Assembly: GCA_029557915.1 (NCBI GenBank)
Contig: JAKQHS010000178.1
Location: forward strand, 1-64,000
DNA length: 64,000 nucleotides
Source: Bacteroidota bacterium
GTDB lineage: Bacteria > Bacteroidota > Bacteroidia > Chitinophagales > Saprospiraceae
Direction: 5' to 3'
The notes beneath the pieces were generated by a model. That model searched no databases. It saw nothing but the letters and a program-made list of their open reading frames with translations, and was not told where the DNA came from. Numbering within the stretch: position 1 is the stretch's first letter; each line of letters starts with the position of its first letter. Shown one piece after another: positions 1-64,000 of the stretch. Made by a program: the position numbers and the translations under genes.

Positions 1-266
1 CCGAGCAGGTTCCTTACTTTTTTATACCCGGCCTGTTCCATCAGGTATTTTGCCATTCCGCTTCGGTTGCCCGACCGGCAATAAACCACGATTTCCATCT
101 CCTGGTCCTCCGGGAGGCTTTCCATGACCAGGGGCAATTCCCCGAGTGGGATCAGCCGTCCGCCGATATTAAATTCTTCGTGCTCATAGGGTTCGCGTAC
201 GTCTATCAGGACAAAATCATCGCCGCGCTCCATTTTCATTTTAAGTTCCTTTACTTGAATATCCAT
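1..266 (-). CDS. Rhodanese-like domain protein (partial, C-terminus off window)
   Basis: The first 88 codons are visible, beginning at the ATG whose complement is at 264-266; the gene runs off the left edge. The protein has no signal peptide and is a stand-alone rhodanese fold: LIDVREPYEHEEFNIGGRL is the substrate-side signature, and VVYCRSGNRSGMA is the active-site loop with its catalytic cysteine. Single-domain rhodaneses of this kind move sulfane sulfur from thiosulfate or persulfides to cyanide or protein acceptors; the physiological acceptor here cannot be told. Its start lies only 7 nt after the stop of the upstream PASTA-domain gene, so the two are probably cotranscribed. Confidence 0.85.
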   Translation of the reverse strand, partial: MDIQVKELKMKMERGDDFVLIDVREPYEHEEFNIGGRLIPLGELPLVMESLPEDQEMEIVVYCRSGNRSGMAKYLMEQAGYKKVRNLL

Positions 267-273
267 AAGGCGA

Positions 274-1107
274 TCAGTTGGGACAGGTATCCGGTTTTCT
301 GGAATGAAGGAAAACACGCATGGTATCCCCGCTTTTCATCTTGACCCCGGGATCGAATACCGGTTCCTGATGAATCACAAAGCTGGCATTTTTATCGTCG
401 ATCACATCTTCTTCCACCTCCTGGATATTGAGACCGAGGCTGGTAAGCAGGAAAAGGGCGGCGGAATAGGTCATGCATACCATGTCTGGTACGGGAATCT
501 CAGCCCCGGTATCCGTTGAAAGGATAAAATCGAGGACAGAACCCTTGGCAATCCGCGCATCTTTTTTCTCAAGGCTGGCCGAAAGAATCGTATCCCCCTG
601 ATAAATGACGCCCATGATATAATTTACCGGCCCGGCGTCGTAAACATATCCCGCAACATTGCTCCGGATGTCAAAACCCTTTTCCAATTCGGCTTTTTTC
701 ACCTCAAAGCTTCTGCCATACAGGGTGGGCAGGGAAGAAAGTGGGATGAGGTCAGCATTGTGTTTGGTGACTACGACATAAATTTTGCGGTCTTCCTTCA
801 CGAAAGAACCCGCCTCCGGGGTTTGCTGCAGGATAATGGATCCCGGCCGATCTACCCTGAACACCGAATCCATCGCGATGAGTTGAAAATCATGTTTGCG
901 GGCGAGTTTCGTGGCTTCCTGAAGCGATTTACCGGTGAAATCGGCCAATTGGACTTTCTGGCCATGACGGGTATACCACTTCATCCACCAGGCGGTGAGC
1001 AAAAGCAAGCCAAATAAAAATAAAAAGATGGCTAGGATATTGCGCCAGACAAAGGCGTCTTTCAGCAGAGGGGTCTTGGTATCCACGAACTTCAAATCAG
1101 GCCACAA
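274..1107 (-). CDS. Membrane-anchored PASTA domain protein
   Basis: This is a 277 aa protein with a short cytoplasmic N-terminus, one transmembrane helix (about residues 23-42, ILAIFLFLFGLLLLTAWW) and three extracytoplasmic PASTA repeats (about 52-118, 120-198 and 200-270). There is no kinase or transpeptidase domain. PASTA modules are known to bind muropeptides or the cell wall; stand-alone membrane PASTA proteins are common in Bacteroidota, but their role is not established. The start is uncertain: no in-frame ATG lies before the membrane helix, a stop sits at 1129-1131, and TTG at 1105-1107 gives the full helix, so TTG (or GTG seven codons later) is the likely start. It is followed within 7 nt by the rhodanese gene. 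Confidence 0.8.
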   Translation of the reverse strand: MWPDLKFVDTKTPLLKDAFVWRNILAIFLFLFGLLLLTAWWMKWYTRHGQKVQLADFTGKSLQEATKLARKHDFQLIAMDSVFRVDRPGSIILQQTPEAGSFVKEDRKIYVVVTKHNADLIPLSSLPTLYGRSFEVKKAELEKGFDIRSNVAGYVYDAGPVNYIMGVIYQGDTILSASLEKKDARIAKGSVLDFILSTDTGAEIPVPDMVCMTYSAALFLLTSLGLNIQEVEEDVIDDKNASFVIHQEPVFDPGVKMKSGDTMRVFLHSRKPDTCPN

Positions 1108-1211
1108 AAGTAACCACGTATATCGGATTTAAGCATAAGATTTAATTTAATGTAATGCAAATGCATGGCATGCTGCAACCTGTCCTTGGGCCCGGCATGG
1201 CAAGACCGGGA

Positions 1212-4200
1212 TCATCGCAGGTGAACCACCTTGAATACCCTGACTTTATTATGCTGCAGGAGTTGGATGAAAGATAAGGAAGTAAAGGAGCTGTCCGTAG
1301 GGAGCAGTATCCTGCTGTTTCCCGGGATAATTCCGGACCGGATCATTCTGCCCGCCGGATCAAACCATCGATAGAAGGCTTGCTCCGGCCCTTGGTTTTC
1401 AAGGTAAATATTGCCGTTGGTCGGATTGGGAAAAAGGCGGAAGGGGGATTCCGGGGATTCCTCCCGGATCGGGATGCTCACATCATTGAGGAGGTTTATT
1501 TTAAATTCGAACCTGCCCGACCAATTTTTTTTCTCATCAAAAGCGATCAGGGAAATCCGTTCAGTGGTGTCTGCAGGGACCAGGCCTGCTGAATAGGTGA
1601 CCAAGCCGGTCTGGAGATCGGCCAGCGTAAAAAAATCCCCTGCAACGAGGGTATCCGACCCCTTCAGCAAACTACCCAGTTCAGGATCTTGCAACAACAG
1701 GATCCTGATGTTTAGAGGATCTGAATCGGGATCGGTGAAGTTCAACCTGGAAGTGCTGAGCATCGCGGACCTCAATTCAAATAGGTCCAGGGGCAGGTTG
1801 GTCGTTGCAATGGGCCCTGAACTGAGGGGAATCGACCCGCACAATTCCAAGGACCAGCTATCCAGGCTGCCTCCCGCCCCATTATTGAAGTCCCGCACGC
1901 GAAGGGTCCAGGTACCCATGGTATTGGACTGGGTCAGTTTAGTCAGGGAATCCTGCGGCCGGTGAGCCTTTCGGTCAGTCAGAGGGCAGGTGATACCGAT
2001 TGGGGCAAGGTCGTCGAGGCTGAGGTTGAAATTGCTCAGGTTGTTGCATTGCCTTGCCCAAAGGATGATCGAGTCGCCGGATGGAGCCTTGAGCCATAAG
2101 GAAAGATCGCCCACAAATTCATGGGTCCCGGCAAGATTTGGGATCCGGACCTGTTTCAATTGGATCTGATCCCCGACCAGGATGTTTGAAGTCACGGTAG
2201 GGGTTCCGGTGGCTGAGATCAGCCTGGGGGTGTCCCCGGCAGAGTAGGTTTTACAAGCCAGGGAGAGCGTATGAAAGACGGAAAAAGGCAGTCTCGCGCT
2301 GGAACAGGATTGCAGCGGGAGGATTCTCCAAAAATAGATTTGATTGCTTTCCAGTTCCGTTTCAGGTACGGCTGAGGTATCTCCGGTGACCAGCCGGGAC
2401 CATACCAGACTTCTGAAACCGGGATCAAGGGATAATTCGATCTTATAATCATCCTGTGCGGGCAGTTTTTCCCAACGAAAGATAGGCAGGACCGGCACCT
2501 GATCTTCGTTGTCTTTTGGATAGATCGGGGCAATATTTGCGGAAACGATCCGCAAGGTAAAGTTTAGGGAAAGGGTATCGGCACCGGTGGCCAACACAGG
2601 GATGAGGTACTGGCCAGGTGGCGCGGCGGGATCCACAGACACTTCCAGCCTGATGTTGTCCAGCGGTCCAATAAAGGATTTGGAAGGGGCGATGGTGAAA
2701 AAAGGTTGAAACGGATTGGATATCTGGATCAGGACGGAATCACCGGATGAAGAGGGAGAGGATATGACTTCGTATTCCCCTCTGTCCCCGGCGCAGAGGG
2801 TTTGGATATCTGGAATAAAGCCGATTTCCAGCCTTGGCGGGTAATCGTTTCGAATGACCAGGTCCGCGTCGTTGACATCAAAAAAAACATGCTGAACGGG
2901 CTTGATTTTTATTCTTCCATTGGTGACCGGATGGTCGGGAAGCCGGATCCATTCGCCCCCATCGTTCGCCGTTTTTAATTTTAAGGGCAGATTGAAACTG
3001 AATCCACCATCTTCGGATAACCAAATATCCACCCATTGGCAGGCTACCGGCGCCCGGTCTGTGTTTTTTACGTCCCAGGTGAGATAAATCATTCCTCCTT
3101 TCGAAAAAGTATCCGGGGTATTAAATGCGGTGACCCTGAATGGGCCTGAACCCACATCGCTCTGCAAGGTCAGTTCTGTCCAATTCACCCCTCCGGCCTG
3201 GGGATCATTGTCTCTTACGGTCAGCCTGAATTTCAGTGGTCGGCTGGTGGAAGGCAGGATTTCCGTACTTTCCTGGGTGTTGGATAGGAGGGCTCCGATC
3301 CTGGGGAAAATGCGCGTGCCGGAATTGCCGGGAGGCACTGATCTGAACAAGGGCGCTGTACCGGCAGGCATGCCGAGGGGACTTTTCTGGCCGAGGTCCA
3401 TTTCTTCCCAGGTATAGGTGATCGTTTCTGAGTCGTCTATGCCCGTGCCTTCCAGTTCGAAGGGCGTAAGCACCGGGATCGTGATATTGCCCGGGCTTAT
3501 GGCCATGGCCATCGGTTCATCATTTGGGGTGTCCGTAAGCGTTCCACAGAGGGAACCAATCCCCGCACGCGAATAGGTTTTGATCTGTTCGAGGGAATAG
3601 CCGTGAAAATAGGGGTCTGAGATGCCCTGTACATAATTGGTACCGCAATCGCTCGCTCCGGCATAACTCATGAGGGTGGATCCGCTTCCCGGTTCATAAG
3701 CGCTGGAGGTGGTTTCGTTTTCGTTGTCGCAAAAATTAAAGGTATGGGTGGCGCTGAATTGATGGCCCAGTTCATGGCAGGGAATGTGATAAAACCGGGT
3801 CCCGGAATAGATGCCGAAGGTGCTGCTCACTCCAGCGCCTTTGTTGGCGCCACAGGCAGTGCCGAGCAGGGCCACCCCGCCGGCATTGGTCCCGAATACA
3901 TGGCCGACATCGTAATTGTTCAGCCCGATCCGGTCATTCAAAACCTTTGGATTCTGCTCCAGCATTTGTACGACATTTCCGTTGACATATGGATCATGGT
4001 CAGGGTCCATAAAGAGAAGGGTGTCGTTGTTGGCCACCAGTTGGAACTGGATGGCATTTTCATTGACATATACCGCATTGATCCTGGAAAGGTGGCTGTT
4101 GAGGGCCGCAAGCACTGCTTCAACGGTATTCCCATGCGTGCGCGAAAACTCACCAGTGAGAGCCAGGGCCAGGCGATATGTTTTCAGGCTTGAATTTTGA

Positions 4201-4742
4201 CCGGGGACGCCTCTGAATTTGGCCGGGTTCAGCAGGGTGGGGTCCGAAACGGGCTCAAGGGTACTGCACTCAAACGTTTGATGCAGACCGGATGCCTGAG
4301 CCTTTTCTTCTGAAAAAACATAGAAGCCCGGAAGGCTGTCGGGTTCGATAAAATAGGTCCGGCCTTCATGGAGGATGAAAGCGGTCAGTTTTTGTTTGTA
4401 AAGGTCAAGCCGGACGGTGGCCCCCGCTTTTGAATTGCAATAAGTCTGAATGGACGGATACTTGGCGGCCAGCCCGGGAGCGAAATTGGAACAGGGGGAA
4501 AGCGTGGATTCGATAAATTGGTTTGTTCCTACCGGCAGCGATACCGCCTCAGCCTTCCGAAGGTTTTCAAAAAATACGAAAGTGTCCAGTATGAACCGGG
4601 TCTTCTTTTCACCCGGCAAATCCTGGACCCCGGGTGGCGCGGCACTCCAATAAGATTGTGAAAAAAGCCCTGGACAGAAGAAAAAAAACGAATAGGCAAA
4701 AACTGCCTTTCTCAATATTTTGGTATGGTATGGAAAATTCAT
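1212..4742 (-). CDS. Secreted zinc metalloprotease with P-domain and T9SS type A sorting domain
   Basis: This is a 1176 aa exported protease. A signal peptide (about 1-29, ending GLFSQ) is followed by a propeptide-like region and a metzincin catalytic domain with HELGHQFSATH at residues 323-333 (three zinc-binding His and a catalytic Glu) and a downstream Met-turn (LMSYAG). Next come beta-sandwich modules, including an Fn3-like segment around 740-830, and a proprotein-convertase P-domain at about 831-968 (it ends SWSLELCG). The C-terminus (about 1100-1176, FRLFPNPTNGNIYLE onward) is a type A sorting domain, so the protein should cross the outer membrane by T9SS and be attached or released after sorting. 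Reprolysin-like proteases with this order are frequent in Bacteroidota. The substrate is unknown; nutrient proteolysis or processing of surface proteins are both possible. Confidence 0.88.
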   Translation of the reverse strand: MNFPYHTKILRKAVFAYSFFFFCPGLFSQSYWSAAPPGVQDLPGEKKTRFILDTFVFFENLRKAEAVSLPVGTNQFIESTLSPCSNFAPGLAAKYPSIQTYCNSKAGATVRLDLYKQKLTAFILHEGRTYFIEPDSLPGFYVFSEEKAQASGLHQTFECSTLEPVSDPTLLNPAKFRGVPGQNSSLKTYRLALALTGEFSRTHGNTVEAVLAALNSHLSRINAVYVNENAIQFQLVANNDTLLFMDPDHDPYVNGNVVQMLEQNPKVLNDRIGLNNYDVGHVFGTNAGGVALLGTACGANKGAGVSSTFGIYSGTRFYHIPCHELGHQFSATHTFNFCDNENETTSSAYEPGSGSTLMSYAGASDCGTNYVQGISDPYFHGYSLEQIKTYSRAGIGSLCGTLTDTPNDEPMAMAISPGNITIPVLTPFELEGTGIDDSETITYTWEEMDLGQKSPLGMPAGTAPLFRSVPPGNSGTRIFPRIGALLSNTQESTEILPSTSRPLKFRLTVRDNDPQAGGVNWTELTLQSDVGSGPFRVTAFNTPDTFSKGGMIYLTWDVKNTDRAPVACQWVDIWLSEDGGFSFNLPLKLKTANDGGEWIRLPDHPVTNGRIKIKPVQHVFFDVNDADLVIRNDYPPRLEIGFIPDIQTLCAGDRGEYEVISSPSSSGDSVLIQISNPFQPFFTIAPSKSFIGPLDNIRLEVSVDPAAPPGQYLIPVLATGADTLSLNFTLRIVSANIAPIYPKDNEDQVPVLPIFRWEKLPAQDDYKIELSLDPGFRSLVWSRLVTGDTSAVPETELESNQIYFWRILPLQSCSSARLPFSVFHTLSLACKTYSAGDTPRLISATGTPTVTSNILVGDQIQLKQVRIPNLAGTHEFVGDLSLWLKAPSGDSIILWARQCNNLSNFNLSLDDLAPIGITCPLTDRKAHRPQDSLTKLTQSNTMGTWTLRVRDFNNGAGGSLDSWSLELCGSIPLSSGPIATTNLPLDLFELRSAMLSTSRLNFTDPDSDPLNIRILLLQDPELGSLLKGSDTLVAGDFFTLADLQTGLVTYSAGLVPADTTERISLIAFDEKKNWSGRFEFKINLLNDVSIPIREESPESPFRLFPNPTNGNIYLENQGPEQAFYRWFDPAGRMIRSGIIPGNSRILLPTDSSFTSLSFIQLLQHNKVRVFKVVHLR

Positions 4743-4833
4743 CGGCCGTATTCAATTCCGGGCAAAGGTAAAGTCTCCGGAAATGGCAAGGCCGGGACAA
4801 ATACCCCGAGCAGGACAGGGTTTTGGACTTGCT

Positions 4834-7800
4834 TTAAAAACTGGCGATGACTTGTACCCGGCCGGTCTGGATAAACCGGCTTTTTTCACTTTTCCGGCCA
4901 TCGTAACCCAGTCTCAGCATGGTGTTTTTCTGGATTTCCCGGTCAACATTCACACTCAGCAAGAGATTGTTACCCGGGCGGAGGCCCTGCAACATGGAAT
5001 ATTCGATCCAGGCATTGTTTTCACCGTCGTAGTTTATCCCTACCAGGCTGCAGGAGGACCGGACGCTCCATTTATTCAATGGTTGGCTCAGGCCTTCCAG
5101 GCGGACCTCCCGGGCATTGGATTTTTCACTGCCCATCCGGTTGTGGCTCCACTTTTGTCTGAAGGCCAGGGTCAGGCGCATGGCGGTGCTGGCCTGGATC
5201 TGGATCCGAGGCTCCATGGTATGGCTGGTGATCGAATAATTTCTTTGATCAAAAAATTCCAATTCGCTTTTTTGTTGTTGTTTCGCCAGGTAGGATTCGA
5301 GGCTGACCCTCGAATGGATCAGAAGCCTCGAACGGAAAAAATATTCAATGAGGTCCCGGTTTTCAAAACCCGTGGTCAGCAGTTGTTTGTTTTGGTTGAT
5401 CAATTGGCCTGCTTGCAATTCAAAACCGGGCCGGTTCCGGTTAAAAAAAACCTGGTTCCGGATCTGGGCCTGCAAACCTGCAAGGCCGCTGTCCGCATGG
5501 AATGGACTCCTGAACCCATGGTCACCCGTTTGTTTCCATCCGACGTTAAAATTTGAAACAAGGGCAAAACGCTGCCACCATTTCAGGGAACCCTTATTTG
5601 AGGAAAGCCTTGAGGGGTCAATCTCCAGGTTTTGTAAAAACAAATGATTCCGGGTGCGTATAAATTGGTTGCCCGTGACGGCATAGCGGATATATTCCCC
5701 CTGGTCCTGGAAAGGGGCGAGGTCGAATTCGGAAACCTGGATCGCCGAATCGCCATTGATATCGATCCAGGCATAATAGCCTTGTCCTTTGTTGACTCTC
5801 AGATAGGTGTATTCCAGGGCCGGTTCCTGGCCCGACCCCGATTCCAGGGTCTGGGAAAAGCGGATAAAGTCCTTCCGGGTACGGGTATTCAGGGAATGGC
5901 GAAGGACCAGGGACCGGGTATCTTTGTCGGATAGGGGATTGACGATTTTATCAAACCGCAGGGATCTACTGCTCAGGGTAAAAGCCCAAAGCGTATTGCG
6001 GGCAAGTTGCCAGTTTTGTTCAAACTGCCATTCATTGGCCTGAAAATAATCGTCAAAGTTTTGGCCGTCGATCCCTTTGTCTTTCCTGTAAATATGACTC
6101 AAGCGGTAATTCATGTTCAAGCCTTCCACCCGGCCGGAAAGGAATGACCTTAGCTGATGATAAGCGAAACTGTTGCCGAGCAGGTATTCATCCCGGTCCA
6201 GCCACTGTTTATGGATCTCCGATTCCAGGTTAAAACCCAATTTGTGATTCCCATTAAAAGGTAAGGTTTGAATCACTTCCAGACGGGGCCTGAAAAAAGT
6301 ACCTTCGGTTAAACCCTGGGTTTGGTGAGCCAGGGACCCATAACTGCTGATTTCAGTGGATTTGAGATGGAACTGCCCGTTCCAACTGTGACGGGAGCCC
6401 GAATAGTCCTGTTCCCTTCCATAATGCTGGTATTGATATTGGACATCCACGGCTTTATTCTTCAACTGGCTGCGGGCTGACCAAAGCAATTCATTGGCTG
6501 TTGAGGGAAGCCCCGTGTTCAGGCTCCAGTCCCTGTTGAATTCAGGATTGCGGAACGGTTCGAAATAACTGAAACGACGGTTGATTCTTTCAAGCCCAAA
6601 GGTACTGGTCCAGCTCAGGTCACCTGCGCCCAAATACTTCCGGAGGCCCAGTTCCTGTTTCCAGGCGAGTCCGAGATCATCCTTTTTATCTTTTGTGGAA
6701 TAGAGGTTGAGGTCGAGATCGCTGAGGCTGAGTTCTGTCCTGCTGAACAAACCGGACTGGGGCGTGTATTCCAGGCGCAAGGCGTGCTGGCTTTGCTGTT
6801 TGGGGGCGGAGAGGCTGCTGATGGGCTCATATTCCCCCCTTTTTTCCTTCGTGACAGGATCCGGGGAGACCCATCGATAAGCCCTTCCATTCGTGAACAA
6901 TCCGGTTTCAAGTACATAGTTACCCTGTCCCGGCCCGACATAACTGAACTGAGCGGTATGGGAACCGCGGTTGGCTTGGCTCGCCGCAACCAGTATGCCT
7001 GAATAAAGAACCTGGGAAACCAGGCTGTCCTTTAGATTATAACTGACCTGGTCGGCCGGTGAGCCTTGCCCGATTTCGCGGAGGGTTGGCCTTTTCAACT
7101 GGCTTATTTGGTCACCTGCATCCTTGAGTATTTGGATATCTTCCTGGCTCAGGTCCTGCAGGATATTGGAGGATTTATTGTCCTTTTCGAGATAACTGTT
7201 CCATTGGACGGTGAGATCGTTTTGCTGGTATTTGGATTGCAGGCTCCAGGCTGATTTCAGATACGATTGGTTGGAATATTCAAATTCGACCACGACGCGG
7301 CTGTTGCGGTTGAGCATCCTTCTCGAAGTAAAACTGATTTCAGACCGGTTATAGTCCATGACATAATCCTGTTCCAGTCCCCGGGCCAGGAGCAGGCCAT
7401 CCAGGTAGACCTTTTCGGAACCGGACAGAACAATGACAAACAGTTCATTGGAGGTTCCTGTGAGCCGGTATGGACCCTGGTTGCCTTCCTGGATTTCCAG
7501 GATTTGTCTTTTAAAGTTGCCGCGGGCTATGGAGCCATGCACCTGGGTTGAAAGACGCCCCCCATCGCCAAACTGATGTTCGTTGGAATAACGCAGCCCC
7601 TTGTATTTCTTCTGGTACTTCATAAAATAGGTGCCGTCCGGTGAAAGTTGCTGGTCCCCGGCCAACAGGGACTGGTTTTTTCTTTTTATCTCAATGAACA
7701 CCTGGTCGATTTCATTGAGTTGCTGAGTATTCCCGTCCGCCTGGAGGGGGATGTTTTCATCGCTGATAGCAGCATGGATCTCAATATCATTGCCAAGTTT

Positions 7801-8331
7801 TCCATTGACCTGCAGGTTGATGTTTGAATTCAGCACGAGACTTTGATTGTTGCCAAAACTCAATCCCCGGCCAAAGGCTCCGGCGTAATCCACTTCATCC
7901 AATGGGTTTTGCCGCATCACGGGCCTTGACTTTGAAAACTTATAACTCATCGGGAGCTCCGCCGTTGCTGCGGGAAGCCAGGCGGTGTCTCCCGCATAGA
8001 CCCGGAGATCGGGGTCATAAGCGAGGACCCGGTACTGGACGTTCACGGGCAGGCTGTCGGAATGGATCCGGGTGATGAACAGTAATTTACCCGATACCTG
8101 GTATTGGCCTTCAAAGCTGTTCCCATTTTTTTGCCTGATGGTCACCGAACCTGGAATGATGTAAAGGCTGTCACGAAGGCGGAGGCTATCCCTTATCAGA
8201 TAGTCTCCGTTTCGAAGTGTACTGGAACTCTGGGCCTCTGCTTTGAAGAAACAGGCATACCAGGAAAGGCTGATCCCCAGGAACAGCCACCCGGATGGGC
8301 GGGAGCGTCTCAACGGTTGCCTGTCCTTCAT
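4834..8331 (-). CDS. Very large putative outer-membrane beta-barrel protein
   Basis: This is a 1165 aa protein with a signal peptide (about 1-34, ending FKAEAQ). An N-terminal periplasmic part is followed by a long C-terminal region of alternating polar and aromatic strands, with the last residue Phe (QVIASF), which suggests an outer-membrane beta-barrel. Around residues 310-360 it carries a segment with DYVMDYNRSEISF and VVVEFEYSNQSY. That style resembles parts of SprA-like Bacteroidota surface/translocon proteins, but the protein is about half the length of SprA, and I do not claim orthology. No enzymatic motif is visible. It is flanked by a metalloprotease gene (91 nt downstream) and an LpxL-like acyltransferase (116 nt upstream), consistent with a cell-envelope neighbourhood. 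The function is unknown. Confidence 0.6.
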   Translation of the reverse strand: MKDRQPLRRSRPSGWLFLGISLSWYACFFKAEAQSSSTLRNGDYLIRDSLRLRDSLYIIPGSVTIRQKNGNSFEGQYQVSGKLLFITRIHSDSLPVNVQYRVLAYDPDLRVYAGDTAWLPAATAELPMSYKFSKSRPVMRQNPLDEVDYAGAFGRGLSFGNNQSLVLNSNINLQVNGKLGNDIEIHAAISDENIPLQADGNTQQLNEIDQVFIEIKRKNQSLLAGDQQLSPDGTYFMKYQKKYKGLRYSNEHQFGDGGRLSTQVHGSIARGNFKRQILEIQEGNQGPYRLTGTSNELFVIVLSGSEKVYLDGLLLARGLEQDYVMDYNRSEISFTSRRMLNRNSRVVVEFEYSNQSYLKSAWSLQSKYQQNDLTVQWNSYLEKDNKSSNILQDLSQEDIQILKDAGDQISQLKRPTLREIGQGSPADQVSYNLKDSLVSQVLYSGILVAASQANRGSHTAQFSYVGPGQGNYVLETGLFTNGRAYRWVSPDPVTKEKRGEYEPISSLSAPKQQSQHALRLEYTPQSGLFSRTELSLSDLDLNLYSTKDKKDDLGLAWKQELGLRKYLGAGDLSWTSTFGLERINRRFSYFEPFRNPEFNRDWSLNTGLPSTANELLWSARSQLKNKAVDVQYQYQHYGREQDYSGSRHSWNGQFHLKSTEISSYGSLAHQTQGLTEGTFFRPRLEVIQTLPFNGNHKLGFNLESEIHKQWLDRDEYLLGNSFAYHQLRSFLSGRVEGLNMNYRLSHIYRKDKGIDGQNFDDYFQANEWQFEQNWQLARNTLWAFTLSSRSLRFDKIVNPLSDKDTRSLVLRHSLNTRTRKDFIRFSQTLESGSGQEPALEYTYLRVNKGQGYYAWIDINGDSAIQVSEFDLAPFQDQGEYIRYAVTGNQFIRTRNHLFLQNLEIDPSRLSSNKGSLKWWQRFALVSNFNVGWKQTGDHGFRSPFHADSGLAGLQAQIRNQVFFNRNRPGFELQAGQLINQNKQLLTTGFENRDLIEYFFRSRLLIHSRVSLESYLAKQQQKSELEFFDQRNYSITSHTMEPRIQIQASTAMRLTLAFRQKWSHNRMGSEKSNAREVRLEGLSQPLNKWSVRSSCSLVGINYDGENNAWIEYSMLQGLRPGNNLLLSVNVDREIQKNTMLRLGYDGRKSEKSRFIQTGRVQVIASF

Positions 8332-8447
8332 ACCCTCTGGTCGACGAAGTTAGGTTCATTTCAGGGAAGCCGGAACCCGGAAATGCCCCGGGTCGGGAAG
8401 CCTGGAATGATAAATCTCAATGCGGGCAGAAGCTGAACTCCGGATGT

Positions 8448-9344
8448 TCAATAGACTGGATTTCTGACCACTGTTCCTCCTTCCCTCTTCCATTTCCAGC
8501 GTTTATGGGACCAAAGCCAGTCATCCTTGTGCGTATTCAGGCAACTTTCAAGTTTCGAGGCGTATCGTTCGAGGATTTCCTGTTCCGTAAGCTCGGCCGG
8601 GTTTTCGATGAGTTTGGACAGGGTACATTCGTAGTATCCCTGCCTGATCCGGACGACATCAAAATAAATGACAGGCAGGTTCCGCATTTTCGATATCGTT
8701 GCCGGGCCATGAACGAAGGCCGTATCCTGGTTCAAAAAGGGTACCCATTTTGCCTTGCTTATGATTGAGGGATTCTGGTCTGCAATCAGGAAAAGAATGG
8801 CAGGGGGAGCCATCATATCGATCAGTTCGCCCGTTTTTTTATCCGATCTCAGGGTGATGCCCTGGCCGGATCTCTTTTTGTAAATAAACCGGTCGATATG
8901 AGGATTTGCCAATGGACGGTATACAGCATAGCAGGGCAGTCCGAGGACAGGCTGGGTCAGGACCGCTCCGAGTTCAAAATTCCCGGTATGGGCCGTGACC
9001 CCTATCACCATCCGTCCCTGGGCAATGTATTCCTGCAACAATTCGGGATTCAAATACCTGAAATGGCGGTGGATCCGATCGACCGTCCAGCCGTAAGAGG
9101 CCAGGCTTTCGATCAGCAGGTCGGCCAGATTTTGATAATATTTTCTTCTTATGGCAGCAAGACTGGAGGGAGATAAGGCCGGAAAGGAGTTCATTAAATT
9201 CCGGTCGACCACCTTTTTGCGGTATTGCAGAATATTTAATAAAAGGATCCTTAATACGGCTGAAACCATATAGAGACCCCGGTCAGGAAGGACGGAAAGA
9301 AGGGCGATCATCCCCCGGAAAAAGAAATATACCAGCCGTTTCAT
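8448..9344 (-). CDS. LpxL/HtrB-family lipid A (lysophospholipid) acyltransferase
   Basis: This 298 aa protein has an N-terminal hydrophobic segment (about 3-22, membrane anchor) and the acyltransferase signature H-x4-E in VTAHTGNFELGA (about residues 117-128). The C-terminal DDWLWSHKRWKWKRE segment is typical of LpxL/HtrB-type enzymes. Such enzymes transfer a secondary acyl chain from acyl-ACP to a lipid A precursor at the inner face of the inner membrane. The length matches the family (about 290-310 aa). The gene is divergent from the glycosylasparaginase gene with a 66 nt intergenic region that must hold both promoters. The exact acyl chain and whether the acceptor is Kdo2-lipid IVA cannot be read from the sequence. 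Confidence 0.85.
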   Translation of the reverse strand: MKRLVYFFFRGMIALLSVLPDRGLYMVSAVLRILLLNILQYRKKVVDRNLMNSFPALSPSSLAAIRRKYYQNLADLLIESLASYGWTVDRIHRHFRYLNPELLQEYIAQGRMVIGVTAHTGNFELGAVLTQPVLGLPCYAVYRPLANPHIDRFIYKKRSGQGITLRSDKKTGELIDMMAPPAILFLIADQNPSIISKAKWVPFLNQDTAFVHGPATISKMRNLPVIYFDVVRIRQGYYECTLSKLIENPAELTEQEILERYASKLESCLNTHKDDWLWSHKRWKWKREGGTVVRNPVY

Positions 9345-9410
9345 CAGCCGCCAAAATTAATTACCTTGCTTGGTAGAAGTGTCATTTTAGCCCGGCAGAA
9401 CCCAGAACTA

Positions 9411-10364
9411 ATGAAAAACAGAAGACAATTCTTAAAAATGGCTCCAACCCTGGCCGGTCTTCCCCTGGCCGGTCTGGACGACAAACCGACAGTGCAACCG
9501 CCGGTCATTGTTTCCACCTGGGATTTTGGAAAGGATGCAAATGAAGCAGCCCTTCGGGTACTCGAAACTCAGGGTTCGGCCCTGGATGCCGTAGAATCAG
9601 GAGTGCATGTACCCGAAAACGATCCGGCCAATCAAAGTGTGGGATATGGCGGATTGCCGGATCGGGACGGCATTGTGACCCTGGATGCCTGCATCATGGA
9701 CCACCGGGGAAGGGCCGGTTCGGTCAGCGGTTTGGAGCATATCAGGCATCCCATTTCCGTTGCCCGCCGGGTGATGGAGAAAACACCTCATGTCATGCTG
9801 GTGGGTGACGGGGCTCTTCAATTTGCCTTATCCGAAGGTTTTCAAAAAGAAAATCTGCTTACCGATAAATCAAAGGAAGCTTGGGAAAAATGGAGGGTCA
9901 CTTCCAAATACCAGCCTCAGATCAATATCGAAAATCACGATACCATTGGTATGATCGTTTGGGATCATAAAAGGCAATTCGCAGGGGCATGCACCACCAG
10001 CGGCCTTGCTTATAAAATGCACGGCAGGGTGGGAGACAGCCCGATTATCGGCGCGGGCCTTTATGTCGACCAGGCCGTGGGGGCGGCCACCGGGACTGGA
10101 CTGGGTGAAGTGGTTTTACGCCAGTGTTCCGCTTTCCTCATCGTGGAACTGATGCATAACGGAAAATCCCCACAAAAAGCCTGTGAAGAAGCCATCCGCC
10201 GGATTGTACTCGCCAATGCCAATTACCGTGATTTCCAGGTTGGATTTATTGCTGTCAACAGCAAGGGCCAGGTTGGTGCTTATTCCATTCAGCCCGGCTT
10301 CACCTATGCTCTGTACCAGAATGGGAAGCACCAGATCCTGCCTTCAAAATCCTACCTGGTATGA
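9411..10364 (+). CDS. Glycosylasparaginase / isoaspartyl-peptidase-type Ntn hydrolase, Tat-exported
   Basis: I chose the ATG at 9411 (317 aa) because it begins with MKNRRQFLKMAP, a twin-arginine signal; an ATG-less extension to 9366 would put 15 extra residues in front of it. The protein is an N-terminal-nucleophile hydrolase: HDTIGM places the catalytic Thr at about residue 178, where the precursor is autocleaved into alpha and beta chains, and GRVGDSPIIGAG is the substrate-binding motif. Family members cleave the Asn-GlcNAc bond of N-glycoproteins or beta-aspartyl peptides. A Tat signal implies a periplasmic site. The stop overlaps the next gene by 4 nt (ATGA), so translation of the regulator downstream is probably coupled. 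Specificity between the two substrate types cannot be settled here. Confidence 0.88.
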   Translation: MKNRRQFLKMAPTLAGLPLAGLDDKPTVQPPVIVSTWDFGKDANEAALRVLETQGSALDAVESGVHVPENDPANQSVGYGGLPDRDGIVTLDACIMDHRGRAGSVSGLEHIRHPISVARRVMEKTPHVMLVGDGALQFALSEGFQKENLLTDKSKEAWEKWRVTSKYQPQINIENHDTIGMIVWDHKRQFAGACTTSGLAYKMHGRVGDSPIIGAGLYVDQAVGAATGTGLGEVVLRQCSAFLIVELMHNGKSPQKACEEAIRRIVLANANYRDFQVGFIAVNSKGQVGAYSIQPGFTYALYQNGKHQILPSKSYLV

Positions 10365-11011
10365 CCCATACCCTTTCCATCATCTATCCACAGCCTATAT
10401 TTGCCGCCGGTCTTGTGAAAACTATTGAAAACCATCCTGTTATGAGTTTTCAATGTGTCGGACAAACTTCATCGGCACGTGAAGCCTTGATCAGGGCTTC
10501 TGACTGGATCACCGACCTGGTCATTATAGGAATCCATTCCAAAGGACTTGAAGAACTGAAACTCATTGAAGCCATCCGTAAAAAATCCAAAAAGGTTCAT
10601 ATTCTGATCATTGCCGGGCAGGAACACCTGGATGTGGTCCGTCGCGGCCTGGTTAAAGGGGCAAACGGATTCATCTATGCTCATTCCGACCCGCCTGTTC
10701 TCCTGGAAGCCATTGAGGCTATCTTTCAAAAACAAGTCTTCCTCCCCGGAGGATTCCGGATCCATCCTGTTCCCGTCCCGGCTCCCAATACACTGAGGAT
10801 CAGCGGAAGGGCCGATTTCCATATTACGGACCGGGAGATCCAGGTCCTTAAACTGATCTGCCGCGGGTTCAACAATAAACAAATTTCGAACGATCTGTTT
10901 ATTTCCGTGCAGACCGTAGCCGTGCACCGCAAAAACCTTTTCAGGAAATTGGGGGTCAAAAACAGCATTTCCCTGATCCAGCTCGCGATGGAAAAGAAAA
11001 TGATCGGCTGA
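10361..11011 (+). CDS. LuxR/NarL-type regulator with a degenerate receiver domain
   Basis: This is a 216 aa, two-domain regulator. The N-terminal 120 residues have the receiver fold, but the key residues are gone: the acidic pair is replaced (IIYPQP instead of a DD pair), the phospho-acceptor Asp is Gly57 (DLVIIGIHSKG), and the conserved Lys of the GxxGY.xK motif is Ala (GANGFIYAHSDP). The C-terminus (about 150-216) is an intact LuxR helix-turn-helix, with TDREIQVLKLICRGFNNKQI followed by the recognition helix SVQTVAVHRKNLFRKLGV. It should therefore bind DNA without aspartyl phosphorylation, perhaps sensing a ligand or protein. It overlaps the glycosylasparaginase gene by 4 nt and ends 14 nt before an inverted repeat that recurs before the giant surface-protein genes downstream; it is the obvious candidate to control them (inference). 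Confidence 0.9.
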   Translation: MTHTLSIIYPQPIFAAGLVKTIENHPVMSFQCVGQTSSAREALIRASDWITDLVIIGIHSKGLEELKLIEAIRKKSKKVHILIIAGQEHLDVVRRGLVKGANGFIYAHSDPPVLLEAIEAIFQKQVFLPGGFRIHPVPVPAPNTLRISGRADFHITDREIQVLKLICRGFNNKQISNDLFISVQTVAVHRKNLFRKLGVKNSISLIQLAMEKKMIG

Positions 11012-11024
11012 GGCAGGAAAATTT

Positions 11025-11068
11025 AACCAAAAAGGGGATAAATCCCATTGATAATCAAGCTACTTTTG
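11025..11068 (+). promoter_or_regulatory. Promoter with shared operator, first giant surface-protein gene
   Basis: AACCAAAAAGGGGAT (11025-11039) is followed by 21 nt and then TACTTTTG (11061-11068), which matches the Bacteroidota -7 element TAnnTTTG. The upstream block is the weakest copy of an inverted repeat seen at three further promoters in the cluster at the same spacing. No TTTG-type -33 element is visible; the operator occupies that position, as expected for an activator-dependent promoter. Confidence 0.5.
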
Positions 11069-11130
11069 TCCCGATTGCTCAATTTTGGGTGATCCGAATT
11101 TAGAACCAGAACTTAGACAATTGGAGTAAA

Positions 11131-14100
11131 GTGCAATGCTTTCACTCATATCCCTTTTTTAATAAAAGCTTACATAAGCTTTTAGCGCCTGGTTTGTCTG
11201 TTTTATTGATTTTCAGTTTTACCCCAATACAGGGCCAACCTAAAAACCTCATTCACGGAACAAATAAAGCGAGGGACAGCGCCCAGGTTTTCACCGGCGA
11301 TAAATACTTTGATTCCGGAGGGCCCGGTGGAAGTAAACTTACGGATCAACCCGGCAATTATTCCAACTGTTCCGATCCTTTCAATGAAAATGCCAACTGT
11401 ACTTCTTACTTTACCCTTTGTTCCAATGAGGATACGGTTTCAGTAAATTTTATTGCCTACCAGATTGTAACCGGCGACCGGCTCAGAATTTTTTCAGGTT
11501 CAAAACCTTCCGGCCCCCTGCTTTTCAACAGCTTGACCCAGGGGGTTTCCCTGAATGGAATGAAACTGACCACCGGGACTTATATCAAAAGCAAAGCCCC
11601 CGACGGCTGCCTCACCTTCGAATGGTTTTGTACCACCATTGCCAATTCCATCGGATGGGAGGCGGACATCATCGTGATTGGGAAAAACCAGCCGGAAGAC
11701 AGCCTTTGTAACCCTTCCTGTAAACCGCTTGCTTTGGTCCGGATTCCCCTCGATACCTGTTATAAATTATTAGGAGCGAATGAACTGATCCTGGATTACC
11801 ATCCCACCTGCGCCTATTCGCTTCAACTGTATTATCCTTTCGGATCAGACCAGTTGTCGCCACCTGCCGTAAATGCCACCCATCTCAACAATACCTTCTT
11901 ATATGAAATAAAATCGGGGGATGGGCCGACTTGTTTTGGTTATATTCAGGTAGAACAGGAAAGTTTGCCGGTTGAAATCTGCGGGAGGGACACGGTGGAT
12001 TGCACCTGGTGGCAGAAAAACCAGGATTTGAAACCGGAGGTCAGCACTTGTTCCGGGATCCGGTATTCCATCAGGAAAACTACGTTTATCTCTCTGGATT
12101 GTGATGATCAGTTTTCCGGAATGGTGGTCCGGGAAATCAGTTTTGGAGGAATCCCCGACTCGATTTGTATCGATACCCTCTTCTTGATCAAGCCGTTCCT
12201 GGACTCACTCGTGTGCCCATCCGATCTTAAAGTACCCTGTAACCTGGAGGGCCTGGACAAGGATCCGGCGAAACTGTCGCCAAGCCACCTCATGACCATT
12301 CTTGATATGGATGGGGACCGTCGAATGGATGCGGATCCTGCCCGCCTGCTCATCCCTGAATGGAAAGGCAACGGAGCCCTCGATACTTCCGGTGCTTGCG
12401 GCATGGTCGTCTCCTGGAACGATTTTCTGATTCCGGGATGCGGCAATAGTTTTAAGATACGAAGGCAGTGGACGATTGGTTATAAATGCGGCGGCAGGGA
12501 TACGGTCTGCATTCAAAACATAAGTATAGTGGACGAAAGCCCTCCCGAACTGGCTGCGGTCACTTCCATGGAGTTTGTGGCAGATCCTTCAGCCTGCAAA
12601 GCCTCTGTGATGCTGGATTCGGTGCCGGGAATAGAAGACTGTAACAAAGTGCAGCAGCGTTTGGAAATCACGTATCCAGACCCGGTAAATCCGGGCAAGC
12701 AAATTCTTATCTCGGGCGCCCTGCCCATCAAATTATCGTTGGCTCCGGGAGGATATAAAGCTAAGTTCATTTTTTCTGATCCTTGTTTCAACGCAGTACG
12801 GCAGGAAGTTTGTATCCAGGTGGCCGATTACCAGGGGCCGGTATTAAAATTAAAACAACAGGACTTTTTTCTCGAACCGCAGATGTGCTGGAGAAGGGTT
12901 TATGCCGGGGATCTGGACAGTTCCAGCGCAGACCTTTGCTGCGCCAAGCTGCATTTTGCCATTGCCTATGAGGATACACTTTCCCATTACCGGGAGCAAT
13001 GGCTGGATTGGATCGCGGGAAATTGCCAGGGAACGGATGGGTATCCGGCGCATAAGGATTTTTACGACCGGTTGATCGACCAATGGCTCACCGCATTTGT
13101 ATTTGATGACTACCTGGACCTGGCCGCCTGTGAATCCCGGCAGGTGGTGGTCCGGGCCTATGAAGCCTGCAGGATTCCTGTTCCGGATCCCTCTTTTAAA
13201 GGCAGCGGCCATCAATGGTTTTGTTATATGACCATTCCCGAATTCCGCGGATGGATGAATGGGGGCGGCCGGATTGGTCAATATGATTTGATGTGCCATT
13301 CGGCCTGGACGGCTGGTGAAGACTTGTCTTTCAAATATCCTTCCCTGGAAGCCCTAAACGATTCCATTTCCTGCAGCGCCTTGTACGACCGGGAAAACCT
13401 CAACCGCATCCTTTTGCAATATGATGAAAAAACCGTACCTCTCCGGATCAGGGATACCTCAAGCCCTGAAATAGGCAGCCTTCCGGACCTGGTGGTCTAT
13501 GTTGACGGTATGCCGGATGCGAATATCACCTGCACCGGCGAGACATACCAAGCAGGAAGCTGGCCCGGAGCCATTACCTGTAATTGTGACACGGGCCATT
13601 TCGAAACCTTTTATGGAGGCCCGCTCCGAAACGACGCGGTCTATGATGAACAGGGTCAATACCACTATCCCGCATGTCAGCCCTACGATCCATCGATCAA
13701 ACCCAGACCTATTTATTGCAGTTCCTTGTTGAAGGCAGAATATACGGTTCCCGGATCCCTGGTTCCGGATTCCCTGTTTTACCAACCCGTTTTCGGCACC
13801 GTGGCCCAGGGAAGACAATTTCACATCACAGGGACTTGTACGGAGGGTTATACGGTTTCATACCAGGATGTCCCCACTCTCGACCCCTGCGGAGCCGGAA
13901 CCATTATCAGGGAATGGACCATCACCAATGCCTGCGGCCAGACCTTTATGGCCAGTCAAGTCCTTAAAATTCAAGCCAGATCTGATTTTGAAGTCCTTTT
14001 TCCTGCGGATACCATCCTGGATTGTACGGATTTGCAGTCCCTGGAACCGCTGACTTTGTCTCAGCCGCTGATTAAGGATGCGGAGGCAGAATCTTTGGAC

Positions 14101-16116
14101 ATGAGTTTTATTGATGAATACGCAGAAGATACGGGCTCTTCCTGCAGGGTGATCCACCGGATTTGGACCATTACGGACCGATGCACCTATCAGCCTTCGG
14201 CACCGCATGGGCCTGATGTCATTCTCCATGACAGCATGGTCGCTGATCCTGTCGACCGGTATTGTGTTTACCGGGCGCTTAAAGACAACGGGGATGGCTA
14301 TATGCGATATACCCAGCAAATCCGTTTTGTGGACCGGACACCGCCCCGGTTATCGTTCAGGGATACCGTGATCTATACTGGCGCTGCTTGCGTTTCAGAG
14401 GGTTTTTCCCTGTTCCCAACGGTATCAGATGACTGCACCGGGACTGCTTCCATAAGGATTCAGGCCTGGCTTGACCTGGGTATGGACAATACCCTTGACC
14501 AAGAGTTTCCCCCGGGTATTCCATTGGATATACCGGGAGGCTTTGGACCTGGAATTTTCGGACTCCATATTATTGCGGAGGATCTATGCAGCAACCGGGA
14601 CACCTGTATAATAAAGATTGAAATAAAGGAAGGGGGAGTGCCATCCGCATTTTGTTTGCCCGGCACAGCAATTATTGACATTCCTGCCTCAGGCCAGGTG
14701 ACCATTTACGCCCGGGACTTGGATGCCGGTTCGTTGGCAGGATGCACGCCGGGCCCCCTCAGGTTTAGTTTCAGTCCGGATCCGGCGGACAGCATCAGGT
14801 CCTATACCTGTGACAGTGCTGGTACCAAAACACTTCCAATCTGGCTGACCAATGAAGGCGGCTTTCAGGCACAGTGCGAGACCCAAATCCGACTGCTTCC
14901 CGGACCCGATGCTTGTATCCCTTCAGCTGAAATCCGGGTAAAGGGCAGGGTTTTCACAGGACTTAAGATTGGAATTAAACAGGTTAACATAGGTTTTGAA
15001 CCCCTGGAAACTGACACGCTGACCGATGCGGAGGGATATTACAGTTCGAGCCCTTTGCCAGCGGGGCTGTCCCTGACCGTGAGACCATCCAAAACGGATG
15101 GTCCCTTGAACGGGGTTAGCACCATGGATCTCCTGTTGATGGAAAAACACATCCTGGGTCAAAGCCTGATCACGGATCCTTTAAGCCTGATCGCTGCCGA
15201 CGTCAACCGGTCGGGATCAGTGACGGTCTCCGACCTGATCGAACTGAGGCGCCTGATCCTGGGCTCGATAAACACCTTTGTGAACAATACCAGCTGGCGG
15301 TTTATGCCTGCCGGCCACCTGTTTACCAATCCGGCCAAACCCTGGCTTTTCCCGGAAACGATCGAATTTAAGAACCTCATGGGTCCAATAACCAATGCCG
15401 ACTTTATCGGGGTTAAAACCGGGGATGTCAATTATACGGTTGGAGCGGGTTTGAGTGGTCTGGAATCCAGGGATCGTGATAGGGTTGACTTGAAAGTGGA
15501 AACCACAGAAGAAGGAGGTGAACTGAAGATCCGCATTTTTTTGGCTGAACCATTGACCCAGGTGGACGCCCTGCAATTGGGAATCGCCTTGCCGGGAAGC
15601 CTGCAATCCATTGAATGCTCCGGGGGCCAGCTTTCGATCCGTCCGGACCAATATAACCTGCTCCATGGAAATCAAATCCGAATAGCATGGGTGAACGGAC
15701 AGGGCAAGAATTTAAATGAAACAGAACCCCTCCTGGAATTTACAGGTAAAAAGGGAGGTGCGTTATTGCAGACGCAACTTATCGACTCTGGAATTTTCGA
15801 ATCCTTCCTAAGCATTTCAGGTAAACCAAGGACTTTGTACTGCCAAGCGGTGAAGGCTGCCGGGATCCAGTTGAGAGCATTCCCAAATCCATCCAGTGAC
15901 CGGGTGAATATAGAATTTTATTTGCCGGAGGGAGGGCAAAATGAAATCGAAATTTTTACCATGAATGGAAAAAAAATCTATATGTCGGAAAGCACATTAT
16001 ACCCGGGATTAAACCGTATACTATTGAGAAAAAGTGATTTAGGAGGGCCAGGAATCTATTATTTTAAAATTCGTACACGACATACTTTTGAGAACTTAAC
16101 ATTTATATTGTTTTAA
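11131..16116 (+). CDS. Giant secreted CUB/HYR-like protein with dockerin module and T9SS type A domain
   Basis: This is a 1661 aa protein. The start is GTG at 11131 with GGAG at 11123-11126; no ATG precedes the signal peptide (about 1-35). Domains in order: a CUB-like module (about 58-190), a long cysteine-rich HYR-like region (190-1160), a conserved 'ARDLDAGS...TCDS' module (about 1165-1258), a carboxypeptidase-regulatory-like beta module (1267-1320), and a dockerin pair (1325-1378). In the dockerin pair, NGVSTMD is a non-canonical first loop and DVNRSGSVTVSD a canonical second loop. A WRF linker ending DFIGVKTGDVN follows, then a weak cohesin-like module (about 1452-1567) and a type A sorting domain (1582-1661, AFPNPSSDRVNIEF). 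No catalytic motif was found. It is the closest paralogue of the genes at 16260 and 40004. Role inferred: surface-matrix or adhesive subunit. Confidence 0.88.
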   Translation: MQCFHSYPFFNKSLHKLLAPGLSVLLIFSFTPIQGQPKNLIHGTNKARDSAQVFTGDKYFDSGGPGGSKLTDQPGNYSNCSDPFNENANCTSYFTLCSNEDTVSVNFIAYQIVTGDRLRIFSGSKPSGPLLFNSLTQGVSLNGMKLTTGTYIKSKAPDGCLTFEWFCTTIANSIGWEADIIVIGKNQPEDSLCNPSCKPLALVRIPLDTCYKLLGANELILDYHPTCAYSLQLYYPFGSDQLSPPAVNATHLNNTFLYEIKSGDGPTCFGYIQVEQESLPVEICGRDTVDCTWWQKNQDLKPEVSTCSGIRYSIRKTTFISLDCDDQFSGMVVREISFGGIPDSICIDTLFLIKPFLDSLVCPSDLKVPCNLEGLDKDPAKLSPSHLMTILDMDGDRRMDADPARLLIPEWKGNGALDTSGACGMVVSWNDFLIPGCGNSFKIRRQWTIGYKCGGRDTVCIQNISIVDESPPELAAVTSMEFVADPSACKASVMLDSVPGIEDCNKVQQRLEITYPDPVNPGKQILISGALPIKLSLAPGGYKAKFIFSDPCFNAVRQEVCIQVADYQGPVLKLKQQDFFLEPQMCWRRVYAGDLDSSSADLCCAKLHFAIAYEDTLSHYREQWLDWIAGNCQGTDGYPAHKDFYDRLIDQWLTAFVFDDYLDLAACESRQVVVRAYEACRIPVPDPSFKGSGHQWFCYMTIPEFRGWMNGGGRIGQYDLMCHSAWTAGEDLSFKYPSLEALNDSISCSALYDRENLNRILLQYDEKTVPLRIRDTSSPEIGSLPDLVVYVDGMPDANITCTGETYQAGSWPGAITCNCDTGHFETFYGGPLRNDAVYDEQGQYHYPACQPYDPSIKPRPIYCSSLLKAEYTVPGSLVPDSLFYQPVFGTVAQGRQFHITGTCTEGYTVSYQDVPTLDPCGAGTIIREWTITNACGQTFMASQVLKIQARSDFEVLFPADTILDCTDLQSLEPLTLSQPLIKDAEAESLDMSFIDEYAEDTGSSCRVIHRIWTITDRCTYQPSAPHGPDVILHDSMVADPVDRYCVYRALKDNGDGYMRYTQQIRFVDRTPPRLSFRDTVIYTGAACVSEGFSLFPTVSDDCTGTASIRIQAWLDLGMDNTLDQEFPPGIPLDIPGGFGPGIFGLHIIAEDLCSNRDTCIIKIEIKEGGVPSAFCLPGTAIIDIPASGQVTIYARDLDAGSLAGCTPGPLRFSFSPDPADSIRSYTCDSAGTKTLPIWLTNEGGFQAQCETQIRLLPGPDACIPSAEIRVKGRVFTGLKIGIKQVNIGFEPLETDTLTDAEGYYSSSPLPAGLSLTVRPSKTDGPLNGVSTMDLLLMEKHILGQSLITDPLSLIAADVNRSGSVTVSDLIELRRLILGSINTFVNNTSWRFMPAGHLFTNPAKPWLFPETIEFKNLMGPITNADFIGVKTGDVNYTVGAGLSGLESRDRDRVDLKVETTEEGGELKIRIFLAEPLTQVDALQLGIALPGSLQSIECSGGQLSIRPDQYNLLHGNQIRIAWVNGQGKNLNETEPLLEFTGKKGGALLQTQLIDSGIFESFLSISGKPRTLYCQAVKAAGIQLRAFPNPSSDRVNIEFYLPEGGQNEIEIFTMNGKKIYMSESTLYPGLNRILLRKSDLGGPGIYYFKIRTRHTFENLTFILF

Positions 16117-16156
16117 ACAAGATAGTTATGAATAATAAAAGATGCTAATGTTAAAA

Positions 16157-16204
16157 ATACCCAAAAAAGGGTATAAGTATCCCTAAGCCATAAAATTATA
16201 TTTG
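16157..16204 (+). promoter_or_regulatory. Promoter with the best copy of the shared operator
   Basis: ATACCCAAAAAAGGGTAT (16157-16174) is a perfect ATACCC/GGGTAT inverted repeat. After 22 nt comes TATATTTG (16197-16204), a TAnnTTTG -7 element. Read as TACCCAA-AA-AAGGGTA it has the 7-2-7 geometry known for NarL heptamers (TACYYMT), with one mismatch per half. The start codon of the 1866 aa protein is 55 nt downstream. Confidence 0.6.
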
Positions 16205-16259
16205 TTGGACATAAGACCTGAATTTTACACATTTTTCTTTCTGCAAAACCCATAGTCTC

Positions 16260-19200
16260 ATGAAAAAAACGATACTTTTATTTACTATTGTTTTTTGCTG
16301 TTTCTCAGTTCAAACAAGCATATCCCAGATATTACACCCTGATTATCAGGACACGGTTACCATTATTATCAACGGAGATACGACCTACCTAGACAATGGT
16401 GGCGCAGGAAATTACCCGGACTGCACTGGAGCAGGCGGGATGCCTTCTGACGCGATTGATACTTGCACGAGCATTCTAACGATTTGTGCGCCCGGAGGAA
16501 CTCTCTGTGTGATTTTTGACACCCTTGATCTCTTCGCTGGGGGTGATGCATTGTCTGCATTTGATGGTATCTTGGGCAGTGCAAGTATAGGATCTTTTCA
16601 AGAAGGAGATACTATTGCCAGTTCTGGAGAATGTCTGACATTTTCATTCTATGGAACCTCTTTAAACAATGACACCGGTTGGGTAGCGCGAATTATCTAC
16701 AAACTCCCCCCTCCCGATCCCGGTGAATGCAACCTGGTCTGCAATGATCATCTGAACGTTTCCATGCCCGCAGATACCTGTTATAAAGTTATAGAACCCG
16801 ACGATCTGTTAGAAAACCCCTTGGAGGGTTGCATTTACCAGGTGGCCCTGGCTCATCCTTTCGGGACTGCGCGGCCTCCCTTTATTGCACCCGATGCGGT
16901 CAACCGCTCCCATATTGGATACACCTTTATATATAGTGTATATGTACTCGATGAAAACAGCAACCGAGTTAACTCCTGTTGGGGTTATGTGACTATTGAG
17001 GATAAAGCTCCGCCGCAACCCATGTGCAAGGATGCAACCATTTCCTGTTTCCAGGTCGAATACCTGAACAGGCTGGTCAATACCGTGGTGGACAACTGCG
17101 CACAGTCCGGCAAATCGGTGATCACCAGCATGACCTTCTCGGATTGGGGATGCGACAGCGCCGCCTATATCGGGCAGGTGGTCCGCACCATCGTTTCCTG
17201 GGATACCTGGGGCAACAGCGGGACCTGCAACGACACCCTGACCATCCGTAAAGATTCCCTGGAACTGGTCAAATGTCCCGATCTGATCGAGCTGGAATGC
17301 GAAGATTGTAATCCCGCCATTGTATTCAGCGATGATAAAGATGATCCAAATTATCCTGACCCGGATTTCTTGCTCGAACTTCAGGAAGACGGATGCCTCA
17401 GCGACACTTTGATGATCGTGCCTATGATCCGGGATTCTGTTCTTGTAGTCCAGGGCGATACCTGCTATTATGTGGATTCCTGTGTCAATATGTGGCCCGT
17501 CCTCGGCGGTTTCTGTAAAATGACCGTGGGATATACCGATCAGGTCCTTAAAATATGTCCGGATGGCTCCGGTTTCAAGATCCGCCGCGAGTGGAGGATT
17601 GTGGATTGGTGCCGCAACGGGGAAGACACTGTGTGTGTACAATACATCAAGGTGGTGGATGATGAAGGGCCAAGATTCACAGGGGATCCTGAAGATCTCT
17701 TCCATTATGCTTTTGCTTCCCAGCATGACTGCCAAGCCAATGTCACCATCCCGGGGTTGGAGTATGAAGACTGTTCGGATGGAGTGATCCAGACTTATGT
17801 TATCGAATACCTTGACGAAAGCCACCCGGGTAAAGTCAGTGTGCTCACGGGAACCCTGCCTGCAACGATCAAACTGCCGGCTTCAGCGGCTACCCTTCTC
17901 CCACCCGGTGAAGGCGAAGGCGATGAAATCTTTGCAATAGGCGGACTGAAATGTTTTTACGGAGACGTGACCCTGCAGGACCCCTGCTACAATGCCAGTC
18001 ATGTTCCTATATTCATCTGTGTTATTGACAATACTCCTCCCACACCGGTTTGCGATGAATACACCCAGACTACAGTAGACCCGGCCACCTGTTGGGCCCG
18101 GGTTTATGCCCATGACCTGGACAACGGCAGCCGCGACAATTGTTGCAATACCCTGCATTTTGCAGTGGCTACCATGGCAGATATCGATACGGCCACGGCT
18201 CATCTTAAAGCCGATCTCGAAGCCTGCGGATCTTCTTATGTATGGCATAAGGATAACAAAGCGGCCCACGAATGGCTGATCAACCAATACATCAACTGTT
18301 ATGTATTCAAGGATTATGTCGACCTGACCCAGTGCGGCAACAACCAGGTGGTCCTGCGGGTTTATGAAGCGTGCGGGATACCGAGATACGATCCCCACGT
18401 ATTCCCCTGCAGCCCCCACGAGTGGTTCTGTTACAACGCTTACACCACGGACCGGATGTGGAGAAATTACCTGAAACTGCATGTCGACGGTCAAAAACTG
18501 GATCCCTGTTCCGCACCCGGGCAACTATACTGTAAGAAGGATTATTTCAAATGGCTGATCAATGTCGCAGACAGCGATGGCGACGGAGTCAGTAGTTTTA
18601 TTCAGTTGATTATCCCGGCTTACGATGGAGCCACTATACTTCCAATGGACATTCTCGCCCTTTTGAGCATACCCAGTATCTGCACGCCATTCTTATTCGA
18701 TGATCAAATCGCCTTTGGCCTCCGCGCCGCCTTACCCCAAAACGCATCGGACTTCAGCGGGGCTCCAGGCAACACTTGCAGCCAATTGCGTTACAACGAT
18801 TGTATGGTCAACATCCTGGTGGACGACAAACAACCCGCCGTCTGTGAAGATCCGGATGATATCTTCTGGTTCTGCGACAATGTTTCGGATCAGGTGACGG
18901 TCAATGGTCACAGGCGGTATTACAATTACTGGAGGTCTGACCGGGTGGAATATGCGGATAAAGTGTGCTACAGCAATGGTGGAGACACTCCCTGGCTTGA
19001 TGGGACCGCAGAGCACAAAGGATCCAAAGACTACGATCCTACGGAGAATGCCGAAGACGGCTCCTGTTATTACTATCCTGAAAAATCAGTCTACAACGAA
19101 ATCGAATGTGTGGAAGAATTTGATGATGACCTGACCGACACCGCTGACCCGACCGGGAAAGCATACGGCTGGTACGGCTGTAATATCTACGGCGGGTATC

Positions 19201-21860
19201 ACGACGGCAAAGACAATTGCATCAGCAGCTACTCCAGACAACTTGGTCTTGAAGGTACAGCTGCTGGCCGGAACGGAGGGTACAACAGCTGGGCACCGGT
19301 TTATTGCCACACCTGGTTATGCCTTGACCGGAAGGATTCCGGCGGTAAGATCGATCCCAAATCGGCTTTCTTTGAGCCTGTATTTGACAGCAATGCCGAC
19401 GGCGAACTCCTGGAACCGGGAGAAGGCGAATTCCTGGTATGGGACAACTGTTCCACTCCTGAACTCGTAAGCTCCGTGGATGATGGTTTCATCGACAATT
19501 GCGGCAATGGCTGGATCCGCCGGACCTGGACTTTCAGCACCGGCTGCGAAAACGAAACCATCGTTTGCGACCAGAAAATCATTACCAAACACCGGTCCGA
19601 TTTTGAAGTGGTATTCCCTGCTGACTTAATCGTTACCTGTGAAGAGGATGACCTTGGTTCAGATGGCAAAGGCGGACCCAGTCCGGATGCAACGGGCCGC
19701 CCGATGATCATGGATGACGATTGCGAACTGGTCGGAGTGAATTATTCTGACGAGAGGTTTGATGTGATCCCGGACGCCTGCTATAAAATTGTCAGGACCT
19801 GGAAACTGATAGACTGGTGTAAATTCAATCCCAACCAGCACGAACGCGATCCTGAAGTGATCGTTGACGACAGGCTGGTGGCCGATCCGCTCAACAGGTA
19901 TTGTGTTTACCGCAATTTGAAAGACGATGGGGACGGCTTTATGACTTATACCCAGATCATCAAAGTGATCGACGAGACCGCTCCTGAGGCCGGAGTGATT
20001 GCCGATACGACCTTCTGTGTTTACACGGGTTATGACGGTGCCGGTGCGGAAGATTTCTCCGATTGCACTCCTGGTACCTATACCAGCCCCAATTTCAGCG
20101 CTAACGATCAGTGCACTCCTTCCGCGGAGATCCGTTTCCGTTGGTTGCTGGATCTGGACAGTGATGGATCGATCGATGATTTCAGCGGTGTCGGTGTGAA
20201 GTATTTTACGCACAGTGAACTGACGCCTGGTACCCATACCGTTTCCGTCATTGCCGAAGACCGCTGCGGAAATGCCGATACCAGCTATTTCGAAATTACC
20301 GTGAAGGATTGCAAACGGCCGACTCCTTATTGTTACAATGGGATTGCGACGGTCATCATGCCTTCTTCGGGCAGCGTGACCATCTGGGCTTCTGACCTGG
20401 ATGCAGGCAGTTTTGACAACTGCACCGCGCACGACCATCTTATTTTCTCATTCGATGAAGCGGGCCTGCAGCCGAGCCTCACCCTCACCTGCGATTCCAT
20501 CCCGAACGGAGTGAGTTTCACCAAGGTGATCCGCATTTGGGTGACCGACGAGGAAGGAAATAAAGATTATTGCGAAACGTTTATCGTATTGCAGGATAAT
20601 GCAGGTAACCGTTGTCCGGATGTGGCCGGAGTAAACGGGACCATAGCCGGTAAAGTGGCTACGGAAAGCACCGAGCCGGTGGAACATGTGATTCTGGAAG
20701 CCAAGTCCGCAGGACAGAACCTACCTGTCTTTAAAACAGACGTGAAGGGGACTTATTCCTTCAGCGGCCTGCCCATGAACAAAAACTACAGCATCATCCC
20801 AGGCAGGAACGATGATCCGATGAACGGGGTGAGCACCATTGACCTGGTATTGATCCAGAAACACATCCTGGGTGTGCTCCCGCTGAACAGCGCTTACAAG
20901 GTGATTGCTTCGGATATTGATAAAAGCAACGATATCACCGCTGTTGATCTGGTTGAACTCCGGAAACTGATTCTTACCGTATACGACAAACTCCCGAACA
21001 ACACGTCCTGGAGGTTTGTACCGAAGTCGCATACTTTCAACAATATCAATAATCCTTGGGGCTTCCCCGAGAAAATAGATATCTCGAACCTGACGAAAGA
21101 TGAACTCAACCGGGACTTCGTTGGAATCAAGGTGGGTGACGTGAATGGCAATGTTGTTCCCCACAGTTTACTTGGAGGGGAGGCAAGGGACAATGGGTCT
21201 AGCCTGAAATTCCGGACGGAAGACCGGCTGGTTAAAGCAGGGGAAGAAACCGTGATCGCCTTCACGGCTGATAATTTCCGGAATATCGAGGGATACCAGT
21301 TCAGTCTTTCACTCAAAGGCCTCGAATTGAAAGGGGTAAAGAATGGCTTGTTAAACCTGAATGAAAACAACTTCGGTTTGACCCGCCTCGGGGAAGGATA
21401 TATCACCACTTCCTGGAACGAAAGCAACGGCATCAGTGCGGGAAGCAATGAGATCCTGTTCAGCATCACCGTCAAAGCGACGAAAGCAGTGCAATTGAGT
21501 GAAAGCCTGGTCATCAATTCAAGATTTACCAGGGCCGAAGCTTATGATGGAGTGAAGAGCATGGGGGTCAGCCTCGAAGTGGGTCATAAAGCAGGTTCCG
21601 GATACGCCCTGCATCAAAATACGCCCAACCCGTTCAAATCGGCTACGGTGATCGCTTATGAATTGCCTAAAGCTGAAAAGGTAACCTTGAAACTCACCGA
21701 TGTCACGGGGAAAATAATCCGTGTTTATCAGCGTGAAGGCGTGAAGGGGTACAATCAGTTGAAAGTCAACCGTAATGAAGTAGGTGGGGCAGGGGTGCTC
21801 TACTACACGATTGAGACGAAAGATTTTGGCGCTACAAGGAAGATGATCCTGGTCGATTGA
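16260..21860 (+). CDS. Giant secreted CUB/HYR-like protein with dockerin and cohesin-like modules, T9SS type A
   Basis: At 1866 aa this is the largest protein in the window. A signal peptide (1-23, ending SISQ) is followed by a CUB-like module (about 25-155) and cysteine-rich HYR-like repeats. These include a block CDEYTQTTVDPATCWARVYA...YDPHVF (about 597-720) shared with the genes at 11131 and 40004, and HRSDFEVVFPADLI (about 1110). The 'IWASDLDAGSFDNC' module comes next, then a regulatory-like beta module, a dockerin pair (NGVSTID at 1522; DIDKSNDITAVD at 1552), a WRFVPKSHTF linker ending DFVGIKVGDVN, a cohesin-like module (1647-1771, GYQFSLSLKGLEL...ITTSWNES) and a type A sorting domain (1780-1866). 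No enzyme motif is visible. A strong terminator follows, so it forms its own transcription unit. Confidence 0.9.
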   Translation: MKKTILLFTIVFCCFSVQTSISQILHPDYQDTVTIIINGDTTYLDNGGAGNYPDCTGAGGMPSDAIDTCTSILTICAPGGTLCVIFDTLDLFAGGDALSAFDGILGSASIGSFQEGDTIASSGECLTFSFYGTSLNNDTGWVARIIYKLPPPDPGECNLVCNDHLNVSMPADTCYKVIEPDDLLENPLEGCIYQVALAHPFGTARPPFIAPDAVNRSHIGYTFIYSVYVLDENSNRVNSCWGYVTIEDKAPPQPMCKDATISCFQVEYLNRLVNTVVDNCAQSGKSVITSMTFSDWGCDSAAYIGQVVRTIVSWDTWGNSGTCNDTLTIRKDSLELVKCPDLIELECEDCNPAIVFSDDKDDPNYPDPDFLLELQEDGCLSDTLMIVPMIRDSVLVVQGDTCYYVDSCVNMWPVLGGFCKMTVGYTDQVLKICPDGSGFKIRREWRIVDWCRNGEDTVCVQYIKVVDDEGPRFTGDPEDLFHYAFASQHDCQANVTIPGLEYEDCSDGVIQTYVIEYLDESHPGKVSVLTGTLPATIKLPASAATLLPPGEGEGDEIFAIGGLKCFYGDVTLQDPCYNASHVPIFICVIDNTPPTPVCDEYTQTTVDPATCWARVYAHDLDNGSRDNCCNTLHFAVATMADIDTATAHLKADLEACGSSYVWHKDNKAAHEWLINQYINCYVFKDYVDLTQCGNNQVVLRVYEACGIPRYDPHVFPCSPHEWFCYNAYTTDRMWRNYLKLHVDGQKLDPCSAPGQLYCKKDYFKWLINVADSDGDGVSSFIQLIIPAYDGATILPMDILALLSIPSICTPFLFDDQIAFGLRAALPQNASDFSGAPGNTCSQLRYNDCMVNILVDDKQPAVCEDPDDIFWFCDNVSDQVTVNGHRRYYNYWRSDRVEYADKVCYSNGGDTPWLDGTAEHKGSKDYDPTENAEDGSCYYYPEKSVYNEIECVEEFDDDLTDTADPTGKAYGWYGCNIYGGYHDGKDNCISSYSRQLGLEGTAAGRNGGYNSWAPVYCHTWLCLDRKDSGGKIDPKSAFFEPVFDSNADGELLEPGEGEFLVWDNCSTPELVSSVDDGFIDNCGNGWIRRTWTFSTGCENETIVCDQKIITKHRSDFEVVFPADLIVTCEEDDLGSDGKGGPSPDATGRPMIMDDDCELVGVNYSDERFDVIPDACYKIVRTWKLIDWCKFNPNQHERDPEVIVDDRLVADPLNRYCVYRNLKDDGDGFMTYTQIIKVIDETAPEAGVIADTTFCVYTGYDGAGAEDFSDCTPGTYTSPNFSANDQCTPSAEIRFRWLLDLDSDGSIDDFSGVGVKYFTHSELTPGTHTVSVIAEDRCGNADTSYFEITVKDCKRPTPYCYNGIATVIMPSSGSVTIWASDLDAGSFDNCTAHDHLIFSFDEAGLQPSLTLTCDSIPNGVSFTKVIRIWVTDEEGNKDYCETFIVLQDNAGNRCPDVAGVNGTIAGKVATESTEPVEHVILEAKSAGQNLPVFKTDVKGTYSFSGLPMNKNYSIIPGRNDDPMNGVSTIDLVLIQKHILGVLPLNSAYKVIASDIDKSNDITAVDLVELRKLILTVYDKLPNNTSWRFVPKSHTFNNINNPWGFPEKIDISNLTKDELNRDFVGIKVGDVNGNVVPHSLLGGEARDNGSSLKFRTEDRLVKAGEETVIAFTADNFRNIEGYQFSLSLKGLELKGVKNGLLNLNENNFGLTRLGEGYITTSWNESNGISAGSNEILFSITVKATKAVQLSESLVINSRFTRAEAYDGVKSMGVSLEVGHKAGSGYALHQNTPNPFKSATVIAYELPKAEKVTLKLTDVTGKIIRVYQREGVKGYNQLKVNRNEVGGAGVLYYTIETKDFGATRKMILVD

Positions 21861-21900
21861 TCAGGTCTTCCTTGACGTTTTTGGTCGGAATATTTACAAA

Positions 21901-21932
21901 GAGCCGGAGGGTTTTACCTCCGGCTCTTTTTT
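21901..21932 (+). terminator. Rho-independent terminator
   Basis: A perfect 10-bp stem GAGCCGGAGG/CCTCCGGCTC (21901-21910 with 21917-21926) has a 6-nt loop and is followed by six T. It lies 40 nt after the stop of the 1866 aa gene. Confidence 0.95.
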
Positions 21933-22057
21933 ATTTTGCCAAATTTTAAAAATTGGAACGATTTTGGCAGAATAAGTTCCGTGAGATAGACCCCTGTGCG
22001 GAGAATTAACTCAAAACCAAAGCGTTATTAACAATTAAAGCATTTTTAAAATCGTTA

Positions 22058-22088
22058 TTGAAGGAAGCCGGCAAAGCCCATATCTTTG
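22058..22088 (+). promoter_or_regulatory. Candidate promoter of the two-cohesin gene
   Basis: TTG (22058-22060), 20 nt, then TATCTTTG (22081-22088) fits the -33/-7 spacing of the Bacteroidota housekeeping promoter. The shared GGGTAT operator of the dockerin genes is absent, so the scaffold gene may be expressed under different control. Confidence 0.45.
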
Positions 22089-22137
22089 CTGACTTTTGAT
22101 AAATTATAATTTGTAATGTGTTAAACAACTGATATCC

Positions 22138-24258
22138 ATGAATTTCCTACGCAGTTTGATCTTCTTCCTCCTTTGCTCCTCTTCCCTTATGGCGGGTAAT
22201 CCCAAATTCACCATATCCTCCGAAGCAGGGAATACAAACGATGAAGTCACCATTAAGTTTACGGTGAGCGATTTTATAGATATCGCGGGCATCCAATGGA
22301 CCCTGCGCTGGGATCCCACCTGCCTTCAATACGTCAGCATTCAGGATTTTAACTTACCCGAACTCAACATCAACTCCTTTAATGTTTCAAAGACCTCTCA
22401 AGGCCAGATCAACACGGTCTGGTATTACCAACAGGGAGCTTCAAAAAATAATGGGGATGTCATTTTTACCATCAAATTCAAGCTGATCGGTGCAGATGGG
22501 AGATCCTGCGGTGTGGAGTTTTCAAACAATCCTCTCCCTATTGAAATTTCGGATAAAAACGCCATGAAGTGTACGGAAACCACTACAAACGGCAAAGTGG
22601 ATATCGGTAATGTGACTACCCCAACCGGTTTTGTGATCAGTGCAGGCAACACCCAGGCTGCGAAGGACCAGGAAGTCTGTGTACCGGTGCGGGTCTCCGG
22701 ATTTAAAAGCGTAAACGCCATGCAGTTTTCAATGGGCTGGGATACCAGCAAGATCAAATTCACCAAAATCCAGAATTTTTCCGGTCTGACTTCCTTTGAC
22801 CAGAGCAGCTTCAACCTGGCACTGGTCAATGCCGGTAAGCTGGTATGTGTCTGGTTTGATCAGAATACGACCGGTCAGACGGTGACCGACAATACCGCGA
22901 TTTTTGAAATCTGTTTTAGATACACGGGAGTTTGCCCCGGATCAGGTACCGTTAATTTTACGGATGATCCTACTAAAACGGTCGTTAATTCCACGACAGG
23001 CGCTTTAACCGTCACCAAAACATCCGGAACCATCACTGCTTCCAACTGCAGTTCTGCACTCGCCGTGAGTGTTACGAAAACCACCCATCCCTGTCCGGGC
23101 CAGAACAATGGCGGTATTGAGATCAGTGCCACCGGAGGTTCGGGTGCAATCACCTACACGTGGACCAATAACTCCACCAGCCAGAATCTAAGTGGTGTAG
23201 GCGCGGGCAGTTATAACGTCACGGTCAAAGACGGAACCGGAGCCACCGCCACGCTGAACGCAGCGGTTAACCTGGCCGCACTGGCGGTGACCTCCTCCAA
23301 AACAGATCCGGCACAGGGACAATCCAACGGCGTGATCACGCTGACGGTCACCGGTGGAAACACCAATTATACCTATAAATGGAGCAACAATGCAACCACC
23401 AAGGACATCAACAATCTGGCAGCCGGTTCTTATTCCTATACCGTTACAGACGCAAACAATTGTACGGTAACGGGAACCGTGGCTCTTGGACCGGGGAGTA
23501 CCGTGCTCGACATCGCTTCTGTGACGCCGACCAATATCTCCTGCAAGGGGGACGCTACCGGGGCCATTGATATTGCCATCAGCGGGGGGACCAGCCCCTT
23601 CACTTATGCCTGGACCGGTCCTGGAAATTTTTCTGCCAACACCGAGGACCTGACCGGCCTCAAAGCGGGAACTTACAAAGTGACCGTCAAAGACGGTGCA
23701 AATGCCACCAAGACTTCAAATGATATCATCATCACGGAGCCGGCCACCGCGCTGAAAATTACGGCAAGGGTAAAACCCGTGTCCATCGCCGGCAACGATG
23801 GAGAAGTCATTACGACGGTGACCGGCGGGACCCCTGCGTATCAATACCGGTGGAACAACGGTTCGACCAACAGCAGCCTGACCAGCCTAGCCCAGGGAAG
23901 CTATAGCATCACGGTGACCGATTCGAGGGGTTGCACGGCCAATGCCACCTTTAATGTCAATCCTTCGGCCGGAAGTGAATGTTTCACCTCCCAGCGGGTA
24001 TTTACCCCCAATGGGGATGGAATCAATGAATTGTTTGTCATCAACTGTGCGGAAACCTTATCCAACCAGTTGCTGGTCTTCAACCGGTGGAACCAACTGG
24101 TTTTCAAGGCAGACAATTATGCAAACAACTGGCTGGGTACGGATCAGCAAGGCATCAACCTTCCGGATGGTGTTTATTTCTGGGTATTGAAGGATGCCAG
24201 CGGGGTGACCAGTGCAGTGTATAAAGGCCATGTCACCTTGTTGAGGACGCTGAATTAA
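22138..24258 (+). CDS. Two-cohesin surface protein with SprB repeats and T9SS type B sorting domain (scaffoldin-like)
   Basis: This is a 706 aa protein. A signal peptide (1-19, ending SSLMA) is followed by two cohesin-type beta-sandwich domains: about 21-150 (DEVTIKFTVSDF...GIQWTLRWDPTCLQY...GQINTVWYYQ...GDVIFTIKFKL) and about 162-300 (AKDQEVCVPVRVSGF...AMQFSMGWDTSKIKF...GKLVCVWFDQ...NTAIFEICFRY). The spacing of strands and the 'WDPxxL' turn match cohesins. Four SprB-type repeats follow (about 304-610, with 'GGTxxYxYxWxN' and 'AGSYxxTVTDxxGC'), then a gliding-associated type B sorting domain (616-706, RVFTPNGDGINELF). Type B cargo is known to stay with a PorP/SprF partner, and such a gene follows after 40 nt. 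By family knowledge cohesins bind dockerins, and seven dockerin-bearing proteins are encoded around it; a scaffold role is inferred. Confidence 0.85.
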   Translation: MNFLRSLIFFLLCSSSLMAGNPKFTISSEAGNTNDEVTIKFTVSDFIDIAGIQWTLRWDPTCLQYVSIQDFNLPELNINSFNVSKTSQGQINTVWYYQQGASKNNGDVIFTIKFKLIGADGRSCGVEFSNNPLPIEISDKNAMKCTETTTNGKVDIGNVTTPTGFVISAGNTQAAKDQEVCVPVRVSGFKSVNAMQFSMGWDTSKIKFTKIQNFSGLTSFDQSSFNLALVNAGKLVCVWFDQNTTGQTVTDNTAIFEICFRYTGVCPGSGTVNFTDDPTKTVVNSTTGALTVTKTSGTITASNCSSALAVSVTKTTHPCPGQNNGGIEISATGGSGAITYTWTNNSTSQNLSGVGAGSYNVTVKDGTGATATLNAAVNLAALAVTSSKTDPAQGQSNGVITLTVTGGNTNYTYKWSNNATTKDINNLAAGSYSYTVTDANNCTVTGTVALGPGSTVLDIASVTPTNISCKGDATGAIDIAISGGTSPFTYAWTGPGNFSANTEDLTGLKAGTYKVTVKDGANATKTSNDIIITEPATALKITARVKPVSIAGNDGEVITTVTGGTPAYQYRWNNGSTNSSLTSLAQGSYSITVTDSRGCTANATFNVNPSAGSECFTSQRVFTPNGDGINELFVINCAETLSNQLLVFNRWNQLVFKADNYANNWLGTDQQGINLPDGVYFWVLKDASGVTSAVYKGHVTLLRTLN

Positions 24259-24298
24259 TAATGTCAAAATCTACCCATCCCGGTACAAAAACAGTAAT

Positions 24299-25219
24299 AT
24301 GAAAAAAATTTTATTCCTCGCAGTATGCTTTTGGTCGGCCAATCTCGGTTTGAAGGCGCAGGAAGAGGCTATTTATTCCCAGTATTTATTTCATCCTATC
24401 CTCGTCAATCCTGCTTATGCCGGATTTCTGCCTGACCATGAGTTGTTGTTCAATTTCAGAAATACACATGCCGGTTTCCCGGGTTCTCCCCAAACCTATA
24501 CCCTGGCATTTAATGGCCCGATAGCGCCTAAACTCGGTTTTGTAGGACTTTTAAACAACGATAAGGCTGGCGATCTGAACCGGTTCCGGGGCCAGGCCGG
24601 CCTGGCCTATATGTTTAAAATGGGTACGGTCAAGATGAATGCAGGGCTGGCGGCACAGTATCAGAAATTTCAACTGGCCAACGGCGCCATCCTGGATTCA
24701 GGCATCGATCCCTCCGACCCTCTGATCCGCGCCGCCGCCGACGGGCTTAATTTTTTCAATACCTCCATCGGGGTTTACGGAGAAAACGACGGGAAACTCT
24801 TTTTTGGCTTATCGGTCGTAGACCTGGTCAGGACGAGGATTGATGACATTCAATCCCCCACAGATGAAAGTTCCTTCTTTAAATATTATAATGCCTGGGT
24901 GGGCTACCGCTGGAATATCGCCAATTATAACTTCACCGTTGAACCTTCCGTGATGATCAAGCGGCTGAGAAATGTGCCCTTTCAAACCGATTTTAATGTT
25001 CGGTTGTCATTCCTGGATGATCAACTGTTCGGTGGATTGACTTATACTGCAGGCGGTTTCAGTAAAACGTCTTTCCTGCTCGGAACCAGGATCAATACCT
25101 TCCGCTTGTACTATTCTTATGATGTGGCCCTGGAGGATTTCCAGAAATACAACAACGGTTCTCATGAACTTTCCCTTTCATTCAGGATACCTTCGGTAGT
25201 GGGAAAGAACAACCAATAA
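24299..25219 (+). CDS. PorP/SprF family type IX secretion outer-membrane protein
   Basis: This 306 aa protein has a signal peptide (1-20, ending LGLKAQ) and the family opening EEAIYSQYLFHPILVNPAYAG, followed by beta-barrel strands ending in FRIPSVVGKNNQ. The length fits PorP/SprF proteins (about 300-330 aa). Members sit in the outer membrane and are needed for secretion or anchoring of a particular type B-sorted partner, usually encoded next door, as SprF for SprB. Here the neighbour 40 nt upstream is the two-cohesin type B protein, so the pair should work as cargo and anchor. A terminator follows at 25242. Confidence 0.92.
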   Translation: MKKILFLAVCFWSANLGLKAQEEAIYSQYLFHPILVNPAYAGFLPDHELLFNFRNTHAGFPGSPQTYTLAFNGPIAPKLGFVGLLNNDKAGDLNRFRGQAGLAYMFKMGTVKMNAGLAAQYQKFQLANGAILDSGIDPSDPLIRAAADGLNFFNTSIGVYGENDGKLFFGLSVVDLVRTRIDDIQSPTDESSFFKYYNAWVGYRWNIANYNFTVEPSVMIKRLRNVPFQTDFNVRLSFLDDQLFGGLTYTAGGFSKTSFLLGTRINTFRLYYSYDVALEDFQKYNNGSHELSLSFRIPSVVGKNNQ

Positions 25220-25241
25220 GATTTTTTGATGCTTCATAATG

Positions 25242-25269
25242 AGCCCGGGCATTTCCGGGCTTTTTTTTT
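25242..25269 (+). terminator. Rho-independent terminator
   Basis: Stem AGCCCGG/CCGGGCT (25242-25248 with 25255-25261), a 6-nt loop and a run of nine T end the cohesin-SprF unit. Confidence 0.93.
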
Positions 25270-25465
25270 GTAATGCCCTTATGCATACCATTTAGTATTC
25301 ATATTTAAGATCATCATACTCATCCATCAATACATGGGGGACGCTTGTATATAGAAATCTGGTGGAAGGGGAATAAATTTAACTTAAATCAATCCCTGAA
25401 CAAGACGCCATTTCCTACATTTATGCCACCCTCCTTCTTTTTATTTATTAATTCAAGGATATACT

Positions 25466-27790
25466 ATGAAAAAGTTGATGGTGTTTTTTATCGGGGTGGC
25501 CATGTTCTGTATCCCGAGTTTAGCTAAAGCTTCACTGGAAATTTATTGTCCCAATGATAAAGAAATCACCTATGCCGCTTATCAGGCCGGCAAATACTAT
25601 GACAAACCGGTGGTCCACGGCGGATATTATACTTTATATGGCCCCTGGATTTATAAACACCTGAATTGCGGAAGCGGTTATGTAGAAGTGCGCTGGGAGA
25701 TCCTGGACCATTACGGCAGAAAATATTATTGCAATCAGACCATCTGGGTGACCAACCCGTCTTCCCCCGCGCCCATCTCCATTTGGTGCCCCAAGGAAAA
25801 AGTGGTGTACTGCGATCAGGTGGATACCATGCAATACCCCCAACCCATAGTGACCGGCGGAAGTTACTGGTTGTATGGTCCCTGGGTTTCCAAATCCCTG
25901 AACGAATGTGGAGTCGGGAGCATCTGGGTGGAATGGAAGATCGTGGATGGTTGCGGAAAAGCCTATTTCTGCAAAATTGGCGTTTGGGTAAAACCAAGGA
26001 ACACCTATGCCAAAATCTGGTGGCCCAAGGATTTTGAAGCGGACCTCTGCACCGACCAGACCGATCCCAAATACCTTCCCTGGCCGTATGGCTATCCCAA
26101 AGTCGACCAGTATAATCCCTGTGCCAAATACGGGATCAGTTATAAAGATGAAGAATATACCTTCCCCAACGATACCGGGATCTGTAAGAAAATCGTTCGC
26201 TGGTGGACCGTAATAGACTGGTGTACATATAACCCGAATTCCTACGGGTATTATACTCCCGGAAAATGGACCCATGCCCAGTTGATCAAGATTGTAAGCC
26301 GTTCCAAACCGGACATTTCCTGCGTCCCAGACATTACGGTTGGCCAGGAGACCTATGCCCAATCCGCATGGGTGGACATCCCGGTACCCCAGGTTACCAG
26401 TTCCTGCAGCGGCAAAACGGTGATCTCCCACAACTCCATATATGCCACTTCACCCGGGGCCGATGCAAGCGGGATTTACCCACTCGGCAAAACCAAGGTT
26501 ATTTTTACGGTCCGGGACGCTTGCGGCAACACGGATACCTGCTCCACGACGGTTACCGTGCTGGATATGACCGCCCCAACCCCATACTGTATCGGATCGC
26601 TGATCACCAGCATTGCCTGGCATGCCGACGGCGTTTACACCATCCTGGATCCGAAAAAATTCGATGTGGGCTCTTTCGACAACCTGACCCCTAAACATAA
26701 ACTGAAATTCGAAGCCGTACCAAACCGGTTCACTTGTGACAGCCTGGGTGCACGTCAGGTGAGAATTTGGGTGACTGATGAGGCGGGCAACAAGGACTAT
26801 TGTACCGTAACCCTGATTCTCCAGGATAACCTGGGAATGTGTCCGCCCCCGGTATTGCCCGAAGACACCTTATTCATCGAAGGATCCTTGCTCAGCACAG
26901 GGGATGCTCCCATTGACAGTGTGACCATCACGGTGTATTCAGACGATACGACAGGGAGTCTTGCTTTGGATGGTACTTATCGGGCAGAAGGCCTGACGGC
27001 CGGCTCCAACTACATCATTACCCATTCAAAATCAGACCAATTCCTCAAAGGCGTGTCTGCAAGCGATTATAAGTTGCTGACCGATCACATTCAGGGCTAC
27101 GATACTCTTGATCATCCTTATCAGCTGCTGGCTGCTGATATCAACGGGGATGACACCATCAATGTGGAAGATGCCTACCTGCTTGGTTACTACCTCTTGT
27201 CCGGAAGTCAGGTACCACCTTCACAGGCTTCCTGGAGGTTCGTTCCATCTGATTATGATTTATCCCTCATCCAGGTCCTGTCCAATTCAATTGCGCAGGT
27301 CCCGCGTCACCGCATATTTAACCCGCTGAACGCAAGTGTTTCCGGGGCTGATTTTACTGGTGTTAAGATCGGTGACCTTGATTTTAGCCTCCAGGAAGAG
27401 ATCTCAGCTCTTGAATTTCAATCGGGCAGTCCAGCCAAAGCGGAATTCGTTAACCCGGGTTATTGGGTGAAAAAACAAAGGATAAACGAGGCGGAGGCAA
27501 GCGGCAAAAGGGCGGCGACTTTGGTAACGGTAAAAGAGAGCACCAGCCTTTTTCCAAACCCATTTAATCAGTTTACTTCGCTTCAGTTCTCCAGCCCGGC
27601 TGATGGGCAGGGTATCCTGAGGATCTTCGACCTTAACGGAAAGCTCATATATTCCAGACTGGAATCGGTAAGTCCTGGTGTCAATCTGGTCAGAATTGAA
27701 GGCAGCAACCTCAGGCAAAAGGGGATTTATATCTATAATTTGACCTTGCCTGGCATGAATTTGAATGGAAAACTCACTTTTATCGATTGA
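25466..27790 (+). CDS. Secreted HYR protein with N-terminal tandem repeats and dockerin module, T9SS type A
   Basis: At 774 aa this is the shortest of the dockerin group. A signal peptide (1-22, ending LAKA) is followed by two tandem aromatic-rich modules of about 77 aa (24-101 and 103-178) sharing 'GGxYxLYGPWxxKxLN', 'VxWxIxDxxGKxYxC' and a closing WV. A section with WWTVIDWCTYNP and a canonical HYR domain (about 285-375, YPLGKTKVIFTVRDACGNTD) come next, then the 'FDVGSFDN' module, a regulatory-like module and a dockerin pair (KGVSASD at 528; DINGDDTINVED at 558). The WRFVPSDYDL linker ending DFTGVKIGDLD leads almost straight to the type A sorting domain (about 690-774, SLFPNPFNQFTSLQF). Unlike its paralogues it lacks the cohesin-like module, and its first calcium loop diverges most. 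Confidence 0.88.
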   Translation: MKKLMVFFIGVAMFCIPSLAKASLEIYCPNDKEITYAAYQAGKYYDKPVVHGGYYTLYGPWIYKHLNCGSGYVEVRWEILDHYGRKYYCNQTIWVTNPSSPAPISIWCPKEKVVYCDQVDTMQYPQPIVTGGSYWLYGPWVSKSLNECGVGSIWVEWKIVDGCGKAYFCKIGVWVKPRNTYAKIWWPKDFEADLCTDQTDPKYLPWPYGYPKVDQYNPCAKYGISYKDEEYTFPNDTGICKKIVRWWTVIDWCTYNPNSYGYYTPGKWTHAQLIKIVSRSKPDISCVPDITVGQETYAQSAWVDIPVPQVTSSCSGKTVISHNSIYATSPGADASGIYPLGKTKVIFTVRDACGNTDTCSTTVTVLDMTAPTPYCIGSLITSIAWHADGVYTILDPKKFDVGSFDNLTPKHKLKFEAVPNRFTCDSLGARQVRIWVTDEAGNKDYCTVTLILQDNLGMCPPPVLPEDTLFIEGSLLSTGDAPIDSVTITVYSDDTTGSLALDGTYRAEGLTAGSNYIITHSKSDQFLKGVSASDYKLLTDHIQGYDTLDHPYQLLAADINGDDTINVEDAYLLGYYLLSGSQVPPSQASWRFVPSDYDLSLIQVLSNSIAQVPRHRIFNPLNASVSGADFTGVKIGDLDFSLQEEISALEFQSGSPAKAEFVNPGYWVKKQRINEAEASGKRAATLVTVKESTSLFPNPFNQFTSLQFSSPADGQGILRIFDLNGKLIYSRLESVSPGVNLVRIEGSNLRQKGIYIYNLTLPGMNLNGKLTFID

Positions 27791-28177
27791 TTTCCATTTA
27801 CATTAGCCCACCCATTTCGTTATAAAGTATTGCTATAAAGTTATTAACATATTAATTATATTAATAATATGTTAAAGCAATATTAAATAGCTAACTATTT
27901 AAGGGTATTTTAGCATTTTATATATTACATATTTTTGTAATGTTTAATATTATTAAAAACAGTTAAATATAGTTATCACTATTTTTTAATGTGTTTTCAA
28001 CTATTAAACTCCCATCCCAAAATTTTGATCTGCTTCTGAAGGCGGAGTTTTAGGCAAATGCCTCTGCTCTGCCTCCTGCAAGCTCATCTCATTTCAAACA
28101 GTATCGGGTTGAGTTCCTGTCCTCTTCAGGCGGGCCGGCCTGGAATTCATTTTGTCATTGACCAAAAATTGTTTGAT
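27791..28177 (+). other. AT-rich intergenic region with promoter and inverted repeat
   Basis: This 387 bp stretch has no credible gene. It holds an AT-only inverted repeat TTAACATATTA/TAATATGTTAA (27844-27854 with 27865-27875), the operator-promoter at 27891-27937, and about 240 nt of leader before the chosen ATG. An open frame continues upstream from 28178 to 28058 but gives an implausible N-terminus ahead of the signal peptide. Confidence 0.6.
27891..27937 (+). promoter_or_regulatory. Promoter with shared operator half-site
   Basis: CTAACTATTTAAGGGTAT (27891-27908) keeps the right half AAGGGTAT of the shared inverted repeat; the left half is degenerate. Twenty-one nt later comes TATTTTTG (27930-27937), a TAnnTTTG element. 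The spacing is the same as at the other dockerin-gene promoters. Confidence 0.5.
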
Positions 28178-31100
28178 ATGAATCCTATTATGAACTTGGG
28201 TAAAGGAATCTTCCTGGTGTTGGCGCTGCTGACCCTGCCATTAAACACCATCCATTCTCAATGCTTCCTGGAGAATGGCACATATTATACCGCACCATGC
28301 GATACAAACCTGGCAGACTTTCTTCATCCCGACACTTCGGATATCGGGAACTGCCCCAATATCGTCTCGGTGGAAGCGAATCTGCCTTTTCAGACCATTA
28401 TGAATGGATGCGATTCCGCGTGTTTCTCCCTGCTGATCAGGCAGTGGAGGGTGAATTTCAGTTCCGGTCCGGATACGCTCCTGGTGGATACCATTTGTTT
28501 CACACCAATTTCCCTGGCGGAGGTATTCTGTCCCAGGGATACCGTAATCTACTGCAACGGAGGCCTGGCCGATACCAGTGTGGCGGCCCTGGGCTCTCCA
28601 CTGCATAACAACGGAATCCCCTGCAACATTTTGGTCAACGGCCCGACCCAGATCCTCTGGTCGAGCACTTCCCTGGGTTGTCTGAAATTCACGAGGCAAT
28701 GGCTGGTCATGGACTGGTGCACCCTTGAAATTGACACCTGCAGGCAGACCATCGAGGTCCGCGATACGACCGACCCGTCTATTTCAGTCATTCCCTTGCT
28801 TCAGGATTTCAGCACCTCGGGAGATGCATGCACCGGCAGCGTGATCTTTCCAGTTGCCACGGTGAGCGACAATTGCGCGGCCCCGGGCCAGATTTCCGTA
28901 AAGATCGAGGTGGCAGGTCAGACCCTGAATTCCAATGGAGGGATTGTCCACAATGTCCCCCAGGGCACCCACCAGGCTGTTTATATAGCGACGGACGGTT
29001 GCGGCAACTCCAGTACCGATACCACCGTGGTATCGGTGATCGATAAGGTCGGACCGATCGCCATTTGTAAAAGCGCTAAAAGCATCCAGCTTTCCCAGAC
29101 CGGGATCCTGGTCATGCCGGCCACCGCATTTGACAACGGAAGTTTTGATCTGTGCGACCCTGAAATAACCGTTAAAGTCAAACGGATTCCGTCTTCCTCA
29201 TTCTGTGCCATGCCATACAACCAGGTGCACAAGTTCGACGATATGGTCAAATTCTGCTGCATGGATGCCAATAAAGACATTATGGTCATTGTCCGGGTCT
29301 ACCAGGGATTCATTCCGGCAGGGCCCATCAGCATCGATGCCTTTTCCAATCCGTATACCGAATGTATGGTAATGGTCAGGGTCCTGGATAAAGTTGGACC
29401 GGTGATCAGTTGTCCGGCCGATACCACCATAGATTGCCGGGATATCCATAAGAAAAGGGTTCGGAGCTTAACCGATTACGGAACACCCGTCGTATCGGAC
29501 CTCTGTCTGGATACCGTATGGATCGACAGCCTTCCCCAACTCGGGGTTTGTAATACCGGGGTCATCATCCGGAGAATCAATGCCCGGGACGATGCCGGCA
29601 ACGTTTCGACCTGTTCGCAAAAAATATTTGTCATCAATACGGATCCATTTGACGGAAAGGATACGGCCGATATCGCCTGGCCCAAGGATACCACCTTTTT
29701 TGTCTGTTCGGCCAATACCAGTCCCGCCAATACAGGTTTTCCGGTGATCAAAGATGCTTCCTGCAGCCAGATCGTCTTTGGCTCCCAGGATGAAGTTTTT
29801 CAATATGTGCCCAACGCCTGCAGGAAAATACTCAGAAGGTGGACTGCGACCGACTGGTGCCAGCTGTCTCCTACGGACTCAAAGGCCGGCAAATGGTATT
29901 ACACCCAGAAAATCATTGTGATGGATACGCTGAAACCAATGATTACCGTGCCGGATACCGTGACCGTGAACAGCATGGACTCGATCTGCGGGGCTGTCCA
30001 GGTCTCGGTACCCCTGCCCAGCGCCACGGATTGCACCGACTCGGCTTCCCTGATCTGGTCTTTCATAACCGATATTAACGGGGATGGAATTCACGACGGA
30101 CAGGGGTATGGTAAAGATGCCAGCCAGACCCTGCCGGTGGGCAAACACAAAATCATATTCAGCGTCAATGACCATTGCGGCAACACCTGCAGCGACACCA
30201 CGGTGGTCATCGTGAGAGATGCCAAAGCGCCCACCCCCCTGGTTATGCATGGCCTGGCCACGGACCTGAGCCTGATGAATGGAGTGGTCATGGCGCGGGT
30301 ACCTGCTTCCCTGTTTTTTGTACCGGGCAGTGCGGTGGATAATTGTACTCCCTCGGATAAACTGATCTTTTCCTTCTCACCGGATACGAGTGACCGGTTC
30401 CGGATATTCACCTGCGACAGCCTCGGGATGCGAACCGTCTACTTGTATGTGACGGACGAAGCGGGCAACCAGGGCGAGGTGATCTCCTATATCCTCATCC
30501 AAGACAATTTCGGGTCCTGTCCTGGAGCGGCCTCGGGCATCAAAACCACCGGGGTCGGCGGAAAGATACAAACTGAATGGGGCAGCCATGTGGAGCAGGT
30601 GGACATCAAACTCATGCATGGGCAAACGGTCATGCAGGGTGTGAACATGAACCAGGGCCAATATAAAGCCAATGGACTGCAAATAGGGCAATCCTACGAA
30701 ATCATACCTAAAAAGAATGTGAATCCTTACAATGGAGTGAGTACGCTCGACCTGATCCTGATCCAAAAGCACATTCTGGGACTGCAACCGATCCGGTCCC
30801 CGTATAAGCAAATTGCCGCCGACATCGATAAAAACGGTGAAATCAACGGAATCGACCTGGTGGAACTGCGCAAACTGATCCTGGGTATCGATAAAGCCTT
30901 TACCAAGAATGAAGCCTGGAGATTTATCGATGCCGGTTACCGATTCCAGGAAAAGGCGGATCCGCTGAAGCAGCCCTTCCGGGAGCAATACCTGATCCGT
31001 GACCTGCAATCTCCCATGCAGGTTGATTTTATCGGAGTGAAAATCGGGGATATCAATGAATCCAGCATTCCTTCCGAACTGCTTAATCTTGAAAGCCGGG

Positions 31101-31774
31101 AGGCGACCCCTGCACTGGCCTTCCATGCCATTGACCAAACTTATTCCTCCGGGGATCTCGTAAGGCTTGAATTCTTTGGCGCTGAACAAACCTCGATCAA
31201 CGGGTTTCAATTGAGCCTGCATGCCGCGGACCTTGATTTGCTTTCCGTCGAACCGGGTTTGATTCCGGCAGGTCCTGAGTATGTGCACCTGGAAGGGCAT
31301 ACCCTTAAAATGTCCTATCATCAAAGCAATGCCCTTCGTCCGACCGTCGGGATGCCGCTGTTTACCCTGGTGTTCCGGGCCAGGAATGACGGTAGACTCA
31401 GCCGCGCCGTCAACCTCGGTTCAGAGCCCTGGCTGCATGCGGAAGTCTATGATGGTGCCCTGAAAGCCTCACCGTTAAAGCTGGATTGGAAGGGAAAGGC
31501 AAATCAGTCCTTCAATATGCAACTTGGCCAGAATCGACCCAATCCATTTTTTGAGTCGACGGTCATTGAATACCAACTGCCTGAGTCTTCCCCGGTCACC
31601 CTGAAAGTCATGGATCTCCGTGGCAGGACCCTTCTCCTCAGACAGGAATCCGGTACGCGCGGACACAATTCCATTACCCTCAGCCGAAAGGACCTCGGGA
31701 CCGGTGGAATGTATTATTACACGGTTGAATCGGTTTACGGGACCCTTACCCGAAAAATGATCCTGGCCGATTGA
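28178..31774 (+). CDS. Giant secreted HYR-like protein with dockerin and cohesin-like modules, T9SS type A
   Basis: The ATG at 28178 gives 1198 aa and starts just before a good signal peptide (MNPIMNLGKGIFLVLALL, cleavage near HSQ); ATG at 28190 is an alternative. The protein has cysteine-rich HYR-like repeats, including canonical 'GNSSTDTTVVSVID' and 'GNTCSDTTVVIVRD' ends, and a block IAWPKDTTFFVCSANTSP shared in style with the two genes downstream. The 'VPGSAVDNC...FTCDSLG' module precedes a regulatory-like beta module, the dockerin pair (NGVSTLD at 852; DIDKNGEINGID at 882) and the WRFIDAGYRF linker ending DFIGVKIGDIN. A cohesin-like module (about 975-1097, NGFQLSLHAADLDL...LKMSYHQS) and a type A sorting domain (1108-1198) follow. 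No catalytic motif is seen. The next gene starts 33 nt later without a terminator. Confidence 0.9.
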   Translation: MNPIMNLGKGIFLVLALLTLPLNTIHSQCFLENGTYYTAPCDTNLADFLHPDTSDIGNCPNIVSVEANLPFQTIMNGCDSACFSLLIRQWRVNFSSGPDTLLVDTICFTPISLAEVFCPRDTVIYCNGGLADTSVAALGSPLHNNGIPCNILVNGPTQILWSSTSLGCLKFTRQWLVMDWCTLEIDTCRQTIEVRDTTDPSISVIPLLQDFSTSGDACTGSVIFPVATVSDNCAAPGQISVKIEVAGQTLNSNGGIVHNVPQGTHQAVYIATDGCGNSSTDTTVVSVIDKVGPIAICKSAKSIQLSQTGILVMPATAFDNGSFDLCDPEITVKVKRIPSSSFCAMPYNQVHKFDDMVKFCCMDANKDIMVIVRVYQGFIPAGPISIDAFSNPYTECMVMVRVLDKVGPVISCPADTTIDCRDIHKKRVRSLTDYGTPVVSDLCLDTVWIDSLPQLGVCNTGVIIRRINARDDAGNVSTCSQKIFVINTDPFDGKDTADIAWPKDTTFFVCSANTSPANTGFPVIKDASCSQIVFGSQDEVFQYVPNACRKILRRWTATDWCQLSPTDSKAGKWYYTQKIIVMDTLKPMITVPDTVTVNSMDSICGAVQVSVPLPSATDCTDSASLIWSFITDINGDGIHDGQGYGKDASQTLPVGKHKIIFSVNDHCGNTCSDTTVVIVRDAKAPTPLVMHGLATDLSLMNGVVMARVPASLFFVPGSAVDNCTPSDKLIFSFSPDTSDRFRIFTCDSLGMRTVYLYVTDEAGNQGEVISYILIQDNFGSCPGAASGIKTTGVGGKIQTEWGSHVEQVDIKLMHGQTVMQGVNMNQGQYKANGLQIGQSYEIIPKKNVNPYNGVSTLDLILIQKHILGLQPIRSPYKQIAADIDKNGEINGIDLVELRKLILGIDKAFTKNEAWRFIDAGYRFQEKADPLKQPFREQYLIRDLQSPMQVDFIGVKIGDINESSIPSELLNLESREATPALAFHAIDQTYSSGDLVRLEFFGAEQTSINGFQLSLHAADLDLLSVEPGLIPAGPEYVHLEGHTLKMSYHQSNALRPTVGMPLFTLVFRARNDGRLSRAVNLGSEPWLHAEVYDGALKASPLKLDWKGKANQSFNMQLGQNRPNPFFESTVIEYQLPESSPVTLKVMDLRGRTLLLRQESGTRGHNSITLSRKDLGTGGMYYYTVESVYGTLTRKMILAD

Positions 31775-31807
31775 TCATCAATTCTTGATTCCCTAAAAAT
31801 TATTATT

Positions 31808-34800
31808 ATGAAAATAATTAAGGCTAACCTTCCCATCCCAAAAACGAAAGTTAGTTTAATCCAGATCCGCAGGGTGCTGTCCCTGCTCCTCTTCCTGTCT
31901 CCTTTGCTGGTAAGAAGCATGGTCCTTCATCAGGGCAATACGGACCATTCCAACTATTACACCCAAAGCCCCTGGCAACCGGTCTATCTCTTGGAAGCCT
32001 CCATGGCGGGTATGACTTGTTACACGCAGTTGAACCTTTCCCTGGGGGCCGGAGGTAAGGCCAAAATCCTTCCTTCCATGATCCTGAAGCCCGGTCCGAT
32101 CAATGACGCGGATTTCATGGTAAGAATATACGGCACGAGCACAGATACCCTCAGTTGCCTGCACAAGGGACAGAAAGTAAAAGTGGAAGTCACTGAAATC
32201 GCCACCGGCAACAAATGCTGGACTTTCATTTTGGTCGAGGATAAAATGGCGCCCTCCATTCAATGCAGGGATACTTCCTTTCTTTGTGTCGGCGACCTTT
32301 CCTACCTGGATAGCATTCCCGGACTGTACGAGGTGGGGGATAATTGCACGCCGCTGCAGAAACTTAAAATCACCCATATCGATAAGGTCGAGATGCTGGA
32401 ATGCAGCAGCGATACTTTTTCCGTGGTCCGAAGGACCTGGACCGTCGTGGATCCCTACGGGTGGTCCGGGAGCTGCACGCACAATATTGCATTGTTGCGG
32501 CCTCAGAAATCCGATATTGATTTTCCGCAGGATACTACCCTTTATTGTCCCGACACCGATGCCAGTCCTTCCAATACCGGCCAGCCCACCATCGGGGGCC
32601 AGCCGCTGGATAAGTTTTGCGGCTGGAGTTTCAGGTATGACGATGTGGTCTTCAATAAATGCGGTCAGACCAAAAAGATCTGGAGGACCTGGTCGGTGCT
32701 CGATTGTTGCGCCTTGGAGGATACCACGGTGACCCAATGGATCCTGATCTCCGATACCACCGACCCTGTCATCCAATGCGCCCCGGTCGACAGTGTATCC
32801 ACCCTTGCTGAATCCTGTGAAGCCAAGTATATCATTCCGGAGATCCTTTCCGCTACCGACAGTTGCCATTCTTCCCTCACCACCATTGTATGGGTGGACA
32901 GTCAGTTTATTGCGGTTCCGGGTTCGATGGTCCTCCTTGAAATCGGGACGCATAGCCTGGAATACCAGGTGTCCGATCCCTGCGGCAATACCTATTCATG
33001 CATGACCTCCATCGTCGTGGAAGACACCCATGCTCCGGTCTTTTGGTGCACCGACACCATTCAAATCGGCCTGCCGGCTGACCGGGTCATGATCGGGGCG
33101 TCCTTTTCGGAAATCGAAGCGGTGGATAATTGCAGCCTGGTTGGGGTCCAGATCCGCCGTAAGACGGATTTTTGCATGGATGGTTCCGACGATACGGTTT
33201 TTGGCGACAGCGTCGCCATCTGCTGCAGTGATGTAAATAACCCGTTCGATATTGTATTTATCGCCACCGACATTTATGGCAACGTGGATTCTTGCGTGGT
33301 CACCGCGGTGGTGGTGGACAAAAGTCCGCCTGTCCTGACCTGCGAACAGGATACCACGATACTTTGCGGAGAAATCGTCCCGGACTGGAAAGATCCCCTG
33401 GCAGGCTTGACGGACAATTGCATGGACAGTATCGCGATCACTATTGATACCCTGATCAACGATGTCAACCTATGCGGTGTCGGACAGACCGTCAGGCAGA
33501 TTATAGCTACTGATCTGGCCGGTAACAGGGATACCTGCATTCAACGCATTGCAGTCAGTGCAGGGGATACCCTGACCCCGGATGATATCGATCTGGGTAC
33601 GGATACCGTAAGGGTGATGGGATGCAATCTGGCGCTTCTGCTCCCGGACAGCATCGGATACGTACCACCGGTCGTGGATACTCCGTTGAATGACTGCCAC
33701 CGGATTTTCATAACCTACATCGATTCGGTTCAGCCGTTGGGCGGTACCAGCCTTTGCCGGATCACCCACCGTTCCTGGCGTGTGGGCGATTCCTGTTACA
33801 GTGTTTTTCCCGTCGAGGTTTTGGTCCAGGTCATCCTGCAGGACACCACCGCCCCTGCTCCCCTGCGGGGCGGGATTACCGGGAGGGTGACCAATATAGC
33901 AGCCATTCCAATAGAAAAAGTCCATATCGAAGGGAAAAATATGCAGGCCCAGCCCGTATTTGAACAAATGACCGGAGTGGATGGCCAATTTTCATCGGGC
34001 CGGCCCGATCCTGCGCTAAAAATCAGGCTGGAGAAAGAGGATCCTGCTGCATTGAATGGAATCAGCACCCTGGACCTGATTAAAATCCAGAAACATATCC
34101 TGGGCGAACGAAAGCTTGAGCATCCCTTGCTGGAATACGCAGCCGATGTTGACCGGAACGGACAGGTCAACGTACTTGACCTGCTCACCCTCCGAAAAAC
34201 TATAATAGGCCTCTCCAATCCGGATTTACCTTGGCATTTTGTGATCCAATCCGCTCCGAGCGCAAGGATACAACCTGGTTCCTGGCTGCCGGAAGAGTAC
34301 ATGTTATTCAGTAAACCTTCGGTCGAGGAATTTATTGGTTTCAAAACAGGAGATGTGAACATGGATGCAGTGGTCAACCATACATACCAGTTGGAAGGCC
34401 GCTCGGCTGCCGTCACCGAACTTATTCTTGAAGACAGTGAGGAAGGGCTTTTAATTAAAGCAGCCAAAGATATGCGGATGCTGGGAATGCAACTGAGCCT
34501 GGTTTCTGAAGACGGTTGGGCCGGGACCCATCTGGTTTCAGGAATCAACAAACCGCTTGAAGGACATTGGTCGGTCATAAGGAATGAGTTGAAGATCAGT
34601 TGGAATGAAAACCAGGCGAGGGTGTTGAAAGCAGGTACAGTATTGTTCATTATAAGAGGGGCCCATTCCAAAAACGTCTTCTCCGGTACTTTGCCTTCAG
34701 AGTGGTATGATCATCAGGAAAAAGCCCTGCCGGTTCGTTTGGTGAAATCCGATAAAAAAACGGATCCGGTCAGGATTTCCGCCTTTCCCAACCCGGTCAG

Positions 34801-35011
34801 CCAACAATTGAATATCCGCTTCCCCGGACAGGGGCCCATCCAATCCTGGAGATTGGTGAACCAGACCGGAAGGATATCCTTAGAGGGCAAATCACCAGGC
34901 CATAATGAATGGTCAATAAACATGCAGATCCTGCCTTCCGGGCTTTATTGGCTCGAACTCATTCTGTCAAATGGCCAAATTGAAAGACATAAAGTATTGA
35001 AGATTAATTAA
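31808..35011 (+). CDS. Giant secreted HYR-like protein with dockerin module, T9SS type A
   Basis: This is a 1067 aa protein. The signal segment is unusually placed, with a hydrophobic stretch at about 23-36 (VLSLLLFLSPLLV) after a basic N-terminus. Cysteine-rich HYR-like repeats follow (FPQDTTLYCPDTDASPSNTG; GNTYSCMTSIVVEDTHAP; GNRDTCIQRIAV). It lacks the 'DLDAGSFDNC' module that its paralogues have before the regulatory-like module (about 693-745). The dockerin pair is NGISTLD (750) and DVDRNGQVNVLD (780). The linker ends EFIGFKTGDVN, then a weak cohesin-like module (about 866-978) and a type A sorting domain (989-1067, ISAFPNPVSQQLNIRF, ending HKVLKIN). It is probably cotranscribed with the gene at 28178 (33 nt gap). 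Confidence 0.88.
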   Translation: MKIIKANLPIPKTKVSLIQIRRVLSLLLFLSPLLVRSMVLHQGNTDHSNYYTQSPWQPVYLLEASMAGMTCYTQLNLSLGAGGKAKILPSMILKPGPINDADFMVRIYGTSTDTLSCLHKGQKVKVEVTEIATGNKCWTFILVEDKMAPSIQCRDTSFLCVGDLSYLDSIPGLYEVGDNCTPLQKLKITHIDKVEMLECSSDTFSVVRRTWTVVDPYGWSGSCTHNIALLRPQKSDIDFPQDTTLYCPDTDASPSNTGQPTIGGQPLDKFCGWSFRYDDVVFNKCGQTKKIWRTWSVLDCCALEDTTVTQWILISDTTDPVIQCAPVDSVSTLAESCEAKYIIPEILSATDSCHSSLTTIVWVDSQFIAVPGSMVLLEIGTHSLEYQVSDPCGNTYSCMTSIVVEDTHAPVFWCTDTIQIGLPADRVMIGASFSEIEAVDNCSLVGVQIRRKTDFCMDGSDDTVFGDSVAICCSDVNNPFDIVFIATDIYGNVDSCVVTAVVVDKSPPVLTCEQDTTILCGEIVPDWKDPLAGLTDNCMDSIAITIDTLINDVNLCGVGQTVRQIIATDLAGNRDTCIQRIAVSAGDTLTPDDIDLGTDTVRVMGCNLALLLPDSIGYVPPVVDTPLNDCHRIFITYIDSVQPLGGTSLCRITHRSWRVGDSCYSVFPVEVLVQVILQDTTAPAPLRGGITGRVTNIAAIPIEKVHIEGKNMQAQPVFEQMTGVDGQFSSGRPDPALKIRLEKEDPAALNGISTLDLIKIQKHILGERKLEHPLLEYAADVDRNGQVNVLDLLTLRKTIIGLSNPDLPWHFVIQSAPSARIQPGSWLPEEYMLFSKPSVEEFIGFKTGDVNMDAVVNHTYQLEGRSAAVTELILEDSEEGLLIKAAKDMRMLGMQLSLVSEDGWAGTHLVSGINKPLEGHWSVIRNELKISWNENQARVLKAGTVLFIIRGAHSKNVFSGTLPSEWYDHQEKALPVRLVKSDKKTDPVRISAFPNPVSQQLNIRFPGQGPIQSWRLVNQTGRISLEGKSPGHNEWSINMQILPSGLYWLELILSNGQIERHKVLKIN

Positions 35012-35013
35012 AA

Positions 35014-35098
35014 AAACTTTAGTAAAAAGTTTAAATTATATTAAATTATAATATATTCGCATTAATAAATTTCATTATATATATGTAATTGAAATTTA
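35014..35098 (+). repeat. Two AT-rich inverted repeats before the 1458 aa gene
   Basis: AAACTTT/AAAGTTT (35014-35020 with 35026-35032) lies 2 nt after the preceding stop, and TAAATTTCA/TGAAATTTA (35066-35074 with 35090-35098) ends 22 nt before the next ATG. Neither has a GC stem with a T run, so they are weak as terminators. No clear TAnnTTTG or GGGTAT element is present, so the 1458 aa gene may be read through from upstream. Confidence 0.5.
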
Positions 35099-35120
35099 TT
35101 TTGACCAAAAATTCAAAACA

Positions 35121-38100
35121 ATGAAAACTACATCCTTCTTGTTTAGGCGGTCTGCATGGGTATTTGCCTTGTTGGTTCAGCTGGCAGTGGATAGCGCTTT
35201 TTCAAATACCCTGTTTGCTCCGGCGAGATACCATTATTACCAGATAAATCCATTTGAGGCCTCTGAGGCCCTGGGGGGCAATTGTCATAAGGACAAGCAG
35301 CCTCCAGTGGCTCAATTGAAAATGCTTGGCGAGACGGAATGTACATCCCTTCAGGGGGCGCCCTGGTCCGATTTCCTGATCCTTTCTGATAACTGCATTC
35401 CGAATGAGCAATTATATGTAACCTATAAGGATTCCACCTATCTGAATTGTGAGGAACAGGTGATCCTCGTATTCAGGAAGTGGAAAATCAAAGACCTGGC
35501 GGGCAACACAACCGTAATTGACCAGATGATCCCGGTCCAGAAAATTCCGCTGAAACAAATCGAACTCCCTTTGGACGTCAAGGTGTATTGCCCGGAGCTG
35601 CCCGATGCAGCAGCGCTTGGGGAGGCTGTACCCACCTATAAGGGAAAGCCCGTGTCCCATTTTTGCGGGTATACCGTGGATTACAAAGACAAAGCTGCCG
35701 TACTATGCGGCAATTCCACAGTGATTACCAGGCATTGGACGATCACCGATTGCTGCAACTCCTATGCCATCGATCATGAGCAGCAGATTTATTACCTGGA
35801 TACTACCCGGCCGGTCCTTACCTGTCCGGCCCCTATGGTGTTTAAAACGAATGTAAAGGAATGTTATTCCCATCAGCGCATTCCCGGTATCGCCGCCACC
35901 GACGGTTGTTCCCCGTTGGGTATTAAAATTCAAGTCGTAGTCGATAATGGGAAAACGTACAAGGTAGGTGACCTGGTCATCCTGTCGGCAGGCAATCATA
36001 CTTTCGAATACAAGGTGACGGATGCCTGTGGCAACATGTCCACGTGCACGGTCCCGGTCACCGTCGTCGACGGCCAGGGGCCATTGCTGAGTTGCAAGGC
36101 CATTGAAGTCTGCCTGATCACTGATTCCATACGGGTGGGTCCGGAGCAACTGGTTGATGAATATTGGGACGATTGCCAGGGATTGAAGAAGGTATCCCTT
36201 AAAATCAGAAAATTTGTTGATCTATGCGGGGATCCCAAGGACGACCTGGTTTTTAAAGATTCCGTGACCATTTGTTGTGCAGGTGGGGAAGATGTAGTCC
36301 GTGTGGAAATTCAAGCTACCGATGCCGCAGGCAATGTTTCCTATTGCAGGTCGGACATCTATGTTACGAGTAAACTGAATGTTGACATTGAATGCCTGGA
36401 TACGGTCGAAGTAGATTGCGGGGAACCGCTTCCCGAAATCATACCGGAAGTCATTGCCTGCGGGGATTACGACCTGGACACCAAAATTATTTTTGACAAC
36501 CGCGACGCCTTCGGCATTGGTACGGTGATCATCCGGTATATAGTGACCACGGCGGGCGGAATGCAAGATTCCTGTCAAACCGTATTTGAAGTGGGTCTGG
36601 AAGGAAATCCGTTCGGACCCGAAGACGTGATTTGCCCACCCGGAACCGTCACCATTGCAGGTTGCACTTTCCCTGACATCGCGGGTATACCCGGGATCAG
36701 TCTGACGGACACCGCCCGGCCCTGCAGCCAGGTGAATGTCAATCTCCAACTGGATACGTTTACAGACCTGGGAATACCCTGTTTGCGGATTACCCGGACC
36801 TGGACGGTGACCGATGTATTGCAACCCGGCCTCCAGGTGATCTGTGTGCAAAACATTGATATCATCGACACCATCGCTCCGGTACTGAGCGGGGCCAGGG
36901 ACACCACGGTGGTCGCCGGACTCAACTGTACGGCCATCGTTGACCTGCCTGAAGTCATCGCCACGGATTGCGATACCGGTATCGTCGTGACGAATACCTT
37001 CAATGCACAGGGGGGCAACCTGGATTCTATTGTTTTCCCGCTTGGACAGACCAGGATCACGTTCTGGGGGGTCGATGCCTGCGGCAACAGGGATTCCTTA
37101 AGCATACTCATTACCGTGATAGATACTTCCGGTTTCGGAATTGTTTGCCAGAACGACACCATTGTAAACTGCGGTACGGTTTTCGTTCCCAGACCTGCCG
37201 TGATCGAGGCTTCCTGCACACAGGTGGCCACCAATGTATTGACTTCAGACACGGTGAGCAACAAATGCGACATCACTCATATCCACTTCAAAAGAGTGGT
37301 TACGGATACCCTGGGCAGGAAGGATTCCTGCACCTTTACCGTCACTTTCCGTGCATCGGATACCCTTTTCTGCAACCAGATCCAATGGCCTAAAGACACC
37401 TTGCTGGCCAGCTGCGGGAAGAGCATACATCCGGACAGTCTGAATTTGAAGCCCATATTTACATTTAATGCCGGTTCCTGCGCCCGTGTTGTAGTTACCT
37501 ATAAAGACACCAGCCTCGCCGGTGGAGGAGGGACCTGCACCAACATTACACGTAGGATATGGACCGTAAGCGATACCTGTGCCATCCCTCCCGTCGTCTG
37601 CCGCGATACCCAGCTGATTTCCGTCGTGGACACCTCCAGGCCCATCCTCCAGGTGCCCAAGGACACCTGCGTATTTCTTGCTTTCCCGGCCCTTTGCGAT
37701 ACCTTGCTCGGTTTCCTGGGAAATGCCACCGCGCAGGATTGTGATCCCGCCGTGATCATAAAATCCGTGGTCATCGGCACTACGGACACCGGAGGGGCTT
37801 CCTTGGTCAGAAGATATGGACTCGGTGATACCCGGGTGCTGGTCATTGCCCAGGACGCCTGTGGCAACCGGGCCCTGGATACCGTGTTGATACAGGTAAA
37901 GGATACGGTCAGGCCCGATGCCGTTTGTGTCAAGTCCAATAATTATTTCAATGACCAGGGACTGGTGAGGGTCAATGCCAGGACCTTCAATGGAGGAAGC
38001 ACCGACAATTGTACTCCTCCGGCTATGTTGCGATTTTCCTGGACTAAAAACCTGGCGGATACGATCCTCGAGGTTAACTGTGATGTGATCAAAATCATCA

Positions 38101-39497
38101 GGGCCTCCGGGGATACCATTCTCGATTCAGTGATCGTCATGCCCTTTGAACGGAATTTTAATCTCTGGGTCACGGATGCCAGCGGCAATCAGGATACCTG
38201 TGTGGGCAACCGTTTTCTTGCCTTCTTTGATACCCTGAACCTATGCGGAAAGAATGCCATCAAAAACCTTTCTTCCATCACCGGGAAAATTTCCATGGAA
38301 AACGGACTGGCCGTTCCCAAGGTCATTCTCTCAGCCATCGGGGATGAGCAATATCAACATCTTTCCGATGAACAGGGGACCTATATGTTTGATAAGATCA
38401 ATCCCGGCATATATAAGATGTTTCCGTATAAAAACGACGATACCCGGTCCGGAATCAGCACGGCAGACCTGATCGCCATCCAAAGACATATTCTCGGCGA
38501 AAAAATACTCAATCCGACCCAGCAGATCGCGGCGGATATCAATAAGGATGAGGTCGTCACCACCCTGGATTTGATTGAATTGCGCAAAGTGATTGTCGGG
38601 ATCTATGAGGTGTTCCCGCAAAATACTTCCTGGCGCTTCTTTGACCAGTCTCTGATGGAAAAAATGGACGATCATTCCGTTATGAAGGAGATGGAAAATC
38701 CATTCGTGGAAGCCGCGGAGAAAGAAACCAGCCAGCTGAATTTCATGGCTGTAAAAATCGGAGATGTAAACGGGAGCACCGTTCCACAGTTTGCAGCCCT
38801 TGAAAGCCGGGAACAATCAACCAGATGGCTGAATATCCCCGCCTGGAACCTGAACGAAGGGGAACAGGTCGAATTGCCCTTATCCCTGAATCTTGATGAT
38901 CTGGTCGCCCTCCAGGCCAGTATTTTCTTTGAGGACCTGGATATCCTGGGTATCAAGGAGGAGCCGGGAGCGTTGATCAAACCCCACTTCGTGGCCACCA
39001 ATCAGCTGGGAAAAGGGTATTTTAATTTCAGTTGGATTAAATCCGGACCCGCTTTCCCGGCGCAAGCTACTCACCTCGTAAGCCTGGTTCTCCGGGCAAG
39101 GCGTGACCTGGCTTTATCCGAAAAGGTCACCCTGGTACACAAATCCCTGGCTCCTGAAGCCTATCACCAGGGAGGATCCGTCTCCGCTCTTCAATTGCGA
39201 TTTGAACCCATGCAGACCGGTAAAATCCTGGACCGGGGCATTGTACTCAATCAAAATATTCCCAACCCTTTTACGGGAAGTACCCGGATCCGCTTCTCGC
39301 TGCCGGAAGCCGGGGAAACCAAGTGGACCTTTATGGACATTACCGGCCGCGTGATCCGGAGCTGGAGTCTGCCTTTCGACCGGGGCAGCCATGAAATGGT
39401 CGTGGACAAAGCAGGATTGGGAACGTCCGGCGTCCTTTATTACAGGCTGGATTTCAAGGGATACACAGAGACCCGGAAGATGATCCTTCTGGATTAA
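35121..39497 (+). CDS. Giant secreted HYR-like protein with dockerin and cohesin-like modules, T9SS type A
   Basis: This is a 1458 aa protein with a signal peptide (1-28, ending DSAFS). It has at least six cysteine-rich HYR-like repeats (for example CGNMSTCTVPVTVVDGQGP, CGNRDSLSILITVIDTS, CGNRALDTVLIQVKDT). A 'NARTFNGGSTDNC...NCDV' version of the pre-dockerin module follows, then a regulatory-like module, and a dockerin pair with SGISTAD at 1110 and DINKDEVVTTLD at 1139 (the loop Gly is Glu here, which may weaken calcium binding). The linker WRFFDQSL ends in NFMAVKIGDVN; next come a cohesin-like module (about 1234-1363, LQASIFFEDLDIL...YFNFSWIKS) and a type A sorting domain (1368-1458, IPNPFTGSTRIRFSLP, ending RKMILLD). 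No enzyme motif is visible. A terminator follows. Confidence 0.9.
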   Translation: MKTTSFLFRRSAWVFALLVQLAVDSAFSNTLFAPARYHYYQINPFEASEALGGNCHKDKQPPVAQLKMLGETECTSLQGAPWSDFLILSDNCIPNEQLYVTYKDSTYLNCEEQVILVFRKWKIKDLAGNTTVIDQMIPVQKIPLKQIELPLDVKVYCPELPDAAALGEAVPTYKGKPVSHFCGYTVDYKDKAAVLCGNSTVITRHWTITDCCNSYAIDHEQQIYYLDTTRPVLTCPAPMVFKTNVKECYSHQRIPGIAATDGCSPLGIKIQVVVDNGKTYKVGDLVILSAGNHTFEYKVTDACGNMSTCTVPVTVVDGQGPLLSCKAIEVCLITDSIRVGPEQLVDEYWDDCQGLKKVSLKIRKFVDLCGDPKDDLVFKDSVTICCAGGEDVVRVEIQATDAAGNVSYCRSDIYVTSKLNVDIECLDTVEVDCGEPLPEIIPEVIACGDYDLDTKIIFDNRDAFGIGTVIIRYIVTTAGGMQDSCQTVFEVGLEGNPFGPEDVICPPGTVTIAGCTFPDIAGIPGISLTDTARPCSQVNVNLQLDTFTDLGIPCLRITRTWTVTDVLQPGLQVICVQNIDIIDTIAPVLSGARDTTVVAGLNCTAIVDLPEVIATDCDTGIVVTNTFNAQGGNLDSIVFPLGQTRITFWGVDACGNRDSLSILITVIDTSGFGIVCQNDTIVNCGTVFVPRPAVIEASCTQVATNVLTSDTVSNKCDITHIHFKRVVTDTLGRKDSCTFTVTFRASDTLFCNQIQWPKDTLLASCGKSIHPDSLNLKPIFTFNAGSCARVVVTYKDTSLAGGGGTCTNITRRIWTVSDTCAIPPVVCRDTQLISVVDTSRPILQVPKDTCVFLAFPALCDTLLGFLGNATAQDCDPAVIIKSVVIGTTDTGGASLVRRYGLGDTRVLVIAQDACGNRALDTVLIQVKDTVRPDAVCVKSNNYFNDQGLVRVNARTFNGGSTDNCTPPAMLRFSWTKNLADTILEVNCDVIKIIRASGDTILDSVIVMPFERNFNLWVTDASGNQDTCVGNRFLAFFDTLNLCGKNAIKNLSSITGKISMENGLAVPKVILSAIGDEQYQHLSDEQGTYMFDKINPGIYKMFPYKNDDTRSGISTADLIAIQRHILGEKILNPTQQIAADINKDEVVTTLDLIELRKVIVGIYEVFPQNTSWRFFDQSLMEKMDDHSVMKEMENPFVEAAEKETSQLNFMAVKIGDVNGSTVPQFAALESREQSTRWLNIPAWNLNEGEQVELPLSLNLDDLVALQASIFFEDLDILGIKEEPGALIKPHFVATNQLGKGYFNFSWIKSGPAFPAQATHLVSLVLRARRDLALSEKVTLVHKSLAPEAYHQGGSVSALQLRFEPMQTGKILDRGIVLNQNIPNPFTGSTRIRFSLPEAGETKWTFMDITGRVIRSWSLPFDRGSHEMVVDKAGLGTSGVLYYRLDFKGYTETRKMILLD

Positions 39498-39523
39498 TTT
39501 GCACAGATTTCATTGTTTTATAC

Positions 39524-39559
39524 AGGCCTTATCCGGATAATTCCGGGTAGGGCCTTTTT
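39524..39559 (+). terminator. Rho-independent terminator
   Basis: A 13-bp stem (39524-39536 with 39543-39555, including two G-U pairs, AGGCCTTATCCGG/CCGGGTAGGGCCT) with a 6-nt loop leads into a T run. It closes the 28178-39497 stretch. Confidence 0.88.
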
Positions 39560-39686
39560 AATATGCAATAATCCTTTTAATTGTAAAAGTTTTTTATTCA
39601 GTATTTAACATATCTAGATTAATGTATAATTATAAAATATTGATTTATAATTATAATATATATTATATAACTATATAATATTAAAA

Positions 39687-39733
39687 ATACCACAAATAGG
39701 GTATTAACCCGCATGGATGGCAAGATATATTTG
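39687..39733 (+). promoter_or_regulatory. Promoter with shared operator
   Basis: ATACCACAAATAGGGTAT (39687-39704) is followed by 21 nt and TATATTTG (39726-39733). The same block, including the preceding TTAAAAATACC and the following TTTGT, is also found before the gene at 16260. Confidence 0.6.
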
Positions 39734-39946
39734 TGACATATTATTATATTATGTAATATGATAATACATGTAAGTCAGAGAATGAATAAAAATTAGATAT
39801 AATTTGATCATAATATCTAATAGTGCTATCAACCTTCTTTCCAGGTGGACCACACCCGGACTAACCTTTCTGAGATTGGATAATTGATTGTGTGCGCCTA
39901 TGCTAGCGAGATTCCCCATTGATTGCCGGTATAGCGCTCCCACAGT

Positions 39947-39968
39947 TTGGGCTGCGAAAGCAACCCAA
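39947..39968 (+). promoter_or_regulatory. GNRA-capped hairpin in the leader of the 1470 aa gene
   Basis: TTGGGCTGC-GAAA-GCAACCCAA (39947-39968) pairs over nine positions with one C-A mismatch and has a GAAA tetraloop. It is 35 nt before the ATG and has no T run, so it is more likely an RNA-stability or translation element than a terminator. Confidence 0.4.
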
Positions 39969-40003
39969 CCCCGATTATTTAATTTAACTAAAACTAAGAT
40001 CTC

Positions 40004-43000
40004 ATGGAGAAAACTACACGAAACAGAACAAGCCTAAAGGCTAGACCGGGATTATTCCAGGCCCTAATGCTCATTTTTCTTTTTGGTTGGTCGGCCAGTC
40101 AACAGTCGGCCATTGCCCAGGGTTGCGCCCTGACCTGCCATAATATTAACCTCTCCTTGGATACCGTGCAGGGAGGGGTTTCCGTAATCCTTCCGGAGCA
40201 TTTGCTTTCCGGTGAGGCTTCCTGCCCAGGGGGAGGATTCAAGGTGACGGTTTATGCACCGAACGGCGCCCTCATTGGCAACTCGGTTGATTGCAGTTGG
40301 GTGGGCTATTCCCTGATCGGTAAAGTGACGGATACTATCAGCGGCAACAGTTGTTGGGCGAAGATCAATGTGGAGGACAAAGCAGGTCCAAACCTGAATT
40401 GTGTCAGGGACACCATTCACTGCCTCGAAGTGGATGAATATTCCCTCGGGGCGGACCGGTTCCCTTTTGGCCTTGCTATTGACAATTGCGGGATTAAATC
40501 ACAGGTTTCCATTTCCATGGTATGCACCGAATATCCCTGTTCCAATACACAATTTGTAGGCCTGTGCATAAGGACGGTCATTGCCACCGACAAGTGGGGA
40601 CTGACCAGCAGCTGCCAGGACAGCCTCTGGGTATCCAGGGATTCCCTGGACAATTTAATGGGGGTCCGTGACACGGTGCTGGACTGCGCCATCGCGGACA
40701 CCATGGCCAAAGATGCCAATGGCAACCCGATCCCTCAAAGGGTGGGTACCCCTACCATCTCGGGCATCCCCGTATGGCCCAATAACAACGTTTGTAAGAT
40801 CCTGAGTAAATATACCGACGTGGTCTATCCGATTTGCGGAAGTAAAAGCAGAAAAATCCGGCGGGAATGGACCATCGTGGATTGGTGTGCCGGCGAGGAT
40901 ACGGTATTGATCCAATGGATTAAAATTGTGGACACCACAAAACCGGTCCTGGTCGACCGGGGTGAAATGTCCGCTTATGTAGGACCTCACAATTGCCAGG
41001 CTCCCGTGGACCTTACAAGTCCCGGAGCCACAGATTGCTCCGGCATCAAAGAAGTTTTTTACTCCGCGGTGGTCCTTTCAGACGGACACGGAGGATTGGG
41101 AGCGGTTTACACCGGATATATCAACGGGGGCAGCAAACGTATCTACCTCCCCTCCGGCAGGCATGAAGTACACTTTTTCGTCACCGATCATTGCGGCAAT
41201 ACGGCCCTGGATACCCTGATCATAAACGTCACGGATCATGTCCCCCCGACCCCGGTCTGTGACGAACACACCGCCACTACCCTGGATCCGGTAAGTTGCT
41301 GGGCGAGGATCTATGCATCCGACCTGGACAACGGCAGCCGGGATAACTGTTGCGGTACCCTCTACTTCGCAGTGGCCCATATGGATTCCATCACTGCTTA
41401 TACCGAACTCCTCCGCGGTAAAATCATCTCCAAATACAAAGAATCGGTTTACCACAGCAACCGGGACTTCTTTGAACAGGTGATTGACCGGTGGATCAAT
41501 TGCCATGTCTTTGAAGAATATATCGATCTCGGTTATTGCGGGGTTAACCAACTCGTGCTGAGGGTATACGAAGCCTGCCTCATACCCAAGTACGATCCGC
41601 ATGTGCATTCCGATTCAAGGCAGTCGTTTTACTGCAAGGAAGCCTACAATGGACATGATGGGGCCTACAATCAGGCCCAGGATAATGTGGACGCCCTGAT
41701 CGACTATGTCCTGAAAGGCATTGGAATGAAAGTCCAGCCGAATTTCCCGCTGGGATATCGAAATTACAGCGACTGCATGATATTTGTAAACGTAGCCGAT
41801 AAGGTGGCTCCGACCTGCGAAGTGGATGCTGAAAAAAAGGTCTACTGCGACGGGGTTCCTTATGTGGAACTGGCCTGGAATTACGGCGGTGGTAAAGATT
41901 TGCTGAACTGCTACGGCGCAAATGGAATCTACAGTCCCGATTACCTTGAACTGGATCAATACGACAACGGAGGGAAAATCAATCCTTACGAATACTTTGA
42001 TAATCCGGTTTTTGAAGACAATTGTGGAACGGTCAAGGTGGATACCACCACCACCGGCTCTATAAACAATTGCGGAGCCGGTGTCCTGACCCGTTCCTGG
42101 ACCGGTACGGATGAATGCGGCCTGCTGTCCACCACCTGCGCACAAAAACTAAAAGTATTGCACCGCTCGGATTTTGAAGTACTGTTTCCAAAGGATATAG
42201 AAACCGTCTGCCTCGACAACCCGGCCCAGTTTAATAATCCCACCGGTGAAAATTATCCGAAAATTTTCGACGATGATTGCGAACACATCGGCATTACCTT
42301 CTCGGACCAGCGGTTTGACATCGTAGCCGATGCCTGCTACAAAATCATCCGCACCTGGAAGGTGATCGACTGGTGTGCCTACGATCCGGACCAGCATTAC
42401 CGCACAAAGGATTATATCGTGGATACGGCCACCGAATACCGGGCCGTCCCGGATAAATACCAGGACCGTTTCTGTCAGTTCAGGTACCTTAAAGACAATA
42501 ACGACGGTTATATCCTGTATACCCAGATCATAAAAGTCAAAAACACCGTAGCCCCGACCATCGCCGTGGAGGACAGCGTCGTCACCTGCGCCGGCAGCGT
42601 CGAAACCTGCCTGGGCCATATCAAACTTAAAGTAAACACTACGGATGATTGTACCCCCGGTCCTGAAATGAGGTGGGTGGTCTATATTGACCGTGGGAAT
42701 GACGGATCCACAGAACAGACCTCTTATCACAGCGGTTCCACGGTCACGGTGGACTCGGATTTCGAGGTAGGACAGCATAAAATTTCTTTCCTGGTCGAGG
42801 ACATCTGTGGCAATGAAACCAGAAAAGACTTTGTGATCGATGTGGAATTGTGCAAACTTCCCACTCCGTACCTGCTCAACGGGCTTGCAGTGGACCTGAT
42901 GCCGATCGACAACAATAATGATGGTAATACGGAATCCGGAATGGTAAGGATCTGGGCCAGTGATTTTGATGCCGGAAGCACAGCCGGCTGCGGGCAGCAG

Positions 43001-44416
43001 GTGGTCGCTTTCTCCTTCTCCAGCGATACCTCTGACAAATCCAGGACCTATACCTGTGACAGCATAGGCCAAAGGTTTGTGAACATATGGGTTACGGACA
43101 GTTACGGAAACCAGGATTTCGCCTCAACCTATATCCTGATCCAGAACAATGCCAATGCCTGCGCCCCGGGTACCCAGGCCATCACCGGCACGATCACAGG
43201 CCGGATCAAAACCGAGGATCAGCTCGATGTTGAAAAAGTGAGTGTTCAATTGCAGGGCGCCAACAGCCTGCCTGCGGTGACCAAGGCGGATGGCTTGTAT
43301 GCCTTCAGCAGCATGAAGATGGGAGGATCCTATAAAGTGATGCCCAAAAAGGACATCAATCCGATGAACGGAGTCTCCACCCTGGACTTGTTGTTGATTC
43401 AAAAACACATCCTGGGCCTGCAGCCGCTGAACTCTCCCTATAAACTGATCGCAGCTGACATCAATAAATCGAACGAGATCAGCTCTGTGGACCTGGTGGA
43501 ATTGCGCAAACTGATCCTGGGCATCTACGACAAATTCCAGGGTAATGAATCCTGGAGGTTTATTCCCAAGTCACACACATTCAAGAACCCGGCCAATCCG
43601 TTTGAAAGCGGGTTTCCTGAATACCAGGATATTTCGAGCCTGGGCCATAATTCTTTTGCCGATTTCGTCGGAGTGAAAGTGGGCGATATCAATGGCACTG
43701 TAGTCGCCAACCAGTTGTTGGGAAGCGAATCCCGTGCTCCCGGAAAAGAATTCCTTCTCCGGGCCGATGACCTCTCTTTTAATGAAAGAGAGCAAATCCT
43801 GGTGCCGGTGTATGCTGCCGATTTACAACTGATTCAGGGCTACCAGTTTACTTTGAGTTTCGATCCAAAAGTCCTGAAGTTAAGCCAGGTCATTCCCGGC
43901 GCAAAGGGCATGAGCCAGGTCAATTTCGGATTGCAGCGGGCAGTTGAAGGCCGGATTACCACCAGTTGGACGACCACGCGCGCTTTGGAATCGATGGATC
44001 AACCCTTGTTTACCCTGGCTTTCAATACGCTCCGGAAGGGCAGGCTCCATGATCAGCTGTACATCAATTCGAGCGTAACGGTAGCAGAAGCTTACGACAG
44101 CCAGCACGATATCCTGAACGTCCGGCTGCAGGTGGGTTCCAAAGATGGAAAGGGTGAATTTGCCCTTCTCCAAAATACCCCGAACCCATTCCTGCATTCC
44201 ACCCGGATCGGATATCAAATGCCTGAAAGCGGGCAGGGGCTGATGAAAATTTTTGACCTGAATGGCAGGCTCGTGAAGGAGATCAACTTGAAATACCAGA
44301 AGGGATACAATGAAATCCGCATGAGCCGCAACGAACTGAAATCATCCGGGGTCCTGTATTATCAATTGCAGGCCGGGAACTTCACCGCAACGAAAAAAAT
44401 GGTGGTCATAGAGTAA
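40004..44416 (+). CDS. Giant secreted HYR-like protein with dockerin and cohesin-like modules, T9SS type A
   Basis: This is a 1470 aa protein with a long signal peptide (1-39, ending SAIAQ). It is a close paralogue of the gene at 16260 but lacks the N-terminal CUB-like module. Shared blocks include CDEHTATTLDPVSCWARIYA...YDPHVH (about 422-540) and HRSDFEVLFPKDIE (about 720). The 'IWASDFDAGS...TCDSIG' module and a regulatory-like module (about 1060-1118) precede the dockerin pair (NGVSTLD at 1122; DINKSNEISSVD at 1152). The linker WRFIPKSHTF ends DFVGVKVGDIN. A well-formed cohesin-like module follows (about 1247-1375, GYQFTLSFDPKVLKLSQV...ITTSWTTT), then a type A sorting domain (1385-1470, ending TKKMVVIE). 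No enzyme motif is visible. It has its own promoter and terminator. Confidence 0.9.
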   Translation: MEKTTRNRTSLKARPGLFQALMLIFLFGWSASQQSAIAQGCALTCHNINLSLDTVQGGVSVILPEHLLSGEASCPGGGFKVTVYAPNGALIGNSVDCSWVGYSLIGKVTDTISGNSCWAKINVEDKAGPNLNCVRDTIHCLEVDEYSLGADRFPFGLAIDNCGIKSQVSISMVCTEYPCSNTQFVGLCIRTVIATDKWGLTSSCQDSLWVSRDSLDNLMGVRDTVLDCAIADTMAKDANGNPIPQRVGTPTISGIPVWPNNNVCKILSKYTDVVYPICGSKSRKIRREWTIVDWCAGEDTVLIQWIKIVDTTKPVLVDRGEMSAYVGPHNCQAPVDLTSPGATDCSGIKEVFYSAVVLSDGHGGLGAVYTGYINGGSKRIYLPSGRHEVHFFVTDHCGNTALDTLIINVTDHVPPTPVCDEHTATTLDPVSCWARIYASDLDNGSRDNCCGTLYFAVAHMDSITAYTELLRGKIISKYKESVYHSNRDFFEQVIDRWINCHVFEEYIDLGYCGVNQLVLRVYEACLIPKYDPHVHSDSRQSFYCKEAYNGHDGAYNQAQDNVDALIDYVLKGIGMKVQPNFPLGYRNYSDCMIFVNVADKVAPTCEVDAEKKVYCDGVPYVELAWNYGGGKDLLNCYGANGIYSPDYLELDQYDNGGKINPYEYFDNPVFEDNCGTVKVDTTTTGSINNCGAGVLTRSWTGTDECGLLSTTCAQKLKVLHRSDFEVLFPKDIETVCLDNPAQFNNPTGENYPKIFDDDCEHIGITFSDQRFDIVADACYKIIRTWKVIDWCAYDPDQHYRTKDYIVDTATEYRAVPDKYQDRFCQFRYLKDNNDGYILYTQIIKVKNTVAPTIAVEDSVVTCAGSVETCLGHIKLKVNTTDDCTPGPEMRWVVYIDRGNDGSTEQTSYHSGSTVTVDSDFEVGQHKISFLVEDICGNETRKDFVIDVELCKLPTPYLLNGLAVDLMPIDNNNDGNTESGMVRIWASDFDAGSTAGCGQQVVAFSFSSDTSDKSRTYTCDSIGQRFVNIWVTDSYGNQDFASTYILIQNNANACAPGTQAITGTITGRIKTEDQLDVEKVSVQLQGANSLPAVTKADGLYAFSSMKMGGSYKVMPKKDINPMNGVSTLDLLLIQKHILGLQPLNSPYKLIAADINKSNEISSVDLVELRKLILGIYDKFQGNESWRFIPKSHTFKNPANPFESGFPEYQDISSLGHNSFADFVGVKVGDINGTVVANQLLGSESRAPGKEFLLRADDLSFNEREQILVPVYAADLQLIQGYQFTLSFDPKVLKLSQVIPGAKGMSQVNFGLQRAVEGRITTSWTTTRALESMDQPLFTLAFNTLRKGRLHDQLYINSSVTVAEAYDSQHDILNVRLQVGSKDGKGEFALLQNTPNPFLHSTRIGYQMPESGQGLMKIFDLNGRLVKEINLKYQKGYNEIRMSRNELKSSGVLYYQLQAGNFTATKKMVVIE

Positions 44417-44448
44417 ACCATTTTTAAATCATACTGTTTTTGGGATGG

Positions 44449-44488
44449 GACCCCTCTTTGCCAAAGGGCAAAGGGGGTCTTTTTTTTT
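44449..44488 (+). terminator. Rho-independent terminator
   Basis: GACCCCTCTTTGCC pairs with GGCAAAGGGGGTC (44449-44479, one bulged T) and is followed by nine T. It ends the surface-protein block, 33 nt after the last stop. Confidence 0.93.
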
Positions 44489-44550
44489 ATGGTTTGCCCG
44501 TGGTGAAATGGAATTTTTGAGCCTAAATCCGGGTTATTTTTGCACGATCA

Positions 44551-44958
44551 ATGGCCAGGGCGCTTGGAATAGATTTCGGATTTAAAAGGACCGGTCTGGC
44601 GGTGACAGACCCTCTTCGCATCTGTGTCAACCGGCTGGAAACCATCCCCACGGAAACCTTCGACCAATTCCTGGAGGATTACCTGAAAAGGGAGGAGGTG
44701 GACCTGATCGTGTTTGGAGAGCCTTTGCACAGGGATGGCACGGCCACAGCGGTAAGCATGGAGGTGCACGAAAAGGCAAAGAAACTTAAAATAAAATACC
44801 CTTCCCTGAAGATTGATTTTCAGGATGAAGAAGGAACCAGCAGAAAAGCGGTCCGCATGCTCATAGACAAGGGAACCCCTAAATCGAAGCGGAACAAGAC
44901 GTCCATTGACCAGATGAGCGCAGTGTTGATTTTACAGGAATATTTAAAACACTACTAA
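44551..44958 (+). CDS. ruvX: Holliday junction resolvase-like nuclease RuvX/YqgF
   Basis: This 135 aa protein has the RNase H-like YqgF fold: GIDFGFKRTGLAVTDP at the N-terminus with the first acidic residue, the strand LIVFGEPLHRDG, DEEGTSRKA and the C-terminal SIDQMSAVLILQEYL helix with the last acidic residue. The length is typical (about 135-140 aa). RuvX/YqgF proteins act in 16S rRNA 5' maturation and may resolve junctions. The stop is followed after 1 nt by the peptide deformylase start, so the two form an operon. Confidence 0.9.
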   Translation: MARALGIDFGFKRTGLAVTDPLRICVNRLETIPTETFDQFLEDYLKREEVDLIVFGEPLHRDGTATAVSMEVHEKAKKLKIKYPSLKIDFQDEEGTSRKAVRMLIDKGTPKSKRNKTSIDQMSAVLILQEYLKHY

Positions 44959-44959
44959 A

Positions 44960-45523
44960 ATGATTTTGCCCATATATGCCTACGGCCAGCCGGTGTTGAA
45001 GCAAACCGGAGAAGAACTTGATTTTGACCGGTTTACCGGTCTGGAGGAATTGATCTCCAATATGTGGGATACCATGTATGCAGCCAAGGGGGTGGGATTG
45101 GCCGCTCCCCAGGTCGGGCTGAGCCTCAAGCTGTTTGTAGTGGATACCACTCCTTATGAGGAGGAGGGTAAACCCTTTACCGGCATTAAGAAGGTATTCA
45201 TTAATCCGGTCAAACTGGATGAACACGGGGAAGCCTGGTCTTTTGAGGAAGGTTGCCTGAGTATCCCTGACCTGCGCGCAGAGGTTGACCGGCCGGAACG
45301 GGTAAACCTCTCCTATTTCGATGAAACGGGAACGGTCAGGGAAGAGCTCTTTGACGGGTTGAATGCCCGGGTGATCCAGCATGAATATGATCACATTCAG
45401 GGCATTCTCTTCATAGACCTGCTAAAACCCCTAAAAAAACGAATGTTGCAAAGACGGCTGGAAGCCATTAAAAAAGGCCAGGTGGAAGCAGATTACAAGC
45501 TGCGCTTTTACCGCAAACCCTGA
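44960..45523 (+). CDS. def: Peptide deformylase
   Basis: This 187 aa protein has all three deformylase motifs: GVGLAAPQ (about 48-55), EEGCLSIP with the metal-binding Cys (about 97-104) and QHEYDH with two metal-binding His and the catalytic Glu (about 139-144). It removes the N-formyl group from nascent peptides in the cytoplasm. It sits 1 nt after ruvX and overlaps the convergent ribE gene by 16 nt. Confidence 0.97.
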   Translation: MILPIYAYGQPVLKQTGEELDFDRFTGLEELISNMWDTMYAAKGVGLAAPQVGLSLKLFVVDTTPYEEEGKPFTGIKKVFINPVKLDEHGEAWSFEEGCLSIPDLRAEVDRPERVNLSYFDETGTVREELFDGLNARVIQHEYDHIQGILFIDLLKPLKKRMLQRRLEAIKKGQVEADYKLRFYRKP

Positions 45524-46113
45524 CTGCTCCTCAATTCCAGGCTTCTTTGTATATATTTACCCAAAAGGTCAAACTCGGCATTCACCCTTCGACCGGCATG
45601 GATAAACTGGAAGTTGGTATGTTCATAAGTATAAGGGATGATGGAGACCTCAAAACTATCGTTTAAAAGACCGGAAATCGTCAGGCTTACACCGTTTAAT
45701 GCAATGGAACCCTTGGGAATCACCAATGATTTGAATGGGCTGGGAAGGGTAAACTCAAAAACCCAGCTCCCGCGCCGGTCTGAACGGGCCAGGCAGGTCA
45801 GGGTGGTATCCGTATGACCCTGGACAAAATGACCGTCCATCCGGGAGTCAAAACGGATGGAACGTTCCAGATTAATCTGTTCACCCTGCCGGGCATCCGA
45901 AAAATGGGTTTTATCCAGGGTCTCCCGGATCAGGGTACAGCGGTGCCATCCGGGACCCAGCTCATCCACCGTAAGACATACACCATCATGGGCAACACTC
46001 TGGTCAATTTTTAATTCATTGGAAATCGGGGATTCCACAAAGACCTGAATATTGGATTTATCGGGCCTCAGACCGATGATCTTGCCTGAGGCCTCTATGA
46101 TACCCGTAAACAT
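45508..46113 (-). CDS. ribE: Riboflavin synthase, alpha subunit type
   Basis: I chose the ATG at 46111-46113, giving 201 aa that begin MFTGIIEASGKI, the invariant opening of riboflavin synthases; a longer open frame upstream overlaps the next gene and lacks homology-like sequence. The two lumazine-binding halves are visible, with VAHDGVCLTVDELG in the first (about 45-60) and KGSIALNGVSLTISG in the second (about 140-155), plus DGHFVQGHTDTT. The enzyme dismutates two 6,7-dimethyl-8-ribityllumazines to riboflavin. It starts 1 nt after the stop of the type B T9SS gene upstream, an odd operon partner, and overlaps def convergently by 16 nt. Confidence 0.95.
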   Translation of the reverse strand: MFTGIIEASGKIIGLRPDKSNIQVFVESPISNELKIDQSVAHDGVCLTVDELGPGWHRCTLIRETLDKTHFSDARQGEQINLERSIRFDSRMDGHFVQGHTDTTLTCLARSDRRGSWVFEFTLPSPFKSLVIPKGSIALNGVSLTISGLLNDSFEVSIIPYTYEHTNFQFIHAGRRVNAEFDLLGKYIQRSLELRSSQGLR

Positions 46114-46114
46114 A

Positions 46115-48847
46115 TCACCTGACGATTTGGATAAATCCTTTCCGGTCTTCAATGACCTGGGTGGTGTTCTCCTGAAAGCCGAATACCCTGCAGATATAAT
46201 AGTAGGTTCCTTCACTCAGGTTCCTTCCTTTTTTATCCTGCCCGTTCCACAGGATCTGGGGATCCTCGGTTTCAAACAGGATTTCGCCCCATCGGTTGTA
46301 AATCTGAAATTCAATCTTCAGCACCCCTGCATTTATCCTTGGAACAAAAAGATCGTTGGACCCATCGCCATTCGGGGTGAAAGTATTGGCCAGTTCGTAT
46401 TCAAGGTTGCAGTTAGCCGGACAGACTTCACCGGTCAACCTGCTCTCATTGTCGTTGAAATCCACGGTGGTGATGACGTAGCATCCGGTAAAACCGGAAT
46501 CGGGAATGTGCTTGAAAGTCGTAGCGGATGCATCGGTAAGGGTAGCGATCAACCTGAAAGCCCCTGCGGATTTATTGTTCTTAAAATAAATGTTGAAAGC
46601 CTTAAGGTCGTCGATAAAACAGGTATCGGTATTGCTAAAACCCCAGACCAGTTCATTGGCAATACTGCCATCCGGTTCCTTCGTGACGCAATTACGGTTG
46701 ATCGAAAGATCCGGGCTGCAGGGGGGGACCGTATCCAATGGTGTGGCACAGGTTTCCTGCGAAAAATTGAACATTGGGCTGGGCAGGCCATTGATTCCAT
46801 AAGTTCCAATGGACCGGATCCGATAACAATAAGTCGAATTGTTACTCACCGTCTTGTCCCGGAAAAAGGGGGTGGTTGAACTTCCAACCAATTCAAATGC
46901 GCCTGAGCCGGACCTTCGGTGGACTTCAAAATTGTAGTTGTTCCACGGAACCTGGGCTTCCCAGGAGAGCAGCACCTGGCGGTCCGAAGCGATGGTTTTG
47001 GCATATACCGTGGATGCCGGGAAAGAAGATCCGTAAGGGGTAGGGGAATTACCGGTAAAAAACTGGATCAGATAGGAATAGGGTTTTTCTGAAGTGGAGA
47101 GGTTCCGGTCCAAAAAGACAGTATCCGTAAAGGTTTTAAGAAATTCGGAGGTAAACTCCGCCCCGGGGATTGGAGTGAAAACCGTATTGGTATTGAAAAT
47201 CCCATCCGCCCTCAGTAGGACGAGTTTATAAGGCCCTTTGTTTTTGAGGGTATCCAGGTCGTCCGCGAGCGGCATGGCCCAATGGATCTCTATCTCTCCA
47301 AGAGTCGGGTCTGTAGTGTTGACCGTAGCTTTGGTAATAAAGGGAAGGTCCCTCTTGAGCTGGACACAGATCTCTTCAGAAGGAAGGCTTGCGACCCGGT
47401 TGTATGAATTGCCTCCGGGCGAGGTCAGTGCAAATTCAGCCAGGATTCTGTAACAATGCGTTTTGCCCGATTCCACCATGTCGTCTTCAAAATAATACGT
47501 GTCCTGGTCACGGCTCAGTACATTGGAAGCGATCCGGGTATACCCTCTTCCGGCAAGGCCGGGTGTACAGGAATCGATGAGGAATTGGCTGCTGTTGATC
47601 TTCCTCCATACCGAAAACCCTTTAAAATAGTCGTTTACCGTCACGGCACAAGCATTCGGGTAAGTCCAGTTGATCCGGATAAGGTTGTTGTTGGCTGTGG
47701 ATGAACTCACATTCTCCGGTGGGGGCCCGATGACTTTGATTCTTACCGTTTTAAGGTCAGCGAGACCTGAAGAGTCCTTAAAATTATCAATGGCTCTGAA
47801 CACCACAGTGAAAGGAATATCAGAAATGTGTTCGCAAGAGGTCTGCCAACTGAAAGTTCCCCTGGCAATTTGGTTCTGGAAACCGGAAGGGGCGTCGAAA
47901 ACGGCTTTATTTACAGATACATTAAAAGGGCCGCCAAGGGCAAAAATGGCAATTTTCTGACTCAGGTTATTGTCGGAAGCCTGAACCTGGAACTCGACCT
48001 TCGAACCGGCAATAATGCACAGGTCATTGGGCACGGTCAGGGAAGGAGGTTCATTGCTGCAATTCTCAATGGTGATCTGCATATCCCGGATGATGGTATT
48101 GAGCAGGATCCCATTCCGGTATTCCTTGATCAGGATGGCGATGTTGTATTCTCCTTCCCGCTGTGGCGCAATCCATTCAAAATTGCCCGTAGTCCGGTCC
48201 AGGGATATTTTATTGTCCGCTCCGGGTACGATCTGGTCCGGGAAACGGTAATTCGGGACTTCCGAACCGGTAGCCTGGAAAGGGACAATCAGTTCGTATG
48301 CCAGGGAATCCCCATCCGGGTCATAGGCGTTCAGGTTGTGGACGAATTTCCGGTCGATGCAGCCAAAATCAATCGGGGGTTGTAAAAGAACCGCTGAATT
48401 ATTGTATCCCTGAATCGTTGAATTGAGCAGGGTGAGGGTGGTGGCGATGTGGAACTGGATGCCTACGGAATTGGGATAATTAAGATTGAGGATATTTCCC
48501 ACCCGGTTTGGGTCGGTCATGGTCACCGTATAAGTACCTGTGCCCGGGTAAGTATGTTCGGCGACGTAAAAATTCCTTTTGGTATCGTTTTGCAGGATCT
48601 CCCCTTTCCCCAAAGGGCCGTTGATCCGGTAAACGGCCTGCGAGTGGCCATCACCCCAGACCACGGTAACGCTGTCCCGGTCCGCACCGGTACTGCTGGC
48701 TTTGGTATAGGTGGTCACGGTAAGGCGAATCGTAAGGGGGCCTATCTGGACATAAGTGATATCCCCTGCGCGGTTGTGGGTGGCGCTGGCTATCCCTGCA
48801 TAACAGGTCAGAAAGAGGAAAAGCGAAATGCTCCGGAAAATCTTCAT
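46115..48847 (-). CDS. Secreted multi-domain protein with T9SS type B (gliding-associated) C-terminus
   Basis: I chose the ATG at 48845-48847 (910 aa) because it opens with a signal peptide, MKIFRSISLFLFLTCYAGIASA; a 34-residue upstream extension is unlikely. After the signal come a PKD-like beta region (THNRAGDITYVQIG; AEHTYPGTGTYTVTMTDPN), a cadherin-like segment (YDPDGDSLAYELIVP), Fn3-like modules (about 390-800) and a type B sorting domain (about 820-910, NTFTPNGDGSNDLFVPRI... FQIYNRWGEILFE). It should be exported by T9SS and kept at the surface. No PorP/SprF partner lies next to it here. It is cotranscribed with ribE (1 nt gap). The THNRAGDI opening is common among Saprospiria surface proteins; the function is unknown. 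Confidence 0.88.
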   Translation of the reverse strand: MKIFRSISLFLFLTCYAGIASATHNRAGDITYVQIGPLTIRLTVTTYTKASSTGADRDSVTVVWGDGHSQAVYRINGPLGKGEILQNDTKRNFYVAEHTYPGTGTYTVTMTDPNRVGNILNLNYPNSVGIQFHIATTLTLLNSTIQGYNNSAVLLQPPIDFGCIDRKFVHNLNAYDPDGDSLAYELIVPFQATGSEVPNYRFPDQIVPGADNKISLDRTTGNFEWIAPQREGEYNIAILIKEYRNGILLNTIIRDMQITIENCSNEPPSLTVPNDLCIIAGSKVEFQVQASDNNLSQKIAIFALGGPFNVSVNKAVFDAPSGFQNQIARGTFSWQTSCEHISDIPFTVVFRAIDNFKDSSGLADLKTVRIKVIGPPPENVSSSTANNNLIRINWTYPNACAVTVNDYFKGFSVWRKINSSQFLIDSCTPGLAGRGYTRIASNVLSRDQDTYYFEDDMVESGKTHCYRILAEFALTSPGGNSYNRVASLPSEEICVQLKRDLPFITKATVNTTDPTLGEIEIHWAMPLADDLDTLKNKGPYKLVLLRADGIFNTNTVFTPIPGAEFTSEFLKTFTDTVFLDRNLSTSEKPYSYLIQFFTGNSPTPYGSSFPASTVYAKTIASDRQVLLSWEAQVPWNNYNFEVHRRSGSGAFELVGSSTTPFFRDKTVSNNSTYCYRIRSIGTYGINGLPSPMFNFSQETCATPLDTVPPCSPDLSINRNCVTKEPDGSIANELVWGFSNTDTCFIDDLKAFNIYFKNNKSAGAFRLIATLTDASATTFKHIPDSGFTGCYVITTVDFNDNESRLTGEVCPANCNLEYELANTFTPNGDGSNDLFVPRINAGVLKIEFQIYNRWGEILFETEDPQILWNGQDKKGRNLSEGTYYYICRVFGFQENTTQVIEDRKGFIQIVR

Positions 48848-48991
48848 ATAAAATATAAACGCCGCGGGCCTCAAATTGGTCACCGTTAACAAAAATACCC
48901 GTTTTTTTTCTTGCTTTTCATCTGGGGCTTGCAGGAAAAGTTCATGCATTGCGCAGCGATCTTTGGGGATCCGGGGCCCGGCCGCTCCCTG

Positions 48992-49861
48992 TCAGGAATT
49001 ACCCATACAATCCATGAGGGCGGTTTTCCAATCCCGGATGGATAGTTGAAAGGTTGATTTGATCTTGTTCAGATTAAATACACTGTAAGAGGGCCTGGCC
49101 GCAGGCCGTGGAAAGACTGAGGTGGAAACAGGCTGGACTGAACAGGTATTGCTGCTTCCGGAAACGATACCTGAGGCGAAATCAAACCAACTGGCTTCAC
49201 CCTCATTGGCGAAATTGAAAATGCCATACCAGGAGGGGTTTCCTGCCTCCGACAAGACCTTGCTCAGAATGGTCAAGGTGGCCGCTGCCATGTCAGGGAC
49301 ATAAGTGGGGGCGCCGATCTGGTCATTGACCACTTCCAGGACAGGTTTCTCGGAGGAAAGCCGTTTTATGGTATTAAAAAAATTATGGCCCTCCCGGCCA
49401 TATAACCATGAAGTCCGGATAACTAGGGTATGCGGATGATGGTAGAGTGTTTTCTGTTCGCCGGCAAGTTTTGATGCCCCATACACGTTACGGGGATTGC
49501 AGGGATCGGTTTCCAGGAGCGGCCGGCGAAGCGCATTGTGATAGACATAGTCGGTGGAAAAATGAATCAGGGGAATTTGTTTTTTCCTGCAGGCAATGGC
49601 GACCTGCCTTGGTCCTTCTGCATTTACCAGCCAGGCCCGGTCAGGGGAGGTTTCGGCCAGGTCAACCGAAGTATAGGCTGCCGTGTTCAATACAAGATGA
49701 ATCCGGTGGGTATCCAGGCAATCCATGAGGCTGTCCGCATCGGTGATATCCAGTCTGGTATGGGACAGGGCCACGGGGTTAAAGGCGTCCTGACTGCCCA
49801 ACAATTGGTTCAAGGCATGACCCAGTTGTCCCCCAGCCCCGGTGATGAGAATGTTATACAC
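48992..49861 (-). CDS. rfbD: dTDP-4-dehydrorhamnose reductase
   Basis: This 289 aa short-chain dehydrogenase has the NAD(P)-binding glycine motif ITGAGGQLG (6-14), LNTAAYTSVDLAE, STDYVY and the catalytic YGASK (Tyr and Lys, about 128-132). It reduces dTDP-4-keto-L-rhamnose to dTDP-L-rhamnose with NAD(P)H for surface polysaccharides. It follows rfbC after 6 nt at the end of an era-der-rfbC-rfbD operon; rfbA and rfbB are not in the window. Confidence 0.92.
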   Translation of the reverse strand: MYNILITGAGGQLGHALNQLLGSQDAFNPVALSHTRLDITDADSLMDCLDTHRIHLVLNTAAYTSVDLAETSPDRAWLVNAEGPRQVAIACRKKQIPLIHFSTDYVYHNALRRPLLETDPCNPRNVYGASKLAGEQKTLYHHPHTLVIRTSWLYGREGHNFFNTIKRLSSEKPVLEVVNDQIGAPTYVPDMAAATLTILSKVLSEAGNPSWYGIFNFANEGEASWFDFASGIVSGSSNTCSVQPVSTSVFPRPAARPSYSVFNLNKIKSTFQLSIRDWKTALMDCMGNS

Positions 49862-49867
49862 GGGGAA

Positions 49868-50416
49868 TCAGGTTTTCAGGTCCTTCAATAAAGGCAACCG
49901 GAGGTCCTTGGTGGATATTTCTATTGGAACCCCGGGATCAGGCCATTCGATCCCCACTGCGGGGTCATTATAGCGCAGTCCCGATTCCGATGATGGGTGG
50001 TAATATTCATCGCATTTATATTGGAAGATAGCCGAAGCGCTTAAAACCAGGAAACCATGTGCAAATCCACGGGGAATGAAAAACTGGAGTTGGTTGGCAT
50101 CATTCAGTTCCACACCGAAATACCGGCCAAAGGTTAAAGAACCCGGTCTCAGATCCACGGCAACATCATATACCGCTCCGGAGGTCACCCGGACCAGTTT
50201 GGCCTGCGCGTGCGGCGGATTTTGAAAATGAAGTCCGCGCAACACCCCTTTTTTTGAAAAGGACTGGTTGTCCTGTACAAAATCGGCCTCGATTCCAGCA
50301 GCCCGGTAATCCTTATCGGAATAAGACTCATAAAAATAACCACGATGGTCGGCAAAAATGGAGGGCCTGATCAGCAACAGTCCGTCGAGGGGGCAGGGTT
50401 CGACCACTAAAGCCAT
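49868..50416 (-). CDS. rfbC: dTDP-4-dehydrorhamnose 3,5-epimerase
   Basis: This 182 aa cupin has family signatures HRGYFYESYS, QDNQSFSKKGVLRGLHFQ with the catalytic His, VRVTSGAVYDVAVDLR and FIPRGFAHGFLVLS. It epimerises C3 and C5 of dTDP-4-keto-6-deoxyglucose in dTDP-rhamnose synthesis. The length is standard. It lies 2 nt after der and 6 nt before rfbD, so rhamnose synthesis is transcriptionally tied to ribosome-assembly GTPases here. Confidence 0.95.
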   Translation of the reverse strand: MALVVEPCPLDGLLLIRPSIFADHRGYFYESYSDKDYRAAGIEADFVQDNQSFSKKGVLRGLHFQNPPHAQAKLVRVTSGAVYDVAVDLRPGSLTFGRYFGVELNDANQLQFFIPRGFAHGFLVLSASAIFQYKCDEYYHPSSESGLRYNDPAVGIEWPDPGVPIEISTKDLRLPLLKDLKT

Positions 50417-50418
50417 CT

Positions 50419-51726
50419 TTATTTTTCTTTAAAAAAAATGGAAATGGGGATTCCCGAAAGCGGGTAACGCTCCCGCAACTGATTTTCCAGGTATTGCCTG
50501 TAGTTGTTTTGTATATAATCCGGGTTGTTGCAAAAAAAGGCAAAGGCCGGATAGGGCTTGGGTACCTGCGTGACGTATTTAATTTTCACCAGCCTTCCCT
50601 TGTAAGCAGGGGGGGGATTTTTGGCGTTGATTTCCGCCAGGAATTCGTTCAGGTCCGACGTCTTTATTTTCTGTTTCCTTCTCTCATAAACGTCCATCGC
50701 GCTTTCTACGACCTGAAAAATTCTTTGTTTGTTTTGCGCAGATATGAACAGGATGGGCAGATCGTTGAAAGGGGCGAGCTTGTGTTTTAATGCTTTTTCG
50801 TACTGGTGGAGGGTATTGGTATCTTTTTCCACCAAATCCCATTTATTGACCAGGATCAGGATGCCTTTATGTTTTTTGATGGCAAGTCTGAACAAGTTGG
50901 AATCCTGCGCTTCGATTCCATGACGGGCATCGATCATAAGGAGACAGACATCACATTCCTCCAGTGATTTGATCGCCCGGATGACGGAATAAAATTCCAG
51001 GTCTTCATGCACCTTCGTCTTCCGGCGGATACCGGCCGTATCCACCAATAGCAACTGGTGACCGAATTTATTGTACAGAGTATGGATCGAATCCCGGGTG
51101 GTCCCGGGGATATCGGTGACAATATTTCGTTCTTCCCCAAGAAGTGCGTTCAGCAGCGTGGACTTGCCCACATTGGGTTGTCCGATGATGGCGATCTGCG
51201 GCAACTGGGATTGCTCCTTTTCTTTGTCCTCCGGTGCGAAAAGTTCAACCACGTCATCCAGCAGTTCACCCACCCCCGATCCGCTGATCGAGGAAAGGAA
51301 ATAAGTGTTGTCGAACCCAAGGCCATAAAACTCATTGGCCATCAACATCCGCTGGTGGTTGTCGACTTTATTGACCGCAAGGTAAACCGGCTTGTTGCTC
51401 CTGCGCAACAGATTGGCCACCTGCTCATCCAGGTCGGTAATGCCCGTGGTGACATCAACCATAAAAATGATGGCGTTTGCTTCATCCACCGCAAAACGGA
51501 CTTGCTGCCGGACTGCAGCTTCAAAAACATCGTCGGAATGCTGAACGAATCCGCCGGTATCGATGATGGTGAAATTCTTCCCGTTCCACTCACATTCTCC
51601 GTAGATCCGGTCCCGGGTCACTCCGCTGGTATCATCGATGATGGCCTGACGTTCCCCGAAAAGTCGGTTGAACAGAGTGGATTTACCCACATTTGGCCTT
51701 CCCACAATCGCTACAATGTTGCTCAT
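50419..51726 (-). CDS. der: Ribosome-assembly GTPase Der (EngA)
   Basis: This is a 435 aa double GTPase. The first G domain has GRPNVGKST (9-17), DTGG and NKVD; the second has GQPNVGKST (about 184), DTAG and NKWD; a KH-like C-terminal domain ends with YPLSGIPISIFFKEK. Der acts in 50S subunit maturation. It is separated by 7 nt from era upstream and 2 nt from rfbC downstream. Confidence 0.97.
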   Translation of the reverse strand: MSNIVAIVGRPNVGKSTLFNRLFGERQAIIDDTSGVTRDRIYGECEWNGKNFTIIDTGGFVQHSDDVFEAAVRQQVRFAVDEANAIIFMVDVTTGITDLDEQVANLLRRSNKPVYLAVNKVDNHQRMLMANEFYGLGFDNTYFLSSISGSGVGELLDDVVELFAPEDKEKEQSQLPQIAIIGQPNVGKSTLLNALLGEERNIVTDIPGTTRDSIHTLYNKFGHQLLLVDTAGIRRKTKVHEDLEFYSVIRAIKSLEECDVCLLMIDARHGIEAQDSNLFRLAIKKHKGILILVNKWDLVEKDTNTLHQYEKALKHKLAPFNDLPILFISAQNKQRIFQVVESAMDVYERRKQKIKTSDLNEFLAEINAKNPPPAYKGRLVKIKYVTQVPKPYPAFAFFCNNPDYIQNNYRQYLENQLRERYPLSGIPISIFFKEK

Positions 51727-51733
51727 AATTTTT

Positions 51734-52627
51734 TCAATAACCGTATTTTTTCAGCGCTTGGGGATTATTCCTCCAGTTTTTTTCAACCTTTACCTGGAGA
51801 TCGAGATAAACCCCATGACCCAGGAAGGATTCGATTTCCTGGCGGGCCCGGATGCCCAGATCTTTGATGGCCTGGCCTTTCTGGCCCAGGAGAATAGCTT
51901 TTTGGCTCTCCCGCTCCACAATGATATAGACAAAAATCCGGGCGAAGGGCGACCCTTCCTTGCCGGTGGTTTCTTTATAGTCTTGCACCTGAACTTCACA
52001 GGAGTAAGGGATTTCGTCATGAAACAGCCGGAAAATATTTTCCCGGACGATTTCCGCAACAAAGAACCGTTCATGACGGTCACTCAGGTCTTCTTTGGGA
52101 TAATAGGGCGGTCCTTCCGGCAAGGCTTCCAACAGGGAGGACATCAGTTCGGGGATATTTTCCAGGGTGAGCGCAGAAACGATAAATGATTTTTGGAACG
52201 GATGGACCGCAGCCCATTTGGCCACGTACTCAGCCAGCCTGGCTTTGCCAAAAAGATCGGCTTTGTTGACAACCAGCCAAACGGGCATTTTTGCCCTGGA
52301 AAGGGTAGCGGCGATCTCCGGATCAACGGGTTCTGCTGCGGTGGTGCAGAAAAGCAAAATATCGGCATCGTGAAGCCCGGCATGGGCCTGCAGGTTCATC
52401 CTCTCCTGCAACATGTATTGCGGCATTTTGATTAGGCCAGGGGCATCCGAAAAAACAACCTGATGGCCGGGGTCATTGTAAATGATGAAAATCCGGTGCC
52501 TTGTGGTTTGTGGCCGGTCACTGATGATCGCCAGTTTCTGACCGCAGAACGCTTTAACCAGGCTGGATTTCCCAACATTAGGGTTACCCAGTAAATGCAC
52601 AAATCCGGACCGGTGTGTTTTTTCCAT
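51734..52627 (-). CDS. era: GTPase Era
   Basis: This 297 aa protein has one G domain (LGNPNVGKSSL at 13-23, DAPG, NKAD) and a C-terminal KH domain (EIESFLGHGVYLDLQVKVEKNWR) that binds the 3' end of 16S rRNA during 30S assembly. It is the first gene of the era-der-rfbC-rfbD operon. Confidence 0.97.
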   Translation of the reverse strand: MEKTHRSGFVHLLGNPNVGKSSLVKAFCGQKLAIISDRPQTTRHRIFIIYNDPGHQVVFSDAPGLIKMPQYMLQERMNLQAHAGLHDADILLFCTTAAEPVDPEIAATLSRAKMPVWLVVNKADLFGKARLAEYVAKWAAVHPFQKSFIVSALTLENIPELMSSLLEALPEGPPYYPKEDLSDRHERFFVAEIVRENIFRLFHDEIPYSCEVQVQDYKETTGKEGSPFARIFVYIIVERESQKAILLGQKGQAIKDLGIRARQEIESFLGHGVYLDLQVKVEKNWRNNPQALKKYGY

Positions 52628-52814
52628 TTAAAGGTGCAAAGATACTCATTCGCCGGCATGGACCGGGGCCCCGGTCCGGGAACCCCTTGAGGGATGAAAA
52701 ATAGGACTCAAAACCATGACAATCAGAATATTATTTATCCCTGAGTACCTGATTTTTTTCAGCAGACCCCGGTCGGCGGAAGAGGCTCCATAAAGACAAC
52801 CGCTTCATCCGGGC

Positions 52815-53399
52815 TCAGTACCTCAGTCGCCTGGACTGGCTATGCAAGGTCTTTTCCACGATGGCAAATACACCGACCGGATCAAGCCGCCTCCACTCGA
52901 TGGCATTAAAATTCTTGCCCAGGTGGATATAATGCTGGAGGCCAGCCTGCACCATTTCTTCCTCGACGTGTTCGAGCGTGCCGAGCATGACGATCCATCC
53001 TCCTTCTTCCGACAGTTCTTCCTGCCATTCCTCGTAATAACAATCGTCCGAACTGTGAAAGTTGTATACATTGTCCATGATGAGAATGAAGTATTTGATT
53101 TCGGACCGGAGGAGTTTTTCGATCACGTTCCTTTTCAGGTACATGATGTCGTTTTGTATCGCATCATTCCACTCCCCAATGAGTTCGATGATGGCGAATT
53201 GCTCAGCATAATCGACGAAAAGGATCTTGAGGTACAAGGTACTGGAATCAAATTCATCCCATTGGGGATGGATGTAATAATTGTAGATGGCATGGGTATA
53301 TTCAAATTCGTTGTATTGCCGCCTGTAAAACGGCGAATGCGGGTCTTCGGAAGCCACATATTGGTCTCGCCATCTGAAAAAAGGTTCTATATCTTGCAT
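52815..53399 (-). CDS. Conserved hypothetical protein, acidic, cytoplasmic
   Basis: This is a 194 aa protein without signal peptide or membrane helix, rich in Tyr, Trp, Asp and Glu (FFRWRDQYVASEDPHSPFY; YTHAIYNYYIHPQWDEF; DDCYYEEWQEELSEEGGW). The pattern of strands and helices suggests a single compact alpha/beta domain. I recognise the style as one widespread in Bacteroidota without an assigned function. It is divergent from the NadR-like kinase gene with a 73 nt gap and 187 nt from era; no operon partner is evident. The coding call rests on length, codon pattern and a clean start at 53397-53399. Confidence 0.75.
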   Translation of the reverse strand: MQDIEPFFRWRDQYVASEDPHSPFYRRQYNEFEYTHAIYNYYIHPQWDEFDSSTLYLKILFVDYAEQFAIIELIGEWNDAIQNDIMYLKRNVIEKLLRSEIKYFILIMDNVYNFHSSDDCYYEEWQEELSEEGGWIVMLGTLEHVEEEMVQAGLQHYIHLGKNFNAIEWRRLDPVGVFAIVEKTLHSQSRRLRY

Positions 53400-53472
53400 A
53401 CCGGCTCTAACTAGGATGGTAATTTAAAGGATTGTATCATTACAAAGTTTAAATTTCAGGCAAATTAACCGC

Positions 53473-53991
53473 ATTTTTAAGATCAACATCACCGGACCGG
53501 AATCAGCTGGAAAATCCACATTGAGCGCTTTCCTGGCCCTGCAATACCAAGACCCTTGGGTCGAAGAATATGCCCGTGTATTTCTGAACCAGGGTCAGGG
53601 GATCCGGGATGCAGGCACCCTGGTCAGCCTGGCCCACATCCAGATTGAATGGGAAAACCTGGCTTTAAAAGATGCGGACCGGGTCGTCTTCTGCGACACC
53701 GACCCCCTGGTATTATTGATCTGGGCCCATGAAAAATTCAGAAAGCGGCCCCCTGAGTTGGTGGCCCTGGCCAGACACCACCGCTATGACCTTACCCTGC
53801 TTTGCAAACCCGACTTGGACTGGGAACCGGATCCTTTGAGGGAAAATCCCCATGACCGGGACAAATTGTTTGACCTTTATCTGGATCATGTGAATAAATT
53901 CCGGTTTAACTATGCCATCGTTGAAGGATTGGGGGAAGCACGCCTGAAAAAGGCCCTGGCCACTGTTGATCCTTTTCTGAAAGCACATTAA
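53473..53991 (+). CDS. NadR-like AAA_28 family ATP-binding kinase with apparent ATT start
   Basis: The Walker A motif GPESAGKST is encoded at 53494-53520. The only conventional start codon in frame (TTG at 53521) would cut it off; upstream to the stop at 53425 there is no ATG, GTG or TTG. ATT at 53473 gives 172 aa beginning (M)FKINITGPESAGKST, the usual spacing for this family, so I take ATT as the start (as known for infC in some bacteria) unless there is a base error. Downstream features are EEYARVFL, an HxQ-type helix (LAHIQIEWE) and CKPDLDWEPDPLREN, typical of ribosylnicotinamide-kinase-like proteins. The substrate is not certain; it ends about 18 nt before a TPP riboswitch. Confidence 0.75.
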   Translation: MFKINITGPESAGKSTLSAFLALQYQDPWVEEYARVFLNQGQGIRDAGTLVSLAHIQIEWENLALKDADRVVFCDTDPLVLLIWAHEKFRKRPPELVALARHHRYDLTLLCKPDLDWEPDPLRENPHDRDKLFDLYLDHVNKFRFNYAIVEGLGEARLKKALATVDPFLKAH

Positions 53992-54009
53992 CTTTGTTCC
54001 ATCTCACGA

Positions 54010-54092
54010 TATCGGGGTGCCTACTGATTGGATTAAATCATGGCTGAGATTATACCCGTTGAACCTGTCCGGGTAATACTGGAAAGGAAACT
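54010..54092 (+). promoter_or_regulatory. TPP riboswitch (THI element)
   Basis: The conserved thi-box blocks are present in order: CGGGGTGCC (54013-54021), GGCTGAGAT, ACCCGTTGAACCTG and TCCGGGTAATACTGGAAAGGAAAC. The core CTGAGA and the pyrophosphate-side GGGTAATACTGG leave little doubt. It lies 38 nt before the ATG of the TonB-dependent receptor, so thiamine pyrophosphate should repress that gene. Confidence 0.93.
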
Positions 54093-54130
54093 TAAAAGCT
54101 CCGATCACAAACTGTTTTAAACGTTGATCC

Positions 54131-56569
54131 ATGAGCTTAAAAATATTTTCATTGACCCTGGTTCTGTTGTTCACAAGGCCCCTGCAAGGACAGGAAATAA
54201 TCCTGCAGGTCCTCGGTCCCGACGACCCGGTCAACGGAGTATTGGCTTATTCCCACGACCGCTCCCGGTTCGCCATCTCTGACCGGGAGGGCAAGATGAA
54301 CTGGAAACTTGTTGCTTTTCCAGATACCATCCATATTTCACACCTCTCCTTTTTGGACCATACTGAAATCATTCAAACTGCTGCCCTTGCCGGCGGGACG
54401 CTCCTAATCAGGCTCCAACCCAGAACCATAAACCTGGCCACCGCTGAAATCGCAACCACCTGGGTTAAACCCAATACCCATGTGGTACAGTCCACCCTTA
54501 ACGAGAGCCAGATTGCCAGCAGGTTCCTGGTGCAGGACATTCCTTATATCATCCAACAGTTTCCTTCCACGGTGACTACCAGCGACGCAGGCAACGGGAT
54601 CGGATATACCAATGTCCGGATCCGGGGCCTCGACCCCACGCAAGTCAATGTCATGGTCAACGGAGTGCCGCTCAACGATGCGGAATCACAGGCCGTTTTC
54701 TGGGTGGACCTGCCCGACCTGATCGCTTCGGCTTCCGCTCTTCAGGTGCAGCGGGGGATAGGCACTTCCGGGGCCGGCCAGGTTGCTTTTGGATCATCCC
54801 TGCTCCTCAGCACCTACAAAACGTCCCCCGTGCCCTATGCCCAACTGGAGTCCTCCGTGGGGTCTTTTGCAACTTTAAAAAACAGTCTGCAACTCAATTC
54901 CGGTACCTTGGGCAAGGCCTGGAATTTTTCCGGTCGAGTCTCCCGGATCAGGTCCGATGGATATGTGGACCGCGCGGCTTCTTCCCTGTGGTCAGGTGCT
55001 TTCAACGCCTCCTATATCGGGACAGGACGGTCTGTACGGTTTTTCATCTTTGATGGCTTCGAAAGGACTTACCAGGCCTGGTATGGATTGCCGGTGCAAT
55101 ATGTTGGCGACAAAGAAAAAAGGACCTACAATCCCGCGGGAACCGAGAAGCCCGGCCTGCCCTACGAGGACCAGATCGACCGTTACCGGCAGACCCATTT
55201 TCAGCTCATTCATCAGGAAGATCAGGGTAAACGATGGGCTTTTCAGAACACCTTTCATTTCACACCGGGCAGGGGATTTTATGAAGAATACAAGTCAGGC
55301 CAGTCTCCCTCGGATTACCTGCTGGACAGCGGGGATGAACTCGATATTGTCCGCAGGCGAAATCTCGAGAATCATTTCCTGGGCTCCATTCACACGGCCA
55401 GGTTCCGGATGGGGGATTATGAAATCAATGGGGGTTTGGCATGGAACCTGTATTCGGGGCGCCATTTTGGCCAGGTCATCCAGGCCGGAAACAAACCCTT
55501 GCCTGACCAGCCGGTCTATTACGACAACGAGGCAACCAAATGGTCGGCGATGACTTTCGGAAAAATGACCTGGGACCTCCATCCCTGGTCCCTGATGGCA
55601 GACCTTCAGTACCGGAGGATTGGGTATAGCTATCAGCCCGCCTATGACCCTGAACAGGGAATTAAAACAGTACATCATCATTTTTTAAATCCCAAACTTG
55701 GATTTACCCTTGCCGTTGGCCCCCATGCCCAGCTTTTCGGTTTCTCCGGTATAGCCCGGCGTGAACCCAACCGGGATGATTATGTGGATGCGGACCGGAC
55801 GCTTCCGAGGGCAGAGAGGCTTTGGGATCATGAAGCCGGTTTCCGCTGGGGCAGAAGAAACCTGCAGATCGAACAAAATATTTATTACATGATGTACAAA
55901 GACCAACTGATCCCGACCGGAAGGCTGAATGACGTAGGCGCGTATATCCGCAGCAACGTGGAAAAGTCCTACCGCCTGGGGTCTGAAACCTCAGTGACCT
56001 GGAATCCGGGAAAATTGAATGTACAGGCCAGTCTGACCCTCTCCCGGAACCGTACCCTGAATTATCAGGCTTATTTCGACGACTGGGATTCCGGTACACA
56101 GGAAAAGGTGAATTATGGAAGCCAGCCCATCGCTTTTTCTCCCTCCTTTATTGGAAATCTGTCTTCGGAATACCTTTTTTATGATAAACAGGCCGGGCAG
56201 ACCCGTCATTTTTTATTCCTGGATGGCTCGGTACAGGCGGTAGGTCGTCAATTCCTGGATGGTACCGGGGACCCAAGCGCCTTGCTGCCGGCTTACCGCC
56301 ATGCCCAACTGGCTTTGCGGTACCGCCTGATCGGTGACAAAATTCCGTCAATGGACTTCCATTTACAGGTCAACAATCTTTTTAACAGCCGCTACGAGTC
56401 CAACGGATGGATTTACAGGTTCAGGTCGCCTTCATACAACCCGGTACCGGATGATCCTTATGCGGGTGGGGAAGGGGACCACCGCTATTATCTGAAGGGG
56501 CTTTATCCCCAGGCCGGCCGTCATTTTATGTTATCCTGCCGGATCCGATTGGAAGGAAAGGGCGGTTAA
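54131..56569 (+). CDS. TonB-dependent receptor, probable thiamine/TPP-related outer-membrane transporter
   Basis: This is an 812 aa protein with a signal peptide (1-20, ending RPLQG), a carboxypeptidase-regulatory-like N-terminal module (about 22-100), a plug domain (about 125-235, TNVRIRGLDPTQVNVMVNGV and FWVDLPDL) and a 22-strand-type barrel with NNLFNSRYESNGW near the end. It imports a ligand across the outer membrane using TonB energy. The TPP riboswitch directly upstream makes thiamine or a precursor the likely ligand, in line with known thiamine-regulated receptors of Bacteroidota. No inner-membrane transporter gene follows: the next gene is convergent and overlaps by 4 nt. Confidence 0.9.
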   Translation: MSLKIFSLTLVLLFTRPLQGQEIILQVLGPDDPVNGVLAYSHDRSRFAISDREGKMNWKLVAFPDTIHISHLSFLDHTEIIQTAALAGGTLLIRLQPRTINLATAEIATTWVKPNTHVVQSTLNESQIASRFLVQDIPYIIQQFPSTVTTSDAGNGIGYTNVRIRGLDPTQVNVMVNGVPLNDAESQAVFWVDLPDLIASASALQVQRGIGTSGAGQVAFGSSLLLSTYKTSPVPYAQLESSVGSFATLKNSLQLNSGTLGKAWNFSGRVSRIRSDGYVDRAASSLWSGAFNASYIGTGRSVRFFIFDGFERTYQAWYGLPVQYVGDKEKRTYNPAGTEKPGLPYEDQIDRYRQTHFQLIHQEDQGKRWAFQNTFHFTPGRGFYEEYKSGQSPSDYLLDSGDELDIVRRRNLENHFLGSIHTARFRMGDYEINGGLAWNLYSGRHFGQVIQAGNKPLPDQPVYYDNEATKWSAMTFGKMTWDLHPWSLMADLQYRRIGYSYQPAYDPEQGIKTVHHHFLNPKLGFTLAVGPHAQLFGFSGIARREPNRDDYVDADRTLPRAERLWDHEAGFRWGRRNLQIEQNIYYMMYKDQLIPTGRLNDVGAYIRSNVEKSYRLGSETSVTWNPGKLNVQASLTLSRNRTLNYQAYFDDWDSGTQEKVNYGSQPIAFSPSFIGNLSSEYLFYDKQAGQTRHFLFLDGSVQAVGRQFLDGTGDPSALLPAYRHAQLALRYRLIGDKIPSMDFHLQVNNLFNSRYESNGWIYRFRSPSYNPVPDDPYAGGEGDHRYYLKGLYPQAGRHFMLSCRIRLEGKGG

Positions 56570-57180
56570 AAATTGTAGGTGATCCCAAAACGGTAAACCA
56601 GGGGCAGGGTGGTGCTTTGACTGTCTGAAGTCAGGTCATAAAGGAGGTAGATCTCGGATTTGAGGAGTCCCCCGCCTGTATAACCCAATCCGACCAGAAA
56701 CTGGTTGTCCCCAACTCTTTCCGTTTCCAGCCGGTTGCCATTAAATCCCACCGGAAAGACCCTGTTGATATAACTGAATTCGGTATGCGCAAAAAGCACA
56801 TTCAGGAATTTTGCGCGGCCGAAAAGCCCGGCGCCATAGTCAAGTCCATTGTATTTGTAGACCGGGCCCCCAAAATTTCTGAACCGGCCGGTGGTATATA
56901 AAAACTCAAAACGGGGGCCTGCGGATAAAAAGGAATTGAATTTGTATCCGAGCATGGGAGAGAGGCCGATGCCAAAGGTGTTGCCGTCCAAACCGGCCAG
57001 GCCACTTGAAAAATTGATGGTAAAACCTCCCCCGTACCAAAGATGGTCGGCAAAGGATTTCATTTCCGGGGATTGTTCTTTCTGAGGCTGGCGTCGGTAA
57101 ATCTGGGCTTCCAGCCTGGATGGACTCAAACACAGAACCAGCATCAGGATGGAGAACACGCGGAGGCAGGTATATTTCAT
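56566..57180 (-). CDS. Putative outer-membrane beta-barrel protein
   Basis: I chose the ATG at 57178-57180 (204 aa) because it begins a clear signal peptide, MKYTCLRVFSILMLVLCLSP, cleaved near RLEAQ. The mature part has alternating strands typical of small outer-membrane barrels (WYGGGFTINFSSG; GLSPMLGYKFNSFLSAGPRFEF; LLKSEIYLLYDL) and a terminal Phe (YRFGITYNF). It is 16 nt downstream of cmk and overlaps the convergent TonB receptor gene by 4 nt. The function is unknown. Confidence 0.75.
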   Translation of the reverse strand: MKYTCLRVFSILMLVLCLSPSRLEAQIYRRQPQKEQSPEMKSFADHLWYGGGFTINFSSGLAGLDGNTFGIGLSPMLGYKFNSFLSAGPRFEFLYTTGRFRNFGGPVYKYNGLDYGAGLFGRAKFLNVLFAHTEFSYINRVFPVGFNGNRLETERVGDNQFLVGLGYTGGGLLKSEIYLLYDLTSDSQSTTLPLVYRFGITYNF

Positions 57181-57196
57181 AATCGGAGGATGTTGA

Positions 57197-57898
57197 TTAG
57201 TTTTCAAAATTAGGCTTTCCGGCCAGAGTCTCTTCCACCCAGGACAGCGCGAGTTCAAATTGTTGTTTTTCATTGAGAAAAGAATTGTCCAGGACCCGGG
57301 CCTCCGGCGCTTTTTTCAAAGGCGAATCGGACCGGGTGGAATCGATATGGTCCCTTTCGAGCAGGTTTTGTTTAATCACTTCCTTGTCCAGATTCAGCCC
57401 TTTCAGGAGAAGTTCTTTAAACCTTCGTTCCGTCCGGATTTCCAGGTCCGCGGTCATGAATATTTTAAGTTCGGCATCCGGCAAAACCACCGTGCCGATA
57501 TCGCGGCCATCCATGACCACGCCTTTGTGGATAGCCATTTGTTTTTGCTGCCGGGAAAGGAACCGGCGAACCTGGGGGATCGTGCTGACCGGACTCACTA
57601 AGTCCTGGATCTCAGGCATCCGGATCGCTGCGGTGACATCCTCCCCGTTCAGGTAAATCTTGTTTCCCGATTCCGACCAGACACAATCAATTTGAATATG
57701 GTCCAGGTGGGGCAGGAGGCTTGCCGGTAAATCCCCGGTGATCTTATGCCGGATGGCATAGAGGGTGACGGCCCGGTACATGGCCCCGCTGTCGATGTAC
57801 TTGTATTTGAGGTGACGGGCCAGGGCCTGGGCGAGGGTGCTTTTACCACAAGCGGAATAACCGTCTATGGCAATATTTATTTTTTTCGGGACCGCCAT
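57197..57898 (-). CDS. cmk: Cytidylate kinase
   Basis: This 233 aa protein has the P-loop DGYSACGKSTLAQ (12-24), the CMP-binding DSGAMYRAVT (about 36-45), MDGRDIGTVVLPDAELKIFMTA and the LID region RSDSPLKKA. It phosphorylates CMP and dCMP. The length is standard. It is followed after 16 nt by the small outer-membrane protein gene. Confidence 0.96.
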   Translation of the reverse strand: MAVPKKINIAIDGYSACGKSTLAQALARHLKYKYIDSGAMYRAVTLYAIRHKITGDLPASLLPHLDHIQIDCVWSESGNKIYLNGEDVTAAIRMPEIQDLVSPVSTIPQVRRFLSRQQKQMAIHKGVVMDGRDIGTVVLPDAELKIFMTADLEIRTERRFKELLLKGLNLDKEVIKQNLLERDHIDSTRSDSPLKKAPEARVLDNSFLNEKQQFELALSWVEETLAGKPNFEN

Positions 57899-57976
57899 CC
57901 TATTTTAATTTGAAGAGGCTATACCGGGTCGCCGATATAGCCTCTTGTATTTTTTCGGTGGTACTGGAAATAAGGA

Positions 57977-58198
57977 TCAATATTCATCCTCATTGAACAG
58001 AAAATCATCCTTGCGCGGGTAGTCGGGCCAGATATCTTCGATGTTGTCGTAGATTTCGCCTTCATCTTCCATTTGCTGTAAATTTTCTATGACTTCCAGG
58101 GGAGCACCCGAACGAATGGCGTAATCGATCAATTCATCACGGGTTGCCGGCCAGGGAGCGTCTTCCAGGTGGTGAGCAAGTTCAAGCGTCCAATACAT
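57977..58198 (-). CDS. Small acidic DUF2795-type protein
   Basis: This 73 aa protein has the sequence style MYWTLELAHHLEDAPWPATR...LIDYAIRSGAP...IEDIWPDYP...FLFNEDEY, which I recognise as a short protein near-universal in Bacteroidota and annotated as DUF2795. It is cytoplasmic, has no known activity, and ends in an acidic tail. It is divergent from the deaminase gene (113 nt gap). Confidence 0.85.
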   Translation of the reverse strand: MYWTLELAHHLEDAPWPATRDELIDYAIRSGAPLEVIENLQQMEDEGEIYDNIEDIWPDYPRKDDFLFNEDEY

Positions 58199-58311
58199 AT
58201 GCTAATAGTTTTTCAAATTAACTCAGAAGGGAACCCAAGAGTTCCTGAAAAAACGCACAAATGTATCAAAGAAATATTTTATAATGCAATTAAATTCTCT
58301 AATTTGCCAGG

Positions 58312-58800
58312 ATGGGCATCGGAGCTGAAAACCAGGACTTTAATTTTCTAACGCAGGCCATTCAGGAAGCCCTGGCAGGAGTCCGGCGGAAAGAGGGCGG
58401 ACCTTTCGGGGCGGTCATAGTGAAGGACGGGTTGATCATTGCTGCCGGGAACAACCAGGTATTGCTTACCATGGATCCAACGGCGCACGCCGAGGTGGTG
58501 GCGATCCGGCGGGCCTGCCAGGTCCTGGGAAATTACCAGTTGCATGACTGCATCATCTACTCCTCCTGCGAGCCCTGCCCGATGTGCCTGGGGGCCATTT
58601 ATTGGTCCAGGCCCAAAAAAATCATTTATTCGGCCACCCGCCTGGATGCCGCCGGGGCCGGTTTTGACGATTCGTACATCTATGACCAATTTGCCCTGGA
58701 AAACCAGGACAGGAAAATCGAGACCCTTTGTTTACCGGTCCCGGAAAGGATGGATCCGTTCAACTGGTGGGAAAAATGGGGGGATAAATCCTTTTACTGA
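58312..58800 (+). CDS. Guanine deaminase-like nucleoside/base deaminase
   Basis: This is a 162 aa zinc deaminase: H59-A-E61 supplies the first zinc ligand and proton shuttle, and C89 and C92 in EPCPMCLGAIYW the others. The tail LDAAGAGFDDSYIYDQF resembles Bacillus GuaD rather than TadA, so guanine to xanthine deamination is the best guess; other purine or cytosine-type substrates cannot be excluded. It is convergent with queA (58 nt apart). Confidence 0.88.
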   Translation: MGIGAENQDFNFLTQAIQEALAGVRRKEGGPFGAVIVKDGLIIAAGNNQVLLTMDPTAHAEVVAIRRACQVLGNYQLHDCIIYSSCEPCPMCLGAIYWSRPKKIIYSATRLDAAGAGFDDSYIYDQFALENQDRKIETLCLPVPERMDPFNWWEKWGDKSFY

Positions 58801-58858
58801 GCCGGCTAAACCTGATTTGGCGGAAACCCCCTACCGGTGGTGAAATGGATCCGGGGGA

Positions 58859-59923
58859 TCAGAGGATAAGCATGGCGTCGCCATAACTGAAAAAGCGGTA
58901 TTTTTTCTTCAGGGCCTGCTGGTAAGCTTCCATGATCAGTTCCGTCCCTCCGAAGGCTGCAGCCATGATGAGCAGGCTGGATTTGGGGAGGTGAAAATTG
59001 GTAAGCATGGCGTTGGCGATGCTGAAATCATAGGGAGGGTAGATGAATTTATTGGTCCATCCTTCCTGGGGTTTCATCAGGCCATGGGCGGAGACGGCGG
59101 TCTCGATGGCCCGCATGACCGTAGTCCCAACCGCGCAGATTTTTTTGTTGTTGGCCATCGCCTTATTTACCGCTTCCACTGCTGCCGGGGGCACCCTGAA
59201 ATATTCCGCTTCCATTTTGTGCTTGGATAAATCTTCCACGTCGATGCTCCGGAAAGTGCCGAGGCCGACATGCAGGGTGACTTCAGCGAAATGGGCGCCT
59301 TTGATTTCCAGGCGCTTCATCAGTTCTTTGGTGAAATGGAGCCCGGCGGTGGGGGCGGCCACGGCGCCGATTTCTTTGGCAAAAACGGTCTGATATCTTT
59401 CTTCATCCAGGCTTTCCGCAGGCCTTTTGATGTATTTGGGCAAGGGGGTATGCCCCAGGATTTTCAGCTGGGCCTGGAAGTCGTCGTCGCTTCCATCATG
59501 GAAAAACCGGATGGTCCGTCCACGGCTGGTGGTATTGTCCACCACTTCAGCCACCAGGATTTCGTTTCCCTTTTTGTCGTTAAAGTAGAGTTTGTTTCCC
59601 ACGCGGATCTTACGGGCCGGGTCGACCAAAACGTCCCAGAGCCTGGCTTCCTTATTCAGTTCCCTCAGCAGGAAGACCTCGATCTTGGCGCCGGTTTTTT
59701 CTTTCTTGCCGTACATTCTGGCCGGGAAGACCTTGGTATTGTTGAAAATGAAGGTATCCCCGTCTTCAAAGATGTTGAGGATATCTTTAAAATTCTTGTG
59801 TTCGATTTTACCGGTATCCCGGTGTACGACCATCAATTTGCTGCCATCCCTTTCTTTGGAAGGATATTGGGCAATGGCATCTTTGGGTAAAACGAAGTTG
59901 AACTGGGAAAGTTTGGTGCGCAT
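58859..59923 (-). CDS. queA: S-adenosylmethionine:tRNA ribosyltransferase-isomerase QueA
   Basis: This 354 aa protein has family signatures [39 protein letters not shown] and [18 protein letters not shown]. It transfers and isomerises the ribosyl moiety of SAM onto preQ1-modified tRNA, giving epoxyqueuosine. The length is standard. No other queuosine gene lies in the window. Confidence 0.97.
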
Positions 59924-60154
59924 AAGTTCTTTTTTTACGGAAAAAGAGGTGCAAATTTACAAAAATTCCAGCGGAGAAACCGGCTTATTTTTCAAACAAA
60001 TTGCAAATACAACCTGACCGCACGGTCGGCTTAGACGCGCATGCGGGGGTAAAAAGGGCGGTTCGCGGTCAAAACGCGGCGGTTCATCGAAAGACGGCCC
60101 GGATTCCCGAAAAGCGGTTTAATTTAGAGGGAGCAAAAAATATTTTCCAAGGCC

Positions 60155-61402
60155 ATGTTTTTTCGACTTTTTTATGAAGGAGTGGTGCAATCCTTTTCGC
60201 AGCTGGTAGCCAATAAGCTCAGGACTTTTTTGTCTCTCCTGGGCATTACCATTGGCATCTTTTGCATCATATCCGTCCTTTCGGCGGTGGATTCGCTGGA
60301 AGACAATATAAAAAGCAGCTTCGAAAAACTGGGAAACGACGTCCTCTACATCACTAAAATGCCCTGGAACGAAGACCCCGGCCAGAATTATTTTAAATAC
60401 CTGCGCAGGCCAAACGCCACCTACCAGGAACTCGAGGCGGTGAAAACCAAGGTCAGGAACGCATCCATGGTCGCCCTGCAGGTCTTTATCGGGGGCAGCA
60501 ACCTGAAATACCAAAACAACAGCGTCGGCGGGGCCTTTGTGCTGGCCGTGAGTTACGATTACAACGACCTGTATAAGATAGAATATCAGGGTGGCAGGTT
60601 CCTCACCCCCTTTGAGTATGAAAACGGGTCGGACAAGGTGATTATCGGCGCTGAAATCGCGGAAAACCTCTTTAATACCCTCGACCCGGTCGGCAAGTCC
60701 ATTAAGCTGAAAGACCGGAAAATGGAAGTGGTCGGTGTCATTAAAAAATCCGGCAAGGACCTGATCAACCCGGCTGATTTTGACCGGGCGGTCATCGTCG
60801 GGTATAATACCGCTAAAAAGCTGGTGAATGTCAAAAACAACCGCCTGTGGGGCACCAACCTCATGGTAAAAGCCGCTGAAGGGTCAGATCTGGAAGACCT
60901 CAAAGCCGAAGTCATTTCCGTACTAAAAGCCGAGAGGCGGCAAAAACCTTATGAAGAACCCAACTTTTCGATCAATGAAATGTCCATCCTCACCAATATC
61001 CTGGATAATTTTTTCGGAGTACTCAACCTGGTGGGCATTGTCATCGGATTTTTTGCCATCCTCGTGGGCATGTTCAGCGTGGCAAACATCATGTTTGTCA
61101 GTGTCAAGGAACGGACCAACATCATTGGCATCAAGAAGGCGCTCGGCGCGAGACAGTACTTTATCCTCCTTGAATTTTTAATCGAAGCCGTCATCTTGTG
61201 CGTCGTCGGAGGCATATTGGGCCTGAGCCTGGTCTTTCTGATCCTTAAAGTGCTTTCCTCCGTCTTCGGATATGTCATGTTCCTTTCCCTCAAGAATATC
61301 CTGATTGGAGTCAGCCTCTCCATATTTATCGGTATCCTGGCCGGGTTTATACCGGCATTGAATGCTGCAAAAATGGACCCTGTGGTGGCGATAAGGAAGT
61401 AG
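60155..61402 (+). CDS. MacB/FtsX-type ABC transporter permease
   Basis: This 415 aa protein has one N-terminal transmembrane helix (about 28-48, SLLGITIGIFCIISVLSAVD), a periplasmic MacB-type domain (about 50-265) and three C-terminal helices of the FtsX domain (about 285-410, with GIKKALGARQYFILLEFLIEAV and the ending AAKMDPVVAIRK). The ATPase and membrane-fusion partners are not adjacent. Family members use ATP to move lipids, peptides or act mechanically; the substrate is unknown. Its stop codon TAG is itself the start of a heptamer repeat array. Confidence 0.92.
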   Translation: MFFRLFYEGVVQSFSQLVANKLRTFLSLLGITIGIFCIISVLSAVDSLEDNIKSSFEKLGNDVLYITKMPWNEDPGQNYFKYLRRPNATYQELEAVKTKVRNASMVALQVFIGGSNLKYQNNSVGGAFVLAVSYDYNDLYKIEYQGGRFLTPFEYENGSDKVIIGAEIAENLFNTLDPVGKSIKLKDRKMEVVGVIKKSGKDLINPADFDRAVIVGYNTAKKLVNVKNNRLWGTNLMVKAAEGSDLEDLKAEVISVLKAERRQKPYEEPNFSINEMSILTNILDNFFGVLNLVGIVIGFFAILVGMFSVANIMFVSVKERTNIIGIKKALGARQYFILLEFLIEAVILCVVGGILGLSLVFLILKVLSSVFGYVMFLSLKNILIGVSLSIFIGILAGFIPALNAAKMDPVVAIRK

Positions 61403-61511
61403 TCAGTAATCAGTAATCAGTAGTCAGTAGTCAGTAGTCAATAGTCAATAGTCAATAGTCAGCGGTCAGTAGTCAGTAGTCAATAGTCAATAGTCAGCAT
61501 TCAGCATTCAA
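61400..61511. repeat. Heptamer tandem repeat array (TAGTCAG-type)
   Basis: About 16 head-to-tail 7-bp units run from the stop codon of the permease gene: TAGTCAG, TAATCAG, TAGTCAA, CGGTCAG and CATTCAG variants. The period is seven throughout, with variation mainly at positions 2, 3 and 7. Because seven is not a multiple of three, the array would not keep a reading frame. Confidence 0.9.
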
Positions 61512-61603
61512 GCTCACTGCTCGCAAACGACTCTCGTTTCTCAATAAGTGGTTCGGTCGACTCGACGTGGGGATGGTCGTGCAGATCATAAAAGTGATAT
61601 TCC

Positions 61604-61652
61604 AGCTAAGCTGATAGCAGATAGCTGAAAATTGAAAGCTGAAAGCTGATCC
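61604..61652. repeat. Second heptamer array (CTGAAAG-type)
   Basis: About seven 7-bp units (AGCTAAG, CTGATAG, CAGATAG, CTGAAAA, TTGAAAG, CTGAAAG, CTGATCC) lie just before the end of rplT. They have the same period as the first array but a different unit. Confidence 0.75.
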
Positions 61653-61658
61653 CTGGCC

Positions 61659-62003
61659 TTATTTCGCTTTAGCGGCGACGGCTTTGAATGCCTCAGGATG
61701 GTTCATGGCCAGGTCAGCGAGAACCTTCCGGTTGAGCAGGATATTTTTGGAAGAGAGGCCATGGATCAATTTGGAATAAGAAAGGCCTTCCAGACGGGCA
61801 GCGGCGTTGATTCGCGCGATCCAAAGGGCCCTGAAAGCCCTTTTCTTGGTTTTGCGGTCCCGGTAAGCGTATTTCCAGGCCCTTTCCAGGGTATGCTTGG
61901 CTGCGGTGAGAATGTTTCTACGAGCTCCCCAAAATCCTTTGGTGGCTTTGAGTAATTTTTTCCTTCTTGCTCTGGAGGCAACGTGGTTGACTGAACGTGG
62001 CAT
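61659..62003 (-). CDS. rplT: 50S ribosomal protein L20
   Basis: This 114 aa protein has the L20 opening [19 protein letters not shown], the GFWGARRN signature and a helical basic C-terminal half ([23 protein letters not shown]). It is last in the infC-rpmI-rplT set, 81 nt after rpmI. Confidence 0.98.
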
Positions 62004-62084
62004 TTGAAGATGGGTTAGCGGCTTTCCAGGGACTTTTTTAAGGTACTTTGCTCCTGATGGGCCGGGTTAAAAAATGGAAGTCGG

Positions 62085-62282
62085 TTAACGCAAGGCGAGC
62101 ATTCGCAATACTCTTTTTTCATCGGCCTGGCTGACCAGGGCCATATCGCGGTTGGCCAGTTTGGCTTTTTTGGATTTCTGGCGAAGCCGGTGGGACGTAT
62201 TCGCCTGGAATCTTTTGACTTTACCTGTTCCAGTGACGCGAAAACGCTTCTTCGCACTGGAATTTGTTTTCATCTTTGGCAT
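62085..62282 (-). CDS. rpmI: 50S ribosomal protein L35
   Basis: This 65 aa basic protein begins MPKMKTNSSAKKRFRVTGTG and has the family HRLRQKSKKAK segment. It lies 77 nt after infC and 81 nt before rplT, in the usual order. Confidence 0.98.
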   Translation of the reverse strand: MPKMKTNSSAKKRFRVTGTGKVKRFQANTSHRLRQKSKKAKLANRDMALVSQADEKRVLRMLALR

Positions 62283-62359
62283 ATCGCTTAATTAAAAAGT
62301 GGGGCAAAGATAATCTTTTCCTGTGGATCCTGTCAAAAATGTTTGCCCCGGAAATCCGG

Positions 62360-62974
62360 CTATTTTTTGACCGTTCCTTTGCGGGGGGCAAGCAGGATGA
62401 ACATTTTTTTCCCTTCCAGTTTGGGGAGGGCCTCCGTAGCGGCGATGTCTTCCAGTTCCTTTATGAATTTGAGCAATAAAAGTTCTCCGCGATCCTTAAA
62501 AACCACGCTCCGGCCTTTAAAAAATACATAGGCCCTTACTTTGGACCCTTCCTGAAGGAAATTGCGGGCATGCCTAACCTTAAATTCAAAATCGTGGTCG
62601 TCGGTATTGGGGCCAAACCGGATTTCCTTGACCTCGGCCTTGATGGCCTTGGCTTTCAGTTCCTTTTCTTTTTTTTCCTTCTGAAAGAGGTATTTATTGA
62701 CATCAATGATCCTGCAGACGGGCGGGTCGGCATTCGGTGAGATTTCCACCAGGTCAAGATTAAGCAGCTCAGCCCAGCGCAGGGCCTGCCTGGTCGGATA
62801 TACGCCCGGCTCAATGGGTGGTTCGTTGTCTATGACCAGTTCGTGAAGATTTTCCCCGACGAGCCGGACCTCGGGGACCCTGATTTCCCCATTGATCCGG
62901 AATCCATAATCTTTTTTAATCGGTGCCCCCCGGTAGGGCATTCGTGGCTTAAAAGTGGGCTTTTGCTGCTGCAA
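62360..62974 (-). CDS. infC: Translation initiation factor IF-3
   Basis: This 204 aa protein has the N-domain [20 protein letters not shown], a linker with [19 protein letters not shown], and a C-domain with [28 protein letters not shown], which binds the 30S subunit and proofreads initiator tRNA. The start is either TTG at 62972-62974 or ATG at 62939-62941; TTG gives a short basic lead-in. Non-AUG starts in infC are a known self-regulation device, which makes TTG believable. It heads the infC-rpmI-rplT set; thrS is not upstream, a Clp ATPase gene is. Confidence 0.95.
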
Positions 62975-63126
62975 GTTTATTTATGTTTGGTTAAAAAATA
63001 TCAAGCTGGAATAAAGGCAGGCTCCTGCAAACCGCTGACGGAATATTGATTGCATGAAAAATCTGCACCGTAATACAAGGGATCAGCGGACAAAACTAAA
63101 TAATATTTTTCATTCAGGAGGCTGGC

Positions 63127-64000
63127 CTAGGAAGTCGCTTCCTTGTGAAGCATGATTTTTAATCCGGTCTTTTCCTCATTCAGGGTTGCTTCCAGGATAG
63201 ACCCTTCTTCCGGTCCTTCATTCAGGATGAATTCGGCCAGCGGATCTTCTATGTATTTCTGTATCGCACGGTTTAAAGGCCTTGCCCCGAACTGAGGATC
63301 GAAGCCCTTTTCAGCCACAAACTTTTTAGCTTCAGGGGTCAGTTTCAACTCGTAGTTGAGGTTGCCCAGCCTTTTGGCCAGTCCGTTGAGGGAGAGGTCT
63401 ATGATCTGGAAGATCTGGTCTTCAGAAAGGCTATTGAAAATGATGACGTCGTCAATCCGGTTGAGGAATTCAGGCGAAAAGGTCTTTTTCAAGGCGTTTT
63501 GGATCACCGACTTCGTATTGTCCTCAGCCGCTTCCACGCGGGCCTTGGTAGCAAATCCAACGCCCTGCCCGAAATCTTTCAACTGGCGGACCCCGATATT
63601 GGAAGTCATGATGATCAGGGTATTTTTGAAATCGATTTTACGGCCGAGGCCATCGGTGAGTAAACCATCGTCCAGCACCTGGAGCAGGATGTTATAAATA
63701 TCCGGGTGTGCCTTTTCTATTTCATCCAACAGGATCACCGAATAAGGTTTTCGCCTGACTTTTTCGGTGAGTTGGCCCCCTTCTTCGTACCCGACATAAC
63801 CCGGAGGCGCCCCGATCAGCCGGCTCACGGAAAACTTCTCCATGTACTCGCTCATATCAATCCGGATCAGCGAATCTTCATTGTCGAAAAGATAGCGGGC
63901 AAGGGCTTTGGCAAGTTCGGTTTTTCCGACTCCGGTGGGGCCGAGGAAAATGAAAGTGCCGATCGGTTTTTTAGGGTCTTTGAGCCCAACCCGGTTACGC
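63127..64000 (-). CDS. clpC: ClpC-type AAA+ ATPase, C-terminal part (start off window)
   Basis: The last 290 or so residues of a Hsp100 ATPase are visible: the second Walker A ([17 protein letters not shown]), [21 protein letters not shown], Walker [12 protein letters not shown], sensor IIMTSNIG, the arginine finger in FLNRIDD, and the small domain [25 protein letters not shown]. The short tail after this domain and the [12 protein letters not shown] lead-in favour ClpC, which unfolds substrates for ClpP, over ClpB. The frame is open to the window edge. Confidence 0.9.

Follow-up and report, generated by a model that had tools for sequence, protein, structure and literature searches.

A candidate type IX-exported cohesin-dockerin surface assembly without recognised enzymes in the Saprospiraceae

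Here we describe a set of surface proteins of the Saprospiraceae, a widespread family of environmental bacteria, in which cohesins and dockerins are combined with the sorting domains of the type IX secretion system (T9SS). The domains, their architectures, their co-occurrence and their frequent linkage are established. We favour, with somewhat better than even confidence, the view that these proteins form a non-enzymatic cohesin-dockerin surface assembly across the family, exported by the type IX system, in which a scaffoldin docks giant proteins and the cohesin in the tail of most giants probably acts as a cap. The scaffoldin, held at the cell surface with an SprF partner, would be a type B protein that resembles SprB and bears two to ten N-terminal cohesins. 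The HYR/Ig-like giants would be exported separately via type A tails and would dock on the scaffoldin through a C-terminal CarbReg-dockerin unit. The tail cohesin probably covers the dockerin of its own giant until displaced by a partner, after which it may accept the dockerin of another giant. Such an assembly would yield a coat, sheath or matrix with an adhesive function.

The window is the whole 64,000-nucleotide stretch of a Saprospiraceae genome that was analysed. Between positions 11131 and 44416 it holds nine genes on the same strand: seven dockerin giants (d1 to d7), a scaffoldin-like gene and a PorP/SprF-type gene (Table 1). The ORFs of all of these were recovered where a preliminary description of this DNA had placed them. 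For d4 the start at 28178 is better than the ORF opening at 28058 because a signal peptide follows it. At the density of this genome approximately 0.13 dockerin modules would be expected in 33 kb, compared with the seven present. Evidence of the T9SS itself comes from a SprA_N match of 474 bits.

Table 1. Coordinates of the genes and domains of the cohesin-dockerin locus (bit scores are for the family named).
Feature	Position	Strand	Content
d1, 1661 aa	11131..16116	+	CUB-like N-terminus (by eye); type A tail, Por_Secre_tail 28.9 bits
d1 tail module	14926-15849	+	CarbReg-like, dockerin 15115-15261 (PF00404 30.7 bits), insert, diverged cohesin-like domain
d2, 1866 aa	16260..21860	+	Cohesin-like domain; type A tail, NCBIfam type A 25.0 bits (cut-off 23)
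d2 tail module	20634-21584	+	Dockerin 20829-20975, then cohesin-like domain
Scaffoldin-like protein, 706 aa	22138..24258	+	Two N-terminal cohesins, SprB repeats, CHU_C/type B sorting domain
Scaffoldin cohesin 1	22204-22602	+	PF00963 40.5 bits (cut-off 24.1)
Scaffoldin cohesin 2	22636-23037	+	PF00963 34.5 bits (cut-off 24.1)
PorP/SprF-type T9SS partner	24299..25219	+	PF11751 157.7 bits, E 5.6e-46
d3, 774 aa	25466..27790	+	Type A tail, Por_Secre_tail 27.1 bits
d3 module	26864-27502	+	Dockerin 27053-27199, most diverged of the dockerins
d4	28178..31774	+	Cohesin-like domain; type A-like tail, Por_Secre_tail 23.4 bits (below cut-off 27)
d4 module	30545-31495	+	Dockerin 30734-30883 (PF00404 31.7 bits), cohesin-like domain
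d5	31808..35011	+	Type A tail, Por_Secre_tail 31.3 bits
d5 module	33863-34741	+	Dockerin 34061-34204 (PF00404 27.1 bits); diverged cohesin-like domain by alignment
d6	35121..39497	+	Type A-like tail, Por_Secre_tail 17.1 bits (below cut-off 27)
d6 module	38268-39221	+	Dockerin 38454-38588 (PF00404 29.8 bits); diverged cohesin-like domain by alignment
d7	40004..44416	+	Type A tail after cohesin-like domain, NCBIfam type A 33.5 bits
d7 module	43181-44137	+	CarbReg-like, dockerin 43349-43519 (PF00404 33.3 bits), insert, cohesin-like domain about 43736-44137

The N-terminal domains of the scaffoldin-like protein had been proposed to be cohesins, and this withstood profile searches: both pass the curated Pfam cut-off and the predicted fold agrees. 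An AlphaFold2 model of the dyad (22198-23043) has a pLDDT of 92 and a pTM of 0.59, and its best Foldseek match is the type II cohesin dyad 3l8q (E 8.6e-14). The SprB repeats (PF13573), the type B sorting domain (PF13585; TIGR04131 43.1 bits) and the adjoining SprF-type gene are likewise each above the Pfam cut-off. The protein thus has several cohesins, here two, on one secreted non-catalytic chain, as expected of a scaffoldin. Scaffoldin-type ORFs in 40 loci of two sets picked by cohesin score hold between two and ten cohesins each, and SprF adjoins the scaffoldin in most loci with enough DNA to show the neighbour.

A dockerin pair is borne by all seven giants, six of them above the PF00404 cut-off of 22.9 bits and d2 slightly under it. 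The genome search gave 21.1 bits for d2 and 24.2 for d3; in the whole-protein scan five of the seven pass, with d3 below (19.5 bits) and d2 unlisted at E <= 0.01. The family profile A2 matches d2 at 5.4e-121, d2 itself being a row of that profile. The tail profile matches the solved dockerin 4uyp_B across the whole chain (E 4.8e-7), and three helices are predicted for the dockerin in the d7 model. The first loop, described as a conserved NGVSTxD, is exact in four giants (11131, 16260, 28178 and 40004) and varies in the other three (NGISTLD, SGISTAD and KGVSASD). Among 220 related modules, position 5 of this EF-hand loop is occupied by Leu or Met in 171 and by Asp in eight, so that the usual calcium ligand is generally missing. 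The second loop is regular in the related modules, in line with the preliminary description; a full set of calcium ligands is thus not present in both loops.

In six of the seven giants the C-terminal dockerin is followed by a cohesin-like domain and lastly by a type A secretion tail, an arrangement that was overlooked in the preliminary description; d3 alone has no cohesin-like domain. The same tail cohesin is present in 136 of the 142 dockerin ORFs collected, and two of the six exceptions (L056 and L069) are cut by the end of the contig or locus. Pfam recognises a cohesin in the window's tails for the d7 copy only, weakly (17.2 bits, below the cut-off of 24.1). Two other tail cohesins of this genome pass the PF00963 cut-off, and the family matches the tails of 22 of 34 relatives (E <= 0.001). 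The AlphaFold2 model of the d7 tail cohesin aligns with cohesins 4ums and 1anu over 123-124 residues (VIA-align Z 12.7), and all 50 fold matches listed for it are cohesins or cohesin-like modules. The tail cohesin looks degenerate in d1, d5 and d6, and in d1 it is recognised only by alignment to d2 and d7. At 13 positions tail and scaffoldin cohesins have the same residue; seven of these are on strands 8-3-6-5 and one is on the other sheet (p 0.026).

A CarbReg-like domain precedes the dockerin, and PF13620 was matched in 12 of the 34 relatives. The model of the entire d7 module (43181-44137) is rigid, with a pLDDT of 93.2 and only 181-184 under 50, and its pTM of 0.87 compares with that of 0.59 for the two free scaffoldin cohesins. 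From this predicted confidence the tail cohesin appears to be rigidly placed on its own CarbReg-dockerin unit.

The preliminary description had also proposed an assembly without enzymes in which the SprF-anchored protein displays the HYR-like giants. Its cohesins, its dockerins and the lack of detected enzymes are borne out. No catalytic family was found by Pfam in the seven giants of the window or in 34 relatives (E <= 0.001), a scan that took from each locus one complete dockerin ORF with this type of module, so that enzymes with other dockerins could be missed. Among the relatives one P_proprotein domain and one MAM domain were seen, neither of which is catalytic. Simple display of passive giants is an incomplete picture. 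The giants carry their own sorting tails, which makes the SprF-anchored protein unnecessary for their export, and with both cohesin and dockerin in hand (six of seven) they may be self-capped or chained.

The cohesin-dockerin observation extends well beyond the window. In a survey of 198 family genomes, each at least 90% complete, the tail module was found in 180. By manual count, 157 genomes gave a tandem-cohesin match at the strict cut (E <= 1e-40); all 157 also carry the tail module, and none of the 18 genomes without the module gave such a match (Fisher 1.3e-14; 1.3e-7 at a rough genus level). Among the remaining 23 module genomes are four from genus g4 that have a single module apiece; because 11-12 candidates were scored per genome (up to 54 in a first look at those without the module), some absences may be misses. 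In sampled loci scaffoldins score at least 154 bits, single-cohesin proteins at most 132 and tails at most 79; one single cohesin outside the sample (136 bits, E 1.8e-39) lies near the strict cut. Within genus g7, one genome (G007) lacks both scaffoldin and module and three (G130, G185 and G219) have both.

Linkage of the two genes had been put forward as a test of the assembly, and it survived: the genes co-occur family-wide and are linked often though not always. Of 38 loci chosen on their cohesin score, 20 have a dockerin giant close to the scaffoldin gene, against 5-15% expected. For the top-scoring loci the count within the fetched stretch is 13 of 20, or 11 of 18 when two contigs that had contributed to the profile are set aside. 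Among lower-ranked loci it is 9 of 20 (P 2.5e-7 to 1.6e-3 against 5-15% per locus). Of the 18 of 40 picked loci with no nearby giant (seven top, 11 lower), eight are whole contigs shorter than 10 kb. When the tail module was used to fetch loci, a scaffoldin was present in only 7 of 79, which indicates that most giants sit elsewhere in the genome.

A permanent hold of the dockerin by its own tail cohesin would leave the scaffoldin without a free partner, and this counts against the assembly that we favour. So do the module genomes that lack a strict tandem-cohesin match, the picked loci with no giant nearby, the many giants far from a scaffoldin, the calcium ligand missing from dockerin loop 1, and the degenerate (d1, d5 and d6) or absent (d3) tail cohesins. 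It is a serious if rather doubtful possibility that the giants do contain such a clasp, which would form a rigid stalk ahead of the type A tail, with scaffoldin cohesins that are plain adhesin domains or bind something else and with the genes kept together as one surface-adhesin set. The near-constant tail cohesin, the distance of most giants from a scaffoldin and the high pTM and pLDDT over both units of the d7 model are consistent with it, although the pTM is silent on which surfaces touch. Covariation between dockerin and cohesin also exceeds that of 18 row-shuffled controls (top-10 mean 1.04 vs 0.69, sd 0.04), as do, by a smaller margin, the CarbReg-cohesin (0.91) and insert-cohesin (0.92) values (controls 0.67), but these numbers come from approximately 192 effective sequences and are inflated by shared ancestry. 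The strongest dockerin pairs fall on strands 8-3-6-5 in 10 of the top 20 (26% expected, p 0.02; CarbReg 4/20), yet the insert equally gives 10 of 20 and the dockerin signal fades at the top 60 and 100 (p 0.05 and 0.12). The clasp leaves unexplained why strict scaffoldin matches occur in module genomes only, why the genes are linked and why some scaffoldins have up to ten cohesins. Self-binding may instead be the start of a polymer, which we consider unlikely. Here the C-terminal cohesin of each giant would already occupy the giant's own dockerin on exit from the type IX secretion system. An unoccupied cohesin of the scaffoldin, the SprB-like anchor, would then take its place, and the cohesin so released would capture the next giant, with chains growing outward from the anchor. 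If true, this would be an equivalent, made of cohesins and dockerins, of self-complemented fibre assembly, and one that is conserved across one bacterial family.

Chains running directly from the dockerin of one giant to the tail cohesin of the next, with the scaffoldin not needed and only capping or nucleating, are improbable. Cohesin and dockerin do lie on one polypeptide, 23 of the 180 module genomes gave no strict scaffoldin match, and a proposed planctosome 'adaptor' with dockerin, HYR and cohesin domains has been modelled as binding partners through cohesin-dockerin pairs (PMC6461901). However, the fixed intrachain geometry of the predicted structure suggests self-binding, at least at rest, and the degenerate cohesins of d1, d5 and d6 and the lack of any in d3 are hard to accommodate. 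More improbable still is a polymer-degrading enzyme complex akin to a cellulosome, of the kind put forward for Ca. Stygibacter and the planctosome: a many-cohesin scaffoldin with a T9SS tail resembles the former proposal (PMC8542988), but dockerin-bearing enzymes, the mark of a cellulosome, were absent from the seven and 34 giants scanned, and the whole-protein Pfam scan of the window's scaffoldin found no carbohydrate-binding module. We give almost no credence to the idea that cohesin-like and EF-hand-like resemblances have arisen here with no common origin or role. Some giants are under a Pfam cut-off, but curated cut-offs, profile matches to solved structures and fold matches agree, and co-occurrence and linkage are far beyond chance. 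For the domain identities this idea is refuted by the Pfam cut-offs, the 4uyp_B match and the cohesin folds.

An entire family of the Bacteroidota has scaffoldin and dockerin proteins that are tied to the type IX system. No catalytic domain was found in the giants scanned, and the set looks like the building kit of a cellulosome with the enzymes left out. The cultured species Lewinella cohaerens DSM 23179 combines the tail module with tandem-cohesin proteins, which makes the question directly testable. The cohesins and dockerins might also find use as new orthogonal connectors between proteins.

The Flavobacterium SprB/SprF gliding adhesin, a type B protein, shares the SprB repeats, the CHU_C type B tail and the adjoining SprF-type partner. 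It is not known to have N-terminal cohesins or dockerin partners. The type II cohesin/X-dockerin pairs of clostridial cellulosomes (Acetivibrio ScaB, CipA) are alike in the multi-cohesin scaffoldin and apparently in a beta-sandwich module before the dockerin, which is CarbReg-like in the giants. The likeness includes the structures matched above (4uyp_B by the giant tail, 3l8q by the tandem cohesins) and strand beta-3, with FSGYQ or FSGCQ in 3l8q, GYQ in giant tails and SMQ in Saprospiraceae scaffoldins. Unlike these cellulosomes, the Saprospiraceae set has Gram-negative type IX export and no enzymes or carbohydrate-binding modules found; most of its dockerin proteins end in a cohesin of their own, and dockerin loop 1 is degenerate.

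The cellulosome-like complex of Ca. Stygibacter (Cloacimonadota) has a tandem-cohesin scaffoldin-like protein with a conserved C-terminal surface-attachment domain and dockerin proteins. These include enzymes, and CBM2/CBM3 are on the scaffoldin; SprB/SprF, a dockerin-cohesin tail and a family-wide survey are not described in the available portion of that report (PMC8542988). In the planctosome of Nemodlikiaceae (Planctomycetes), also non-cellulosomal, the 'adaptor' joins dockerin, HYR and cohesin in one protein. Its anchor has a single cohesin and a lamin tail domain and peptidases are the proposed cargo, and the accessible text does not describe T9SS, SprB or SprF (PMC6461901). ANME archaea are rich in cohesin, dockerin and HYR domains, for which an adhesive role has been proposed; the text available to us gives archaeal domain counts and a hypothesis only (PMC5244752). 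Non-cellulosomal cohesin-dockerin assemblies are already known as a kind, of which the type IX set of the Saprospiraceae would be a variant.

The + strand of the window encodes, in one block, seven giant exported proteins (d1 to d7), one two-cohesin protein and one PorP/SprF-type gene (ORF listing). The preliminary description had proposed a two-cohesin/SprB/type B protein with a SprF-type partner. This assignment holds, as the cohesins pass the Pfam cut-off and CHU_C and PorP_SprF domains are identified. The window's genome (G000; 5.04 Mb, 209 contigs, 98.8% complete) encodes SprA, a T9SS translocon protein, and carries dockerin genes on ten further contigs, two of these just under the cut-off. 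As judged by eye, near-identical pairs of giant genes, cut at contig starts or ends, are found on contigs C48/C139 and at the ends of C208/C209, and the d1 tail has a second, closely similar copy on contig C122. These copies may reflect either recent duplication or assembly breaks within repeats.

Coordinates of the gene block and of features in related loci
Feature	Location	Strand	Remarks
Block of giants, two-cohesin protein and PorP/SprF-type gene	window 11131-44416	+	
LuxR-type response regulator	window 10361-11011		immediately 5' of block; edge marker
Giant d1	window 11131-16116	+	
Two-cohesin protein	window 22138-24258	+	706 aa; two cohesins above Pfam cut-off, SprB repeats, CHU_C/type B sorting domain
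PorP_SprF gene	window 24299-25219	+	next after two-cohesin gene
RuvX and peptide deformylase genes	window 44551-45523		immediately 3' of block; edge marker
Giant-gene pair, C48/C139 of G000	1-4057		
One-cohesin short ORF	L061:3038-3889		beside scaffoldin
One-cohesin short ORF	L098:8101-8952		beside scaffoldin
One-cohesin short ORF	L067:522-1355		beside scaffoldin
Five-cohesin ORF, L284 (G178:C269)	312-2924		871 aa
Candidate second dockerin form, L022 (G000:C52:33000-42000)	3337-5547		737 aa
Terminal dockerin ORF, L021 (G000:C25:26000-36000)	4447-5598		384 aa
Cohesin/SprB ORF, L288 (G162:C47)	8260-12243		
CarbReg-dockerin ORF, L288	12293-12889		199 aa; directly after the preceding
Single tail module	G292:C13:21344-22240		same class, outside family
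Single tail module	G431:C1:111982-112935		same class, outside family

In the genome search all giants but d2, which lies slightly below, exceed the dockerin cut-off (six of seven); the whole-protein scan puts five of the seven above it. The tail family profile (59 rows) independently retrieves solved dockerins, including Acetivibrio ScaB, and the predicted structure of d7 has helices at 67-77, 86-92 and 102-112. The possibility of chance motifs was rejected on the Pfam cut-offs, the fold and solved-structure profile matches, and a chance estimate. The second loop conforms to a regular EF-hand. In loop 1 Gly7 and Asp12 are invariant, and position 5 is Leu or Met in 171/220 modules, which makes calcium binding by this loop uncertain. 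The first loop had been described as a conserved NGVSTxD; this exact motif is present in four of the giants and not in the other three.

A feature absent from the preliminary description follows the dockerin in every giant except d3: a conserved insert ending with a KxGD[VI]N-like motif, a cohesin-like domain and a type A tail. Before the dockerin stands a CarboxypepD_reg-like (CarbReg) beta-sandwich, which completes what we call the tail module. The tail cohesin occurs in 136/142 dockerin ORFs, which come from loci selected by either the module or the scaffoldin (the two-cohesin protein and its relatives) and no two of which have identical ends; two of the six ORFs lacking it (in loci L056 and L069) are cut by the contig or locus end. 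By sequence the domain is faint in the window, as the d7 copy scores 17.2 bits, below the cut-off of 24.1. Two other tails in the window's genome pass this cut-off, and 22/34 relatives of the giants match cohesin in the domain scan. The model of the d7 tail matches cohesins 4ums and 1anu with a Z of 12.7, and all 50 listed structure matches are cohesins or cohesin-like modules. The predicted fold of the tail domain is thus that of a cohesin, and the d1, d5 and d6 domains are assigned as putative cohesins by alignment to the clearer copies.

Other dockerin ORFs differ in arrangement. By eye, the dockerin of the L022 ORF is of a different type that looks canonical, with a cohesin-like stretch and then a sorting tail after it; this genome may hold dockerin-cohesin tandems of more than one form. 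The L021 ORF has a signal-like start and the same dockerin type at its end, with neither a cohesin nor an evident T9SS tail, and is a candidate free dockerin client of the scaffoldin. In L288 the cohesin/SprB ORF is followed by one that is hardly more than a CarbReg-dockerin unit.

The presence of both partners on one chain raises the alternative that each giant's dockerin is permanently bound by its own tail cohesin. AlphaFold2 modelled the d7 module (319 aa, 59 sequences) with a pLDDT of 93.2 and a pTM of 0.87, compared with a pTM near 0.56 expected, from domain sizes, if the tail cohesin floated free. On this basis the tail cohesin is probably packed against the CarbReg-dockerin unit, although pTM speaks to a fixed arrangement only and not to which surfaces meet. 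The values for the scaffoldin cohesin pair (282 aa, 17 sequences; pLDDT 92.0, pTM 0.59) are those expected when two domains fold well but lack a fixed arrangement. To find where the tail cohesin makes contact, covariation was computed over 220 unique rows out of 238 matches (about 192 effective), with the strand limits of the cohesin faces read by us from the model secondary structure and slightly widened. The signal leans weakly to a pairing of helix 3 of the dockerin with strands 8-3-6-5 of the cohesin, the face through which cohesins bind dockerins in solved complexes. The preference of dockerin-cohesin pairs for these strands has a p of 0.02 at the top 20 and top 40 pairs, 0.05 at 60 and 0.12 at 100, and the insert block likewise places 10/20 pairs on this face, as many as the dockerin block. 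Coupling between dockerin and cohesin rises above 18 row-shuffled controls by a larger margin than CarbReg-cohesin or insert-cohesin coupling does, with shared ancestry inflating covariation in every block.

Tail and scaffoldin cohesins differ overall, and the positions with the same residue concentrate on strands 8-3-6-5 (seven of 13, with one on the other sheet and five in loops; p 0.026). On strand beta-3 the near-invariant Gln lines up with an Asp of 5nrk and, in the type II cohesins of 3l8q, with Gln; we take it to occupy the same position as Asp39 of type I cohesin. From these alignments, recognition of the same dockerins by both kinds of cohesin fits the data, which do not prove it. Asn37 and Asp39 of type I cohesin are reported, in an excerpt of PMC5772552, to contact the dockerin Ser/Thr motif.

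A search of relatives with the whole scaffoldin was dropped as uninformative because 60/60 genomes gave some match, mostly by SprB repeats. It was replaced by a tandem-cohesin profile (A4), made from alignment A3 minus one misregistered row (L077:13230-14078). The tail module is present in 180 of 198 Saprospiraceae genomes with a completeness of 90% or more. The co-occurrence that the preliminary description had proposed to look for is seen: a strict A4 match (E <= 1e-40) is found in 157/198 genomes, all 157 with the tail module, and in 0/18 genomes without it (Fisher 1.3e-14; rough genus-level test 1.3e-7). The strict cut was set at the score gap of sampled cohesin proteins, and one single-cohesin protein comes close to it. 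Strict counts were made by hand with only 11-12 candidates scored per genome, so some absences could be misses. The loose cut (E <= 1e-10), which admits tail cohesins, matched 179/198 genomes; both components are then present in 177 and absent in 16, with the scaffoldin only in two (G089, G184) and the tail only in three (G023, G195, G223). Genus g7 has one genome without either and three with both. A phylum draw of 296 genomes yielded the scaffoldin in five, all Saprospiraceae, and the tail module in seven, of which five are Saprospiraceae and two belong to the same class. Single tail modules are seen outside the family in G292 and G431, with no scaffoldin match reported for either genome, and are possible transfers.

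Physical linkage was assessed in three sets of loci. Set 1 (20 loci; giant present in 11) was hand-picked after some adjacency had been seen and was kept out of the linkage test. Set 2 was picked down the A4 ranking with the tail-module listing in view, and A4 itself derives from scaffoldins in tail-module loci; a dockerin giant lies within the fetched stretch in 13/20 loci, or 11/18 minus L160 and L161, which are the same contigs as A4 sources. One genome (G144) entered set 2 with its second-best place; a tail module is also present at the better place (C142). Because this choice was biased, set 3 was drawn from the bottom of the listed A4 ranking upwards, with the first-listed place taken for every genome that was still unfetched, and has a giant in 9/20 loci. 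The expectation is 5-15% per locus, compared with these 13/20 and 9/20. Conversely, only 7/79 loci fetched by tail module include a scaffoldin, which places most giants elsewhere in the genome. Most of the 79 come from MAGs labelled Saprospiraceae or Bacteroidetes; the cultured Lewinella cohaerens DSM 23179 is also among their sources.

In relatives of the window's two-cohesin protein, the 2 to 10 cohesins precede SprB repeats, and a CHU_C tail mostly comes after these (19/20 ORFs in set 1 and 16/21 in set 2, some ORFs being cut by contig ends). SprF lies directly downstream in 17/19 (set 1) and 17/18 (set 2) ORFs with more than 900 bases downstream. Of the 20 loci of set 3, 11 have it downstream and five upstream (L271, L275, L276, L289, L290), and in four it was not seen (L284, L288, and L272 and L287, which both end at a contig edge). 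SprF is also upstream in L068 (G028:C53), and none was seen in L075 (G011:C237). The L284 ORF combines five cohesins with a type A tail, with SprB, CHU_C and SprF not seen, and would represent a scaffoldin anchored differently. A conserved short protein with one cohesin (about 260-330 aa), with a recognised type A tail in most cases, is found near the scaffoldin in 13/20 (set 1) and 11/20 (set 2) loci; none was found in the window.

The recognised part of the giants is dominated by HYR, HYR_4C and Ig-like domains. Domain scans identified no catalytic family in the seven giants of the window, in agreement with the preliminary description, or in 34 complete relatives. A cellulosome was set aside since enzymes are absent from the scanned giants, and from their domain content we read the system as adhesive or structural. 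The scaffoldin would be kept at the surface via the type B/SprF route, and the giants, exported by their type A tails, would dock onto it and use their tail cohesins as caps or links. Since each giant brings a sorting tail of its own, the scaffoldin would not be needed for export of the giants.

The kinds of components are already known. The literature searched, outside which stands Peer et al. 2009, reportedly the main survey of non-cellulosomal modules and one that may already list Bacteroidota cohesins or dockerins, yielded no description of a SprB/SprF-type scaffoldin, a CarbReg-dockerin-cohesin tail or their joint presence in Saprospiraceae, no paper on a Saprospiraceae cohesin-dockerin assembly and none on Lewinella with cohesin. 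In the portion consulted, PMC8547425 mentions Saprospiraceae and dockerin without linking the two. Cohesin, dockerin and HYR domains are numerous in ANME archaea, according to an excerpt of PMC5244752. As presented in part of PMC8542988, the cohesin scaffoldin of Ca. Stygibacter bears a conserved C-terminal domain that serves surface attachment; its clients include enzymes, whereas no catalytic family was identified in the scanned Saprospiraceae giants (7 + 34). The planctosome proposal, as outlined in an excerpt of PMC6461901, includes a dockerin-HYR-cohesin adaptor, and this adaptor and the Saprospiraceae giants both carry dockerin, HYR and cohesin on one chain.
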